A stretch of DNA of 64,000 nucleotides from Agrocybe praecox (taxonomy: Eukaryota > Basidiomycota > Agaricomycetes > Agaricales > Agrocybaceae). The stretch is taken from assembly GCA_964017145.1 (NCBI GenBank), contig OZ024841.1:3348001-3412000 (forward strand). Reading direction: 5' to 3'. How positions within the stretch are numbered: position 1 is the first letter of the stretch; the number at the start of each line of letters is the position of its first letter. Positions 1-64,000 of this stretch are shown here, piece by piece. The position numbers and the translations under genes were made by a program. The notes beneath the pieces are model-generated. The model worked only from the letters and a program-made list of their open reading frames with translations. It searched no databases and had not been told where the DNA came from.

Positions 1-340
1 CTGGCATGCTCTCAATTTCCTTTTCTCATGTTTTTACCTTTTTTCTGGGCCATCGAACATACAAACTGATTATTTTTTCGACAGGCGTGCGGAACTTTCG
101 GCTGCTCGTGCCTGGATGGCGAACGAACAGAATATAGCAATCTTTACTCCGTTTATCGTCGTCGTCGTCACCTATGCATTTATGTCATTCATCCATTCAT
201 CACCTATGCTTATGCCCATACCATGCCTACATACACCCACATACACATCCACAAACTCCTGCAGCGTCGAACATGCATACACACTCACCCTCAGCAATCT
301 CTATACCTACCCCACCTTTGTAACGAACACATAGACTTGC
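1..340 (+). pseudogene. 3' end of a CAMK-type kinase gene, fragment C (KA1 tail)
   Basis: Positions 1-84 look like the end of an intron: pyrimidine-rich and ending in AG. The next exon starts at 85 and matches the last exon of the copy at 38357, which encodes the end of a KA1 domain (RVDLSAVRA, then stop). Here it reads RAELSAARAW and runs past the ancestral stop into a meaningless tail. Only this last exon and the 3' flank are inside the window, so the rest of the copy may lie to the left. It is a remnant, not a working gene. The kinase assignment rests on the fuller copies at 9578 and 35305. Confidence 0.6.
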
Positions 341-1240
341 GTGTGCTGCTACGTCATATTCTATTCTAATTCATTCGTAATTTCGGACTGTCGCATTCCT
401 TGGGTATTCAACGATGCTGCCTCGAGGATTAGATCGAACTGCTGGCTTGGAATTTGAATGGGGATCGGCGAAGAAGATCTAGCACGTCCTGGTCGGAAAA
501 CGAGGATGGATGAATATAAGGTCGTTGGAGCTAGGAGGGGTGATTTGGGGCGGTGGGTGGGTGGTGATTGCAGTCGTACGTGTTTGGGAAGAGGGGCGAT
601 GTTTTTTTTCTTTTCAAATTGCTTTCTGCGACACGCTTGGTCTCGTTACCTTTCGAATTCAGAGGCTATATTTTTGTTTTCCTATGTCTGTATTTCTCTT
701 TTTTTATGTTTCGTTTCTCTTTTATTTTTCCGTCCCTTCGTTCCTCTGATAGCTTCCTTGTGAACCTTGCTGTCCGTTTTCGCTTTTTTTTCTTCCTTTT
801 TCCCCAACAAAAATTATTGTGTCTGTACTGTAGAGTAGTTCGGACTCTTCTTTTTTCCTTCCTTCTTCTCCTCATGACATCTACCACATATCTGGGCGAT
901 AGCTTTCGTTTTCTGTTTTATTCCCTTAGTATTTCTAACTTTCTTTCCGTCATCGGCCTAGGTCAAGCAATTCCGCATCCATTCTCCATTATCATCGACA
1001 TCATTGCGACACAATTCTTTCTGCGTACAATATACTTACTACTTTTTTTCTCCTGCTCTTTCATTTTTCGTACCCTAATAATTATCTGGTTCTGTTTCTT
1101 TTCTCGTCTCAAATTTCGTGCCACTTCCAAGTTCCAACATCCTGTCCCATGTTATCCACCACCTACGCCTCTCCGTCGTCGTCCCTAACTCATTCTATTA
1201 ATCAAACAACAGCCCAAGCAACGAATGCAAATCCGCGCCT
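341..1240. repeat. Pyrimidine-rich 3' flank of kinase fragment C
   Basis: No gene seen. This stretch parallels 38690-39450 nearly throughout, including a shared block reading TTTCAAATTGCTTTCTGCGA, so it is the 3' flank of the kinase fragment duplicated with it. The plus strand is strongly T/C-rich from about 600. That gives long open frames full of Ser, Phe and Leu, which I treat as composition artefacts. Confidence 0.6.
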
Positions 1241-2449
1241 GCGAGGTATTTGGAACCGAAGGGAGGGCTGAGAGACTGAAAAAGAAGGAAGACTGACTAA
1301 TGAAGCTCAGGGCAACATAGACATTTAACAAATATTTGTCAAGCAATTAATGAATTAATGGCGTGTGGGAGCAGGTACGGTTTGAGGCTCATGCGAATGC
1401 ACATTCACGAGGCTCCGAGAGAAGGGAGTAAAGAAAGAAAATGCACAGGAGAAAAAAGGCAAGCGGACAAACACTCAAGCGAGGAGGGTAATTAGACGTG
1501 TGATAGTGCTAAAATGAATGGGGTGTTCAGTGGGGTGGAAGGAACGAGGGAAGCGAGTAATCGACTTGAGTGGAAAAATAACGTGTACAATGAGAGAGGT
1601 ACTCGGAGAGAGCGAAGAAATGGACACTGCGCGAAAAGAAGTCGGACGATCACGAAGAGGGAGAGTGAATGAATTGGAAAGGAAGGGAAAAAGCGACAAC
1701 ACAGTAACATAGAGGAGACTCAAACAGATGGAATCAGAGGGGAGGCATATAGGAAGAGGGAAACAGACTGAACAAAAGCGGGAGCGACGGAGCGGGGATG
1801 GAAGAATGAAGCTAAGAGGCATTAGCCCAGAAGACGCAAAGGAGAGGGAATCATTGGTGGAAAATTGTACATTGGCAAACGGGTATACATCAAACGATAT
1901 GCCAGTTGGACCACAGATTGCACGTATCGATCATCTTGATGAAAGGCAAATGAAAGGTATATAGTTGGTGTGTGCATTGGGAAGAGGACACGACGATGGG
2001 ACAACGGTACAGATGGGATGATCAATAAGTAGAGGAGCCAAGTCTGAGGCATGCACACGACAGCAGACAGATAGGGGGCGTAAACAAAAATGGTGAAGAT
2101 GGAAGGGAAGGGAACACAAAGAAAAAAAAAGTGTTGGGGACGCGGGGACAAGTGTGGTGACAGCAGGGATGGCAAGTGGCTGAAAGGGTATCATAATCGC
2201 GCCGAGGAAATAGAGGAAGACGACGGGAGTGCAGGGACGCTGCAAGCGTAAGGTGAACACGGGACGGACATGTACAATTGATAAATAGGAGCCACAGAGA
2301 AAGAGTCGAATGAGAAATAACTAATAACCAATAGCAGAAGAGAAAATTGAAAATTAAAATGGACCTGGGACCGCGAATAGAAAGCATGAATGCACCACGG
2401 AGGGATGAGTGAACGATCCGAACAAAGGGTACCGGTACGGCCCCGAACG
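1241..2449. repeat. Purine-rich spacer of the segmental unit
   Basis: No gene supported. The plus strand is dominated by A and G. A block near 1771-1840 (ACAGACTGAACAAAAGCGGG, then GAATGAAGCTAAGAGGC) recurs near 12257 and 31255, so this is part of the dispersed unit. The minus-strand open frames are low-complexity Ser/Leu/Phe/Pro strings and are not called. Confidence 0.55.
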
Positions 2450-2470
2450 TTTTGATCCGAACCCTAACCC
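2450..2470 (+). promoter_or_regulatory. Conserved GATCCGAACCCTAACCC block, copy 1
   Basis: The core GATCCGAACCCTAACCC is preceded by TTTT and followed by AATATGGCATCGCGTGTG. Four other copies share core and flanks (9012, 13827, 31845, 35007). Sequence to the left is purine-rich and sequence to the right pyrimidine-rich, as expected of a fungal core promoter with a CT-rich tract or of another strand-switch point. It includes CCCTAACCC, which resembles the TTAGGG telomere repeat read on the other strand. The function is inferred. Confidence 0.45.
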
Positions 2471-4330
2471 AATATGGCATCGCGTGTGTTCGTCTTATTC
2501 TGTCTCTGCTTCCTCTCTTTCAAATCCTTTCTTTAAGTTTCGTCCTTGGCACTGCTAATTCTACGCGTCCGTTTGTTAGACGGAGGTTTTATTGGAGACA
2601 GCGATAATCGGAGGACGTCAGCGGAATGGAATTGAAGGAAACATTGTTGATAGCGGCGGATGTACGTACTGAGTACTGAGTGCGTATGGCTTTTTGGTGC
2701 GTGTCGTCCTTCGCTCTCTGCTCGCTAATCTGTCACAAAATCTAGAGATGGACCCCCTTCTCCGTTTTTACCTCCCCCTCTCTTGACTCTTCGTTTGAAA
2801 TTTCTATCTCATGGGCCCACTTCAGCTTACTGGCGTCCTTTTCTACAATCATACATTGGCACTCCATTCTCTCCCTGTTGTTCTCTCTTCTCCCACAGTA
2901 AACGTAGTGCGCATCTCATCTCACGTTCCATCTCTCGAACTCTCAGCATCCTGACATATGAAGTACTGAATGATACACGTCTGTAGGGCTATCGGAGAAG
3001 GTGTTGAAAAGATTCGGAGATGAAACGAACCAAACTCAAATAGAATGGAAGGAATAATTCTTAGCGATTTACGGCGTATACGCACTGGGTGTTTGCACTG
3101 GTGAGTCTTGTCCGTATCTCGCTCTTATCACATTTCTCGACTGTGCTTTCAGTCACCAACCCGATCCATTCTTTCTCTCTGTCTCCGAGCCCCTAGTCCA
3201 TCGTTTTTTCCATCCTTCTCTCGCTCATTCTCCGCCTCTCCAAACCTCTCTGTCCTCTCATACAATTGACGAGCTGATACCATGTACGAATTGTCAAGAG
3301 CAATCGGAGGAAATAGCCAAATACACGCTCAAAATATCCTACCTCGGATTGACGCAATGACTGTGTTATATAAGATACTATTTCTTTTCTTCTTACACCT
3401 TCTAGCCTGTTTCTCTTGGTTTATTCACTTCTTCCCCTCTTTCTTTCCGTTTTGCCTCGCGCTTTCTTCTCCTTTTCCCATCATTTCCCTCCCATCACCA
3501 CTTTATGTCCGTTTGCATCCCCCCATCAACGATCTATCGAGGGTGACGGATTGACCTGCCATTATCTGCCTCTACAACCCATCTCTCCTCTTTTCTGTCG
3601 CCTTCTGTCTCTAGCGCTCTCAAATCCCAGATCTCGGCGCATGTCATTCCTCCCTCCTTCCCTTTCGCATATTATTCCATTATGCACCTATCTTCGCTCA
3701 TTATCTTCGCTTGCATCTGTTTCCGCTTGCATCCATTTTTCATTTTCTTCATCCCTCTAGGCTCCTTCCCCTCACATGTCTCGTTCTCCTTCTCGCATCG
3801 TTTCTTTCTCGTCATATTTCTTCTCTCTCTCCTCTCCTCCTCTCCTCTCCTTCACATCTTTACTTATAGTGCCTCTTGCATCAACAACAACGACACAGAC
3901 CCCTTATACGTACATTAAATTATCTAGTGCTCATCATCAATTCATTCAAATCATCTCGTATACACGCACGTACGGAAAACACCAGAATGTAAAGATCAAT
4001 ATAGCATAAATATGAAAAGATGTTTTAATGAACATGTTTGGATTAGAACAAACAAGTGAATGTGAAAATAACAAATAGAGCACGGACGGGGAACACCATG
4101 CGACGTAATGACGATGATTGGAGAAGAAGCAAAAGTACAGTAAGGAAGGGCACAAAAGGGTGCAAAAAAGGTTATCAATAGCCGGGGAAGGAATGTACAA
4201 TATAAAAACAGAAGGAATAGACTCCCAGAGATGGAAAAGTCAAGGTAAGAGGCAAAATTATGAATCTGCATACTGAATATCAGTAAATATTTGGTGAAAG
4301 ACGAACAAGTATGATTACAATTACCTTCAG
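2471..4330. repeat. Segmental-duplication spacer downstream of NACHT copy 1
   Basis: No gene supported. About 2577-3690 parallels 21070-22546 block by block, for example CACAAAATCTAGAGATGGAC and CTCTCAAATCCCAGATCTC. The match resumes at about 26640 after the insertions in the second copy. Positions 3940-4330 are the 3' flank of the NACHT gene and match 26700-27036. Parts also match 13930-14300 and 32020-33000. The copy here is an uninterrupted version and gives the empty sites used to define the MITE and long-TIR insertions in the second copy. Confidence 0.65.
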
Positions 4331-6917
4331 TCAGTGATGGAGATCGTCATCCAACCCAGCCCCGACTCGGTCAAGATAAGCAATCATTGCTTGACGTGCC
4401 CGATGTCTGAGTTGGGGGAACATCATTGACATCTTTGCAAAACATTTAGTTCTGCAAAGATCAACAAGTACAGGAAACCTGGCTGCCAGTGGAAGTATCT
4501 GAGGAAGATTTTCCAAAAAGTCCCTGTATTTGCGCCACAGCTGCTGGTCTGGTTCAAACAGTCCGAGTTTCCATTGTGTTGATTCCTGAACAGATTGCAC
4601 TGGGAAGATTTCCCATGGATACACAGTGATGAGCTTTGCATACAGAATTAAATGGACATATTTTTGGTTGCAGGAGTATTCACCAGAAAGAACAAGTTTG
4701 TTTAGCAGGTCATGTGGTGATGTTCGCCTATGCCACCTCCAGGGACGTGTCTGTTGTTTTTTTCTATCGATCCAATGTAATTTGAGGTGTGATTCAGCCT
4801 CTTGGTTTGTAAGTGAGCCATCAACCAGAAAGGTAAGAATATGGACTGCTGCTTTGGATATTATGAGTGATTTTTCCTCATCACTGAGAGGGATCAAGAA
4901 TGTTTCATGAAACTGAATAAACCAAAAGGCTCCCCCTAGGCCTTTTGATGAAAAATAATCCTGACCTGGGACCCGAAGCTGGTTTATAGCAAAGATGTAA
5001 TGCACCTCCCAATCATTGCTATATCGGTTATGAAGTTCAAAGAAGGCCAAGTTGCAAAATGTTAGAGCATGATTCTGATAGGTGCCTGCTGCAAGATGCC
5101 CATCCTCTTCCTAAAGAAAGAAAGCCATGTAAAAGTTTAGCTTCCCATACAGATGAATTTGTAAAAGTTCTTACAAGATAAAACATGATTCTAAACAGGG
5201 AGGAAAGAAAAAAATCCTCCCCATCTTCCCAAAGCTGTTGTTGAAATAGATTTTTGCAGTAAAACTCCATGGGGAAATTTGTCACAGCAATAAAAAATGC
5301 TGCATAACTGGGTTCAAACCAATCAGATCTAGGGATATTGATATCAAAAGGCTGAAGAATAGTGATGTATCTGAAACCAGGGGGGCATCGTGGGCCATTA
5401 TATTCCTCTAGCAGTACAATGTTGTCAGAATGATAGTATGTTTTTCTGTAATGATGAAGGTTCTGACCTGAGAATATTTCAAGTAATCGAACAAAATGCC
5501 TTGCACGTGTCTCTGCTCGGTTTTTTGAGAGGTCCTTTGACCGGTGCACATCAAATAGAAAGTCTCTGAAGGACTTGTGAAGCAGAGTTGCAATTGAATA
5601 TGTAGGGAAGTCTGGGTCTGGTTGAATTATGTGTACAATGGCTGTAAGATCGGACAACACAACCTCTGCTGTCCCGTCCTCGAGATTGAGATATATATCA
5701 ATGGCCGAGGGAATCATCACATTATATAAGGCAAGGAATGCCATTATATCAGCAGAGAGCAGTGAATCTTCTGTGCCATTCAATAAGTGCATATAAAGAG
5801 CATCGAGTTCAGAGAATGGCAGGTCTTTGAAAGGAGGGCGGAGGCCAAGCACAGCATCCAGACGCTGATGAGGTCGATGACGGGGAGAATTGAGATATCT
5901 AATTACTATCTTTGCGTAAATGAATTGACCTGAAGCCTTGTTCACAAGCTCTGAGAGATGCTTCTCAGTAGGCCAGCCATGAGGTATGGAAGACCTGAAT
6001 TTGTGTCCTTCGCGAAGCTCCGTAAAACGGTCACATAGAAAGAGCCTAATATCATCATCCGGACGGTACTCGTTTCCAAGAAATATCTTGAAAAGTGTTG
6101 AGTTTGTCTTCGTCCCACCAAATATGTTGATTATGTTGCTTTCTGGACGGCTCAAGACAAGAATATGAAGCGGAAGTGGGAAGGTAGTAACGACATAATG
6201 CAGGGCATCCACTATATCTTGTTGGCTTGCTTGGTCCACGCACTCATCGAGGCCATCCAGGACAATCAACCTGCGTGCGTTTTGAGTTGAATTGGCGTAG
6301 ATTGCCTTTAACGGATCCATGACAAGGGCCGTGAACTGCGTACGCAAAGACTGGGTGAAAATATGTGGATCACACTCGATAAAGTCAGAGACGAGCCTCC
6401 GGAAATCGGATTTTTGAGCACATATCTGGTACGAAATTGTCGGTACGAGTGACTTTGAGTGGTTCCGTGTGGGATCGCTCGCGCCAAAGAAAAAACTGGC
6501 AAGCAGTGTTCCCTCCTCGGCGCATCGCTCGCAAACACTTCTTCCAATAGCGGATTTTCCAGCTCCTGCTGCTCCTGTCACCCATGTGATGAATTTATTG
6601 CGATTTCGTTCGTCCAATCCTGCTACCCAGTCTACGAGTGTTTGGATGATCGCGACCCTCGTGCCTGGGTGACATTTCGGAGGATCGACAATGTGTCCAG
6701 AGTTGTGACGAGCATTGGGTGCGACAGCGGCAACCAAACGATCATATCCACCTGAAAAATAATATTGCATATAGAAGATGTATGCGCTATATGGTAAGGC
6801 GTACGTACTCTTTCCCCCGGTGTGAACATTCATCGCCAACGATCCTCCAGTGATGATGACATTTGAAGACGCAAAGAAAGCTGCAGAGGTGGGTGGTATA
6901 TCAGACATATTCGACAA
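4331..6917 (-). CDS. NACHT-domain P-loop NTPase (fungal STAND/NLR-like), copy 1, apparently intact
   Basis: Three exons join in frame: 6917-6809, 6751-5175 and 5110-4331. The introns are 6752-6808 (GTACGT...CAG) and 5111-5174 (GTAAGA...TAG), and the product is about 821 residues. Near residue 95 is the Walker A motif GAAGAGKSAIG, near 200 the Walker B stretch LIVLDGLDEC, and near 237 the motif LSRPES. Together these define a NACHT module at roughly 85-245. In this family such NTPases act as signal-activated switches in non-self recognition or programmed cell death; that role is inferred here. The N-terminus is short, with no recognised effector domain, and the C-terminal 500 residues show no WD40 or ankyrin repeats. 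The tail is conserved with the second copy. Two start codons (6917 and 6908) lie in frame; the second aligns with copy 2. No stop or frameshift was found. Confidence 0.85.
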
Positions 6918-9011
6918 TCAACCTGGTGCTGGGGTAGGATAAAGAACAGGGTCAAGTAGCAAGTCCTAGACAAGGGTAATCATCGTCCTTCACAGCCTCA
7001 CGGTGAATCGCATTGCCGAGCACACATGCTCTGTTTCCACGGTTAAATTTGTGCAACGCGTGTTATAATTAGTTGTTCTAATTTAGTCTATGCAATTACA
7101 TACACATCTCCACCTCCGTCCTTCCATAGAGTCCAGTTTTGTCGATTTATGTGCATATAATATATCTTACTTCCACTCCAAAGGCACGTCAATGTCGAGA
7201 ATCCTATTACGATGTATTAACCGCAGGGCGCAAAGTAATTCATGACGTATATGCATGTTGGTTGATAATCATTGTAGGGCGCGAGGGGGCCGTACCAACG
7301 GGAGGTATGTTGATTGATAAAGATAGGAGGCCGTTTAAGAGCAATAATGCTGATGCGAGGGGAAATACGAGACTACGAGACGGTTAACACGAGATGACAA
7401 CGCACAAGCGTGGGGAGAATGCAGTTCTTCGATGTATGTCGCTTGACAATCGTTTGACATCAACGCGTCAAGTTTGACATAGATATATGAAGATCTACAA
7501 AGATGGGTAGAGAAAGTAAGGCGGGGGAGGGAGTGAGCATGAAGAAAAGGGGACAAGCCAAGACTGAACCACCACGGCTGAGCGGGGGAGAGATGAAACA
7601 TGGCTGAGAACAAAAGGAACGAAGAAGATGGAACACAAAGGAAGGAAAATCAGCTCGTTTAACAGTGCATAGAAAGGAACGTGGAACCGAGCGACAAACA
7701 CTTGAACTTAAACGCTCGAAGGGAGGATACAAACATAGGTGACGTGATCCTAACTATGACTGGGCGGGGAGCGAGCAGGAGACGAATGGCAAAAGACAAA
7801 AGGGAAAGATAAAACAAGAGAGATGAGAGATAAAACATCCATGAGATACGAGACGACGACGACACACATCTAGGTTTCCGATCTGTTTTTCTCAAGGCTC
7901 ATATACATATATGAATTCAAAGAGAGAGGCACCGAAAGAGAAGAAAGAAAAGAGACGTATGACTCGATTCTTTGTGATCACACGAAGACGTGGACAGGTG
8001 AAAAATAGGTAAGATAAAGGAGGGAAGTGATTAGATTGGCAAGGGTGAAAGTCGATGAGAGGGCATAGACAAGCCAACCAGACCGAACGAAAATGGAACG
8101 GACGCATCGAAGATAGAATAATGAGAGTGATAAAATGAACGCAGTGATGGGTGAGATGTCGGCAGAATCATAACGCGCACAACGAGAGGGGTAATCGAAG
8201 AGAGAGAGTGAATGGAGACATAATGGCATTTGATGCTTGGGGGAAAGAAGTTGCGTGGAGGGATAGACGAGAAGATAGAGAAGGAAGCGAACAAATCGAA
8301 AGGGAGGGAATGTAAGAGAAACAAAGATTAAGGCAGCGAAAAGAGAGATTATGGAGGAGAGGGCTATGGAAATAACGAAAGCGGAAGGGGCAGAACGAGA
8401 ATGGATATATATAAGAATAAAGATGAGAGAGGAAAACGCGAAGGAGAGAAAATGATTGATGAAATCGTACATTAGGAAAAGGGGTAGAAGCATGCAGAGA
8501 AAAAAGAGACGCCATGGTGGAGCAAAAGAATCGGATACGCAAGGATGCAGAGGATAGAATTAGAAAGAAGTGATTGAAGGAAAGAGGCGACAATCCAAGA
8601 AGACAAGGATCCAAGATGTGTGAAGAAAAGAGAAGGGTTTTCGGGAGTCTGAAAGTGATAAAGCGAACGTGCAGTTTAAGTCTACAGGAAGGTACGATTA
8701 AAGGAAACGAATGGTAACATACACAGACGACACAGACAAGAGGAAGTAGATAAGGAGAGTGACAACACAAAGGAATAATATAGCCGAACGATACTACACA
8801 GTCTCGAGATCAATTATTGAACGAGAGATGGGGAGAGAGTGAGAACGAGGTGAAGAAAGCACGACAACGCACAGTAAAAGACACTATACACCCCGACCGC
8901 AGAGAAGAGTGAAATCACCAAACAGCGACGAATACGACGAGCGGATGATGGCTGACATGGACAATCGAAGGACAGACATAAGTGGACGGTCCGACGGAAA
9001 TTTGACACGGG
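6918..9011. other. NACHT 5' flank and purine-rich spacer
   Basis: No gene seen. About 6925-7060 matches the region upstream of NACHT copy 2 (29700-29830), sharing ACAGGGTCAAGTAGCA and CGTCCTTCACAGC, so the promoter region was duplicated with the gene. From about 7290 to 9010 the plus strand is strongly purine-rich. Long minus-strand frames here (for example 8770-8168) are Ser/Leu/Phe-rich composition artefacts. The end parallels 34480-35000. Confidence 0.5.
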
Positions 9012-9032
9012 TTTTGATCCGAACCCTAACCC
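9012..9032 (+). promoter_or_regulatory. Conserved GATCCGAACCCTAACCC block, copy 2
   Basis: The core is identical to copy 1 and is followed by an ACATCACGTACATTCGTA-type flank shared with copy 5. It lies about 550 bases upstream of the first codon of kinase fragment B, the same arrangement as copy 5 with kinase fragment A. This supports reading it as part of the kinase gene's ancestral promoter. Confidence 0.45.
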
Positions 9033-9577
9033 AACATGGATGACATCACGTACATTCGTATCCCACATTCCGTTTTTCTCGTTCTTTCTCTTTCCATGAC
9101 TGTTTTCTTGGATCCTACGCGTCAAGCAGACGAACGGGCCTGTCATTATGCAAGATTTATGGGAGTGCACATTGAACGAAACGAAACCTGTAACATAACG
9201 ACGTAAATGGACTCGGAGGGTATTGATGGGCGTATGGAGGACAAAGTGACATGGGAGTGAGGCGGAGAGAGATGAAAGGAGGACGTGAAAACGTACAGAA
9301 CGATACTGCTACATATTTCTGGAAGGACGAGGATCATAAAGCGACAGTGGGGAGCAAAAAACCGGGACCGGGAGGGATTGTCAAGAAAACACGGAACTGA
9401 TATACAGCAGACATCATATCGTTTTCGAGCCCATTGTAAGTCTATTTCTGGTCCATCTTTATCATATCCAACGGCTCACTTCGCTTGCAGCACCCCAAGA
9501 TTCTTCTTCGGGTCATTCCTACTCACGAACTGGCGGCGGCGACGACGACGACGACGCCGGAGGACACGTAAAATGAC

Positions 9578-12060
9578 ATGCCAATGCCCCCGTCGCAGAG
9601 CCCACCAGCGCCTCAAAGCTCCTTTAAACGCCAACAGCAACTTTTTCTCCGAACCAGCAGGATCACCAACAGAGCCAGCCAGCGACCGCACATGCCCAGG
9701 TACCCACACCGGACGTTTACGCGCACCCAGCTGCCCTAGCTTAAGCAGCTGCTCCTGCATAGTTAGTGGGGAAAGGGGGGATAATGTGGACAGTACTGTC
9801 AGGATGCGCAAAATTGAGAGGGAAAGCGAGGTGTGTTTCTTTACTCCTATCTTTGCCTTTCTTCGTGGATGGCCCATGAGCGCTACCATTCCTACCTTTC
9901 ACTGCGAATAAATAAATCAATCAATTTTTCAATTCATTTTGTTTTTTTTTTAAATTCTATTTAAACCTCCATTTGCGCGTTTTGGGTGCCAGAATTCGTG
10001 GAAAAGGGGCCGCAACATTCGTTTGCTTGCTACTATAAAACAACCGTTCATTCTCGTTCCTTTACCTGCGTTGTTCTGCCATCGTTCTTTGCAATTTTAC
10101 GGACTAACATTTCTTCTCCATTCACAGGCCCTCAAGCACATAAACATCGTCTGACTATACGATGGGATCGAACCCGAAAAATACATCGGTATGCTCCTCG
10201 TTTACAATCTTATTTATTGGCTAACCATTCTTTCTCAGTTGAAGAGGGTCGCGTATCAACCATAAATGAAGTGGCAGGCACAAGCTGCTCCAGAGGCAAT
10301 GCGAACGTCGCACCTATACCTTCCAGAGCAGAGCCATCGTCCGGAGGAGCGAGAGGTTCGCGTCGTCCAATGCCGTCCCACCTATTGTTACTACCGCCGT
10401 CGCAAGCCAAACCAGCACCACCATACCCGCGCCCACTCGCAGTCGTTCGACCCAACCTACCCCTACGAGAGTTCGCCCTCGTCACTCGCTACTGGCGTCG
10501 TCAGCGACCCATTCGTATCGCTCCTTACATTTCCTCCACCTTCTGCCGCTTACAAGCCGGCTGGTAACAAACCTCAGCCAGGTACACTGCAGACCAAGGA
10601 AGGCCCTGGCCAGAAGAAATTTGCCGGCCCTGCTGCGTTAGGTCTGAGCGGAGACGATCCGTTCGCATGCGGTGTCTGCGCTGCTGCTTCCACTTCTAAT
10701 GCTGTCGTGGCTTCCAACACCCTCTCACCCCCTGGCCCCTGGAGATAAAAGCGACAAGGAAAAGAAAGCCCCAGGTCGAATACGATCTGGGACCGAAGAA
10801 AGGAGGAAGGAGGCAGCCGAGTGGGGGTATGCCTGCCTGTCTCCTTGCAGCAGCAGCAGTACCACTGAGGGCTTATCGTGCGCCTGCGGTTCCGAGTGTA
10901 CCAGTACCTGCACCTGCACCAGCACCTATCTCGGCTCCTCCTGTCCAAATCCCTGGGACGATAGCTCCGGCTGTTCCTGCTACTCCAGTATCAGCAATTT
11001 TCGCCGAAGCAGACTCGAATACTTTCTGAGTTGGTAAAGCCCAAGGAACGGGCCACAAGAAGGCGAAATCAAGCATTGATAGGATTGGGTTGGGCAAGAT
11101 TTTCGGTGGCAAAGATGCTGAGGCCAGCGCGAAGAGACGAAGGAGAGGAGGAGGAGGAGAGGAGAAAGCGTACAAGTGGAAGGAGGAACACCCATAGCGT
11201 TATGGTTGAACCTGTCCGTTCAGAGCCGGCCTCAACTAGAAGACACCGATTAACTCTGTTTACCCAGAGGGCAGTACCACCGCCATACCAGCTATAGCCA
11301 AGAACCCTAACACCAGTTTACGACTGCCACCAATGCCCACGTCCATGCCATTCCCACCAGGTGCAGCTGCACGTTCGACGTCCATGAACGCAGAGCCCCG
11401 TTGTCCCTCTTGTTCAGGTGGTGGTTACCACTTTAACTTCGACCGTTCCGCGCCCTGCACCTCCCACACCTGTTCGCAGCCAGGCGGGTGCTGCTGCTGT
11501 ACCTCCCGTTACGTCTTCCTTCGTTTTTAGGATCGAGAACAACGCTACTGTGGGCAGCAGGAACCGCGAACGCCAAGGACAGACCTCGACGTCGTCGAAC
11601 AGGCTTGGTGCTTGCTATGGATTCTCTTTATCTTTCGTCGTTGCAAGCAAAGCAGCAAAGAATGCCATCCCCCCTCATCCGTACGCTCAACTGCGTATTC
11701 ATCACGGTGCAGTGGATCAGATGACAATTCCGACGAAGCCACCGCCGGAGGTGCTTAGGAGTATAGGTGTTGGGCCGCACATGGAGAGCGAGTATGAGGT
11801 TAGGTGTGTTAGGGCGAAGAAGAAGAGAAAGGGTGCAGTCATTGTTCCGTCTAGTTCGGCTGCTGAAGGACACAAAGAAGGAAAATTAGACGGGCAGGAT
11901 GCTTTGCGGGCTGTTGATGAGGAGGCAGTTGTCCGAAGTCGCGTAGGATGTTTCTCCCACATCAGCAGCAGCGTCATCTCACGGGGCCTCTAACACACTG
12001 GTAATCATAACGAACATTCCGTCATCGTTAGCGAGCCTCGGCCCTCGACGGGTGGGCTGG
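9578..12060 (+). pseudogene. CAMK-type Ser/Thr kinase pseudogene, fragment B
   Basis: The fragment starts MPMPPSQSPPAPQSS, parallel to copy A. After an AG at 10127, ALKHINIV is followed by a stop where LYDGIEPEKYIG continues, the remains of an N-lobe segment. Catalytic-loop and activation-segment sequence is missing. A Pro/Ser/Thr-rich tail follows (10240-11640), then a KA1-associated stretch near 11730-11850 that includes PPEVLRSIGVG and RCVRAKKKRKG. Near 12060 the homology breaks: bases equivalent to about 38025-39215 are absent and the sequence resumes as 3' flank. Stops, frameshifts and large deletions rule out a working kinase. The family is probably the KIN1/FRK1-like branch of CAMKL; the exact subfamily is uncertain. 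Confidence 0.7.
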
Positions 12061-13826
12061 TAGAATCTTTATGTGAATCCTATCACACCTATTACTACTT
12101 TTTCTACTTTTCATTTTTAATACCCCAATAATTATCCGATTCGGTTTGTTTATAAACCTTTTTTTTTTTTTTTCACTCGTCTGAAATTTCCATACCACTT
12201 CCATGTTCCAAGATCCTTTCACCTTCTACGCCTCTTCGTTGTCGTCCCTAGGGAAACAGACTGAACAAAGGCAAAAGCGACGGAGCGGCGATGGAAGAAT
12301 GAAGCTAAGACCCGGAAGAAATAGCGCAGGAGACGCAACATCAATAGAAAATCTGTACATTAACAAACAAGTAAGCGATATGTGGGTTGGACCACAGATT
12401 ACATGTATCGTCGTGATGAAAGGTAGATAGGTGGGGTGCGCATTGGGGGAAAAGACACGACGATGGAACAAAACGATTGATGCGGACGCGGACAGCAATG
12501 GGGAAGAATAAGGTAAAGTGTCTAACGGGAAGAAGGAAGTAGGGAGGCAGGTGGAAGAAACAAACAAAACGAGGGGAAGGGAATTGAAAAATAAATAATC
12601 GAAGAGGAAAGGGAAGGGAAGACAAGTCGCAAGTAAATTGACAAAGGGTGAAAATCGAAGGGGAGCATGTTCGAGTGAACATGAGGACACGGGTACCACA
12701 AATGGGAAGGGATTGATCAAGGTGATTGCAAGGATATCATGAGCGCGACAGCAGAGTGTTTAAGAGACCGTTGACCAGAGACGGAACGAGAGCGACGAGT
12801 GGGGTGGATTTACGTCGTTCGACAATCGTTCGACGTTATGCGGATAAAAGGCATACAGCAAAAGAAGGAAGAAAAGGAACTGACACCGCCAAAAAAAATA
12901 GGGGAAATAGGAAAGAAGATGGGGATGGAAAAGAAGAGCATGACAGGGGAAGAAAAAGGGAGATAGAATAAAGAAGACAAACACTGCGTCGCGGAATGGA
13001 GAGGGAGGGTAGTTATTGGTGAAAGCAAACAAGGGAGGAGGAGAGAGAGGCAAGAGGCGGAGAGCAGGGAGGCGGTACAGAAGGGACGATCAATGTTAAT
13101 GAATAGCAAAGTCAAGTCATGCATATGACATGGGGGCGTGAACAAAGGATACAAGTTGGCATCAAGAGACGGGGCGAGAGTCAGAGCAGAGTGAAGATGG
13201 ATGGTGACAAAACGAACGCGGGAACAAGTGTGGCGGAAGTGATGACGGATGGGAGGAAATTAGTGTAAGGGAATCACGAACGCAACGGCAGGTGCTAATG
13301 ATGAACACGACAGGTGCCAGTGAACGGAGAAACAGAAGGAAAACAACGATGACGAACAACGCACGCAAAAAAATACACTCAGGAGAGCAAAAACGGTGAA
13401 AGAGTGGGGTTCACATGACCAACACATGACGATGGATGGACGCAGGAAAATTGACACCACGACGTGAATGCAGGAAGAGGAGAACCACATAAACACCTAG
13501 ACAAGTGTATTAGGGCGCCTGATAGTGATAAAACGAAGGAGATGTGTTGGGCACCGGAAGTGGAACTATGGAAAGCGTTGACCGAGGTGGATAGGAGGGT
13601 ATTGTGAATAGGATAAATGAATAGATAAACAAAGGGCGAACAACAGACTGGCGGTGAGCAGAGAGTTTGGTCACAAGCACAGGGCTCGACGTCGATAAGG
13701 CACAAAAAATATATAAACATAGGATTGCCCCGAAACACGATGAATTAGAAACATGCAGGGCAGACGCGAGTGAACCATGCAAGGGATCCGGAAAGACAAA
13801 CACAAAGTCATCGGAGGACAAACGTG
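12061..13826. repeat. Kinase 3' flank remnant, then purine-rich spacer
   Basis: Positions 12085-12250 match the 3' flank near 39215-39380. Positions 12257-12340 match 1771-1850, and the remainder is a purine-rich spacer like 1241-2449. No coding frame is supported. Confidence 0.5.
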
Positions 13827-13847
13827 TTTTGATCCGAACCCAAACCC
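13827..13847 (+). promoter_or_regulatory. Conserved GATCCGAACCC block, copy 3 (one base changed)
   Basis: The sequence reads GATCCGAACCCAAACCC, one substitution from the consensus, followed by GACATGCCATCGGTATCC. The purine-rich left side and pyrimidine-rich right side are kept. Confidence 0.4.
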
Positions 13848-14360
13848 GACATGCCATCGGTATCCCGACCATAAGTTTGACCTTCCTCTCCCTCGAATGT
13901 TTTCTAGACCCTTTCTTCACGTTTAGCTCCTAAGGATACTGGCTTGTGAGCCACATGTGCCGAGCTGTTAAACGTACTCGTAAGATCTCATTGGAGGAAG
14001 GAACTATCAGAGGACCTAAAAGATAGAAAACAGAGGAATGAGGGATGTAGGTTTTCCGGTACGTATCTTTTGTCGCTCTCTGTACGCTGATTGGCTTTAA
14101 ATGATAGAGTTTCGAATCCCTGCCCTCTCTCTTATGGGTCCTTCTCCTCCGCTTTCACTGTTGCTCAAAATTTTGTCTCATGAGCCCACTTCCTCTTACT
14201 TCTGTCTTTTCTGTAAATCATTCACCACCCCTACCCGTCGCTCTCCTGTGTACAGTCTCTCGAGCTCTCAGTACCACCTCGGCATTTGAAGCCTTGAAGA
14301 GCTGAATTCTGAAGTCGAGTTGTTGAAAAAGAGGTGTTGAAGGACGCACATTGAAGAGGT
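13848..14360. repeat. Third copy of the segmental-unit spacer, truncated
   Basis: This matches 2471-2960 and 21200-21490, with the common features TTTTGTCGCTCTCTG, CATGAGCCCACTTCC and AGTACCACCTCGGCATTTGAAG. The similarity stops where the inverted-repeat element at 14361 begins. No gene seen. Confidence 0.5.
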
Positions 14361-14654
14361 CTTTACACTCCCCCACAGGTTCTGCTTGGAACTGATCGGA
14401 AATTTGACTTTTCCGAGCAATTCTGAGCAGAATTTCATTTTTCTCTCCCCAGCCATTTGAGTGAGAAAGGGACACTAATTTTCCGAGCATTTCTGATCAG
14501 ATTTACTCAGAAAAGTCAGAACTGATCAGACAGCTCGGAAATTGAGCTCCCATATTACCAAGTGAAATTGGTCAGAAACACTCGGAAATGAGTTAGACGA
14601 GGTGCTACAGGCTCAAATCACATGACCATCACCTTCCCAATTAAAGAAAAATGG

Positions 14655-14740
14655 GTGCAGCATTCAGGAATTGAACCCACATCCTCACGGAAGGTCATGT
14701 GACTCAAACTGGGGCACTCATCCAACTGCACCACTCGAGC
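14655..14740 (-). repeat. tRNA-like (SINE-type) pol III promoter segment
   Basis: On the minus strand an A-box-like TGGTGCAGTTGG (14733-14722) is followed 45 bases later by a B-box-like GGTTCAATTCC (14677-14667). The surrounding 86 bases resemble a long-arm tRNA, but the acceptor ends do not pair. It is therefore a tRNA-derived sequence, as in a SINE head, not a functional tRNA gene. Confidence 0.5.
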
Positions 14741-15117
14741 TTTGGCTAAACATAGTTGTGTAGTCAATATATACCCTGTGTAAGTACCTACAAAGTAATA
14801 CCTATGATATATTTTATTTTATTTATTTTGTGGTTATTTTGTCATTTCTGCCAAAACCGTAACATATTACGTCACATTTAATGTTTGATAAATATATTTC
14901 GAATATTTTAGGAATTATCGTGATTTTTTCATAATTTTAAGAGGTCCGTGTGACATGGAAACAACAAATTCTGTAAAATTCCCAAAATAGATGTTCAGGC
15001 AGGTTCGGAAATTGCCGGCACAGCCACAACCCTCTGCCCAGGCCGCGTCAACATTCTTTCCTTGTTTCTTACCATTACCACCACCATCCACCCACTGTCC
15101 GTCACCACCACGTCCCG

Positions 15118-15159
15118 TTGCCACAACGCCACATTACCAACAACAACGCCAACAACGCC

Positions 15160-15218
<59 letters not shown>

Positions 15219-15690
15219 CGCGAACGACAATGACATGACGACGCGACAATGCGAACAATGCGAACGACAACGACAATGCGAACGACAACGACAATGCGAA
15301 CGACAATGACAATGCGAACGACAACGACAACGACGCGAGCGACGACACAGACAACGACACAAACAACAACGACAATGACAACGATGTGACGACGACACAA
15401 ACAACAACAACGACATGAGGGCAGCAACCACACCAACGAAGACGCCCAGCGACGGCGGTACGCCAACGCCAACGCCACACTGACGACGTGTCAATGACAC
15501 ACGACGATGACGACGCCAACAACGACGCGACGACACAAAGCCAACAACGACGCGAAGCCAAGAACGACGCGACACCAACGCCAACGCCCACAACGACTCG
15601 GTAGCGACGACGCCATGTCAACGATGACGACATAACGCCGACACTGACCAATGCAACGCAAACGACGACGATGATCGACGCCAGCAAACG
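15118..15690. repeat. CAA microsatellite and CGACAA/GCGAACGACAA minisatellite
   Basis: About twenty CAA units run from 15159 to 15219. They are followed by degenerate GACAATGCGAAC and ACGACAACGAC repeats and then ACGACGCGACAC-type repeats to about 15690. The resulting frames (poly-Asn or poly-Gln on plus, Val/Ser/Cys-rich on minus) are not genes. Confidence 0.8.
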
Positions 15691-16338
15691 AACACGAGCG
15701 GACGGGGTTGAGGGCACGGGCGTGACGTGGCAAGGCGATGGGGGGCGTTTAGGATGACGAAGGCAGTGGAAAATGGGGAATGGGTACTGCGAGGTAAGTA
15801 CCCCGTCCACGCCGTCTCCTCACTCACACCGCTGTCCACAGGCTGGCCCCTTCTATTCCGTCTCTCCCAGTTCCATCCCCACCTCCTACCCTGCCCTCTC
15901 CCAGCCCTTTCCTCCACCCTTCCCTTCCATCTCCTTCCCTCATCCCTCCCCTTCCTCCTCCCATCTCTCTGCCCTCTCCCCTGCCCTCTCCCCTCCTCTT
16001 TACATGTTCCCTTCGCCCCTATTTTCTCCAATTAAATAATTATATAAGTATATAAAAAATCATGTATATTATGCATTTAAATTAATGAATTAATTTTATT
16101 TCGCTTTTTTATGTTTTTTTATGTAAATCTTATGTTTTGGTGAATGTTATGTTTTTTTGACATAAGTGACCATGCAAACAACAAGTTTCCACTAAGTTTG
16201 ACAGGATTAAAGTATTAACATGCTCAGAATCAATCAGACAAGCTCAGAAATGTTCAGAAATGCTCAGAAATGCTCAGAAATGCTCAGAAATTTTGTTGTC
16301 TGATCAGTTCCGAGCGGAACCTGTAGGGGAGTGTAAAG

Positions 16339-17105
16339 TACTGTAGATCTCGAGTACCAGAGTCTGACGAGGTTGGATTTGCACGAGGACGGTTCTGAGT
16401 GCTGTTGATAGCCTCAATGATCGACTTGGTGAATTCTGTAAAGATAGAACCGATATGCTCGGGTTTAACGACTGTGTCGAGACTAGGGGATACAGAGGAA
16501 GAGGTGGCAGCACTCATAACAGAAGAATGAGTCCCATGAAGAACAAAACGAGCCGCAGCTTGAACTTCTGAGATATCGTATGGCTCGTCAGGAAGGTGGT
16601 CGAGGAATTTGAGCTGTAGATGTTGAGAAACCTTTGCCCAAAGAGACGATTGGAAGCCTCGGACGTAGGCACGCTTCTGCTCGATGTTGGATAGCCGTCC
16701 CTTCGATATAAGGAATTTAGTAATGGCTAAAAATTGCGAATGGTACTCAGCAAGGTCAGAAAGTGTATGAATGCCTTGACGGTTGCAGTTTCCGATGAGT
16801 AAGTCCATATCCGACATGCTATACTTGTATTCTTCATTGGCATCCGGGTAAAGCTCCTTAATCGACTTTTTGAAGTCATCATAGGTTTTGGTAGCATCGG
16901 AAAATTTGGGTAATGTCTCCCAGATGTCGGCGACGTCGATATTGACATAACGAGTGGTATGGCGCTTTTTCTCTTCTTGATCTGTAACCGTAGCAGCTGT
17001 GAAGTGGAACTTGAGCTCGGAGAAATATCTCTTGAGCTCTTGTGGCTTCGAGGGGTTGAACGTTGGTGCACTACGATCACCACGAGCTGGCGTTCGAGTA
17101 GTCAT
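16339..17105 (-). pseudogene. gag: Ty3/gypsy-type Gag, C-terminally truncated
   Basis: The start MTTRTPARGDRSAPTFNPSK, then PQELKRYFSELKFHF and an ELYPDANEEYKYS region, is typical of Agaricomycete Ty3/gypsy Gag proteins (capsid-like). About 255 residues remain. Before any zinc knuckle, protease or reverse transcriptase, the frame runs into the terminal repeat of the element at 14361-16338, which supplies a short foreign tail and a stop at 16284. No pol follows, so the retrotransposon is truncated. The methionine at 17105 is the first ATG after an upstream in-frame stop, although that frame is open and ATG-less for about 300 bases before it. Confidence 0.8.
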
Positions 17106-17400
17106 GATGTGAGAAGTGATGTGTGACGTTGAAAGAGGAGTTGGAGATGGTAGATTGATGAGAAGAGACGAGAGTGAAGGTGTAGATGACGATGTAGATA
17201 AAGGAAGTGGTAGATCGGATGGTGAATAAAGTGGTGAAGTAGGTGAATGTAGATTGTTATGTGTAGCTTGAGAGTTGGGTACAAGGATAAAGAGCGAGTC
17301 GTCGGCAAGGTTATTGGGGTTTTGGAACGCAGCAATGAGCTCGTCACGAAGGGTTTGTTGACGAGTACGAGGTTGGTTTGAAGGCGCAATGATTTAAGAA

Positions 17401-17424
17401 GCACCCTCGCGGTGGGCTCCAAAA
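17401..17424 (-). other. Probable primer-binding site of the gypsy element
   Basis: On the minus strand, just inside the LTR end TATCA, comes TTTTGGAGCCCACCGCGAGG. TGG-initiated sequence directly after an LTR ending in CA is the expected place for tRNA priming. The cognate tRNA was not identified. Confidence 0.5.
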
Positions 17425-17760
17425 TGATACGCCGTCGAGCCTCCTAGGTGCGAAACAACAAAAACAAAAATATAGAGCGGTTGTACACCAAGGATACTCG
17501 ATGTAGATAGCGTAGATAAGTGCGAGCGTGCTTCCCTGGCTTCAAAACCAGTGTGAAACGAAATGACAGAGTGTAAGTGTAGATAGACACTTCGAACCAC
17601 TCTGGAGCGAGATAACGACGAGTAACGAGAGTTCTAGTTGCCTAGAACTGTAGACGATATAATAGAGACGAGAACGAGACCGAAATCGAGTGGTACAACT
17701 TAGTGTATTGCTATCTACAATATATACAACACTTTTTATACTACTTCAAAGAAAATCTAC
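17425..17760 (-). repeat. 5' LTR of the truncated gypsy element (outer end uncertain)
   Basis: The inner end is fixed by the CA next to the primer-binding site. The outer end is not clear; a TG start near 17730-17775 is plausible. No second LTR is present because the 3' part of the element is lost. Confidence 0.4.
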
Positions 17761-18685
17761 ATAAATGGGTCAAATAAGCCAAGAGAACCAATCGTATGGG
17801 CTAAGAAAATATAATGAATAGTAACGAACACGAAATGTATTTTTACAGATTTTTAACAATCATGAGGAAGCCAGAAATTGAAGTTCGAGACGTTGCAATG
17901 TTGAAAAGTGCGAAGTTGGCGGAGTTTCGGCACTTTCCGAGCGCGCAATGATGCCGCACATGGTAAATTGGGGTTGGCTCGAAGACCGTCATTTTGAAGA
18001 ATAAAACATAGAATGATAGGAAATAGTGTAAAATGGGGTTATAATACATAAGAAAAATGGAGAATTCAACGGGGGAATCAGCTGTGCACAGCCTCATTAT
18101 GGTGAGCGCATTTTTGATGCGTTTGATGTGCGCGTCCAAATCCGGAAGTGGCTGTGCCACAAACACGGACTTAGTCGAAATTCGCGTTCAAAGCTACGGC
18201 ACGCTCATCATCATCATAGTCTTTGTTGTGAATGATTTATACAACTTGATCTTCATAAAATGATTGTCAATATACTGTACTGATATATACATATCCACAT
18301 GTTAATCATGCTTTCCAACAGAGCTCTTATATCTGTACTGTGTATGAGATAGCTTGAACTTCTCATGCTGAAGTATGTTACATATATATATATATACACA
18401 CAAATTGTATATGTATAGAACTGTCCATATGAGATAGGGATGCCTGTCATTGCAAGCACATTTTGGGCGCCTATTTTCTTCAAATGTATATAATACCCAA
18501 TGGTGACGTAGTTCTTCATGATCTGACAAGTGTACAACATAAATACTTTTAAATAAAGAAATGTAATGCAGGTAAATGAATACCTTACGCAACAGAGGAG
18601 CATATTATGATGTATAGGCTTTAACAACAGTTATAAAACATACACCAGTGTGGTTTTTATACAAGGTAATTAGCCTAATGAGAGT
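17761..18685. other. AT-rich region without recognisable genes
   Basis: Nothing coding is supported. A short TA/CA microsatellite lies at about 18378-18405. The frames at 18057-18263 (plus) and 18253-18627 (minus) have no recognisable motif. Confidence 0.4.
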
Positions 18686-19060
18686 GGAAAAGAGCGAGCC
18701 GTGTTGTGATCTACATTAAGCACGACAAACTTCCGTTGCTTTTAATATAGAAAATATCTCAAAAGACGCGAGGTTGAGCGAACCGCATCATGCTCTACAT
18801 TAAGCACGACGCGCTTCCGCTGCTTGTAATATAAAAACTATTTTGAAAGACGCGGATTTGAGCACACCGCATCATGATCTACATTGGGTACTATGCGCTT
18901 CTATTTTCTGTAATATAAAAAATATTTCAAAAGACGCGGATTTGAGCGAGCTGCGTCATGCTCTACATTAAACACTACATGCTTCTGCTGTCTGCACTAA
19001 AAAATATTTTAAAAGACGCGGATTTGAGCAAATCGCGTGGTGATCTATATGACGTATTTC
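18686..19060. repeat. Tandem repeat of about 83 bp, five copies
   Basis: Five head-to-tail units each contain GACGCGGATTTGAGC or a variant, followed by CATCATGCTCTACATTAAGC and TGTAATATAAAAA. Units start near 18690, 18764, 18848, 18933 and 19014; the first and last are partial or diverged. Confidence 0.75.
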
Positions 19061-19079
19061 TGATACATATTTCACAATT

Positions 19080-19430
19080 ATTTGCATTTTAAGCAGCCAA
19101 ACACGCGGAATATTGTGGTTATTTTCTCTGTTTCATGTGTATGGACATGTATCCTCAATTACCGTGTCAAAGACGCGGTGCGGGCAAGTACGACTCGCGT
19201 ACTATCTACTACACAGTGCTATTATATACCAAGGATATTGCACCGGCAGCAGAACAATTTTTTAGCAGCGAAACACGCGGTCTTTTTGGGTTATTTTTGG
19301 ATTTATATGTGCATAGACACGGCGCGTACTATTATTTGAAAAAAAAACTGCGTGTTTACGCACCGAAATTTCACCCATTTCTGAATGCATTTTTCGCTAT
19401 TTTACGATGCATTTAAACTGCATATCTACT
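19080..19430. repeat. Two-unit direct repeat of about 175 bp
   Basis: AAGCAGCCAAACACGCGG near 19090 and TAGCAGCGAAACACGCGG near 19262 head two similar units, each continuing with GGTTATTTT and a later CGCGTACTAT. It follows directly on the 83-bp array and shares the GACGCGG motif, suggesting one satellite-like domain. Confidence 0.5.
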
Positions 19431-19745
19431 GTTCTATATCCCCCCCAGCCCCCCAGGATTACCCATAAATACCCCGCGTGTTTTGGGCCCTAAATACGCG
19501 CCCTGCCACCGCGTTTTTATGTCTGCCCCACCCCATCCTACCCCCGAATTTTCGGGTACTAATTTTTCTATTTATTCTGGTACCCCTACCCGCGTGCTGC
19601 CAAATATATACCCTATATACACCACCCGGTTCCCCTACCATACCCTACCATCCCCCTCATTACCTAATATCTCCCCCTTTCCTAATCCGTACCCCCTAGA
19701 TAGAAAGGTTTACAGAAATCTGTGAACCCGTTAGATACGCTACAC
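19431..19745. other. C-rich intergenic stretch, no gene seen
   Basis: The plus strand is C-rich (CCCCCCCAGCCCCCC, ACCCCCGAATTTTCGGG). The overlapping open frames are proline-rich and show no conserved motif. Confidence 0.3.
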
Positions 19746-21069
19746 TGTAGTGCCTCTTTTAATCGTTGTATATGATACACCGTAGTATTGGTATGTGCCT
19801 AGGAATGCTAACTCAAGGCGGTAGGACTGATCCTAGCATTGACAAAGTACATTACTGGTCCCTAGGAACATAGTGGGCACTATGCAAACGACGAGACAAG
19901 CGCTAATAATGTCAATTAGGACTTGCCGACATCTGCTTGAGTCAGATCACTGATAAACCTAAAAGGAGAAGTTCCTAGGAATGCTTACACATGGTCTTAA
20001 GGCCCTCGGATATGCGCAGTTACCTTAAACGGCAGTTGTGGAGCCGAGGATTGTAGATCCATACGATACCACGGTACTCCGATGCTTCGGACCCTACAAT
20101 GTCGATCAATGATCGTCGGCTAATGCAAATAAGCGCCCTCGGAGCGTCATGCTCGAGTCAGCGACTTGCCCAACCATACGAACCCTTCCGAGGGTATACA
20201 AAAACACGCATGGTACCTACTGGTTGCTTATGCATCGAGTGGAGCTACCTAGCGTTAACCAATAATATTATTTCCTGTATTTTCCGAGCGTCTCTGATCC
20301 GCTCCAAGTATTCCTGTATTTTCCGAAACCTAGCAGTATATAAGCAGCCTGTAAATTACCGTAGCACCCCAGATAAACTAGAACTCAGTTGTCCACATTC
20401 GAGGAATGCGCATTGAGTTGCAAACTCCTAGGATTGGCCTTTGGTACCTAATAAATCTCCGTGAGAGTTGGTTTTATTGAACAGACTACCTACCGTGTCA
20501 TTTGAGCATCTTGGCATTAGTTGAGCGACTTGAGTTAACTTGTAGAGTTCTCGAGGAACCTAAATAAATGTATTGGGATAAAGTTTCCTCTGTTTTAAGT
20601 GACATAAAGCTTAATACCCACCTAAGTGACGCCTAAGTGGCCCGTTCCGAGGGATAAGTTCCCTGCCTAAGTGGCAAATAGTCTAAGTGACACCTAAGTG
20701 GCCCGTTTAGGATTGAGTCCCCTTTCTAAGTGATTAAAAGACTTTGGATTAAGTATCCAGCCTAAGTGGCGAATTACCTACACACTACATATTGTGGAAA
20801 CACATTAAATCTATGTTTACACTTTCTGAGAAACTTCGTTTTGTGTGTAAAGCTACTCAAACACTTGTGATCTTTGATCCTAGGAAATGTTCTGTTGCAT
20901 TAGAGAGTGTATCTTTAGAGAGAAAACATAATTAACAACGTGTATCGTGTATCCCTCCCACGAAAGAACCAATCATATTGATCGGGTTTTGTTTCGGAGT
21001 ATATACAAAGTACAAATCGTACATACACACTCAACCCCGCAGCAAGCACCTTAGCGTCCAGTTGCTACA
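19746..21069 (+). repeat. Probable long solo LTR (TGTAG...CTACA)
   Basis: The segment opens with TGTAG and closes with CTACA, where segmental-unit sequence (CGGAGGTTTTATTGGAG) resumes. Inside are a TATATAAG at 20337, two AATAAA signals near 20450 and 20568, and a cluster of CTAAGTGGC motifs, all compatible with an LTR promoter and terminator. No coding region or second LTR is present. No 5-bp target duplication was found, so the boundaries or the solo-LTR reading may be wrong. Confidence 0.4.
20617..20775. repeat. Cluster of CTAAGTGGC/CTAAGTGAC motifs
   Basis: About nine copies of CTAAGTG followed by GC, AC or AT occur in 160 bases, including two longer units reading CCTAAGTGGCCCGTT. This is a short-period degenerate array inside the putative LTR. 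Confidence 0.65.
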
Positions 21070-22546
21070 CGGAGGTTTTATTGGAGGAAGCAATAATTGG
21101 AGGAAGCAATAATTGGAGGAAGCAATAATTGGAGGTCATACATTATTGAAAACAGTGGAATGGAATACATTGTTTATAGCAACAGATGTACACACTGAGT
21201 TTGTATGGCTTTTTGGTACATATTATCCTTCGCTCTCTGCGCGCTGATCTGTCACAAAATCTAGAGATGGACCCCCTTCTCTGTCTTTGCCTCTCCCTCT
21301 CCTACCTCTTTGTTCAAAGTTTCTATCTCATGGGCCCACTTCCACTTCCACTTACTGGCGTCCTTTTCCACAATCATGCATTGACATTCTATTCTCTCCC
21401 TGTTGTTCTCTCTTCCCCTACAGTAAATGTCGTGCACCTCCCATCTCACGTTCCATCTCTCGAACTCTCGGCACCACCTCGACATCTGAAGTACTGAATG
21501 ATACATGTCCGTAGGGCCATTGGAGAAGGTAGTGGAAAGATTCGAAGGACGAACATGAAAGGAACCGAACTCAAATTGAATGGAAGGAAATATTCTTAGC
21601 GACTTATGGCATATACGCACTGAGTGTTTGTACTAATGTGTCTTGCCAGTCGCTCGCTCTTATCACATCTCTCGATTGTGTTGTCACTCACCAACCCTCT
21701 CCATTTTTTTCCCTCTGTCTCTGGGCTCTGAGTCCATCATTTGTTCGGTCTTTCTCTTGCTCACTCTCCGCCTTTCCAGACCTCACCATCATCTCGTACC
21801 ACTAACGAGCTGATAACATGTACAAATTGCCAAGAGCAATCGGAAATGGATGAATACACGCTCAAAATAAGCAACCTCGGATTGATGCCACCGCTCTGTT
21901 ATATCAGATATCATTTCTTTTGTCCTCATGCCTCCCAATTCTAGCCTGTTTCTCTTGGTCTGTGCACTTCTTTCCCTCTCATTTTTCGTTCTGCCTCATT
22001 CTTTCCTTTCCTTTTCTCGTCATTCCATCATTACTTCACGTCCGTTTGCATCCCCTCGTCAACAATGTATCAAAGGTGACCGGTTGACCTGCTATTACTG
22101 TACCATTTCATTCAATTCGGCAGTCACGCGTCACGGAGCCTTAGAATGCGCCGAAGTGTCACGCTCGTCACGGAAAAATTGGGAATGTGCCGAAATGGTT
22201 TGGGAAGTGTGAAAAAGCCAAACAAAAAAAAAAAACCCCACGGCACAAACCAACATGAATTTTGTCTGCGTTGTGTTATTCCATACTTCAAAATTATGCA
22301 TGCAGCCTTGTCTCGAGTGTTTAACGGTGTGAGTATCATGATATGTTATGTAGTGTGCTGAAAAAAAAAAGAATGTCACGGACAATTTGGCAATGTGCCA
22401 AAACCAGAATTTTGGCACAGTGGTCACGGGTCACGGCCCGTGCTGAATTGAATGAAATGGTACAGTACCTGCCTCCACATGCCATCTCGACTCTTTTCTC
22501 TCTCGCTTTCCGTCTCTAGAGCTCTCAAATCCCAGATCTCGGCACA
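21070..22546. repeat. Second copy of the segmental spacer (left part)
   Basis: It matches 2577-3640 throughout. It starts abruptly at the LTR end and is interrupted by a MITE at 22096. Near 21081-21135 a 16-bp unit (AATTGGAGGAAGCAAT) is repeated three times where copy 1 has one, a local expansion. No gene seen. Confidence 0.65.
22096..22467. mobile_element. MITE, Tc1/mariner-like, TA target duplication
   Basis: Terminal inverted repeats open CTGTACCATTTCATTC (22098 inward) and are mirrored at 22465, with about 24 bases matching at one mismatch. Both ends are flanked by TA. The paralogous site near 3560 lacks the insert and has a single TA (CCATTATCTGCC), so insertion and TA duplication are directly visible. 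The 368-bp interior contains G/T-rich repeats such as GGGAATGTGCCGAAA and no open reading frame of note. Confidence 0.85.
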
Positions 22547-23327
22547 CACCTGTATGTGCTAGTTTTATATATAATATACAAGCAGTTGCCTAAATGGCTT
22601 ATAAATGCATGTGGGCAGTTGCCTACCTTCCCTTTTAGGAAGATCTTTTTTTCAAGGGTTTTAGGTGCCGGGGCAGGCATATATGGGTGGGAAATGGCTT
22701 GGGGAGGCGGGCATAGGTGTTTTAGAAGCTGAGCAGCCGCGTAGGAGGGTGGGAGCAGGGGGGGTTAAGCTTGTAGGGAGGGCGAGCGCTGGTAAACATG
22801 ACCAAACATGCCGCCAAACGCACGAAATAGCCTTCTTGGGCGTCGGGATTGCTATTTCAATGGGTTCGGGGTCGTTTGGGGGCAGGAAACTTCGCCAATA
22901 AATTCATATATATTAATAATGATTTAGAGAACACTATGCGCGCCTATTGGGAGGAGTTGAGGGGTGGATGGCTTAAGATGTAGTCGGATAATGTTGAATT
23001 TATTATTAAATCCAATTTTAGCGTGAGCACCCAGTCTATTTTTGATATAGCGCGCACTACGGGTATTCGGAATATATTTTCCGGTCTGATTAGATTAGAT
23101 TACATATTCAACTCAAGCTCGGTTTGCTACATTGGACTAAGTGCATCCCTTTTTGGGATTTATTTCCATTTTAGGCTATGTTGGTTGAATTTGTTGGATT
23201 TAAACAAAATTCATATATTATTTATCAATATAAGTACAGACCACATAATGATAGAAATAATGAAAAGGGACATAAAAAGGATAACATAAATATATATATA
23301 AAAGAAAGCGAATGAAAGAAAAAAAAA

Positions 23328-23360
23328 AGGAGCGTATGGGACATAGTCCCATACGCTCCT
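23328..23360. other. Perfect 15-bp hairpin
   Basis: AGGAGCGTATGGGAC (23328-23342), loop ATA, then GTCCCATACGCTCCT (23346-23360). It follows an A-rich run and could form a very stable stem-loop. The role is unknown. Confidence 0.85.
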
Positions 23361-24110
23361 CGCTTGCATCCCCTCTTACAAGCGCAGGCCCTATCGCCCT
23401 CCTGCGCTAGCTCTCATCCACTAACCCTCTGCCCTGTGCGCACGTTCACCTCATGTCGTACCTGCTCGTTTGCGTCGTAGTGCTCGCCGTTGTTGTTGTC
23501 GAGGGTCGTATGCTTCCTCCACCTCGTCACCCTATTGCTACTACTGTGTGCCAGAGCACACACAGCCCATGGTCCACACTCGCACCCTTCCCTTGTCGTC
23601 GTGCTCGCCTTCGCCCTCGATGTCGCCTTCGTCCTCAATATTGCCTTCGCCCTCGATGTCGACTTCGTCACGGTCCTCGCTGACGCCTGCGTCCTTGCTG
23701 TAGCCTTCGTCCTTGCTGTCGCCGTTGCCGTCATTACCGTGTCCGCTCATCGTTCTCGCTAGCTGCTTGAGCCACTTACCTGGCTCGCAGGCCTTACCCT
23801 CTCACCTTCCCTCATCATTGTGCTCGCCCTCACCCTCCCTGTTGCTGGCTCTCATGTCCCCATGCTCGACCTTGTTGTTGTTGTCGCTGGCGCCCTCGTC
23901 TTTAATCTTGCTGTGAGCCTGAAGTTGATGATGGTGTGGGGAAAGGGTAAGGAACCAGCACGGTTGATGGTTGAAATTGACCCAAATCGGGCAATTCCCA
24001 TGCCGGTCCGTCCAATAGCCGGATTGCGCTCATCGTCAAGAGTGACGATGAGGATGTATCCAGGCCTTCTGAGCCGTAAGAACATGTACTTAGAAATATA
24101 GTAGTATATC

Positions 24111-24162
24111 TGTCAGGGCAACACTAAGATCAGTGTGACAAGGCCACCAACAAAGACAAAGC

Positions 24163-24196
<34 letters not shown>

Positions 24197-24544
24197 TGAA
24201 GAGAGAGAGAGACACTCAATGGTTCTAAGAGATCACACCAATGATAGTGGATATCCTAAGAGATTGAAGCTGGGGCTACAGCTACCTACATGTCCAGTAT
24301 ATATACCCTACAGCTATTCTAGAATATTCCTCTATGACATCATAAAGAAAGTAAAAGAATAATGTGGAATGATGTAGAATGAATGAGGCTGTGCTCATGG
24401 GAAATCAAAGTGATAAGTATCTAATCAAATGATAATCAAGAGATAATCAAAGATATAAAGCAGATAAGATATCTACACATCTACAAAAGGGAAAAATGCG
24501 AAATAGATATAGAAAAATAGGGGAAAATAGGGGAAGCCCTGACA
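24111..24544. repeat. Solo LTR with 5-bp target duplication
   Basis: The sequence opens TGTCAGGG and closes CCCTGACA (434 bp). It is flanked on both sides by ATATC (24106-24110 and 24545-24549). This is the classical signature of an LTR left after recombination between the two LTRs of a retrotransposon. It includes a GA-rich microsatellite at about 24162-24210. Confidence 0.8.
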
Positions 24545-26635
24545 ATATCCAGTAGTAAAATACATTTTATTCTAATTTATATATGTTTTAAAATAAATGA
24601 GGAAATGCAGGTACATATACTGCTATCTGAGCTCCTTCAAACTCGATGCATTTGTGCTTCGATGATGAATATGTGAAGGTATTAAGAAATTAGCAGTATT
24701 TTTTTTGGATAAAGGTGTTGTTGAACGACGAACTCAGTCACGATAATATTGACTATATAGATACTCTAGCTACCTGTTGAACGACGAACTAGATTTAATA
24801 ATATGGTAAGTAAATAATAATAGAATGATTATAATAAACTCTACGAACCTCAGTCACGATGATATTGACTGAGGAACGCAGTGTATGTGTAGTGAATGAT
24901 GATGAGGGAAAAATTAAGGTTCAGACAAATAAAAAACAATAAAGAAATAGTTCCGTCGCCTCAGAAGGAAGGCAAGGAGAGGGCGACTGATGATGCACGT
25001 GGGTAATCACGTCCTACGACGCACGTGCTTTTGGTTGCTCGTGATGCAGCCAAAGGACTAAGCGAGTCCATATTCAACAGGTGTTTATAATAGTCTCTAG
25101 TATATATATACATATAGAAATTGATTATCCACCAATGTAAAATATGTTCAAAGACTGGATATGTTCTCAAAATATCTACAAAATCACCCCTCAAGCACAA
25201 AATTTCGCATTTTTGAATTTTAAAAACATATATTGATTGGTTTCTACATGTAAAATACAATTTAATACACTTTTACATCCTAAGTACATTTTACTTTCAT
25301 GAGATCTTTCTCAGATCTTGCTCATTGACGCCAACAACGATGAGTTTGAACGTTGAAAGGGGCGTGAGAAGTTCCCATATATGGAAACTTCAACCACTTT
25401 CAATGTTCGTCGCCTCATACCATCACCACCACCATCTCCAACAACGCCATTCATCCCCATCCCTATGCCCATTCTCAATGCCACACTGAACGCCTGCACA
25501 AGCGACACCCGCGACCACGACGAACAGGCCTACAAGCACGATCCGCCTCAGCGACGATCATGGACAGCACAAACACGCCCAGGGCGAACAGCAATGACGA
25601 TGACGCAGGATATTGGGTGTGGATTCAAGGGCGAGAGGAGCGATATGAGACGATATGGGTATGCAGGGAGGAAACGAGCGGGTGAGCAGACGAGGAAACC
25701 ACTGGCGTGATGCGTCGACGTGAGCATGACGACAGCTGGTGGCCGTGGTCAGTCACGACCTGTACCAAACACTGCTGTGGGAGGGTGGCCCCAGTCGCTC
25801 ACCTGCTATGTACCTCTCGCTAGCAGTGCCTTCACCGACTTCCAACAAACAACATCATGTATGCTCTCCTTGTTGGTTCTTTTTCTTTTTAGGGCATTAT
25901 TTCTCTTTTTTTCTTCTTTTTTTTTGCCTTCATTTGTATGTAGATGTATTCTACATTTTATTTTATTTACATCATATGTTTTGTAATCAAATGTGCTGTT
26001 GTAAGAGATGAAAACAAACAAAAATGACGAAAATGGCAATTAATTCCCAAAACAGAAGGCATCGCTTGAATATGTCATCTAATCTCGATCTAATCAGACC
26101 GGAAAATGTATTCCGAATATCCGGAGTGCATGCTATATCAAAAATAGACTGCGCGCTCATGCTAAAATTAGATTTATCAATAAATTCAACATTATTCGAC
26201 TACATCCAAACGCATCCACCCCTCCCCTCCTCCCAATAGGCGTGCATAGTGTTCCCTAAATCATTATTAATATATTTAATTTTATTGGCAAAGTTTCCTG
26301 CCCCCAAACGACCCTGAACCCATTGAAATAGCAATCCCGACACCCAAGAAGGCTATTTCGTGCGTTTGGCGGCGTGTTTGGTCATGTTTACCAGCGCTCG
26401 CCCTCCCTACAAGCTTACCCCCCCTGCTCCCGCCCTCCTATGCGGCTGCTCGGCTTCTAAAACACCTATGCCCGCCTCCTCAAGTCATTTCCCACCCATA
26501 TATGCCTGCCCTGGCACCTAAAACCCTCGAAAAAAAGACTTTCCCAAAAGGGAAGATAGGCAACTGCCCACATGCATTTATAAGCCATTTAGGCAACTGC
26601 CTGTTATTCATTAATAATATTAGCAGCTATGGCTG

Positions 26636-27036
26636 CGGCACATGTCATTCCTCCCTCCCGCCCTTCCTCCTTCCTTTTTGCTTATTATTCCATAATGAGC
26701 GGTGCACGGGAATACTTCCCCTAAATGACCGCCATAAATGGAATAATGATGAGTTGAACACGCTGGATGCATGTCAATGCGATGACGATGACGGGGGAAA
26801 GCAGGAAGGCAGAGATCAAGTCAAGGGAATGAAAGTATGATAAAAAGGCACAAAAGGGTGCAGAAAAAGTTATTGATAGAAGGAAGGAACATACAGTACA
26901 AAAAGAGAAGGGATGGAATGAGGATGGAAAGAATGAAGTTAAGAGGTAATGGCATGAATCTGCATACATATTGAGCATCAGTACATAGTTGGTGAATGAT
27001 GCACAAATATCACCACAATTACCTTTTTTAATCATC
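26636..27036. repeat. Second copy of the segmental spacer (right part)
   Basis: It resumes the match to copy 1 (CATGTCATTCCTCCCTCC; ATGAATCTGCATACAT) after the long-TIR element, up to the NACHT copy 2 stop. No gene seen. Confidence 0.6.
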
Positions 27037-29681
27037 TCATGCAGCATGGAAATCATCATCCAACCCAGTCCCGACTCGATGAAGGTAAGTAATTATTGCT
27101 CGACGTGCTTGATGACTGAGTTTGGGGAACATCATTGACATTTTTGCAAAACATTTAGTTCTGCAGAGATCAACAAGTACAGGAAACCTGGCTGCCAGAG
27201 GAAGTAGTTGAAGAAGATTTATTAGAATTTCCCCGTATTTGTCCCATAACTGTTCAGAGCCTGGTTTAAATAATCTGAGCTTCCGTTGTGTCGATTCCTG
27301 GATGAATTGCAGTGGGAAGATGTACCCTGCACTCACCAACCGTTTGATGTATGGTTCAACTGGTATCAATTTCCATTGTGTTGATTCCTGGACAGATTGC
27401 ACTGGGAAGATCTTCTGTACATCCACCCGAGTGATGAGCTTTGGATACAGAATTAAATGGACAGATTGTTGGTTGCGGCTGAAGTATTTACCAGCAAGAA
27501 CAAGTTTGTTTGGCAGGTAATGTGATGATGCTTGCCTGTGCCACTTCCAGGGACGTGTTTGTCGCTTTTTCCTGTCAATCCAACGTAATTGAAGGTGTGC
27601 AAAAAGGCAAGACAATGGACTGCTGCTTTGGATATTATGAGTGATTTTTCCTCATCACTGAGAGGGATCAAGAATGTGTCACTAAAGTGAACGTGACCAA
27701 AGGCGCGTCCTAGACCTTTTAATGAAGATAAAACTGGACCTATTACATGAAGTTGGCGTGCAGAAAAGAGGTGATGCAACTCCCAATCATTGCTGCATCG
27801 GTTATGAAGTTCAAAGAGGCTCAAGTTGTAAAATTCTAAAGCATGATTGCGATAGATGCCTGCTGCAAGATGCCCATCTGCATCCTAAAGAAAGAAAGCC
27901 ATGTAAATATTAGTGTCCTGTACAAATCAATATGTAAGGGTTCTTACAAGATCAAACATGATTTTGAACAGCGTGGAAAGAAATAGAGTTGCCACATATT
28001 CCCGACCCTGCTGTTGAAAAAGACTTTTGCAGTAAGATTCCATTGGGAAATTGTACACAGCATTGAAAAATGCTGCATAGGTAGGCTCCCACCAATCACA
28101 CCTAGATATTGTAACATAAGTAAGAGGCTCTAATATATCGGAGTTCTCTGGTTCAGACGGGCATCGTGTGCCGGGACATCCCTCTAGCAGTGGTATATAG
28201 TCAGAATGAGAGTATCCCTTCAAAAGGATCAAAGTTCTGACCTGAGAATATCTCAATTAATCGAACAAGATGTCCCGCATGCGTCTCTGCTCGGTTTTTC
28301 GAAAGGTCCTTTGACCGGTGTGCATCAAATAGAAAGTCTCCGAAGGACTTGTGAAGCAGAACTGCCTCTTGGAAAATTAAATCTTTGTCAGGTCCCATCT
28401 GTACGATGGCTGTAAGATCGGACAACACAAGTTCTGCTGTCCCATCTTCGAGATTGAGATATACATCAATAGTTGATGGAGTGATCCTATCATATAAGGC
28501 AAGGAATGCCATTATATCCACAGAGAGCGATGAATTTTGTGTGGTATTCAATAGGTGGGTATAAAGAGCATCAAGTTCGGAGAAGGGCAAGTTTTTGAAA
28601 GGAGGGCAGAGGCCAAGCACAGCATCCAGACCCTGATGAGGCCGATGGCGGGGTGAATTCAAGTATTCGATTACTGTCGTTGCATAGACAAATTGACCTG
28701 AGGACTTGTCAACGAGCTCTTCGATTTGGTCTGCAGTAGGCCAGCGATGAGGTATGGAAGCCTTGAATATGTGTTTTTTACGAAGCTCGGTAAATTTATC
28801 ACGGAGGTAGTGCCGAATATCATTATCCGGACGGTACTCGTCCCCGAGGAAGATTTTGAAAAGTGTCGAATTTATCTCTTCCCCACTGAAGGAGCTGGAT
28901 ATGTTGCTTTCCGGACGGCTCAACACAAGAATACGAATTGGGATGGAGGAAATGGTGACGATATGATGTAAGGTCTCCAATATATCTCGTTGGCTCGCAA
29001 GGTCCACGCACTCGTCCAGACCATCCAGGACAATCAGCCTTGGTGCGCGTTCAGGTGATTTGGCATAATTTGCCAGTAAAGGGTCCATGACAAGCGACAT
29101 GAACTGCGTCCGCAGAGAACGGGTGAAAATCAGCGGATCGAAGTCGACGAACTCGGAGACAAGCCTGCGTATATGTGGGCTTAAAGCACAGATCTGATAC
29201 GAGATTGTTGCTGCAAGAGATTTCGAGTGGTTCCGTGTGGGATCGTTAGCGCCAAAGAAGAAACTGGCGAGCAGCGTTCCCTCCTTGGCGCAGCGCTCAC
29301 ATACGCTTCTCCCGATCGCGGATTTCCCAGCTCCTGCGGCTCCAGTTACCCATGTGATGAATTTATCGCGAGTATGCTCGTCCGATCCTGCTACCCAGTT
29401 CACAAGAGTTTGGATGATTGCGACCCTCGTGCCTGGGTGACATTTCGGAGGATCAACGATATGCCCAGAGTCGTGATGAGCATTGGGTGCGGCAGCAGCA
29501 GCCAAACGATCAAATCCACCTGAAAGTAATATCGCATGTAAAGGATGTGTGCACTCTATGGTAAGGCGTACGTACTTCTTTCCCTGGTGTGAATATGTGT
29601 GGTGTTGTAAAACGATCCTCCAGTTATGATGCCCCTCGACCACGGAAAGAGAGATCCAGCAGACGGTGGTATATCAGACAT
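27037..29681 (-). pseudogene. NACHT-domain P-loop NTPase, copy 2, decayed
   Basis: This is a paralogue of 4331-6917 with the same exon plan. The ATG at 29681 starts MSDIPPSAG. Introns are at 29520-29575 and 27885-27947. Walker A GAAGAGKSAIG and Walker B LIVLDGLDEC are intact. Two lesions break the frame. Near 28220 the codons after GQN are two bases shorter than in copy 1, and near 27610 a 34-bp block present in copy 1 is missing. Against that, copy 2 has an extra stretch in the C-terminal region, where KIFPVQ and YIFPLQ each precede an ESTQ-KL motif that occurs once in copy 1. An unrecognised intron at the first lesion is possible, but two lesions make a pseudogene more likely. Confidence 0.75.
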
Positions 29682-31844
29682 GTTTGCGAGACAAGTTGAC
29701 GTTGAGGGAGGATAAAAAACAGGGTCAAGTAGCAGGTCAAGGGCAATCGTCGTCCTTCACAGCTTCACCGTGGCGCATAGCATCATGGACGACACCCTTT
29801 GCCCAAGTTTAAATTTATACAAAGCATGGTATATTTATGTCCCTCACAGCCTCACGGCAAATCACATCACCAACAACACCCCTTTCCCCAACGTTCAAAG
29901 CACGGTATATTTGACTCCCTCACAGCCGCACATGCAAAGCAATCACATCGTCAACGTAATGTTATATTTAGTCAATCTAATATAATCTAATTATGTACTA
30001 AGTACGACTTAGAACGGACGCGCAGGTAAAATATCGAGACAAAATTGATGTTGTCAGTACGACATTAAAGGTATCCCATGAAACCGTGAACATTGGACAT
30101 CAGAAAACTACGACCTGCAAGTCCACCTCCGGAACCGCGAAGAAAAAAGCTTCAAATCTCTATATATTTAGTCCATCGCTTCCCCTTCTTGAACGATTGA
30201 GTTAATCGCATTCGTTGTCACCTTTAAATAGGACAAAGACGGGCGGCGGGGTAGAAGGTGACAAAAAAGACAGGAGAGAGGAGGGAACGCGTGCGCAAAG
30301 TAATCCGAGTATTATGATACAATAACACCTGAGAAAAATGACCAACACGAGAGAGATTCTTCGACGTACGTCGGCCTAAAATCATTCAACGTTCAGCCTA
30401 ACGTTTACCGTTCCTATGCGAATCCCAGCGAGAGATCTGAGGCTTGATGACTCATAACGGCAACAGGCCGTAGAGGGCGGGAGGAAGCTCGCTAGAGGCG
30501 TCGAAAGACGAGATGTAAGAAAGGAAGAGACCAGGAAATTTGAGAGACGGGAAATAAGTGATTGGACTGAATTGGTATCACGGCGGGCGCCGACACCTGT
30601 ATACCGGAAATACAGTCTAATATATACTGGTCGCGTGTATATATTGACCTGTATTTCCAAGATACAGGTGTCGGCCATACTATATATGGGAAGCCCGAAA
30701 CCTGTATCTACGACATACAGGTTAATAAATACACGCGACCTATATTTATTAACCTGTTTCTCGGAGAAACAGGCATCGGCGCCTGCCGTGTATGGTTGAG
30801 AAGAGGAAGAGGAGGGGAAAGACCGAACCAAATCCAATGGGACGGATGGAATAAATATAACAGGCAAAAGTCCCATCCGAATATCAACGCGAAACATCTG
30901 GAGTTTGATGCAAATTTGGTGAGTGAAGAAGACGACAGCCCACAAAGGGAGTGAGGAGGCAGACAAACTTTTCAGCAATCGTTAAACGTCGAAGCTTCCA
31001 CGCATATGCGAAGCTTCACGACAGAGATCCTGCAAGAGAAGAAAGGAGGGGGGAATAGCGATTGATCCCGCGAGAAACCTGCGTGATTGAATTAAAAATG
31101 AAGGGACAGAGAATAAAAGGCAGCGATGGGAAGAAAAAACATTCGCATGGTCACGAAAGGCGAGTAGGAGGAGGAGAAGAGAAAATGAATCGAACGGAAC
31201 GGAATTGAAGGGAGAGCACATATGAGAAGAGAGGGAGAACAGAGGAAAGGGTATGACAGACAGAATAAAAGCGAAAAGAACGGAGCGAGAATGAAAGAAT
31301 GAAGCTGAGAGGCAAGCGCGTAAGAGACGCGAAGCCAGGGAAAACCTGGGAAAACGAATGAGAAGGAATTCGTCGGAGGGGGCTGGGGGAGAAAATGAGG
31401 CATGAATACATGGGGCCAGGATGTGTTCGGGCGGCCAAGAGTAATATATTGAAGGTGCAGTTCGCGTGGGCGGGACGAGAGGAAGGCTACCCAGACGATA
31501 AAGACGATAGGAGCCAGGTCAGGAGCGTGACAACACAGGGGGACGAGCGGACATTGCAATACTGACCAGAGACGGGACGAGAGTGAGAGCGACAGTAATG
31601 CCCAGCAGAAGAGACGATACATACGTCCAAAAGACCGTTCACAACAGACGGAGAGCGAGCAGGGAGCCTAACATGGAGGAAGTTCAAAGGGACAATCCGA
31701 CACGAAAAGACGACATAAGCAATACTTGAAATCGACAGCTCATGGATATAAACCTATGACTGCCCCGAAATGCGACGAATTGAAAGTACAAAGGACGGAC
31801 GTGAGTGAACGATGGACGAACACAAATATCGGAGGACCAACGCG
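29682..31844. other. NACHT copy 2 flank and purine-rich spacer
   Basis: No gene supported. The first 150 bases match the 5' flank of NACHT copy 1. Three related short blocks (CCCTCACAGCC, about 29780-29940) are repeated. From about 30930 the plus strand is purine-rich and parallels 1241-2449 and 12257-13800. A compact palindromic element lies at 30589-30795. Confidence 0.5.
30589..30795. repeat. Tandem pair of nested palindromes (double-hairpin element)
   Basis: The first unit is bounded by GCCGACACCTGTAT (30589-30602) and its complement (30662-30675), with an inner pair GGAAATACAG/CTGTATTTCC (30606-30615, 30649-30658). The second, related unit holds CCTGTAT/ATACAGG (30701-30721) and CCTGTTTCTC-G-GAGAAACAGG (30753-30773). 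The units also pair with each other through GGTCGCGTGTAT (30629-30640) and ATACACGCGACC (30729-30740). Confidence 0.8.
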
Positions 31845-31865
31845 TTTTGATCCGAACCCTAACCC
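31845..31865 (+). promoter_or_regulatory. Conserved GATCCGAACCCTAACCC block, copy 4
   Basis: The core is identical, followed by GACCTGCCGTCGCGTATG and a pyrimidine-rich tract. Purine-rich sequence lies to the left. Confidence 0.45.
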
Positions 31866-34800
31866 GACCTGCCGTCGCGTATGTTCGTCGTATTAATTTT
31901 GTCCTTCCTCTCCCACGAATGTTTCCCAACACTTTTCTTCAAGTTTCGTCCTTCGGAGTATTTGTCATTGCATCGTAATGTAATGGAAGAGTTGCTGAAC
32001 GGGGGATTCGTGTTTCTCATGTCCTTGCCTCTCCCTCTCCCATCTCTGCCTCTCTTTCGCTTTCTCCGTCGCTCAAACCCTCTGTCTCATGAGCACATTT
32101 CTTAGTAGTGTTTTTCTCTATTGACCATTCACTCCCTTCACTCCCTGTTGGTCGCTCACCCACCTACAGTAAAATACATACTCGAAATACGGTGTCAATC
32201 GCAAATGTGCTCGCAGTCAACTGTCATGCACCTTCCAGCATCTCTCCTTCCGTCTCTTGAGCTGTCGTTACCACCTCTTCACCTGAAGTACTGGGATGAC
32301 CACATGAAACGAATGGCCGAAACAGAATGGAATGGCATGGAAGAGCGACTTACGGCGTGGTGTGTCTGTGGTTTTGCGAACTCGGTGCGTCTTCTTGCTC
32401 ATCGTTCGTTCTGATTCTGCCGTTAGTCACCACCACCACTCTCCCTTGACTCTCCCAGTAAGTTCGTCCTTGCTTATTGATATTCTCCGCAATTGATTAT
32501 TCCCTTCTCTCTCTTCTATTGCTCACTTCGAGCTCCATCGTGAGCTCCCTTCTCTCGCACACCCTCCGCCACTCTCGCATTATTGACAACCTAATAATCT
32601 GTACGAATAGAGCAATGAGACATAGGCGCGGTGGATTGGATTGACGCGATGCCTTCGTATTATCAGAACATCGCTGGTCAAATCCCTCTCGATCGCGTTA
32701 CTTCGCACGTTAGTTCTCTTCGCCTCATCGTTCTCTCTTCTTTTCTCCCTCTCCCTTTATTTTTCGGACGCCCTCGTGCCTTGCTATCCCTTGCCCCCAT
32801 CATGACGCATCTCTCAGTACCATCTTCCAGCTTTTGTCATCCCGTCCTCCCTCACATTTTTGCTCCCTCTTCTTTCCGCGTTATTCTTCCCTTGCTCCTC
32901 TCTCTTTTTGATTTATTGACCTCCCCTCTCTTACCGGTTCTTCGTAATTTTTTGACAGCCCAGACACAGCAACGGCAACCGATACACCACAGGACCAACA
33001 ACGTCCATCACACGGAAAACACGAAAACACTAACACGCAAATGTAAGCATGCGAATACGAAAAAATATATACGGGGTGTTCACTGTATGTATGGTTTGAT
33101 AATAATACTAGGATTGAAAACTAACCACCACCGCCAAAATGACAAAGGACCTGAGCGAGGCGGAGCTCGGACGCGCAACGATTGAAGAACATTGAGGGAT
33201 GGATGAATCAATCAACCAGTATCGTAAGACGACAGTGGCAATAACCTGCCTTCTTGGTTCTAAAACCCATCTTCGCCTATCATTTAAGTCTCAGGTGTCG
33301 TATCTCCTCTGATATCGCCCATGTTTTCCTATCTAATTTTTCTCGGTCTCAGATCTCGTCTGCGGTCGTTGACTGCTTATCGATTTTTGATGAGATTACT
33401 ACCATGAACGCAAGAGCGAAGAGAAATAACGCTGGCGACCGACATACGCGAACGACAAATGCTTAGGAAAGCAAAGACGGAATATGGACGTGCGCCAGTG
33501 GCAGAGGGGGTACCGAGAAGCAGAGAGCAACGGAGAAAGGCAGACTTGAACAAGAGAGGGATGAAGAGGTGGCTTTGATAAAATGAAGGTACCAGAGAAG
33601 TAACGAACGTACGGCAAAAACGATTGATCGAGGTCAGTCTAGAGGGTCAAGTCAAGAGAAATGTTCGGAAGACCAACGCTTCAGAGACCAGCTCAGCAAA
33701 CCAGGAGAAGTGGGGCAGAGACACAAACAGGAGCTCTCGAGAATAGAACATCGCTACTTAGCAAAGCGTAAATACACTGGGTGCGTCTGTGTGTCCTACC
33801 TGTAACGCCTTCCATGCTAATTTGTTCGTATAGTATAATCAACCCTCCTTGATCCTCCTCTTTGAGTTGCCTTTTCCCTTCATATTCCCTTCTCAATTTT
33901 CTTCCCTTTCATCTCCTCCTTCTCCTAACCAGATGACCTGATTTTATGTACAGATTGCCGAAGCCATCGCATACCGGTGGATACACCACTACGGTGACTA
34001 GCTTGGTCGTTATTAGTTCCTTGTTCCTCTCTCTTTTCTGTTTTTCCCCACCTCACCGTCTTTCCTTCTCTCCAATCTACGTTTTCCCTCTCCCATTCTT
34101 TCTTTAATTTGCTTGAAACCTTGCTTGGGTTTCATACCGCATCTGGCCGCCCATTTCGTCTTTCGTCCCTTGAAACCTGGAACTCTTGGAGCTCAGCACA
34201 ATCTCGACCCATCACCACTAGCCAGCGCCCAGATCTCTGCTTCCCACCCTCCAATTTTGTCTTCTTTTCCAGCGTGATGTAGCATACATTCCCACCTTGC
34301 CCTCACTCGCCTCGCTCCCTTCCTTCCTACTCGATCCCCTCCTTTCCTTCTTCTCTTCCGGTCCTCCTTGCTTCGACGATAAGGACAAAGGCACTGATAC
34401 GAATGGCATACAGTGCGTGGGCCTCGTCATTGATTGATTCAATTTCTTCTTGTACATACGTACGTACTTAAAATACACAGATATAAATATAAAAATACCA
34501 AAAATGACGAAGAACCGCGAAGGAGAGAAAATGATTGTTGAAATTATGATATAATAATCGCTGGATATGTGTCAACTGACTCCATGCGGACTGGAGCCAG
34601 TAGGCGAGGAACGGGCCAACAGAACCCAGGGGAATGACGCGTCCGAGCGACACTACACGCTCGGAAGACCAATAGGAGTGAGAATAGAATAGAGCGAAAA
34701 AAGAACGGCTCACGGCGGTAACGCACAGAAAATAGGCGACACACGCAGACAGCAGAGACGAATGACCCCGACGAGCGACAAACGTTCAAGACACCATCGA

Positions 34801-35006
34801 GCAGAGACCGGAACACGTTTAGAGCGGGGTGAACGTCAATTGATTTAATCGATAAATCCCACTGACTGAAGACTGGAACACGCTTAGAGAGGTGTGCGCG
34901 TTCACGGAAACTAAAGGAATATATCGAAATCACCAAGCAGCGACGAATAACACTCATACGACGAACGGACAATGGAAGGACGTGAATGATCCGGGGAAAA
35001 ACGAAC
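31866..35006. repeat. Further degenerate copies of the segmental spacer
   Basis: No gene seen. Recognisable blocks are CTCATGTCCTTGCCTCTCCC near 32020, a match to 3270-3360 near 32590-32690 (GATTGACGCGATG) and another weaker one near 33935-34000. Pyrimidine-rich stretches (31880-32980, 33830-34420) alternate with purine-rich ones (33400-33760, 34490-35000). The long frames here are composition artefacts. Confidence 0.4.
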
Positions 35007-35027
35007 ATTTGATCCGAACCCTAACCC
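35007..35027 (+). promoter_or_regulatory. Conserved GATCCGAACCCTAACCC block, copy 5
   Basis: The core is intact, with ATTT instead of TTTT before it, followed by GACATGGCATCACGTACAT. It lies about 280 bases upstream of the first codon of kinase fragment A. Confidence 0.45.
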
Positions 35028-35304
35028 GACATGGCATCACGTACATTCGTATCCGACCATAAGTTTGCCTTTCATTCTTCTTCCTCGACTCTTTTCTTCA
35101 ATCTGAATACTACGCGTCAAGCTTCTGAACGAGCGGGTCATTACAGAAGGGTTATAAAAGGATTAAAGTGCACATTAAACGAAACGAAACGACGCATAAC
35201 GAAGTCAAACGACGAAGATGGAGGATATTGATGGGGAGGACAGAGTAATATGGGAGTGAGACGGTGATGTCGGCGACGCACAGGGAGGACACACGTACAA
35301 CGTC

Positions 35305-38300
35305 ATGTCAATACCCCTGACACAGAGCCCACCGGCACCTCCAAGCTCAAGCGCTCATCGATATCCTTAGACGCCAACAGCAGCGCGCCACCGTTGCTTT
35401 TTCTCCGAACCAGCGGGATCATCAACAGAACCAACCAGCGACCCCATCAATCCAGCGGGAACCCGAACGCAGCAGCACTTGCATAGGTTCCCATACCAGA
35501 CGTTTACGCGCACCCAGCTGCCCTAGCTTACGCGGCTGCCCATCCACGCCCTACGATTTCCAGTTTTGGGCCATATTTGCTCCTGCAGGACAGCAAAATT
35601 GAGAGGGAAATCGACGTTTTGAATGTACGTTTTCTTACTCTATCTTTTCCTTTCTTCGTATATGGGCCATCTTCCTGCGTTCAACTCTATCAACTGCACA
35701 TAAATATCTTTTAGTTCCTTTTGTTCTAAACACCCATTTGCGCGTTTTCCAGCGCCAGCACTTGTGGAAGAGGGGCAGCAGGATACGTTTGCTTTCTACC
35801 TTCAAACAATCATTCCTTTTCGTTTTTCTTCTTTTATTTACGCACCAACTTGCGTTGTTTCTTTGAAAATTATTTTACTAACTAATCCTCCATTCACAGA
35901 CGCTCAAATCGTCCGACTATACGACGTTATTCAAACCGACAAGTACATCGGCATAGTTCTCGAATGGGCCTCCGGAGGCGAACTATTCGTGCAGCCAAAC
36001 TCTTTTCCAGGGGTCTGGTGCATCCACACAAAAAAATATGCATCGCGATTTGAAGTTGGATCGACGGCCAGCCGAACGCGTTTGGAAAGAGGGTGGAAAA
36101 TCCGGAGAAGCACGCGATGGAACAGCATCAAGCGGCAGCGATAATGCGAACGTCGAGCCGACATTTTCTAGGGCGCAGAGCCATCGTATCGTCCGGAGGC
36201 GAGGAGCGAGAGGTCGGCGTCGTCCAATGCTGTTCCGCCGATTGTCACCACCGTCGTCGCTGGTCAGACCAGCACCACCGCACCCATGCCCACTCGCAGT
36301 CGTTCGACCCAACCTACCTCTACGAGAGTTCGCCCTCGTCACTCGCTACTGGCGTCGTCAGCGACCCATTCGCAGCGCTCCTCCCTTTTTCTCCACCTTC
36401 TTTCGTTTCCAAGACACCCCAAAACAAGGACAGTCATGGCCAGAAGAAGTTTTCCGGTCCTGCTGCTTTGGGTTTGAGCGAAGACGATTCGTCCGCGTCG
36501 GGTGTCGGCGCTGCTTTCAACACCCTCTCACCGCCCGATCAATCCCGCCCCCCTCCTTCGGCTCCGAATCGTATTCGAGCTGGAAGGTATGCCTGAACGA
36601 TCCACAGTCGAGTGTGGGTACCCCCAAGGAATCTACTCGTCCAAGGAAGGAGAAGGAAGAACATGAAGAACGAAAACAGAATGCTACGGACGATAAGGCT
36701 CCTCCTTCTGCTACAGCAGCAGCAGCAGCACCGCCAGCTTATCGTATGCCTGCGGCTTCGACACCAGTATCTGCACCTGCACCGGCGCCTGTGTCGGTTC
36801 CTCCTGTTCAAATCCCTGCGACGACAGCTCCAGCTATTTCTTCCACGCCGTATCTGCAGTTTCCGCTGGCAGACTCGAATACTCCGTCGGTTGGTAAAGG
36901 TCAAGGAACGGGCCACAAGTAGGGGAAATTGAGCATCGATGGGATCGGGTTGGGCAAGACTTTCGGTGGCGAAGATGCTCGTGCCAACGCGAAGGAGGGC
37001 AGTGGAAGGCCCAGCATCAGTGCTACGTCATGTACTGCATCGGGTGTCTCAGCCTGATTCGTCTATAGATCGTACGAACGACGGAGAGAAGAGGGAAAAG
37101 ACAAAGGAGGAGAGGGAGACGGAGGAGAGGGAAGAGAAGGAGAGGGGAAAAATACCAGTGGAAAGAGCAACATGCTTACGAGTGTGGTTGAGCCTCTCCG
37201 CAGGTCTATCAGGAGTCGATAGCAGAACCAGAAGACGCCCATTAGTTTTGTGTATCCCGAGGGCAGCACTACCGCCGTACTAGCTACAGCCAAGAACCCC
37301 AACGCCAGTTTACGACCACCAATGCCCACGTCCGCGCCATGTTACCACTCTAACTTCGAGCGTTTCGCGTCCTGCACCTCTCGCATCTGTTCGCAGCGAG
37401 ACGGCAGCTGCTGCTGTATCCACTATGGCTCCTACACCCGTTACATCTTTCTTCGTTTCTAGGTTCAGGAACAGCGTCACTGCTGGCGGCAGAGATCTCG
37501 AACATCCACCACAGACGTCGTCGTCGTCGAACAGGCTCGGTACTTTCTATGGGCTCACTTTGACTTCGTCTTCGCAACCACAGCAGCAGCAACAGCGGCA
37601 ACATCATTCTGCTCCCACCTCATCCGTCCGCTCAACTGCGTATCCATCATGGTGATGTGGATCAGACTGACCGGAGGTTATGGCCCATGCGAGGAAGGTG
37701 CTCGAAGGCATGGGTGTCGAGGCGCAGATGGAGAGCGAGTACGAGGTTAGGTGTGTTAGGGGAAGGATGCAGTCTTCGGCTGCTGAAGGACACGAAGAAG
37801 GAAAATCAGCAGGATTGGCTTTGATCACCATGATGGGTAGTCCAACTGATGCTTCGAGGGCTGCTGATGAGGAGGCAGTCGTCCCGAATCGCGTCGGGTG
37901 TTACTTCCACACATCGGTTGCAGCGTCATCTCACGGGGCCTCGAATACACCGGCATTCGATGGCGAACATTCCGTCGTTGTTGGCGAGCCTCTGCCCTCG
38001 AATAATGGGCTGGCTGGTGTTCTATTGTAGGACGCTGGAGATGATGTGCGGTTCAGCGTCCAGCCGACGATTGATGAGGTTGGATACGCCGAACGACACG
38101 TATAGCTTCGATATTAGAAGGTTGAAGGGAAATTTGAGGACTCATGGGCTTTTGTATGATACGTTTGGGCAGTACGTATTCCTTTATTTTTTTTCTTTGA
38201 TTTTTTTGAGAATTTTTCTTCGTTCTTTTCGATCCGCATTTTCTGCTGACCGAATTCGCACATCAACAGCTTGTACCTTCTTATTTTCTTCTCCCCATGT

Positions 38301-38387
38301 TCTCACGTTGTGTCTGACTCATCGAACATAAATACTGATTTTTTTTCCGTTTATAGGCGTGTGGACCTTTCGGCTGTTCGTGCCTAG
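35305..38387 (+). pseudogene. CAMK-type Ser/Thr kinase pseudogene, fragment A (fullest copy)
   Basis: The fragment starts MSIPLTQSPPAPPSSS and soon hits a stop. Downstream are scattered exon remnants: KIEREIDVLN before a GTACGT donor near 35625, and AQIVRLYDVIQTDKYIG with VLEWASGGELF (about 35900-35990), a protein-kinase N-lobe. Then come GVWCIH and, in another frame, HRDLKL, the start of the catalytic loop. The rest of the catalytic domain is deleted. A Ser/Thr/Pro-rich tail follows, then DTYSFDIRRLKGNLR and LYDTFGQ, an intron (GTACGT to TATAG at 38356) and RVDLSAVRA with a stop at 38385, the end of a KA1 domain. Several frame changes make it non-functional. Its intact parent gene is not in the window. 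KIN1/FRK1-like CAMKL is the best guess. Confidence 0.75.
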
Positions 38388-40688
38388 ACGACGAACGAAT
38401 AAAATATATCCTTACCAGCAACCTAGCATCTCCAATTGGCCCGGTTATCTCTTACCCAGGACTCCAAATTTCCACTACCCTCCCATCACTCTCCACCATC
38501 ATCTCTTTATCGTCGTCGTCGTCACCTATGCGCATATGCCATCCATCCAGCCATCACCTATGCTTACGCCCAACCATGCCTACATACACGCACGAGCACA
38601 TACACATCCATGAACTCCTACAGCGTCGAACACGCACACATACAATAATCGCCATACCCATCCCACCCTTATAACAAACACAGAGACTTGCGTGCGCCGC
38701 GGCCCGCCACGTCACATTCCGTTCCGACTCATTTGTAACTTCGGACTGTCGAAATCCTTGGGTATTCGATGGTGTTGCTTCGGGGTTTCGAACGACGAAG
38801 GAATAAGGATAGGCGAAGAAGATCTATGACGTTCTGATTGGAGGAGGGTGGGGGTCGAAGGATGAATATAAAATCGTCGGAGCTAGGAGGGATAGGTGAT
38901 CCGGGTCGTTGGTGGACGCAGTTGTGCATGGTTGGGGACGAGGGGCAAGGTTTTCTTCCTTTTTTCTTTTCAAATTGCTTTCTGCGACATGCTTGATTTG
39001 ATATCTGTGGCCGGATTTCTGTTTTCTAATGTCCGTATTTCTCTTCTCTTCTTTTTCTCTCTTTCTATTTCCATGATATTTTTTTGGATCTTGCTGCCCG
39101 TCCTCTCTTTCTTTTTCTTTCTTTTCTTCCTTATTTCCTTCCTTCCTCTCCAACAAGAATTATTCGTGTTTGTACTGTATTTCGGACGTTTCCTTTAGTA
39201 CTGCCTTTTTCTTTCTGCTTATTCATTTTTCATACCCTAATAATGATCTGATTTCGTCTTCTTATAAACTTCTGTTTATTTATTTATTTTTAAAATCTCC
39301 TCGTCCCAAACCCCACACCGCTTCCAACATCCTTTTCTTCCCATTCATCAGCGCCGCCTGCGCCTCTTCGTCGTCGTCCCTAACTCAAATCAAACCACTC
39401 CACCAATCAGCCCAACCAACGTCTTCAAGCTAATCCGTGTCTGCGACGTATATATATTCTTATTTCAGCCACATCCATCGGATCCCAAAGCGCTTTCTCT
39501 TTTTAAGTCTCCGCCTATCTTGATTGTCCCTCTGTCTATTGTCGACTACCGTTACTATTCTTAATGTTATCTTTTCTTTCCCTGCTTGTAAACCTGCGAT
39601 TACGAATCTGGTTTGGTTAGATGGCACGTCTGTGAGTATCGAAAAGCACTTGAGCGTCCTTGGTGCGATAGGGAACCCAGAAGTTGATCATAATGCCATC
39701 TTCCCATATTCTAGGAGACGCTACATGTTCTTTTTCGTTGTTTGTTTTCTTCATACATACAGATAATGATGACGCGACAACAATAGTCATTCCCAATTTC
39801 AAGACTTTTTTTGAATTTTTTCCTCCAGGTTCTTACTCACCCCTCCGTACCCCATGCTTCGACGACACATACGCCAGTATGAATTGATTAAAGTACCTAA
39901 GCCTCCATTATTGACATCCGCGATTTATTCAATTCCGTATCGTACGTACGCACATATAGAAAACACAAAAATAAAAAAATAAAAATAGCAAAGGTATTCA
40001 AACATGCGGTGATTGGATTATAAAAAAGTAGTGTATGAAAAAATAACGAGCGCATTGGACGAGCGGAAATCGGACGCAAAATACGACACCACAATGACGA
40101 CGGAGGATGAAGCGAACGAGACATGGGTTAGAATTTGTGATAGAAGCGGAGGGCGATAGGCAGGAACAAATGAAAGAAAAACGGGAGTGGAGGAGGTGAT
40201 AATGGGATAGGATGGGACACAGAGTTGACCGAGGAAGTGACCCACCGACTCGGAGGGAGATACAAGTGGCGGGAATTTCGTGAGAGTGGTGTCTGATAGA
40301 TTATGACACGGCGAATATCGAACATTGAACATAAAACATTGCGGGATGGCTGAAGAACTAGCCTAGAAATGTGAAACGACACTGGCGAGCGAGAGATAGG
40401 GATAGCACGGTTTGGAAGGAGAGATGCGAGATGCGAGACACGAAACACGGAGGGGAGACCTGAAGGGAACGGAGTCGAAGGATGATGGAGCTCGAAGAGA
40501 GAAGTGATCAATGGATCAATGGATAGAGGAGAATAGAGAAGGTACGATAGGAGGCTGGCGAGAAATCAGACATCGGAGGAGAGAAAGACGACAAGGTGAG
40601 AAAGTGAGAGAGGAGAAGAGGAAGTTCGGTTGTATGAGATTGGTAAAACGAACGTGTGGCCAAGATGGAAAGGGAGGTGGGTGTAATG
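38388..40688. repeat. Kinase 3' flank (pyrimidine-rich), then purine-rich spacer
   Basis: 38388-39450 parallels 119-1240. After about 39950 the plus strand is purine-rich, like the other spacers. No coding region is supported. The region ends at the copia LTR. Confidence 0.5.
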
Positions 40689-40927
40689 TGTTGGAATCGA
40701 TGATGCGATTACCTGAATAGGTAGTCGCCCGTCTCTAGGTTATATATTCATACTACTCGAAGTTTCTTCATTATCTTAGTATACTTTCTTATCTTTTATC
40801 TTAGCCTTAGAACCTGATAGAACCTGACAGACTATTCCATAGAATTCTACATACACATGTATATAAGAGCTCAAAAGAGCGAAGTTGAATATATAACTTT
40901 ACTACCCACTGCGCTACATTCTCAACA
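40689..40927 (+). repeat. 5' LTR of Ty1/copia element
   Basis: The LTR is 239 bp, opening TGTTGGAATC and closing CTCAACA, with TGTTG and CAACA as short inverted ends. It contains TATATAAG at 40861. The next bases form the primer-binding site, and the gag ATG follows 110 bases later. The 3' LTR lies outside the window. Confidence 0.8.
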
Positions 40928-40946
40928 GGTTATGGGCCCCGAGAGG
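40928..40946 (+). other. Copia primer-binding site
   Basis: GGTTATGGGCCCCGAGAGG directly follows the LTR end CA, a position and sequence type usual for fungal copia elements primed by a tRNA fragment. Confidence 0.6.
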
Positions 40947-41037
40947 ACCTAACTTAATCAACGTCTAATTCTATCTCGCTGTCACTTCGCTATTTTTAAT
41001 CTTATCTTATCTACTCTCCGTCGACTTGTCAATCAAA

Positions 41038-41475
41038 ATGTCAGAAGAGACGACAATCGGAAATTACCGTATGGAACTGTTGAAGGCCCATAATTGGATG
41101 CCGTGGAAGCGCCGAATGCTTGCGGTACTCATGGACCTCGGACTGGACGGCTACATCGAAGCAGGTGCGAAGCGCCCAGAATCAAGTGTACCTGGAAAAT
41201 TGACACCGGAAGAGTTGGAGGCTCAATCGAAGTGGGACAAAGGTGATAGGAAAGCTCGTTGTCGAATTGAGCTTTGCATCAGTGATGCCGAGATGGTCCA
41301 CATCATGGGAGCGCAAACGGCACGCGAGATGTGGGAACAGCTGTGCACTGTCAAGGAATCCAAGGGCCGACTTGGTGTTTTGGCCACACGACGCGCATTA
41401 TTTCGGGCACAGGCTGAAGAAGGATTCGAGATGACGGAACACATTGCCAAACTTCGTCAACTACAGGAAGAATTA
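41038..41475 (+). CDS. gag: Ty1/copia Gag, N-terminal part (interrupted by the Helitron)
   Basis: The ATG at 41038 starts MSEETTIGNYRMELLKAHNW, then WKRRMLAVL, and later ARCRIELCISDAEM, MWEQLCTVKESKG and HIAKLRQLQEEL. This is the UBN2/retrotrans_gag-type Gag of copia elements. After 146 codons the frame runs into the Helitron end and stops 17 codons on (stop ends 41526). The continuation is at 63360, where the same codon phase resumes. The interruption is an insertion, with no sign of decay in this half. Confidence 0.9.
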
Positions 41476-41548
41476 CTTGTGGGTGTGGGCCATTGCAAGG
41501 CATGGCATGTACGAGTCCTGATTTAGAGTTTTATTGATTGTTGTTCAA

Positions 41549-44500
41549 TCATGTTGCACGTATGTAAATTGCTAATGAGGCTGTTGAATCCCCATTATAA
41601 ACATTATTCAAACTTAAATCATTAATTGAGTTAACATGACCATCATGTTTAACTACATGACCCATTGTAAAACCATCATGAAACCAAATATTACCATCTT
41701 CTGTAAAAATACGTGAAGTAAAATGTGCATTACCAAAATAAATTATACCTTTTAATACAAACTTATAAGCAGTATTGTCATAATCAAGATCTATACTTGT
41801 GTTTATATGCACTTGTGATCTGCTAAACTCTAATGCCATAAATTCAGGAATAGCTTCAAAACTATAATGTAATGTAAAATTTGTATTGCATCTCCTGCAT
41901 GTTTGCTGTGTAGGTTCTACATAGTTATCAATCCAGTTTTGTAAAGACTCATAATCATTATTTCCCATTGAAAAATATAAAGTATTTTCAGCATGAACAA
42001 AATATCGATGTCTATTTTCACACATTTTGTAAACAACTTGTGTACTTGTTTCTGTGGAAAATATCGCTTCAAATATATTTGACACCGCTGTATATCTAGC
42101 CCAAGCAAAGTTTTGAGAGTTAAAGTTCTGTAGTGCACGTCTAAAATTATCTCGTGTGGTCTCTAATGATGTACTTGTATTTTCCATATTCTCGAAGCCT
42201 AAAATCAAATTACTTAAAAGAGGATTTTTTATATTTTTGAATACAGCTGACCACTTTTCTTTATTATTATTCCAAATAGCATATAAGATAGTAATTGATG
42301 CATCATAAGCACAACTGTTATTACTCCATTGAAGACCACATGGTTTATTTAATGCTGTAAAGCGAGATTGGGTTAAACTTTGACATATTCTTTTTGGTGG
42401 ATGTTCATCACTGTTTTCATCATTTATTTTTCTTTTCCGCATCAACCCATTATCTAAATTGGTATTATTATATACAGATGTATTATTATTGCTATTCCAA
42501 ACTATAATTTCCGATTCATTTAATGGATCACGCTTTGACCATCTTATTGCCTTGTGAACATTTTTTGGAATATAACTTTCACCTTTGTATGTTCGAAAAG
42601 CTTTTATCAACTCATTTTGTGTTTCACCAATAACAGTTGCATTCAACTTTCCACAATGCTGTAATGATGTAAGATCATCAAGTAGTTCTAGCTCACGGAA
42701 CTCTTGACGTAAGGCACCAGATGCTCCACCAGTAATTTTCCTTTGGTCAAACCCTTGTAGAATAATTGTGCCACTTGCACTAGAACTTCTGGAAAGAGCA
42801 GTGTAGTATGCTTGATGACTTTGTAAATTATGAAGATCTACTGCATTTTCAGGTCGTGTCTTTCCTTGTGATGCATAATCAGTCATTGCAAAGTTTGGTA
42901 AAACTTCAACTTGTGTTCGAGATATATAAACAGATGTATCTTTCAATAATGAAGCTTTAATTGTTCGTGTGGTTACAGGGACAGGCACAACATTCTCAGG
43001 AAGACCATCAAATTCTATTAAAGATGGAGGATTTTTTAATTTAACAAATAGTGTGTCAAGAACACGTTGGCCATTTTTTCCAATTTTTGATTGCCATCCA
43101 TGAACAAACCCTTCCTGTCCTCTTGTAATACATAGCTCAGTAGCAAAATTATATCGTATCATTACAGGCAATCCAATACACAGAGAAAGTTTTCCTGCAA
43201 TAAATTTGTTATTTGCAGATGGTGGTTGGTTCCAAAGAAGATTTTGCATATCTGATGTGATTTCCTTTATATGTAATGTTCGAGATTGATCAAATTTATT
43301 TTCAGAAATAGATTCTCTGACTTGTGCATTATCATCAGAGTAAAAATTGGTCAAACTTTGATTAGTTTCAAGTGCAAATCGTTCACTACCAACTTGATTG
43401 ATTTGATCTTTATGGATATTTTTAGCTGTAATAATAGATACATTGCGGAACTTTGCATCAGTAATTGAATCACGCCCTGGAAGCTTTGATGTTACACGGG
43501 TAAGCAGAAATGCAATATCTTCCAAGGTACATGACTTATAACGCATGTTTTCTAATGCTGTACAGAATTGATTATCTTCCAAACTTTGATTTTTTTGACG
43601 CATATTTTGTCTGAGAATAACAACAGTTGTTACCTGATGCCATAATGCCTTTCCAATTGCTGCTTCCTGTGAATTTTTGTAGGAGGACTTAGACCCAACT
43701 ACATTACTATATAATGAAATTTTTTCTCCACCCATTGCAGGAGGCAATTGTGCAAAACCACCTGCAAATACCATATTCATTCCACCAAAAGGTTTATCGT
43801 AAATATTAAGAACTTTAGCTAGTTGAGAATTAATTTTTTGCATATCTCGACAAGAAAGCATGGACACCTCATCAAAGAAAATATAGTCTACACCTTGCAA
43901 ACGTGATTTTATTTGAGACATCTTTGTGCTCTTTGCATAATCATTTATTCCAAATAGATAGTGATATGTTGATCCACCTAATAATGCAGCTGCAGTACCT
44001 GTTGGAGCAACAATAGTAAAACGATGTGCTTCATTTCGTTGTTCAAAAAAGTATGAAACTGCTTTTAATACTTGGGATTTTCCTGTTCCACCAATGCCAC
44101 CCAAGTACATTTTTAATTGGTTTCCTGAATTTCCAAGAGCATGTTCAGCAATAATTTTAAAAGCACGTTGTTGCTCTTTATTCAAACTGAATTTCTGTAT
44201 TGATAATTGAATCACATCAACATCTTTTATAATGTATGAATTTTTTCCTTTTTCAAGGTCTGATTTGTCAATAATGTGTACAGTACCAGATGCATGTTTA
44301 CTGGGTAAATTACAAGCATCTACTGGATTATTCATTGTTCTATCAAGTCCATTAAACTCATTGCGTTTGTCTAGTATATTTTGCCGGTATTTTGATATCT
44401 CATTACTCCACTCAGATGCAGTTAATGTTTTTTTAGGGCGAAATTCTTCAGAGTTAAAAGAATCATCAAAAATGTCCTTGTTCCAACCTACATTTTCAAG

Positions 44501-47500
44501 TACCTCATTTATTTCAGCCATATTCTTCCTTCGTAGTACCTCTGATTTTCCTATAGTGCTTGCATCTAATGGATTATCATCATATTCAATATTAGAATTA
44601 GTATTATTTGCATTTACAACATCATCAACATCATCTTCATTCTCATCCCAGCTTCCAACAAATAAAGGATCTATATTTTTTTTTAATTGTGCACGGTAAT
44701 CATCTCTAGCGTCCATACACTCATATCTAATGTTAAAATTATTCATTAATTCATTTTGTCTATTTGTAAATTTGTATTTGTTGAATTCCTCATTCCATGT
44801 TGACGGACTGCATTTCAAATCTATTCCTGTTCTCCATGGCTTAAATAAAGTAAGCATTGTTGTGCAATAATATTCTCGATCCCCTTGATCTCGTCTTGGC
44901 AGTGTTGCACCAATAAAGTTTGGCACAGTCTTTGAATAAGATGATAATTCTTTTACAGCATGTGTGTCGTACAAAGGATGTGGTTGAATAAAGGAATATA
45001 ACTTTTTGTTTTTCTTGGTTGCCAAATTAGCATCATCTTCTGGCTTGTCAACATTATTCAGATATTCGACCTCACTATGCTCAGTATTATCACTTTCTAT
45101 GGTTTGGTTGGATATAAATGATGTATCTTGAGTATCATCATCTGGAGTAAATTCTTCCGATATTTTATTTTTTGATTTTTGATTTTTAGGAATTTTTATC
45201 CGTGCATATCGAGTAATCCATTCATAAAGAGTAACATGCTCAAGCATTGGTGATCGATAAATATAATCATATACTGGAGAAATTCCTACAATACGACCTT
45301 TGCGTTTTATCAAGGCTACTCTATGCTGTTGAGAAGTCTCTAAATTTTCTTCATGATTCTCAAAACAGCTTTTTGCCTCAGTAACATATGATTGCCAGTA
45401 AAATGGTACAAAAATGTGATCAGTATAATGATCTGGATTATCCAGAAGATACATGCATATCATTGGTGCACCCATTTCCATTTTGGCACTTAATAGATTT
45501 ACAACTTTCATCGTGATTCTACGAGCTTTTTCTTTCATTGGTAGTGTGCCACCTAGCATTTCACTATTTTTGTGAAATATAGACTTGATTGAATCAAAAA
45601 TCACATGAGTTTTTAAAGAAGATTTTGTAATATAATCAGAAACATATATAACAACAGCTTTGATTGCAGTTCCTGAAGACAAGCTTGTAACATCAGTATT
45701 ACATCTAAATAAGTATGTAACAATGGGTGTAAAGGTATTTAGCCAAGGCTCGAGTTTTTTTACATCAATTGCACCAGTTAAGTTATTAATTATGGACTTT
45801 GCAAATGTAGGCCGAGGAAATCGTGCCTTACATCTACCCCACTTATTGTCTTTACATCCTACAGCTGTTCCTTTTTTGCGCATACCATTTTTGTTAATAT
45901 TTCTATCACAGCAATGAACATTAGACTTTAATAATAAATCATCAATAATGACATTTATGCGGTTCCACCATGTAGTATTATTATTACAGTACCCACAATC
46001 AGTTATTTTTTCTTGTGTTTTTTTAGTGCTTCTGCTATGATCTATATTGCACATTGGAGGAGGAAGCTCAGGCAGACTTTGTGTTGGGTCACAATAATTT
46101 TTTTCTTTTGTCATTTCATTTACTTTATTTATAACTTCTTCATGTGTTCCTGTGGTAAATTCACCGATATGGCATGTCTCAAGATATTGAATAATTTTTT
46201 CATTCCATGTTGAATCCATTTGCATAATTTGATTACGCATATCTTGTGGACTTAATGATCCTTGAATCCATAACATCATATGCAAATGTAATGTAAGACG
46301 ACCTTGCTGCTCAACAGTTCCATAATATGCCTTTGTATTACCATAAAGTCCTCTATGTTTTGCATTAACACCTAAAACATCTGTGATAAATGTCTCAATC
46401 ATAAAATGGAAAAAGCGAGCACCTGCAACAGGGTTTCCACATATCATATGTATGCATTCATTGTATGGTAGTAAGACATCTGGCTTAAATTCTTCTTTAT
46501 TGTCAGCATAGTATATACATATTGGATGTTGAATGTCAGCAGGTGACAATGTAATATACCAAGACGGAGCACCAGCATATGAAATTAAAGACCATATTTC
46601 ATTACGCATATATTTCTTGCTTGTTGATGAACCTTTGACTTTTCCTGCTACATGATCTAGATCATGTATTACCTGAAAACATTGTTTTTCCATGTCTGTT
46701 TCAGGTTTAAAATATTCACCTTCTGATAATTTTTTTGTAATATCAGACAATACATTTTGATCAAGATTGAGAAGTCTTTGGGTTATTGATTCAAATCTCT
46801 TTTGATCAACAATTAAAAAGCTCTGAGTACTAGCTTGTTTCATTTGACTGTGACTAAATGCAACAAAAGGAAAATTAATATCAGTTTGAAATCGTTTATC
46901 ATGATACATAAGAAGCCATTTTTTGTGTTCTTTTTCAGAGAGACTAGTGGTGCCAATACCACCCATTCCATATGGAAATAGCCATGGAAACATTTGACGA
47001 TATAATTGAGGATTATTCCACATTGACTCAATATTTTCACTATGACCTACAGCTAACATTTTTCCTTGATTATTTAGATGTTGAAGTGCCATAGCCTTAA
47101 TTGTGTTAGTTGTCATTGTTTCAAGTGAGTCTCCTGTTAATCCATGAACAGAGAAAGAGCATTCACCCTCATCAGTGCCATCATCAATTTCTGTGTCAAA
47201 TACACTTGTTCCTTCTGGTACTTTATTTGACTCTGATTGATGATATTCAATTGAGACAGGAGCTTCTGTTTCTGAATATTGCAGAAGATTTTCAGATGAT
47301 ATTTTTACATTTGCATAATCAGGATGGTTTAAACAAAGCCATTCCAATGCATGTGAAACAGCATTTCTGCGTATTAAAAATGGAGTACGATTTAAGTCAG
47401 CTTGTGTAGGTTTACAAGGTCCAGTAAAAAGAATTGCAAGAACTTCATCTAAGTCATCACGAGGAGGGGGAAGAACTTCATATACTTTTGCAATTGGTGA

Positions 47501-48928
47501 TTGAAATGCAATAACATTAGCTTTCATTTTTTTCATACCTGAAGCTACTTTAACATAACAACATGTATGTCTTACTTTAGCAATTAGTAATTTTTCAACA
47601 AAGCGCAGTGATTTGAGCTCTTGTGGAACCTTTCCAAGCCATAATCCATTTGCTAATGCCAAACGTGGAACTTTATTATTTCTGACCGACATTCGACAAG
47701 AATTACATATTCGGTTACAAGAATAATCTAGAACAGGGCCTGTATATTGCTTAATTTTTTCATTCTGACTTTTTCTTTCTCTTCTGGTTATACCTTCAAT
47801 TGTTAAGCAATGCAAGAAATTTTTCACATTTTTTAAGCGGCTCATTGCACAAATAGGCTTTAACTGACCACATACAGCACAACCTGCTTCTTCAACATTC
47901 TTGGGTATCATTTTTTTAATAGAGCTAGACAGTATGTCATGTACTAGTTGCTGGCTAGGAGGTGAGGGAGGAAACTCATATGTCATATCTTTTTCTTCTT
48001 CAATGATATCACTTTTTTTTTCTTTTATATTTTTTATATTTTGTGCTTTTAACAATCGACTTTTTTGCTGACGTTTTACAGCATTATTAGAAACACTGTT
48101 TTCAATACTGAATACAGTAAATAACATTACACATGAAATACAAGAATGATTTTCAACAGACATAGAAAGCAATTTCGCATTACAGTTTGTACCTAATATT
48201 ATTTTATGTTTAGTTGCAATTTTCCGAGCTTGTGTAAGAGTTATTAAAGAAAATAAAATTGGCAAAGGTATTTGTGTATGAAAGTATTTGTCTTGAGGAT
48301 AATCACATAGACCAGAGCTATTTACATGATCAACATATTTAAACTGAGAAGTATGAGGAGGAGAAAAGATATAATCAATTGCTATATATGGCTCCAGAGT
48401 ATCATATGTATATACACGTGGCCTATGTCCACCATAGAAAGGTTGGATTCTTGATTGTTTTTTGTTTAAAAGTGGCTCTACATTGAAAACCTTTATTGGA
48501 CATAACTTTTGATTCCACTGTTTTCTTTTAGAATAACACATGGGTTTTATTTTTGGAAACAGAATGTTAAGCCCGGAGAATTGAAATAGTGAAAATGATA
48601 ATGAGACTGGAATATAATATTGTGCTCGAGAAATTACACTTGTGTAATGATAATTTTGAAATGCTTTGAAATCATGTTTTGTCATAATCAAGCGAACAAA
48701 TATCAAAAAAAGGTCAAGCATAGCAAAATTAGGAAACTTGGAAAAGATAAAAATAAAAATCATATTATCAACAATACAGCCTGAACATGCAAGATAATTC
48801 AAAGAAAGTTCTATATAGAGATGAAATAAATTGAAAAGGAGCAACTGAAATTCCTTTACAAAATCCAATATTATTTGGATTATACTTATTGAAAATTCTT
48901 CGTAAAAACACCCTCGTGGGTATAGCAA
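41549..48928 (-). CDS. Helitron Rep-helicase with C-terminal peptidase-like domain
   Basis: The frame is 2459 residues without interruption. In order: a DUF6570-like Cys-rich N-terminal block (about 370-470; CAVCGQLKP, LALANGLWLG); the Helitron_like_N region; the HUH nuclease motif LHLHMMLWIQG (about 880) and the tyrosine motif YVSDYITK (about 1096); and a PIF1-type superfamily-1 helicase with GGIGGTGKSQ (about 1609) and FFDEVSML (about 1686). Rep nicks and joins single-strand ends and the helicase unwinds during rolling-circle transposition. After residue about 2190 comes a block with LQWSNNSCAYDAS and, near 2400, FGNAHFTSR, resembling the Cys and His boxes of ubiquitin-specific proteases. 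The true start is uncertain: the first 330 residues are AT-rich and unlike the family, so a start nearer MTYEFPPSPPSQ is possible. The gene is much more AT-rich than its neighbours. Confidence 0.9.
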   Translation of the reverse strand: MLYPRGCFYEEFSISIIQIILDFVKEFQLLLFNLFHLYIELSLNYLACSGCIVDNMIFIFIFSKFPNFAMLDLFLIFVRLIMTKHDFKAFQNYHYTSVISRAQYYIPVSLSFSLFQFSGLNILFPKIKPMCYSKRKQWNQKLCPIKVFNVEPLLNKKQSRIQPFYGGHRPRVYTYDTLEPYIAIDYIFSPPHTSQFKYVDHVNSSGLCDYPQDKYFHTQIPLPILFSLITLTQARKIATKHKIILGTNCNAKLLSMSVENHSCISCVMLFTVFSIENSVSNNAVKRQQKSRLLKAQNIKNIKEKKSDIIEEEKDMTYEFPPSPPSQQLVHDILSSSIKKMIPKNVEEAGCAVCGQLKPICAMSRLKNVKNFLHCLTIEGITRRERKSQNEKIKQYTGPVLDYSCNRICNSCRMSVRNNKVPRLALANGLWLGKVPQELKSLRFVEKLLIAKVRHTCCYVKVASGMKKMKANVIAFQSPIAKVYEVLPPPRDDLDEVLAILFTGPCKPTQADLNRTPFLIRRNAVSHALEWLCLNHPDYANVKISSENLLQYSETEAPVSIEYHQSESNKVPEGTSVFDTEIDDGTDEGECSFSVHGLTGDSLETMTTNTIKAMALQHLNNQGKMLAVGHSENIESMWNNPQLYRQMFPWLFPYGMGGIGTTSLSEKEHKKWLLMYHDKRFQTDINFPFVAFSHSQMKQASTQSFLIVDQKRFESITQRLLNLDQNVLSDITKKLSEGEYFKPETDMEKQCFQVIHDLDHVAGKVKGSSTSKKYMRNEIWSLISYAGAPSWYITLSPADIQHPICIYYADNKEEFKPDVLLPYNECIHMICGNPVAGARFFHFMIETFITDVLGVNAKHRGLYGNTKAYYGTVEQQGRLTLHLHMMLWIQGSLSPQDMRNQIMQMDSTWNEKIIQYLETCHIGEFTTGTHEEVINKVNEMTKEKNYCDPTQSLPELPPPMCNIDHSRSTKKTQEKITDCGYCNNNTTWWNRINVIIDDLLLKSNVHCCDRNINKNGMRKKGTAVGCKDNKWGRCKARFPRPTFAKSIINNLTGAIDVKKLEPWLNTFTPIVTYLFRCNTDVTSLSSGTAIKAVVIYVSDYITKSSLKTHVIFDSIKSIFHKNSEMLGGTLPMKEKARRITMKVVNLLSAKMEMGAPMICMYLLDNPDHYTDHIFVPFYWQSYVTEAKSCFENHEENLETSQQHRVALIKRKGRIVGISPVYDYIYRSPMLEHVTLYEWITRYARIKIPKNQKSKNKISEEFTPDDDTQDTSFISNQTIESDNTEHSEVEYLNNVDKPEDDANLATKKNKKLYSFIQPHPLYDTHAVKELSSYSKTVPNFIGATLPRRDQGDREYYCTTMLTLFKPWRTGIDLKCSPSTWNEEFNKYKFTNRQNELMNNFNIRYECMDARDDYRAQLKKNIDPLFVGSWDENEDDVDDVVNANNTNSNIEYDDNPLDASTIGKSEVLRRKNMAEINEVLENVGWNKDIFDDSFNSEEFRPKKTLTASEWSNEISKYRQNILDKRNEFNGLDRTMNNPVDACNLPSKHASGTVHIIDKSDLEKGKNSYIIKDVDVIQLSIQKFSLNKEQQRAFKIIAEHALGNSGNQLKMYLGGIGGTGKSQVLKAVSYFFEQRNEAHRFTIVAPTGTAAALLGGSTYHYLFGINDYAKSTKMSQIKSRLQGVDYIFFDEVSMLSCRDMQKINSQLAKVLNIYDKPFGGMNMVFAGGFAQLPPAMGGEKISLYSNVVGSKSSYKNSQEAAIGKALWHQVTTVVILRQNMRQKNQSLEDNQFCTALENMRYKSCTLEDIAFLLTRVTSKLPGRDSITDAKFRNVSIITAKNIHKDQINQVGSERFALETNQSLTNFYSDDNAQVRESISENKFDQSRTLHIKEITSDMQNLLWNQPPSANNKFIAGKLSLCIGLPVMIRYNFATELCITRGQEGFVHGWQSKIGKNGQRVLDTLFVKLKNPPSLIEFDGLPENVVPVPVTTRTIKASLLKDTSVYISRTQVEVLPNFAMTDYASQGKTRPENAVDLHNLQSHQAYYTALSRSSSASGTIILQGFDQRKITGGASGALRQEFRELELLDDLTSLQHCGKLNATVIGETQNELIKAFRTYKGESYIPKNVHKAIRWSKRDPLNESEIIVWNSNNNTSVYNNTNLDNGLMRKRKINDENSDEHPPKRICQSLTQSRFTALNKPCGLQWSNNSCAYDASITILYAIWNNNKEKWSAVFKNIKNPLLSNLILGFENMENTSTSLETTRDNFRRALQNFNSQNFAWARYTAVSNIFEAIFSTETSTQVVYKMCENRHRYFVHAENTLYFSMGNNDYESLQNWIDNYVEPTQQTCRRCNTNFTLHYSFEAIPEFMALEFSRSQVHINTSIDLDYDNTAYKFVLKGIIYFGNAHFTSRIFTEDGNIWFHDGFTMGHVVKHDGHVNSINDLSLNNVYNGDSTASLAIYIRAT

Positions 48929-48949
48929 AAAGCTATTATATGATAACCC

Positions 48950-49490
48950 TCATGGGTGAAGCACGTCACAGATTATTTCTTGTGCATAACAAGTTACAAC
49001 ATGGGGCAAGAAAATAATGTCAGTATTAGTATCACAGGACAAGAGACTGCCAATGTTTCTTTGAGAAATAGGCTTATCTATGAGTACGATGTATTTTGGA
49101 AGATCCCAACTTGAGTAAATGCAACCTGGAAACACATAAGCAACATACCAATAATATATTATAGCATATTACTAACCTTGCAAGGGTGAGCCATACATCA
49201 AAGATGGTGATGTGATAGCAGAAGGAACTTGAAGGTTATACATAACTAGCCGATTACATATAAGATTATGTATCTCCTTTAATGAGAAAAAAACTCACCA
49301 AGATTATCAGAATCAGAGTCTATCCATTTAGCACTAGGCGTAAATGGAACAGTATAGTTCCTCACAGACAAACTGGATACATCTAGAGCCCAGATCTTAG
49401 AATCGGGCAAGTTCAAAATGAACTTGGTGCTCACTGGAACCGAAGGATGGGACAACAGATAGCGAAACCAAAAACCAATAGCAGAAGAAG
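48950..49490 (-). other. Exon-like minus-strand segments upstream of the Rep-helicase
   Basis: Reading minus, a frame from about 49490 contains SAIGFWFRYLLSHPSVPV and later NYTVPFTPSAKWIDSDSDN. It ends at a GTGAGT donor near 49300. Next comes LQVPSAITSPSLMYGSPLQ before a GTTAGT, and then GCIYSSWDLPKYIVLIDK after a TTTCCAG acceptor, with a stop at 48950. The pattern suggests three exons of an unrecognised gene, or 5' exons of the Rep-helicase transcript. Confidence 0.35.
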
Positions 49491-49820
49491 GCTAGCAGTA
49501 GGATACAAGATCCTCTAGTATGTTGGAGTTTGTTGCCATCATGTACAGAGGACTTCAAGAGCGAGGATTGACACATTGTAGTTAACGGTCGTCGGTGAAT
49601 GAGATAAACGTGTATTATGGCTGCATTCAGACGCGTAAACGAACAGGTGCCAAATATGTACAACAGGACTGGATTACAAACCACGTGAGTATATCTATGT
49701 ATGGAAATAAGGCCTTGACTCTACTGCTCCTGCTACGTTTTTTGTTGTAAAAACTAACCTATGATCTAACACTATCTCTGGAGACACAACGAGTGAACCT
49801 AACACGACTACGACTACGAA
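49491..49820. other. Spacer, no gene recognised
   Basis: No conserved reading frame seen between the minus-strand exon-like block and the GMC fragment. Confidence 0.3.
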
Positions 49821-49847
49821 CTGAGTTCCGCTCGGACTCACAGGAGC

Positions 49848-50118
49848 TTGAGCATCAAGAATTCTTTGGATAATTCGATCATCACTGCTTTACACATAGC
49901 AGGTGTGGAATTCAAGACAGCGGAAGGAGATGTGAAGATATTTTCTGTCACAAAGGAAGTAGTATTGGCTGCTGGAATGATTGGTAGCCCCAAGGTGTTA
50001 GAGCTGTCGGGGATCAGTAATATCATGCATGTTTTTATTGCTTTCTTATCTTTTGATTACTGACTTGAATTTATAGAATTCTGAGGGCCGCCGGCGTTGA
50101 ACCAGCACTGGTTAGTCT
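49848..50118 (+). pseudogene. GMC oxidoreductase fragment (captured)
   Basis: GVEFKTAEGDVKIFSVTKEV, VLAAGMIGSPKVLELSGIS, then an intron (GTAATA...TTATAG) and ILRAAGVEPAL, match the flavin-binding core of glucose-methanol-choline oxidoreductases (the AGxIxSPxxLxxSG signature). Only about 80 residues of the usual 600 are present, with no N-terminal FAD-binding start and no C-terminal catalytic His region. It runs directly into a histidine acid phosphatase fragment in the same direction. Confidence 0.8.
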
Positions 50119-50184
50119 TGTTCCACACACATCACATAGCAAGAGGCTTAAAGGCAAACAGTGCATAGTCTTCCGTACCCAGAA

Positions 50185-50775
50185 AATTGCGGAACAGTGT
50201 CGGTCGTTCATGCAAGCCCGTTCAGCTGCTTTGGGACATTCACTGCCTGTCCTTGCACCTCTTGGGTCGTCGGATGCTCAGACGTCGATCTTTGGTGGAC
50301 CGATTGCAGAACGTCTCAATACGCAAGCACCAGGTGCTAATTTGACATCCGCGGATATACCGAACCTGATTCCTCCGTGTGCATTCGAAACCCTTGCAAA
50401 GGAAGCGCCTAGCAAGTTCTATTCTCTATTTTTTTGCTCAAGGGTTCGCCCAATTCAAATATTCCTCTGATCTAGAGAAGTACTATGGAACTGGGTTTGT
50501 ATTTCATTCATGCAATCAAAGTGATCAACTGAAACTTAGGCGCAACTTAGGCATCTGGTACCAGGTATGGGCAGGAACTTGGTGCAGTCCAAGGCATCGG
50601 ATATGTTAACGAACTTCTAGCACGGTTCATGGGAACACTGGTATGAGACAACACGCAGACGAACAGAATGCTCGACGCATTCCCTATGCAGAAAGACTGT
50701 CCATTCATGCTCGTTTCTGACAATCTAAGCTTTGCACATCTTATCCTCCCATTTGCGACGCTTCAAGACATGGCT
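50185..50775 (+). pseudogene. Histidine acid phosphatase (phytase-like) C-terminal fragment (captured)
   Basis: QKIAEQCRSFMQARSAALG, then FGGPIAERLNTQAPGANLTS, PPCAFETLAKEAPS and YSSDLEKYYGTG, followed in other frames by a GYVNELLARFMGT-like stretch and DNTQTNRMLDAF. This order matches the C-terminal half of fungal histidine acid phosphatases. The N-terminal RHG active-site motif is absent, and the frame changes near 50440 and 50590. Where the family has a HDN proton-donor motif, the sequence here reads SDN, so the site looks lost. It is flanked by unrelated gene fragments. Confidence 0.75.
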
Positions 50776-51758
50776 AATCCTTGTTCCCTTCCTCATTTCC
50801 ATGTCTGTCCTCAACTAATGTCCTCAAAGTCGACAGAGGAAGCTTTATTTAGCATTCCTCATGATGAGATTCCAAGACGGCACTTGAAGCAAGATGAATT
50901 CGAATGTTTAAATCTCAACTCTACCCTCCCTGCTGGCCATACTCTACGATCAAAGATATCTGTCATGCTTTGGATACACGGGTTCGTCCTCCTTTCTTTC
51001 TCCGCGATCTTCCGAGCACTAATTCTATAATGCAGCAGCGGCGACATAGGTTCTGGGTCAGAATGGTATTACGACGCTGGATCCATCGTTTGCAAAAGCA
51101 TCGAGTACAGTAAACCGGTTATCGTCGTTACCTGCAAGTAAGCGAACAATGTTTATGTCGCCGAGGTTGGTCGTTCATCATTCTGCTCAGCTTCTGTTTA
51201 GGCCTTTTGGGCTTCGCTACCAGTGCCATGATTCGCGATGACAACAAAGCAGCAGGGGAAGAAGGCACGGGAAATTATGGTAATTATCGTACTTTTTCGA
51301 AACGTGTTACCTGTTTGCTAATGTACAATGTGTATAGGCCTCCGAGATCAACGAATGGCTATTCTATGGATCCATAACTACATCTCCGAATTTGGAGGTG
51401 ACCCTTCAAACATCACCCTCTTTGGCTCTGGATCAGGAGCAGCCGACATCGTTTGTCATCTTCTCTCGCGCACCAATGCGACCCGTCCGTTATTCCATCG
51501 CTCGATAATCCAATCTGCCGTATTTGAACCAACGTTCCCAGATGTCGGTTCTGCCGGATGATACTTGTCGCGGGTCATGGCTGCCCTACAAGTCTCAAGC
51601 ACAGAGACACTGCATTACATCGAAGTCGAGAAACTTCTGGGCTTCGGTTCAAATCTGCGAGCAGTAGACGATGGCGTCTTCTTCCGGGATGGTTGGCAGA
51701 GCCACTTTGGTCGTGAAGGTCCTCATGCACATCATGACCACACGGAGCGCTCAAAGCC
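50776..51758 (+). pseudogene. Type-B carboxylesterase fragment, 5' part (captured, broken)
   Basis: DEFECLNLNSTLPAG and SVMLWIHG end at an intron and are followed by SGSEWYYDAGSIVCKSIEYS, KPVIVVTC, GLRDQRMAILWIHNYISEFG and GDPSNITLFGSGSG. The family motif at the last position is GESxG with the catalytic Ser; here that Ser is Gly. A TGA at 51559 replaces the usual Trp before YLSRVMAALQVSS. The sequence continues through RAVDDGVFFRDGWQ to 51758, where a long-TIR element is inserted. It resumes at 55266 in the same frame. With the nonsense codon and lost nucleophile it is not functional. Confidence 0.8.
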
Positions 51759-52535
51759 CACCTGTAGCAGGCAACCTCATGTATGAAACCTGGGCAGTTG
51801 GCTGACATAAGTCATACATCAGGGAGGGCAATTGCCCAAGGTGGCCAGTGATGCATGAATGCTTATAAAGCACACCAGAGTAGCCATAAAGGCTGAGTGG
51901 GCGGCATTGGCAGATGCCTCAGGCAAATATGCATAAACAATGCAGGATTTGGACATTTTTGCAGTATTTGGGCAATAGCGAAAGAATGAATGGGTGGTTT
52001 GGGGCGCTTGTTGGGAGGTTAGGATCAGATAATTAATCCTGATTTTTTGGCGCCCTTTGCCCCACCAAAAAGGAATGTTACGGGATGGATGCGCAAAAGC
52101 AAAACCGGATGACGTGTTATTTTTAGACGTCATAATACTCTTTGGGCGTTGCGCTATTTTTAATATTTTATAATCATTTTTTGTACTATATTTATTTCAC
52201 ATATATATATTCTGGCCTAGATTAGATTAGATAGACAAAAAAAGCGAACTGTCTACTTTGTTTTGAGGCGGCTCTTCCCAATTTGGTAGTTACTGCCATT
52301 TTAGTACATTCTTTTTAAAACATATTTATTTGATTTTGTATTTACAATACATTGAAATAATATATACATTCACTATCTAATTTCAAGGGGGCGGAAGTCA
52401 AGAGAGGACACTAAATGGAAAGACGAGAACACAGTGGTTCTCGTCTTCTCCCTTGTTCCTATCTGCTCCTCCCGACCCACTCGCCTGCACCTACCCGCTT
52501 GCCTGTACCTGCTCACACCTACCTGGTCGCACCGA

Positions 52536-52650
52536 CTCGCTGGCGCGTACCCGTTCGCACCTACTTGCTGGCGCGTACCCGTTCGCACCTACTTGCTGGC
52601 GCGTACCCGTTCGCACCTACTCGCTGACGCGTACACGCTCGCACCTACTC
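52536..52650. repeat. 28-bp minisatellite, about four copies
   Basis: The unit contains CTTGCTGGCGCGTACCCGTT followed by CGCACCTA. Three copies are nearly identical and the fourth has diverged (CTCGCTGACGCGTACACGCT). Confidence 0.8.
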
Positions 52651-53083
52651 GGTTCGGTGGTGCTACGTGCTGGCACTTATCCGCTCGGTGATGGCTGCGC
52701 GTTGGTGGCTACGCGCTGGCGTTTACCTGCTCGGTGATGCCTACCCGGTGGTACTCACCCGTTGCGTGAGCTAATTCACTCGGTGGTGCCTACCCGGTGG
52801 TGCTTATGCGCTCGCTGATGCCTGCCCGTTGCGCTCGGTAGTGCCTACCCGTTGCGGTCCCTGGTGCCTATCCACTGGTGCCCACCCATCACCCTCGCTG
52901 GTGCCTACTCGTCGTCATCATTGCCTCCTCGTCGTGCTCGTCGTGCGTGGTCGTGTTCGTCGTGGGCGTCCTCGTTGCCTCTTCGTTGTCATCGTGGTTG
53001 CCTCTTCGTTGCCGTCGTTCGTGTTGCCGTCGTCGTGGTTGCCTCGTCGTCGTCGCTACATCGTCATCGTCATTGTGAAAATA

Positions 53084-53910
53084 GCCCACATCCCTGCAAA
53101 GAGGGGAGGGGCTGGGTGCAGTCGGTTAACAGTGGTGGTGATGGTGATGGTGGGGGATGATAAGGAAGAAATCAACCAATTGATGGTTGATTTCGTCCAA
53201 ATTCGGCGATTCCCACGCCGGTCCGGTGAGTAACCGGGTCGAGCTCATCGTCGAGCTCGACAATGGCGAGGGCACAAAGTATATTATGTAGTTTTAAATT
53301 CATATTAAATGTTATAAAATCATGAGAAGCTAATTAGTGTTAAAAAAGGAACAGTCTTATATGTTTTTATAAAAAAAACATCACAAAACATAATTCATAT
53401 AGCGAGCGTGCTGATTTCGGTTCGACAGGTGAAGAAAGTATTCCATATTCTCAATGAATAATTCGCAATTTTATTCCAATTAAAGTACTATGTAGTAGAA
53501 ATACACTGTCTATGTTCAACAGAAAAAAAAAAGGACACCAGCGAATGTTATGAACATGTTATTCATTAACGCACGAAAAATGCATCGAGTTGAAAAGCGA
53601 GCACATGTACTCTTCAAACCGATGAGCATTCAAAGACATTTTATTAAATGTTTCTCAATTTTTTTTGACATAGGTAATTTTATTGACTATACTAACATAT
53701 TCTGCTACTTACTTTGAACTTACCATTCCCAGAGACCTTCTCGTCGTCGAGCACAGTGACGAGCTTGAACCGGCTATGAGCCGGACCGGCGTGGGAAAAG
53801 CCCGATTTGGACAGAAATGAACCAACGCGCGTTCATTTCTTCCTTATCAACGCCTGTCACCACGCCGGCACTTTGCACCTAGCCCCTCCCCTCACCGCAG
53901 GGATGTGGGC
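53084..53910. repeat. Nested inverted-repeat element inside member 2
   Basis: The left arm opens GCCCACATCCCTGC and the right arm (53897-53910) is its complement. Homology continues through GAGGGGAGGGGCT, GATAAGGAAGAAAT and CCCACGCCGGTCCGG. The arms reach about 170 bases, and the centre (53290-53710) is AT-rich. Confidence 0.7.
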
Positions 53911-53939
53911 AGTGCCTGGTATGGTGCGTGGCTCGCTCA

Positions 53940-54560
53940 CGACCAGACACGACAAGGACGACCACCCGCGACGAGGACGACCACCCACAACGAGGACGAC
54001 GAGGGTGACCACCCACGAGGAGGACGACCACGACGTGTAGGACGATACCCACGACCATGACGAGGGTGACCACCCACGAGGAGGACCACGACCACGACGT
54101 GGAGGACGATACCCACGACCACGACGGGGGTGACCACCCACGAGGAGGAGGACCACGACCACGAGGAGGGTGGCCACCCACCACGAGGAGGAGGACAACG
54201 ACGACGGGGGTGGCAACCCACTATGAGGACGGCGAGGGTGGCCACCCACCACGAGGAGGAGGACGACGACGACGAGGGTGGCCACCCACTACGACGACGA
54301 CGAAGGTAACCACCCACGAGGAGGACGAGGGTGGCCGCCCACCACGAGGAGAACGACGATCACGACGAGGGTGGCCACCACGAGGATGATGACAACGACG
54401 AGGAGGAGGGTGGCCACCCACGACGAAGAGGACGACGGCCACGATCACGACGAGGGTGGCCACCCACCACGAGCAGGATGACGGCCACGACCCCGACGAG
54501 GGTGAACACCCACGACGCTGACGGCCACGACCACGATCACGAGGAGGACGAGGACGAGGA
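53940..54560. repeat. GACGAGGGTGGCCACCCAC minisatellite
   Basis: Many degenerate units of 20-35 bases built on GAGGGTGGCCACCCAC and ACGAGGAGGAC fill this stretch. All six frames are open for long distances because the period keeps stops away. No gene. Confidence 0.8.
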
Positions 54561-55265
54561 CGAGGAAGAGGGTAGGCACCAGCGAACGCGTACGTACCAG
54601 CGAGTGCGTTGGCACCATCGGGCGCGTAGGCACCATGTCCCTCAGTACATTAGTTAACACATGTAATGTACTGTAACATACAAAATAAAATATGTTTGAA
54701 TGTTTTTATATGTTGTAAAAAGGATGTGCCCAAAAGGGCAATAAATGCCAAATAGGGAACTACCGTCTAAAACATAAGCTAAAAGGTCATTTTTTGGCAT
54801 CTAATCTAATCTACATTTATGTATGTAAAGTAAATATAGTACAAAAAATGATTATAAAATATTAAAAATAGCGCAGCGCCCAAAGAGTATTATGACGTCT
54901 AAAAATAACACGTCATCCGGTTTTGCTTTTGCGCATCCATCCCGTAACATTCCTTTTTGGTAGGGCAAAGGGCGCCAAAAAATCAGGATTAATTATCTGA
55001 TCCTAACCTCCCAACAAGCGCCCCAAACCACCCATTCATTCTTTCGCTATTGCCCAAATACTGCAAAAATGTCCAAATCCTGCATTGTTTATGCATATTT
55101 GCCTGAGGCATCTGCCAATGCCGCCCACTCAGCCTTTATGGCTACTCTGGTGTGCTTTATAAGCATTCATGCATCACTGGCCACCTTGGGCAATTGCCCT
55201 CCCTGATGTATGACTTATGTCAGCCAACTGCCCAGTTTCATATATGAAAGTAACAGCTAAGGCTG

Positions 55266-55847
55266 CAAAGCCAGTCGGTTGCAGGAATCATGCAACTGAC
55301 ATGCTCAAACCGCCCGTCGCCTCACCCAAGGGGAAAAGCAAGAGCAGAAGTAGGCCGCCACTCAGTAAACTGAGGTCGCGCTCGCGGCCGGCGAATAAAA
55401 TTGGAAATGCTGTCCAGACGGTACCAGACCCAACGACAACTCACAGGTTGCCTCCAACCGCTCATCATTGGTGACTCATCAGCTGATTCACTGCTATGGT
55501 CCAATGCTATTTCTTCATGGACGTCATCGGGTGTCACCCGTCGCTTGAAAGCTATCTGCCAATCACTGAGCAAGACAAGTGCTATCATGCGAGTTTATGA
55601 TATCTCTTCCAACACTCCAGACAATGAAATCACCGAGCATGTCTTGGATCTGGTCAACGATGCTTGGGTGGCGTGGCCTACGCACTGTATAGCCGAGAAT
55701 GCAGTTCTTGAACGGGGTGGGCAGGGCATCTGGCGATTCGTCTTCGACCAGGAAGGTCCTTCGAGGGGTATGCCCCACCACGCTGCGGACCTGATGTACC
55801 TGTTCGACAACGGGTTTCGTTTTCGATGCATTGCAATCAATCACTAG
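55266..55847 (+). pseudogene. Type-B carboxylesterase fragment, 3' part (captured)
   Basis: After a basic, Ser/Arg-rich stretch of about 150 bases unlike the family (GKSKSRSRPPLSKLRSRSR), the esterase resumes with LQPLIIGDSSADSLLW, RRLKAICQSLSKTSAIMR, TEHVLDLVNDAWVAWPTH and RFVFDQEGPSRGMPHHAADL. That order includes the conserved His near the C-terminus of the fold. It ends at MYLFDN, followed by a foreign tail and stop at 55847. The basic stretch suggests an earlier rearrangement. Confidence 0.8.
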
Positions 55848-56270
55848 CTTTACTATCGTTTTTCTCATAATACCTCTCCACTCAATCACATCCATCTTGT
55901 ATACTATGCCATTGATCTGCATACTATCTTTCTCATGCTCATTCCCCTATACTTTTTTCTCTCCTCCTTCTTCTGCGCTACCTCTTCAATACGCTTGTCT
56001 TAATTTGAGGGGACAGTATATACTATAAATGTTGTATCGAACATTCAACTAGACCGAATCTCAATCATACTCTCACCACAAGCCACCCAGCTTCAAGTCA
56101 AGTTGTACCGCCATCTAATGAGGCGATATAACCCCTTCACGATGAACATACTCCCTAAGTGTCGTCAATGGCAGTGTTCAAAGTAGATATTACAAGAAAA
56201 TTCGTATAAATTTCAATTTTATGAACACCGTGACGTACGAGCTCAAAAATTTACGGATACTGCTAAGTAC
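55848..56270. other. Spacer, no gene seen
   Basis: Pyrimidine-rich to about 55990, then mixed sequence. No conserved frame. Confidence 0.3.
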
Positions 56271-59152
56271 TCAGTCACCATCAATGAAACCATATAGAAG
56301 TACAAACTGGATATTAAACGAAAGAGCAAGTCCCTGGTTCATGTAAGGATAGGAGCCCATGGTATAGCCTACAGTAACAATGGCGTTCGTGGGCACTTCG
56401 GACTTGAGACCCATTTGAAATGGAGGAAGTTGGCTCAGCTGGCCGAAGCTAGCAGTAGAATAGTCGAAGTCCACGTTACGAAGGTCATACACAGGGACTG
56501 AAAAGAAATATAAGATCAGTAAATAGGTTACTACTAGTAACATATTCGAAGAGAACATACTTTTTTCCGTGTACTGCAAAAATTGAGGAAAAGCCAATGT
56601 TGCGGCTAGAGCAGCTTCGGATTTTGCGCCGGGAGTACGCGAACCAAAGATAGAAGAACGTTTCTTTGGAGACGAAAGAGGAGTAGAAGAAGAACTATAT
56701 TTCGAGCCGACAGCCATGCCTTCTCTGCCGCTTGTGAAGTGAAGAATGTCGGTGATGTATGGGGCAAACAAGACGGGGGATTTGAACTTCGAACCCATAA
56801 AGTTCACCATTGCGTCGAATTCTTCGAGAAGAATCCACACCCCAATTTGTTTGACATTTGCCGAACCGGAGCTGCTGGGAACACGGACGGGATTGAGTAA
56901 GTTACTTGAAGCCACACAACCACTTGACAGAAAGAGTGATGGATTGCCGGAGCCAAGAGTACAAAGACGAGAGGAAACTTTGGTCGTCTCGGTGAGAGCA
57001 GCACGAGCGGGATTAACAAGTGGACTTGAAGAAACGAAGGTATATGCGCGTGCAAAATTTCTGCAAATTGATCAGTAACTGTACATAGAATGTACACGAA
57101 TTGCAAGAATGAATACCTCCGGCCAGCGCCATCCCCAAGGCATTCAAAAATTGCGTCGTACAGTGGCAAGCTCGAAGGACAATCGACATTGATCCCATTG
57201 GCCAGGGCATCCTTGAGCATGTTTGGATAGGGTTCCAGGGTGTAGCGTCTGTGAATATCAAGACAAAGTGGGCACAGATACAAACATAGATATATATAGA
57301 GAGAGATTTACGTTTGATCGACGTTGTCCTTCATATCAGTGTCACCATCTACCTCTAACGGGGTCTCCATCATGGTTCCTTCAGCTTTTTTGCTGTGGGC
57401 AGGCCCCCCCTCTCTTTCTTTGCCTTTGTCGTTGATGCTAGGATACTGTTGTTGTCTACAAAATGAGATGAGGACCAAATGTTGAGAAAAGAAGGACAAA
57501 TGAGAATCACCGTGTATGCTTTTTTTCTCTATTGGATTCCAGGTCCTGATGTGACAGACGATAATCCGATGCTGAAGGGCTTATAGCTGCAGGAGAAACA
57601 GCGCGTTGTTTTTTCTTCAAAGGTTGAGCCTTGACACTGCTAGAGTTAATAGTCAACAAAGGACTATCGAACAAATTGATGAAAAAAACATACTGGGATA
57701 GAGGTGTTTCATCCTCGGACACGTCAACAGCAGGAGAAATTGCACGTCTTTCATGATGAGTCAGTAGTGTATTGGATTATTAGAATGAATAGATTACGCA
57801 CCTTTTGTTTCCAACTTTGTCAGCTTCGTTGTCCGTGGGATCCCAACGAAAAGATGCAGCGGACTTCGCAGATTCGGCGTCAGATACATCGACGACAGAA
57901 CGTTTCTTCGAATTGTTGGTCTTCGAAACATTTCCAGGTAGCTTGGAAGGCATGTTATTGGATGAAAAGACGGAAGCCTCTGGTGTCTTCTTGATATTCT
58001 TCTTTTTAGGAGTGGGACGACGTTTTGCGGGTCTGATTAGATAAAATAAGAGGAAGTAGCGAAAGGAAGAGAGTAGTAAACTTACACGTAGTCGCTCTGG
58101 TCATCATCAGCCTCTATGTACTGAGCTTTCTCGGTGGGTTTGCGCCTGTAAACAGTATCACAAATTTAGTTCAAATGCCAAATAAAGGGAAGAGAAATAA
58201 ACACCAACACCCGTTTGTCCTTGATGGGAACAGGTGAACTAAGGCTGGGTGGGATTGGGAGAAAATCATTCAAGTCTTCATCACCAGAGCTGTGAGATAG
58301 AAATGCCAGGCGGCGGCCAAATGGTCTGTACTGACAGAAATGAAAGTTTGGCGGGAACAACGTACCCCATTGCTGAGCCAAAGGAAAGCTTTCGAGCCAC
58401 AGAGCGAGAGCCAGTCATTTTGGAGCTAAACACAGTACAGTATGATTAGAAAAGAAGTGAAATAACATCGTCGGGTGAGCATACGTTGATGAAACAGGTG
58501 GCAGTGCCTTATACTCGGGGGTACGGGGCTCTGGCTTCACGCCGGTTCGCTTGATCTTTGGAGGCAACGGGACCGTTGGATTCTCCATAATTTCTCTGCA
58601 AATAAGAGTCAAAGATGATTGATATTGGAGTGGAAAGAGTGTGAGGTAATGGTGATCACGTACCTATCAGTTGAATCTGTTTCGTTGTTGTCTGAGACGA
58701 TGATCTGCTTCCTGTTTGCTTTCTGGGTTGAATGGCTGTGATAAGTAGAACTGAGAAACACAGTTGATACAGAACAACGACAAATGACACGACATACCGA
58801 TGATCAACCTTCTTTTTGGTGACAACTTCTGCCACTATTTCGGGGCCCGATGAACTCAACTCATCAGAACTCCTAGAAATCCACAGTTAAGAACAGATAA
58901 TAGTCAAAAAAAAAAAAGTCAAAAAACAAACTCAGCATGCTTTTTCTTTTCAGCACGACGACCTCTGGCAATCATACACCGGATCAGCACCATAACGCAA
59001 GGATGTAACAGTGAGATGACTAACTTGCGTGATTTGGGATTGGGAGACGGCATTGGAATAGACGAAGATTCGGTGATTGGCAAAATTTTAGGCTGGTATG
59101 AGCAGGGAACTTTGAAGCAACGGTGGGCGATAGAGGATCTGATATGCGCCAT
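56271..59152 (-). CDS. Multi-exon gene of unknown function, reading frame apparently intact
   Basis: Starting at the ATG at 59152 (MAHIRSSIAHRCF), fifteen exons separated by fourteen short GT-AG introns join in one open frame of roughly 650-700 residues to the stop at 56271. The last intron is 56498-56560. The N-terminal two thirds are low-complexity, rich in Lys/Ser/Pro and acidic runs (RRPTPKKKNIKKTPE, DVSDAESAKS), as in disordered nuclear proteins. The C-terminal part is compact: YTLEPYPNMLKDALANGI, IGVWILLEEFDAMVNFMG, VPVYDLRNVDFDY, then VGYTMGSYPY and LSFNIQFVLLYG. I recall similar C-terminal regions in expanded families of uncharacterised mushroom proteins. Its function is unknown. Keeping fourteen splice junctions in frame is notable amid fragments and suggests recent capture or continued constraint. 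Confidence 0.7.
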
Positions 59153-60016
59153 TATATATACAGATAAGGAAGGAGTGTGAATCGGAAATGCAACGGAAAT
59201 GGTAAGGTGTTAAGGGAAAAGTAATGTGAATCATGGTTTGAAGTAGTTGCCATCTTCTGGCGAGTGATTCAGACGTCGTGCGCAAGGAACAAAGAAGTCG
59301 AAGACAGTGGTTCGCCATCTTTATTGGCGCGAAACACGTGAGGTGAGAACATAATGTTTTCGTTTTGTCACATTCCAAAGACACCAAATACTGGCATTGT
59401 TTTCAAATTATTCCAAAATGAGGCAGTTAGGTGGCACTACATAAGTCTCTTTGCGATGTGTTATAGAGATACTTATTTCAAACAACAACAAAACATAGGA
59501 TCAATAATGTATAAGCAAATAGGCAAAAAAAATAATCATACTCAGTTCAAGCAGAATCAAGGTTTGCGAATCAATCGAGGATGGTTACTTTACATAGCAA
59601 ATGAACAACCAAAAGTAATAATTATTTCCGCGTTTGAGCCTTTTCGTTCCTACGATAATCACAGCACACTAAACCCGTTGATAATTGCGAAGTTCATCTG
59701 CCCACATGGGCAAAATACAAAACACGCTAAACTTGGATAATGAAACTATGAAAGTCAGACGAAATTCCAAAATATAGAAATTCGCAACTTCGCTGGGGAG
59801 TAGGACGGGCGTTAGTCCATCGGGACCGCAGATGCAACAGATCGTCAATAATAGGAGACGGAAGCGTACAATGCGAAAGATGCATCTAGCAAGAATTCAG
59901 TATAGAAAATCCAAATGATCGTGTTAATCAAAGTAGCATAACCCACCATTCGATAGAGCAACTTCACAGCAGCTACACAGACGCAATGATTCCTGGATAC
60001 GACAAATCCGAAGCAG
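59153..60016. other. Spacer, no gene supported
   Basis: An open frame at 59354-59740 has no motif and unremarkable composition. A TATATATA lies 5' of the minus-strand gene near 59152. Confidence 0.35.
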
Positions 60017-60139
60017 GTGAGTAGGCCTCCAATCAGGCATTGGCAGAGCATGAATAAACTTACCTTTTTTTTTCACACAGCAAAACGTCTCGAAGATTTT
60101 GCACAAGAGCGTTTCAATAGCGCCCACAGTGGACTCCAG

Positions 60140-60954
60140 CTGTCCAGAATGTCTTCAATCGCTGCACACTACGAGACGTTCCCCATAGGTTCTGTAAAGA
60201 AACTGGTCCATATACGCTCCAATGCGGACGAACCTTTGGAAGAAGTCTTAGCAATGTTTCAAGGAATCATTGCAAAGAAACACTTACCTCCCTTCACGGA
60301 GCGGATTGGGTGCGTGCTCAAAGAATTCTGTGCATTCTGTGAATAAAAAACTCATACGAGGTTAGCAAAAACACGTCGAATGTTCGGTTCCTTCGACAAG
60401 GAGTTTCTTTGACGGGACTTGGCGGGGAAACATTTGCGAAGGGAGTGGGAGTCATTGCAGAGATACATGCAATTTTGGGAAGAGCAGTAGGTTTGGACAG
60501 AATCGAGGATTGCGGCTCGATCTCGACGTTCCATGGTTTGCCATCATTGGAAGTTTCGAACAGGTACTTTACTGCTCGCTCTCGACAAACGGACGACATG
60601 ACCGAAGTCCCGCTCCCACTAAACATTGATCCCCATGGCTATTTAGCCAATGCGGCGGGTGATGGCTTCTTCCATGGAGAGGAGAACCAGGTATCCTACT
60701 TTATTAGGCACGGAGAAAAAGAAGAGGAATATAAGTGAGTAAACCTTCTCAAAACTCCAACAATAAGCGAATACTTACATGATCAAAATAGGTACATAGC
60801 GACGGATCCTATTGGATTTGCAGTTGGCGATATCGTGGAGGTCCATGTCTCGTTTGCAGCAATTCCCCTGAAAGAGGGTAAGTATAAGTCAATCGTTATA
60901 CTGAGGGGGATAACATTGGTGGACGGCACACTTACGCAGGTGAGTTATGTATGA
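60140..60954 (+). CDS. Conserved fungal hypothetical protein, probably partial
   Basis: The best-supported part is a frame running to 60734 (FHGLPSLEVSNRYFTARSRQ, then VPLPLNIDPHGYLANA), an intron 60735-60791 (GTGAGT...ATAG), and YIATDPIGFAVGDIVEVHVS, then KYKSIVILRGITLVDG, ending at 60954 or at a further donor (GTGAGT). I recognise this pattern, with NIDP-GYL followed by F--GDIVE-QVSF and L-LR-I, from many uncharacterised Agaricomycete proteins, often near transposons; no function is known. An upstream frame from 60150 (MSSIAAHYETFPIGS) may be 5' exons, but its link to the domain was not resolved. Confidence 0.5.
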
Positions 60955-61374
60955 ATCATCTAAATGGTAAATAGCAAGGCTGACAGAGCGTTTGAAAATC
61001 ATTAGCAAGCAAAATCACAGCAAGCCACCATCTACTCAGGCATTGCACAGCCAACAGTAAAGATGGCAAAACGCAAAGTGGGATAAGGAGATGAACAAGT
61101 TTCGGTCGCGCGTGCACGAATTGAACGGATGGGGATTCAGGACAAAAGCGGGGGTGAGGCCAAAGAAGTAGAAAGTAAAGAAGGGAGCAATGAGGAGAAC
61201 GAAAGAGATGATGACAAGATGAACACGCTTGATTGAACAAGTAATTTATTTTATCAGAGCGAATATATGTACAGTTGATGTACTGGTAAAGAGATTTGTC
61301 GAAACGCGCACCAGCTGAGACGGTCTTTTGTCTAGTATATCCTATCTCAGAGTTCGATGAGGAAAGAACAATTT
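60955..61374. other. Spacer, no gene seen
   Basis: No conserved frame. A 94-residue minus-strand frame at 60956-61240 is Leu/Pro/Cys-rich without recognised motifs. Confidence 0.35.
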
Positions 61375-61690
61375 TGCTTTCAAGCTATTCCGCTGGTTTG
61401 CCTAGAGTAGCCGACACGGATTTATAGTCCAACACATCGTCAATCGGCTGTAATAAAATCGATAATTATTTCATGGAATTTTAGATCACGACGTACTTGA
61501 ATGCAATGCCCAGGTTTCTGCCATATGCAAACGCAATTTCTTTCCACACCTCGCCGTCGCGACACCCTCCCAGCACCACCGCTGATCTTGCTCCCTTTGC
61601 CATTAGGCTCGCCGTTTTTAGGTATGTCTTTTGCAGATATATTCCAAGAGATATTCGTACAGGTCACATATCCATCACCCCTTGCCGGAG
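61375..61690 (-). pseudogene. Polyprenyl diphosphate synthase, C-terminal exons (captured fragment)
   Basis: On the minus strand YLQKTYLKTASLMAKGARSA, then VVLGG and VWKEIAFAYGRNLGIAF, precede an intron (GTACGT...TTACAG). After it comes IDDVLDYKSVSATLGKP, the second Asp-rich motif of trans-prenyltransferases. These are hallmarks of the COQ1-type hexa/octaprenyl diphosphate synthase that makes the ubiquinone side chain. The junction after the intron is out of phase by one base relative to the expected CAG-codon splice, and a stop follows GKPAE, so this is a broken piece. Confidence 0.75.
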
Positions 61691-62785
61691 CAGGTCCTGA
61701 TCGATGATCCACTAGCGACCGACGGGGTTTTCGGGTGCTGTGGCTGAAGTTACACATACAGATGGTATGTCAAAGGTCGATGAGTGGTTCGAATAGGAAC
61801 TGGAACCTGCGGAAGATGATGTCGAATGAGGAGAGTTTGGGGCTTGGGTTCTAGAAGAAGAGAAGTAGGATGGATTAGTTTAATGATCATTTAGTGGTAA
61901 AAAAAACCTGAGCCCAATGGCCAGCAGACAGAGACGGAAGTAAGATAGAAAAAATGAGAAGAGAACGCGAGGAAAAAGAAGATAGGACATATGCATATAA
62001 AAGAAAGAAAGGAACGTACCACGACAACATCCTCACGAATCACCATATCCATGCGACGGCATAAGTTGAGAAATTTTGATGACCGATGCGGATGCTACTC
62101 TGCCCCCGTTCCGCCCACCTCCACCTCGTACTTCTCCAAGGCCTCTCATCGTTGTCAATCGCCCCACACAAGCGCGCATCGTACACCTAAGGCGCCGAAC
62201 GTTTCCTACCCGCTGTACTCATGTTGTTGCTTTCTCTGCTCTCGATATCTTGCTCTCCAGGTTCATCGCACCTCGAGGTGGTGGCAGGGTATAATGGTAC
62301 GGCGTGTGGTGCCAAATTGGGTACTTCAGATCGTCGTATTTGGTGCTCCTTCCACGACCTCGCGCAGGTTCGGATGGCAAAGCTGGCCCCATATGCATTA
62401 TTGAGGTATGTGGTACGTAAACTGCATCTTCTTGACGAATGGTGCTGGTGATGAGGTGGATGGAAGGGGACAGAATTGGGTGGTGGTGACTGCTATCATT
62501 GAATATATAAATATGAATAGCGAGGAAAATAGTGAGAGTAAAACATACGTCTTCTTATTCCGAACCACTCCTAAAGCAATATCTCGCATGAAACGTATCC
62601 TCCCATCGACGACAGGATTGATGGGAGCATCCTGATTTGCGTAGTCTTGAGCTCGCTCGCCGATATCAGAATGAATTCATTTGGGCCAGCTGCGTTCTCG
62701 CCAACATGGTGAGTTGTGAATTCAGAGAAGTGAGTTGATCCCGGGAGATGATGTAGTTTATAGTGTGAGCAGACTAGCAGTGTAT
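61691..62785. other. Region between prenyl synthase pieces, unresolved
   Basis: No frame was confidently identified. A minus-strand stretch near 62560-62650 (NPVVDGRIRFMRDIALGVV) is open but was not assigned; it could be another captured exon. Confidence 0.3.
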
Positions 62786-62895
62786 TCTTATCTGTGACCT
62801 CGCTGTCTCCGAGCCGGGATAATGCTGCAAAGTCACGTCCCAATACACAGTTGCCACCGAGGATGGAGAGTTTGTTGCCGTATGAAGCGCTCGGG
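62786..62895 (-). pseudogene. Polyprenyl diphosphate synthase, upstream exon (captured fragment)
   Basis: SYGNKLSILGGNCVLGRDFA, then ALSRLGDSEV, matches the FGNKLSxLGGDFLLGRA segment that follows the first Asp-rich motif in the same enzyme. It lies upstream, on the same strand, of the pieces at 61375-61690, so one gene copy was probably taken up and then disrupted. The first DDxxD segment was not found. Confidence 0.65.
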
Positions 62896-63349
62896 CGCGT
62901 TAGAGATCTGTCCAATTCGTTCGCGCTCCCTCCGGCACCTTTACATTGCAACTCTCATAGCTTTCATCTCCAGTCTCCTCCAAGTCCATTCGTGGCCTGA
63001 ACTAACAAAAGAACGATGACAGGGCGTACTTGTTTCGACGGATGTAGTACTTTGTAATTTCTGTGATTGCTGGATGACCTGACGCATGTGGGGCTAGAGC
63101 ACTTCGGGCACGGCTACATTGCTTCAGGAATTGAGCGCGTCGGTGCATGTTGAGAAGCAAAGCTGAAAAACGACGTAAAGTTGGATGCAAACATCGATGT
63201 ATAGAATAAACGTACTGGTAGTAGCTAGCGAAAGATCACATGACCGAACCGGTTACTGGTTTAACCGGCTGAGAACTTTGATCCGGGCACTTAACTGTGA
63301 CAAGATCAAAAACAGGACACGCGCAATATAAGAACTCGTCCTCTTAGGA
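62896..63349. other. Helitron 5'-side flank, no gene seen
   Basis: No supported reading frame. Its end carries a hairpin, GTCCTC-TTAG-GAGGAC (63338-63353), next to the terminal TACGAGTCC repeat. Confidence 0.4.
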
Positions 63350-63359
63350 GGACTCGTAA

Positions 63360-64000
63360 CATATTATGGGAAGTGTTGTATCCGATGAAGATTTTGTCAT
63401 GATCTTGCTTACCTCACTCCCGGAATCTTGGGAAAATTATGCCTCATCTTTTCTCGGATCCAGCGGCAACCGGCCAACTGTCAAATCGCAGGAATTAGTG
63501 GGAATTTTAATGGAAGAATTTCGACGAAGGAAGGAAAAGGGTGGTGAATCTGTGGGAGGAACATCACTTCAAGCTCGAGGGAATAATGGTGGTCGGAATT
63601 ATAGTGGAGGAAAGGGATCTGGGAAATCGGATGGTGGGGATAAGGAAAAGGAGTGTTATAACTGTCACAAGAAGGGACACATTTCGAAGGAATGTTGGGC
63701 GAAGGGAGGTGGACGCGAGGGACAGGGACCGAAGGGAAGGAAGGGAACACACAGATCGGGTCGAACAAATCAGGCACGGGACAATATAAATAGCACACTT
63801 AATGATGTCGCATACATGGCTTATTCCGTCGCAAATTCGACTCAAGTTTCCAAGTATGACTGGTTTCTGGACTCGGCCTCGACATCACACATCTGCACCA
63901 TACGTGAGGCATTTACCGAATATCATCCCCTCACAAATTCCACTATCCGAGGCATCGGAACGGCACCAGCAGTCGCTTTAGGACGCGGAACTATTTTTAT
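63360..64000 (+). CDS. gag-pol: Ty1/copia Gag C-terminus and protease start (continues beyond window)
   Basis: The frame resumes at HIMGSVVSDEDFVMILLTSL, PESWENY, continuing the gag interrupted at 41475. It contains the zinc knuckle CYNCHKKGHISKEC (CX2CX4HX4C, about 63650-63690), which binds RNA. The aspartic protease active-site motif WFLDSASTSHIC follows near 63870. The frame is open from 63360 to the window end without a stop. Integrase, reverse transcriptase, RNase H and the 3' LTR would lie to the right. An open frame on both sides of the insertion argues that the host element was young when hit. Confidence 0.9.

Follow-up and report, generated by a model that had tools for sequence, protein, structure and literature searches.

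A 21.9-kb Helitron-superfamily element within the gag gene of a young copia retrotransposon of Agrocybe praecox

The locus and its uninterrupted counterparts

The window analyzed here, a 64,000-nucleotide stretch of Agrocybe praecox DNA, contains a copia retrotransposon whose gag gene is interrupted by a 21,884-bp insert. The features of the locus are listed below, with matching loci elsewhere in the genome designated C1, C3, and so forth.

40689..41475, + strand: host copia, left part; 5' LTR at 40689-40927, then gag from 41038
41476..63359, - strand: Helitron-superfamily element, 21,884 bp; three empty sites, identical ends in other copies
41476..41535, - strand: 3' terminal region, ending in CACAAG; inverted repeat AGGACTCGTA placed 34 nt before the terminus, and a short palindrome
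41549..48949, - strand: open frame of 2466 aa encoding RepHel (length between stops; first ATG at codon 63), with DUF6570, Helitron_like_N and PIF1
49720-49839 and 50161-50264, + strand: dispersed sequence family represented by two pieces, both covered by C6:2839141-2839627
49837..50166, + strand: GMC oxidoreductase fragment; 85% identical to C3:4378952-4379227, more faintly to 4379313; PF00732, E 3.1e-6
50264..50687, + strand: histidine phosphatase fragment; 82% identical to C4:825990-826412; His_Phos_2 in the C4 frames
50700..56045, + strand: carboxylesterase fragment; its pieces match C12:2172053-2174539 at 89-95% identity
51759..55266, no strand assigned: nested multi-copy TIR transposon; arms at 51787-52210 and 54815-55238
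56048..56157, - strand: 110-bp piece, 86% identical to C5:3377065-3377174; the Helitron strand follows the C5 + strand
56158..61052, no strand assigned: DNA without another match in the genome (4 of 4 candidates scored)
61052..61642, - strand: Helitron-family internal sequence; portions common to the C13, C8, C12 and C11 copies
61643..62790, no strand assigned: captured C1 sequence; 88% identical to C1:273654-274495, 87% to C1:274845-275154
62791..63359, - strand: 5' terminal region, common to the C11, C12 and partly the C8 copies, with a 5' hairpin and the inverted repeat TACGAGTCCT
63360..64000, + strand: host copia, right part; gag continues in phase

The host copia element inserted recently: its LTR pair differs at one site (1 mismatch in 240 aligned bp), in agreement with the youth that the preliminary description had read from a frame open on both sides of the insert. 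In window-extended coordinates the whole element reaches 68043 and is bounded by the target site duplication TAATG at 40684-40688 and 68044-68048. The gag gene, in which a Retrotran_gag_2 domain is recognized by Pfam, has its ATG at 41038-41040 within a frame that is open from 40969 to the left junction, and beyond the insert it stays open from 63360 through 934 codons, the stop lying at 66162 (window-extended).

Alignment of the flanks to other copia copies of the genome located three uninterrupted counterparts. Specifically, in the left-junction search the copia flank at C12, C4 and C3 ends at query base 61 (41476), while the right-junction search recovered C12, C4 and C3 again, starting at query base 80 (63359). 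Since the left and right matches overlap by two bases (A-C), these loci are empty sites. One of the empty copies is identical to the host across 61 bases on each side; within the fetched flanks, C12 agrees with the host at 787/788 bp (left) and 1550/1561 bp (right), and C4 and C3 match the host flanks at 95.1% and 97.2%, respectively. The boundary of the insert (41476/63359) can slide by one base either way, and comparison with the empty copies reveals no base lost or duplicated at the junction. The earlier observation that gag codon 146, ending at 41475, is in phase with 63360 and that nothing is duplicated is matched by all three empty sites found, none of which contains extra gag sequence or a duplication at this point. 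Together these data support entry of the 21,884-bp insert into copia gag as a single event without target duplication.

Terminal sequences, family copies and transposase

On its own strand the Helitron runs from a 5' end at 63359 (TTACGAGTCCTCC...) to a 3' end at 41476 (...CACAAG, then T). A search of genome loci for copies sharing both ends recovered five others in which both are exact (C11, 4180 bp; C8, 2587 bp; C12, 1897 bp; C6, 1274 bp; C10, 451 bp), so that the two ends belong to one family and an origin of the two junctions in separate insertions is unsupported. Among the loci examined, window included, 14 5' ends and eight 3' ends were counted, which are lower bounds because the search covered part of the genome's loci; the window together with a 9.8-kb extension contains one 5' and one 3' family end at the tolerance used. 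A T directly follows the 3' end in seven of the eight cases, the eighth being a variant end in which CAAG is likewise followed by T. The base preceding the 5' end is A in five, G in eight and T in one (n = 14; purine in 13/14), the window site being G^T; canonical Helitrons insert between A and T.

The ends share a 10-bp inverted repeat. When single bases (not dinucleotides) of the 3' end were permuted, 5 of 20,000 shuffles gave an equally good one, and this repeat recurs in the other 3' ends with zero to two changes. The 5' hairpin and the 3' palindrome (GCCAT...ATGGC) are no better than shuffles, of which 12/200 and 47/200, respectively, fold as well; a subterminal hairpin at the 3' end is a trait of canonical Helitrons. 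The C11 copy, joined from separate loci with a 149-base gap, is 89-94% identical to the window in shared 5' sequence and over 176 bp on the 3' side; interior searches of other copies covered 1371 bp (C8) and 1496 bp (C11). Rolling-circle transposition is expected to retain a donor copy. Neither a donor nor a second full 21.9-kb copy was found in the genome searches, two of which scored the best 40 of 236 and the best 40 of 198 candidates and three of which scored all.

The RepHel frame carries HUH, two-tyrosine and PIF1 motifs, with Pfam matches to Helitron_like_N (E 5e-33) and PIF1 (E 6.7e-26). HLH, YxxxY and Walker A/B are present in 23/23 aligned RepHel sequences, namely the query and 22 hand-picked, mostly near full-length relatives from the 120 listed of 675 found. 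Among the relatives recovered from this genome, the closest shares 67% identity and is broken. No significant Pfam match was obtained for the C-terminal 266 aa, in which N-S-C is kept in 22/23 aligned sequences and a later H in 19/23; this portion is possibly a cysteine peptidase. The frame is AT-rich (GC3 0.20), and this composition lends no support to a recent horizontal origin, as a C9 relative in the same genome has a GC3 of 0.19 (1.5-kb sample); the value for a C6 relative is 0.42 (sample).

The element belongs to the Helitron superfamily, combining a RepHel of HUH/two-tyrosine and PIF1-type helicase composition with the absence of a target site duplication. Consistent with its preliminary description as a rolling-circle transposon inserted once are the empty sites, the family ends and the unbroken RepHel. 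Starships, considered because of size, cargo and the TTAC end, are distinguished by a DUF3435 tyrosine recombinase and target duplication; this assignment was rejected, with no DUF3435 match in the subset of frames scanned and no duplication. The AP endonuclease domain that Helentrons add is absent from the RepHel Pfam matches at E <= 0.01. The ends are Helitron2-like and not canonical: instead of the 5' TC and 3' CTRR of canonical Helitrons (Helitron1), the exact copies have TTACG... and ...CAAG, and asymmetric terminal inverted repeats of the Helitron2 kind are present (10 bp in length, the 3' copy lying 34 nt inside its end). The T-run insertion of Helitron2 (TTTT^T or C; PMC5148889) is not observed, the window and its relatives showing mostly purine^T.

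Captured sequences and their origin

The earlier claim that Helitron features and foreign gene pieces fill everything between the junctions is overstated. The gene pieces are confirmed by matching genome loci; the claim fails for the nested transposon at 51759-55266 and for approximately 4.9 kb at 56158-61052, where a homologue search with a 131-aa frame (60343-60738) was empty. The nested 3.5-kb transposon, flanked by AAAGCC at 51753-51758 and 55267-55272 and holding a minisatellite near 54.0-54.55 kb, arrived after the Helitron, which previously measured approximately 18.4 kb.

All cargo pieces are situated between the 5' end and the transposase, distant from the 3' end. The C3-matching GMC oxidoreductase fragment separates the two dispersed-family pieces (49720..50264), and the window's own frame of the histidine phosphatase fragment gives no Pfam match. 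The carboxylesterase fragment is split by the nested transposon, lacks 751 bp of the source and adds 27 identical bp at 56019-56045; COesterase is matched at E 2.3e-23 in the C12 frame and at E 2e-4, under Pfam's cut-off, in the window frame. A protein of Agrocybe pediades matches this C12 frame at 85% identity. RNA-mediated capture of the esterase is unlikely, as the copy aligns through intron-like intervals of the C12 match (inferred from split frames). As the esterase and phosphatase loci contain coding sequence missing from the Helitron, these pieces likely moved from host to Helitron. Identity between aligned cargo pieces and their counterparts at other genome loci is mostly 80-95%, a divergence supporting the view that the cargo predates insertion into copia.

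The C1 piece stands in place of 151 bp retained by three relatives, with 2-3 bp of microhomology at both joins. A 350-bp gap in its C1 match, having no intron-like ends and approximately 3 shared bases, reads as a deletion. Among the cargo joins, one has 12 unmatched nt, one approximately 5 and one is blurred; 1-3 bp of microhomology at one single join can be chance.

Taken together, these data make it very probable that the locus holds one putatively autonomous Helitron-superfamily element with Helitron2-like ends, inserted once without target duplication, which gained its cargo between the 5' end and the transposase and whose C1 piece fits filler-DNA repair. RepHel would nick via its HUH/two-tyrosine domain and the PIF1 helicase would unwind one strand, starting at the 5' end (63359) and finishing at the 3' end (41476); the strand would then join the target, probably via a circle, just before a T on the Helitron's own strand in gag of the recently inserted copia. 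Host DNA pieces would have accumulated over the element's history and, for the C1 piece at least, an internal break may have been repaired with host DNA that replaced older internal sequence.

A composite of two Helitrons, at or beside one point or one within the other, with left end and transposase from one and right end from the other, would accord with the shortness of all relatives having both ends and with the multiple 5' ends and self-insertion composites discussed for Fusarium Helitrons (PMC5148889). This is nevertheless very improbable, given the exact empty site, the single 5' and 3' ends in the window and its extension, and the C11 copy, whose shared end regions place both ends in one subfamily. 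Still harder to credit is an assembly artefact joining unrelated sequence within a copia copy: no further copy of the 21.9-kb element was recovered, but both joins match family ends elsewhere and empty sites, and the locus lies within a 4.7-Mb contig.

End bypass, in which the transposase continued beyond the 3' end, took in adjoining host DNA and adopted a new terminator, is an unlikely source of the cargo, although demonstrated for Helraiser (PMC4778049) and termed the "prevailing explanation" in PMC6431247. It may still apply to the pieces at 49.7-56.2 kb; against it, the 3' end is an ordinary family end, all pieces lie on the transposase's 5' side, and the C1 piece sits near the 5' end within older family sequence. 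For C1, the replacement of 151 bp and the microhomology at both joins suggest that filler-DNA repair fits better than 3' read-through.

Relation to known Helitrons and significance

FoHeli of Fusarium oxysporum, Helitron2-like, likewise has terminal inverted repeats placed asymmetrically, with the 3' copy some tens of bases inside, together with a 5' hairpin, no target duplication and a RepHel frame, but differs in length (~5-11 kb), in ends such as TCAG...ATTTT (TTACGAG...CACAAG here), and in its site (TNAT^A or TNAT^T, text and legend differing; purine^T here), and the present element bears host-gene cargo that matches loci of its own genome (PMC5148889). HELPO1 and HELPO2 of the agaricomycete Pleurotus ostreatus similarly combine RepHel with extra genes and open-frame with short copies, and HELPO2 has a non-canonical 3' end (CTTG instead of CTRR); these elements reach 13.7 kb with a RepHel of ~1400 aa, versus 21.9 kb and 2466 aa, and their cap genes are described as having no copies outside Helitrons, whereas several pieces here match host loci (PMC4289320). 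Maize Helitrons, with stepwise capture, also bear several gene fragments per element; here, in a fungus, the cargo lies on an open-RepHel element and one pre-capture state is known (PMC3288121). Internal filler-DNA capture, short join matches and shorter core relatives are shared with insect Hel1, unlike which this element is long, with an open transposase and protein-gene fragments (PMC6544945). Helraiser of bats shares the HUH/helicase transposase and insertion beside T without duplication, but prefers AT sites and captures by 3' bypass (PMC4778049).

Lengths given for fungal Helitrons in three papers peak at 11 kb (PMC5148889), 13.7 kb (PMC4289320) and 14 kb (PMC6431247), and no larger fungal Helitron was found in the partially covered literature; in maize, lengths reach 39 kb (PMC6431247). 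The element is unusually large and well delimited, of a kind already known. It is possible, though doubtful, that it represents a maize-like, gene-shuffling Helitron family in a mushroom, in which the open-transposase element itself carries cargo, gains host DNA by internal break repair and moves as an ~18-22 kb unit. If so, the missing donor would point to circle movement leaving no copy, or to origin in another nucleus or strain. The natural insertion of this very large, open-transposase Helitron is resolved to the base, and the genome that carries it also holds empty sites; the matching loci of its cargo and one pre-capture state allow filler-DNA and end-bypass capture to be compared within a single element. 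With these ends and this RepHel, activity could be tested in a fungus on a concrete candidate.

A copia gag frame interrupted without loss or gain

The copia gag gene split by the Helitron (41476-63359, minus strand, 21,884 bp) is in phase across the insert, as the preliminary description had proposed. Specifically, the left part of the frame is open from 40969 to the junction, where codon 146 ends at 41475, and the frame restarts at 63360, from which 934 codons follow without a stop. A search of each junction against the genome that the window comes from (347 contigs, 59.2 Mb) brought up three other copia copies, on contigs C12, C4 and C3, whose similarity to the left flank extends through 41476 and whose similarity to the right flank begins at 63359. 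These copies are the empty sites that had been called for: the insert is absent from each. C12 departs from the window flanks at 1 of the 788 bases aligned on the left and at 11 of the 1561 on the right, C4 by approximately 5% and C3 by approximately 3%. Bases A-C are common to both junction matches in all three, and the boundary 41476/63359 can be slid by one base either way. Measured against the empty sites, zero bases were gained or lost upon insertion, and the claim that the Helitron caused no duplication is upheld. TAATG flanks the copia element on both sides, and its LTRs (approximately 239 bp) differ from one another at a single site; the host element is indeed young, and the Helitron insertion is necessarily younger.

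Coding content and cargo of the Helitron

Features of the insert and its host; cargo lies between RepHel and the Helitron 5' end and is ordered from left to right.
40689-68043 (window-extended coordinates): host copia, 5471 bp without the insert
41549-48949, minus: RepHel transposase frame, 2466 aa stop to stop
Cargo 1: dispersed family in two pieces, both within the span C6:2839141-2839627, with the GMC fragment in between
Cargo 2: GMC oxidoreductase fragment, 85% to C3, named from the window's own sequence
Cargo 3: histidine phosphatase fragment, 82% to C4, named from C4 frames
Cargo 4: carboxylesterase fragment, pieces 89-95% to C12, 751 bp of the source absent
Cargo 5: 110-bp piece, 86% to C5
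Cargo 6: 4.9 kb, for which no other DNA match was found in the genome
Cargo 7: Helitron-family sequence, between the 4.9-kb stretch and the C1 fragment
Cargo 8: C1 fragment, 88% and 87% to C1
51759-55266: nested multi-copy TIR transposon, AAAGCC on either side

RepHel matches the DUF6570, Helitron_like_N (E 5e-33) and PIF1 (E 6.7e-26) profiles, and every one of the 23 aligned sequences, the window RepHel among them, has the HLH, YxxxY and Walker motifs in place. Its closest relative found in the genome, on C9, is partial, carries two stops and is 67% identical, while the others reach at most 52%; among the relatives, open 2438-aa frames at C6:579893-586840 and C3:4326617-4333564, each 43% identical to the window RepHel, perhaps belong to another lineage of Helitrons whose transposase genes are open. 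The window RepHel frame has a strong AT bias (GC3 0.20; window positions 1-40683 have 46% GC), which the sampled stretch of the C9 relative shares (GC3 0.19) and that of the C6 relative does not. Residues ~2205-2466 contain N-S-C, H and W..DG motifs, present in most aligned relatives, and to judge from these motifs may form a cysteine peptidase; deubiquitinase domains carried by Helitrons have been described (PMC9741609).

The GMC, phosphatase and esterase fragments all lie on the plus strand, opposite to RepHel. The esterase was named mainly from the C12 frame, the window's own match falling under Pfam's cut-off; its copy retains intron-like sequence and is disrupted by an in-frame stop and by the nested element. 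Without the nested transposon and its duplication, the Helitron would measure 18,370 bp. Within that transposon lies a minisatellite of GACGAGGAGG-like units (53987-54551).

Elsewhere in the window, inverted arms at 22557-23095 and 26088-26625 (90-92% complementary, ~3 kb apart) are perhaps another TIR element. Similar NACHT/NPHP3_N-type NTPase genes occur at 4331-6917 and 27037-29673 (minus), ~22.7 kb apart with blocks 82-86% identical, and further repeated blocks lie near them, suggesting local duplication.

Ends, family copies and classification

On the minus strand, the Helitron begins with TTACGAGTCCTCC from 63359 and finishes with CACAAG at 41476. The search for further copies sharing both exact ends, suggested in the preliminary description, yielded five (451, 1274, 1897, 2587 and 4180 bp), and one more copy (C6, 825 kb) has an altered 3' end. 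Across the loci examined, window included, 14 5' ends and 8 3' ends were found: T directly follows the 3' end in seven of the eight, the eighth (the C6 variant) likewise having CAAG then T, while the base preceding the 5' end is G (8/14), A (5/14) or T (1/14). Ten bases of the 5' end recur, perfectly and in inverted orientation, 34 nt from the 3' end, a match that 5 of 20,000 shuffles equalled; a possible 6-bp hairpin at the 5' end and a short palindrome at the 3' end do not exceed shuffles (12/200 and 47/200 equal, respectively).

The window Helitron has asymmetric terminal repeats like those described in FoHeli and Helitron2 (PMC5148889). It lacks canonical TC/CTRR ends, does not occupy the T-run insertion site of Helitron2, its own site being closer to the canonical A^T, and was negative in the test for the Helentron endonuclease. 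Overall, it is a member of the Helitron superfamily whose ends resemble those of Helitron2. It is also unusually large and unusually well delimited. A review puts Helitrons at up to 14 kb in fungi and up to 39 kb in maize (PMC6431247). The window Helitron exceeds Pleurotus HELPO, which reach 13.7 kb and have cap genes without copies outside Helitrons (PMC4289320); in contrast, cargo of the window Helitron matches other loci of the genome. Among the top candidates scored in the one genome assembly, neither a donor nor another complete copy came up; given that scope, the donor has perhaps been lost, left unassembled or segregated away.

Routes of capture

Capture by end bypass has been demonstrated for Helraiser (PMC4778049), while filler-DNA capture has been argued for insect Hel1 (PMC6544945); stepwise capture is described for maize Helitrons (PMC3288121). 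For the C1 piece, sequence comparison favours filler-DNA repair over end bypass, because the C11 and C12 relatives, like a C8 relative for which no ends were located, share a 151-bp stretch at the position occupied in the window by 1148 bp of C1 sequence, because the joins of the piece share 3 bp and 2 bp with the source, and because the window Helitron 3' end is the ordinary family end. Shared bases also occur at other joins (C6/C3, 3 bp; C6/C4, 1 bp) and at internal deletions (2 bp in the esterase piece, ~3 bp in the C1 piece), although a 1-3 bp match at any one join may be chance. Unmatched nucleotides lie at C4/C12 (12) and C12/C5 (~5), and the C3/C6 join is indistinct owing to divergence. 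The preference for filler-DNA repair is limited to the C1 piece, for which the relatives supply a pre-capture state.

Short copies at C8:2355987-2358573 and from C6:519577 onward have interiors 98% identical over 989 bp, with pieces also matching C5 and C3, suggesting that amplification may have followed capture. Over 1371 bp searched, the C8 interior matches C6 (98%, beside another family 5' end), C5 twice and C3; over 1496 bp, the C11 interior matches C3, a cluster on C10 and others. Since these partial interiors each match several places, mosaic interiors may be common in the family.
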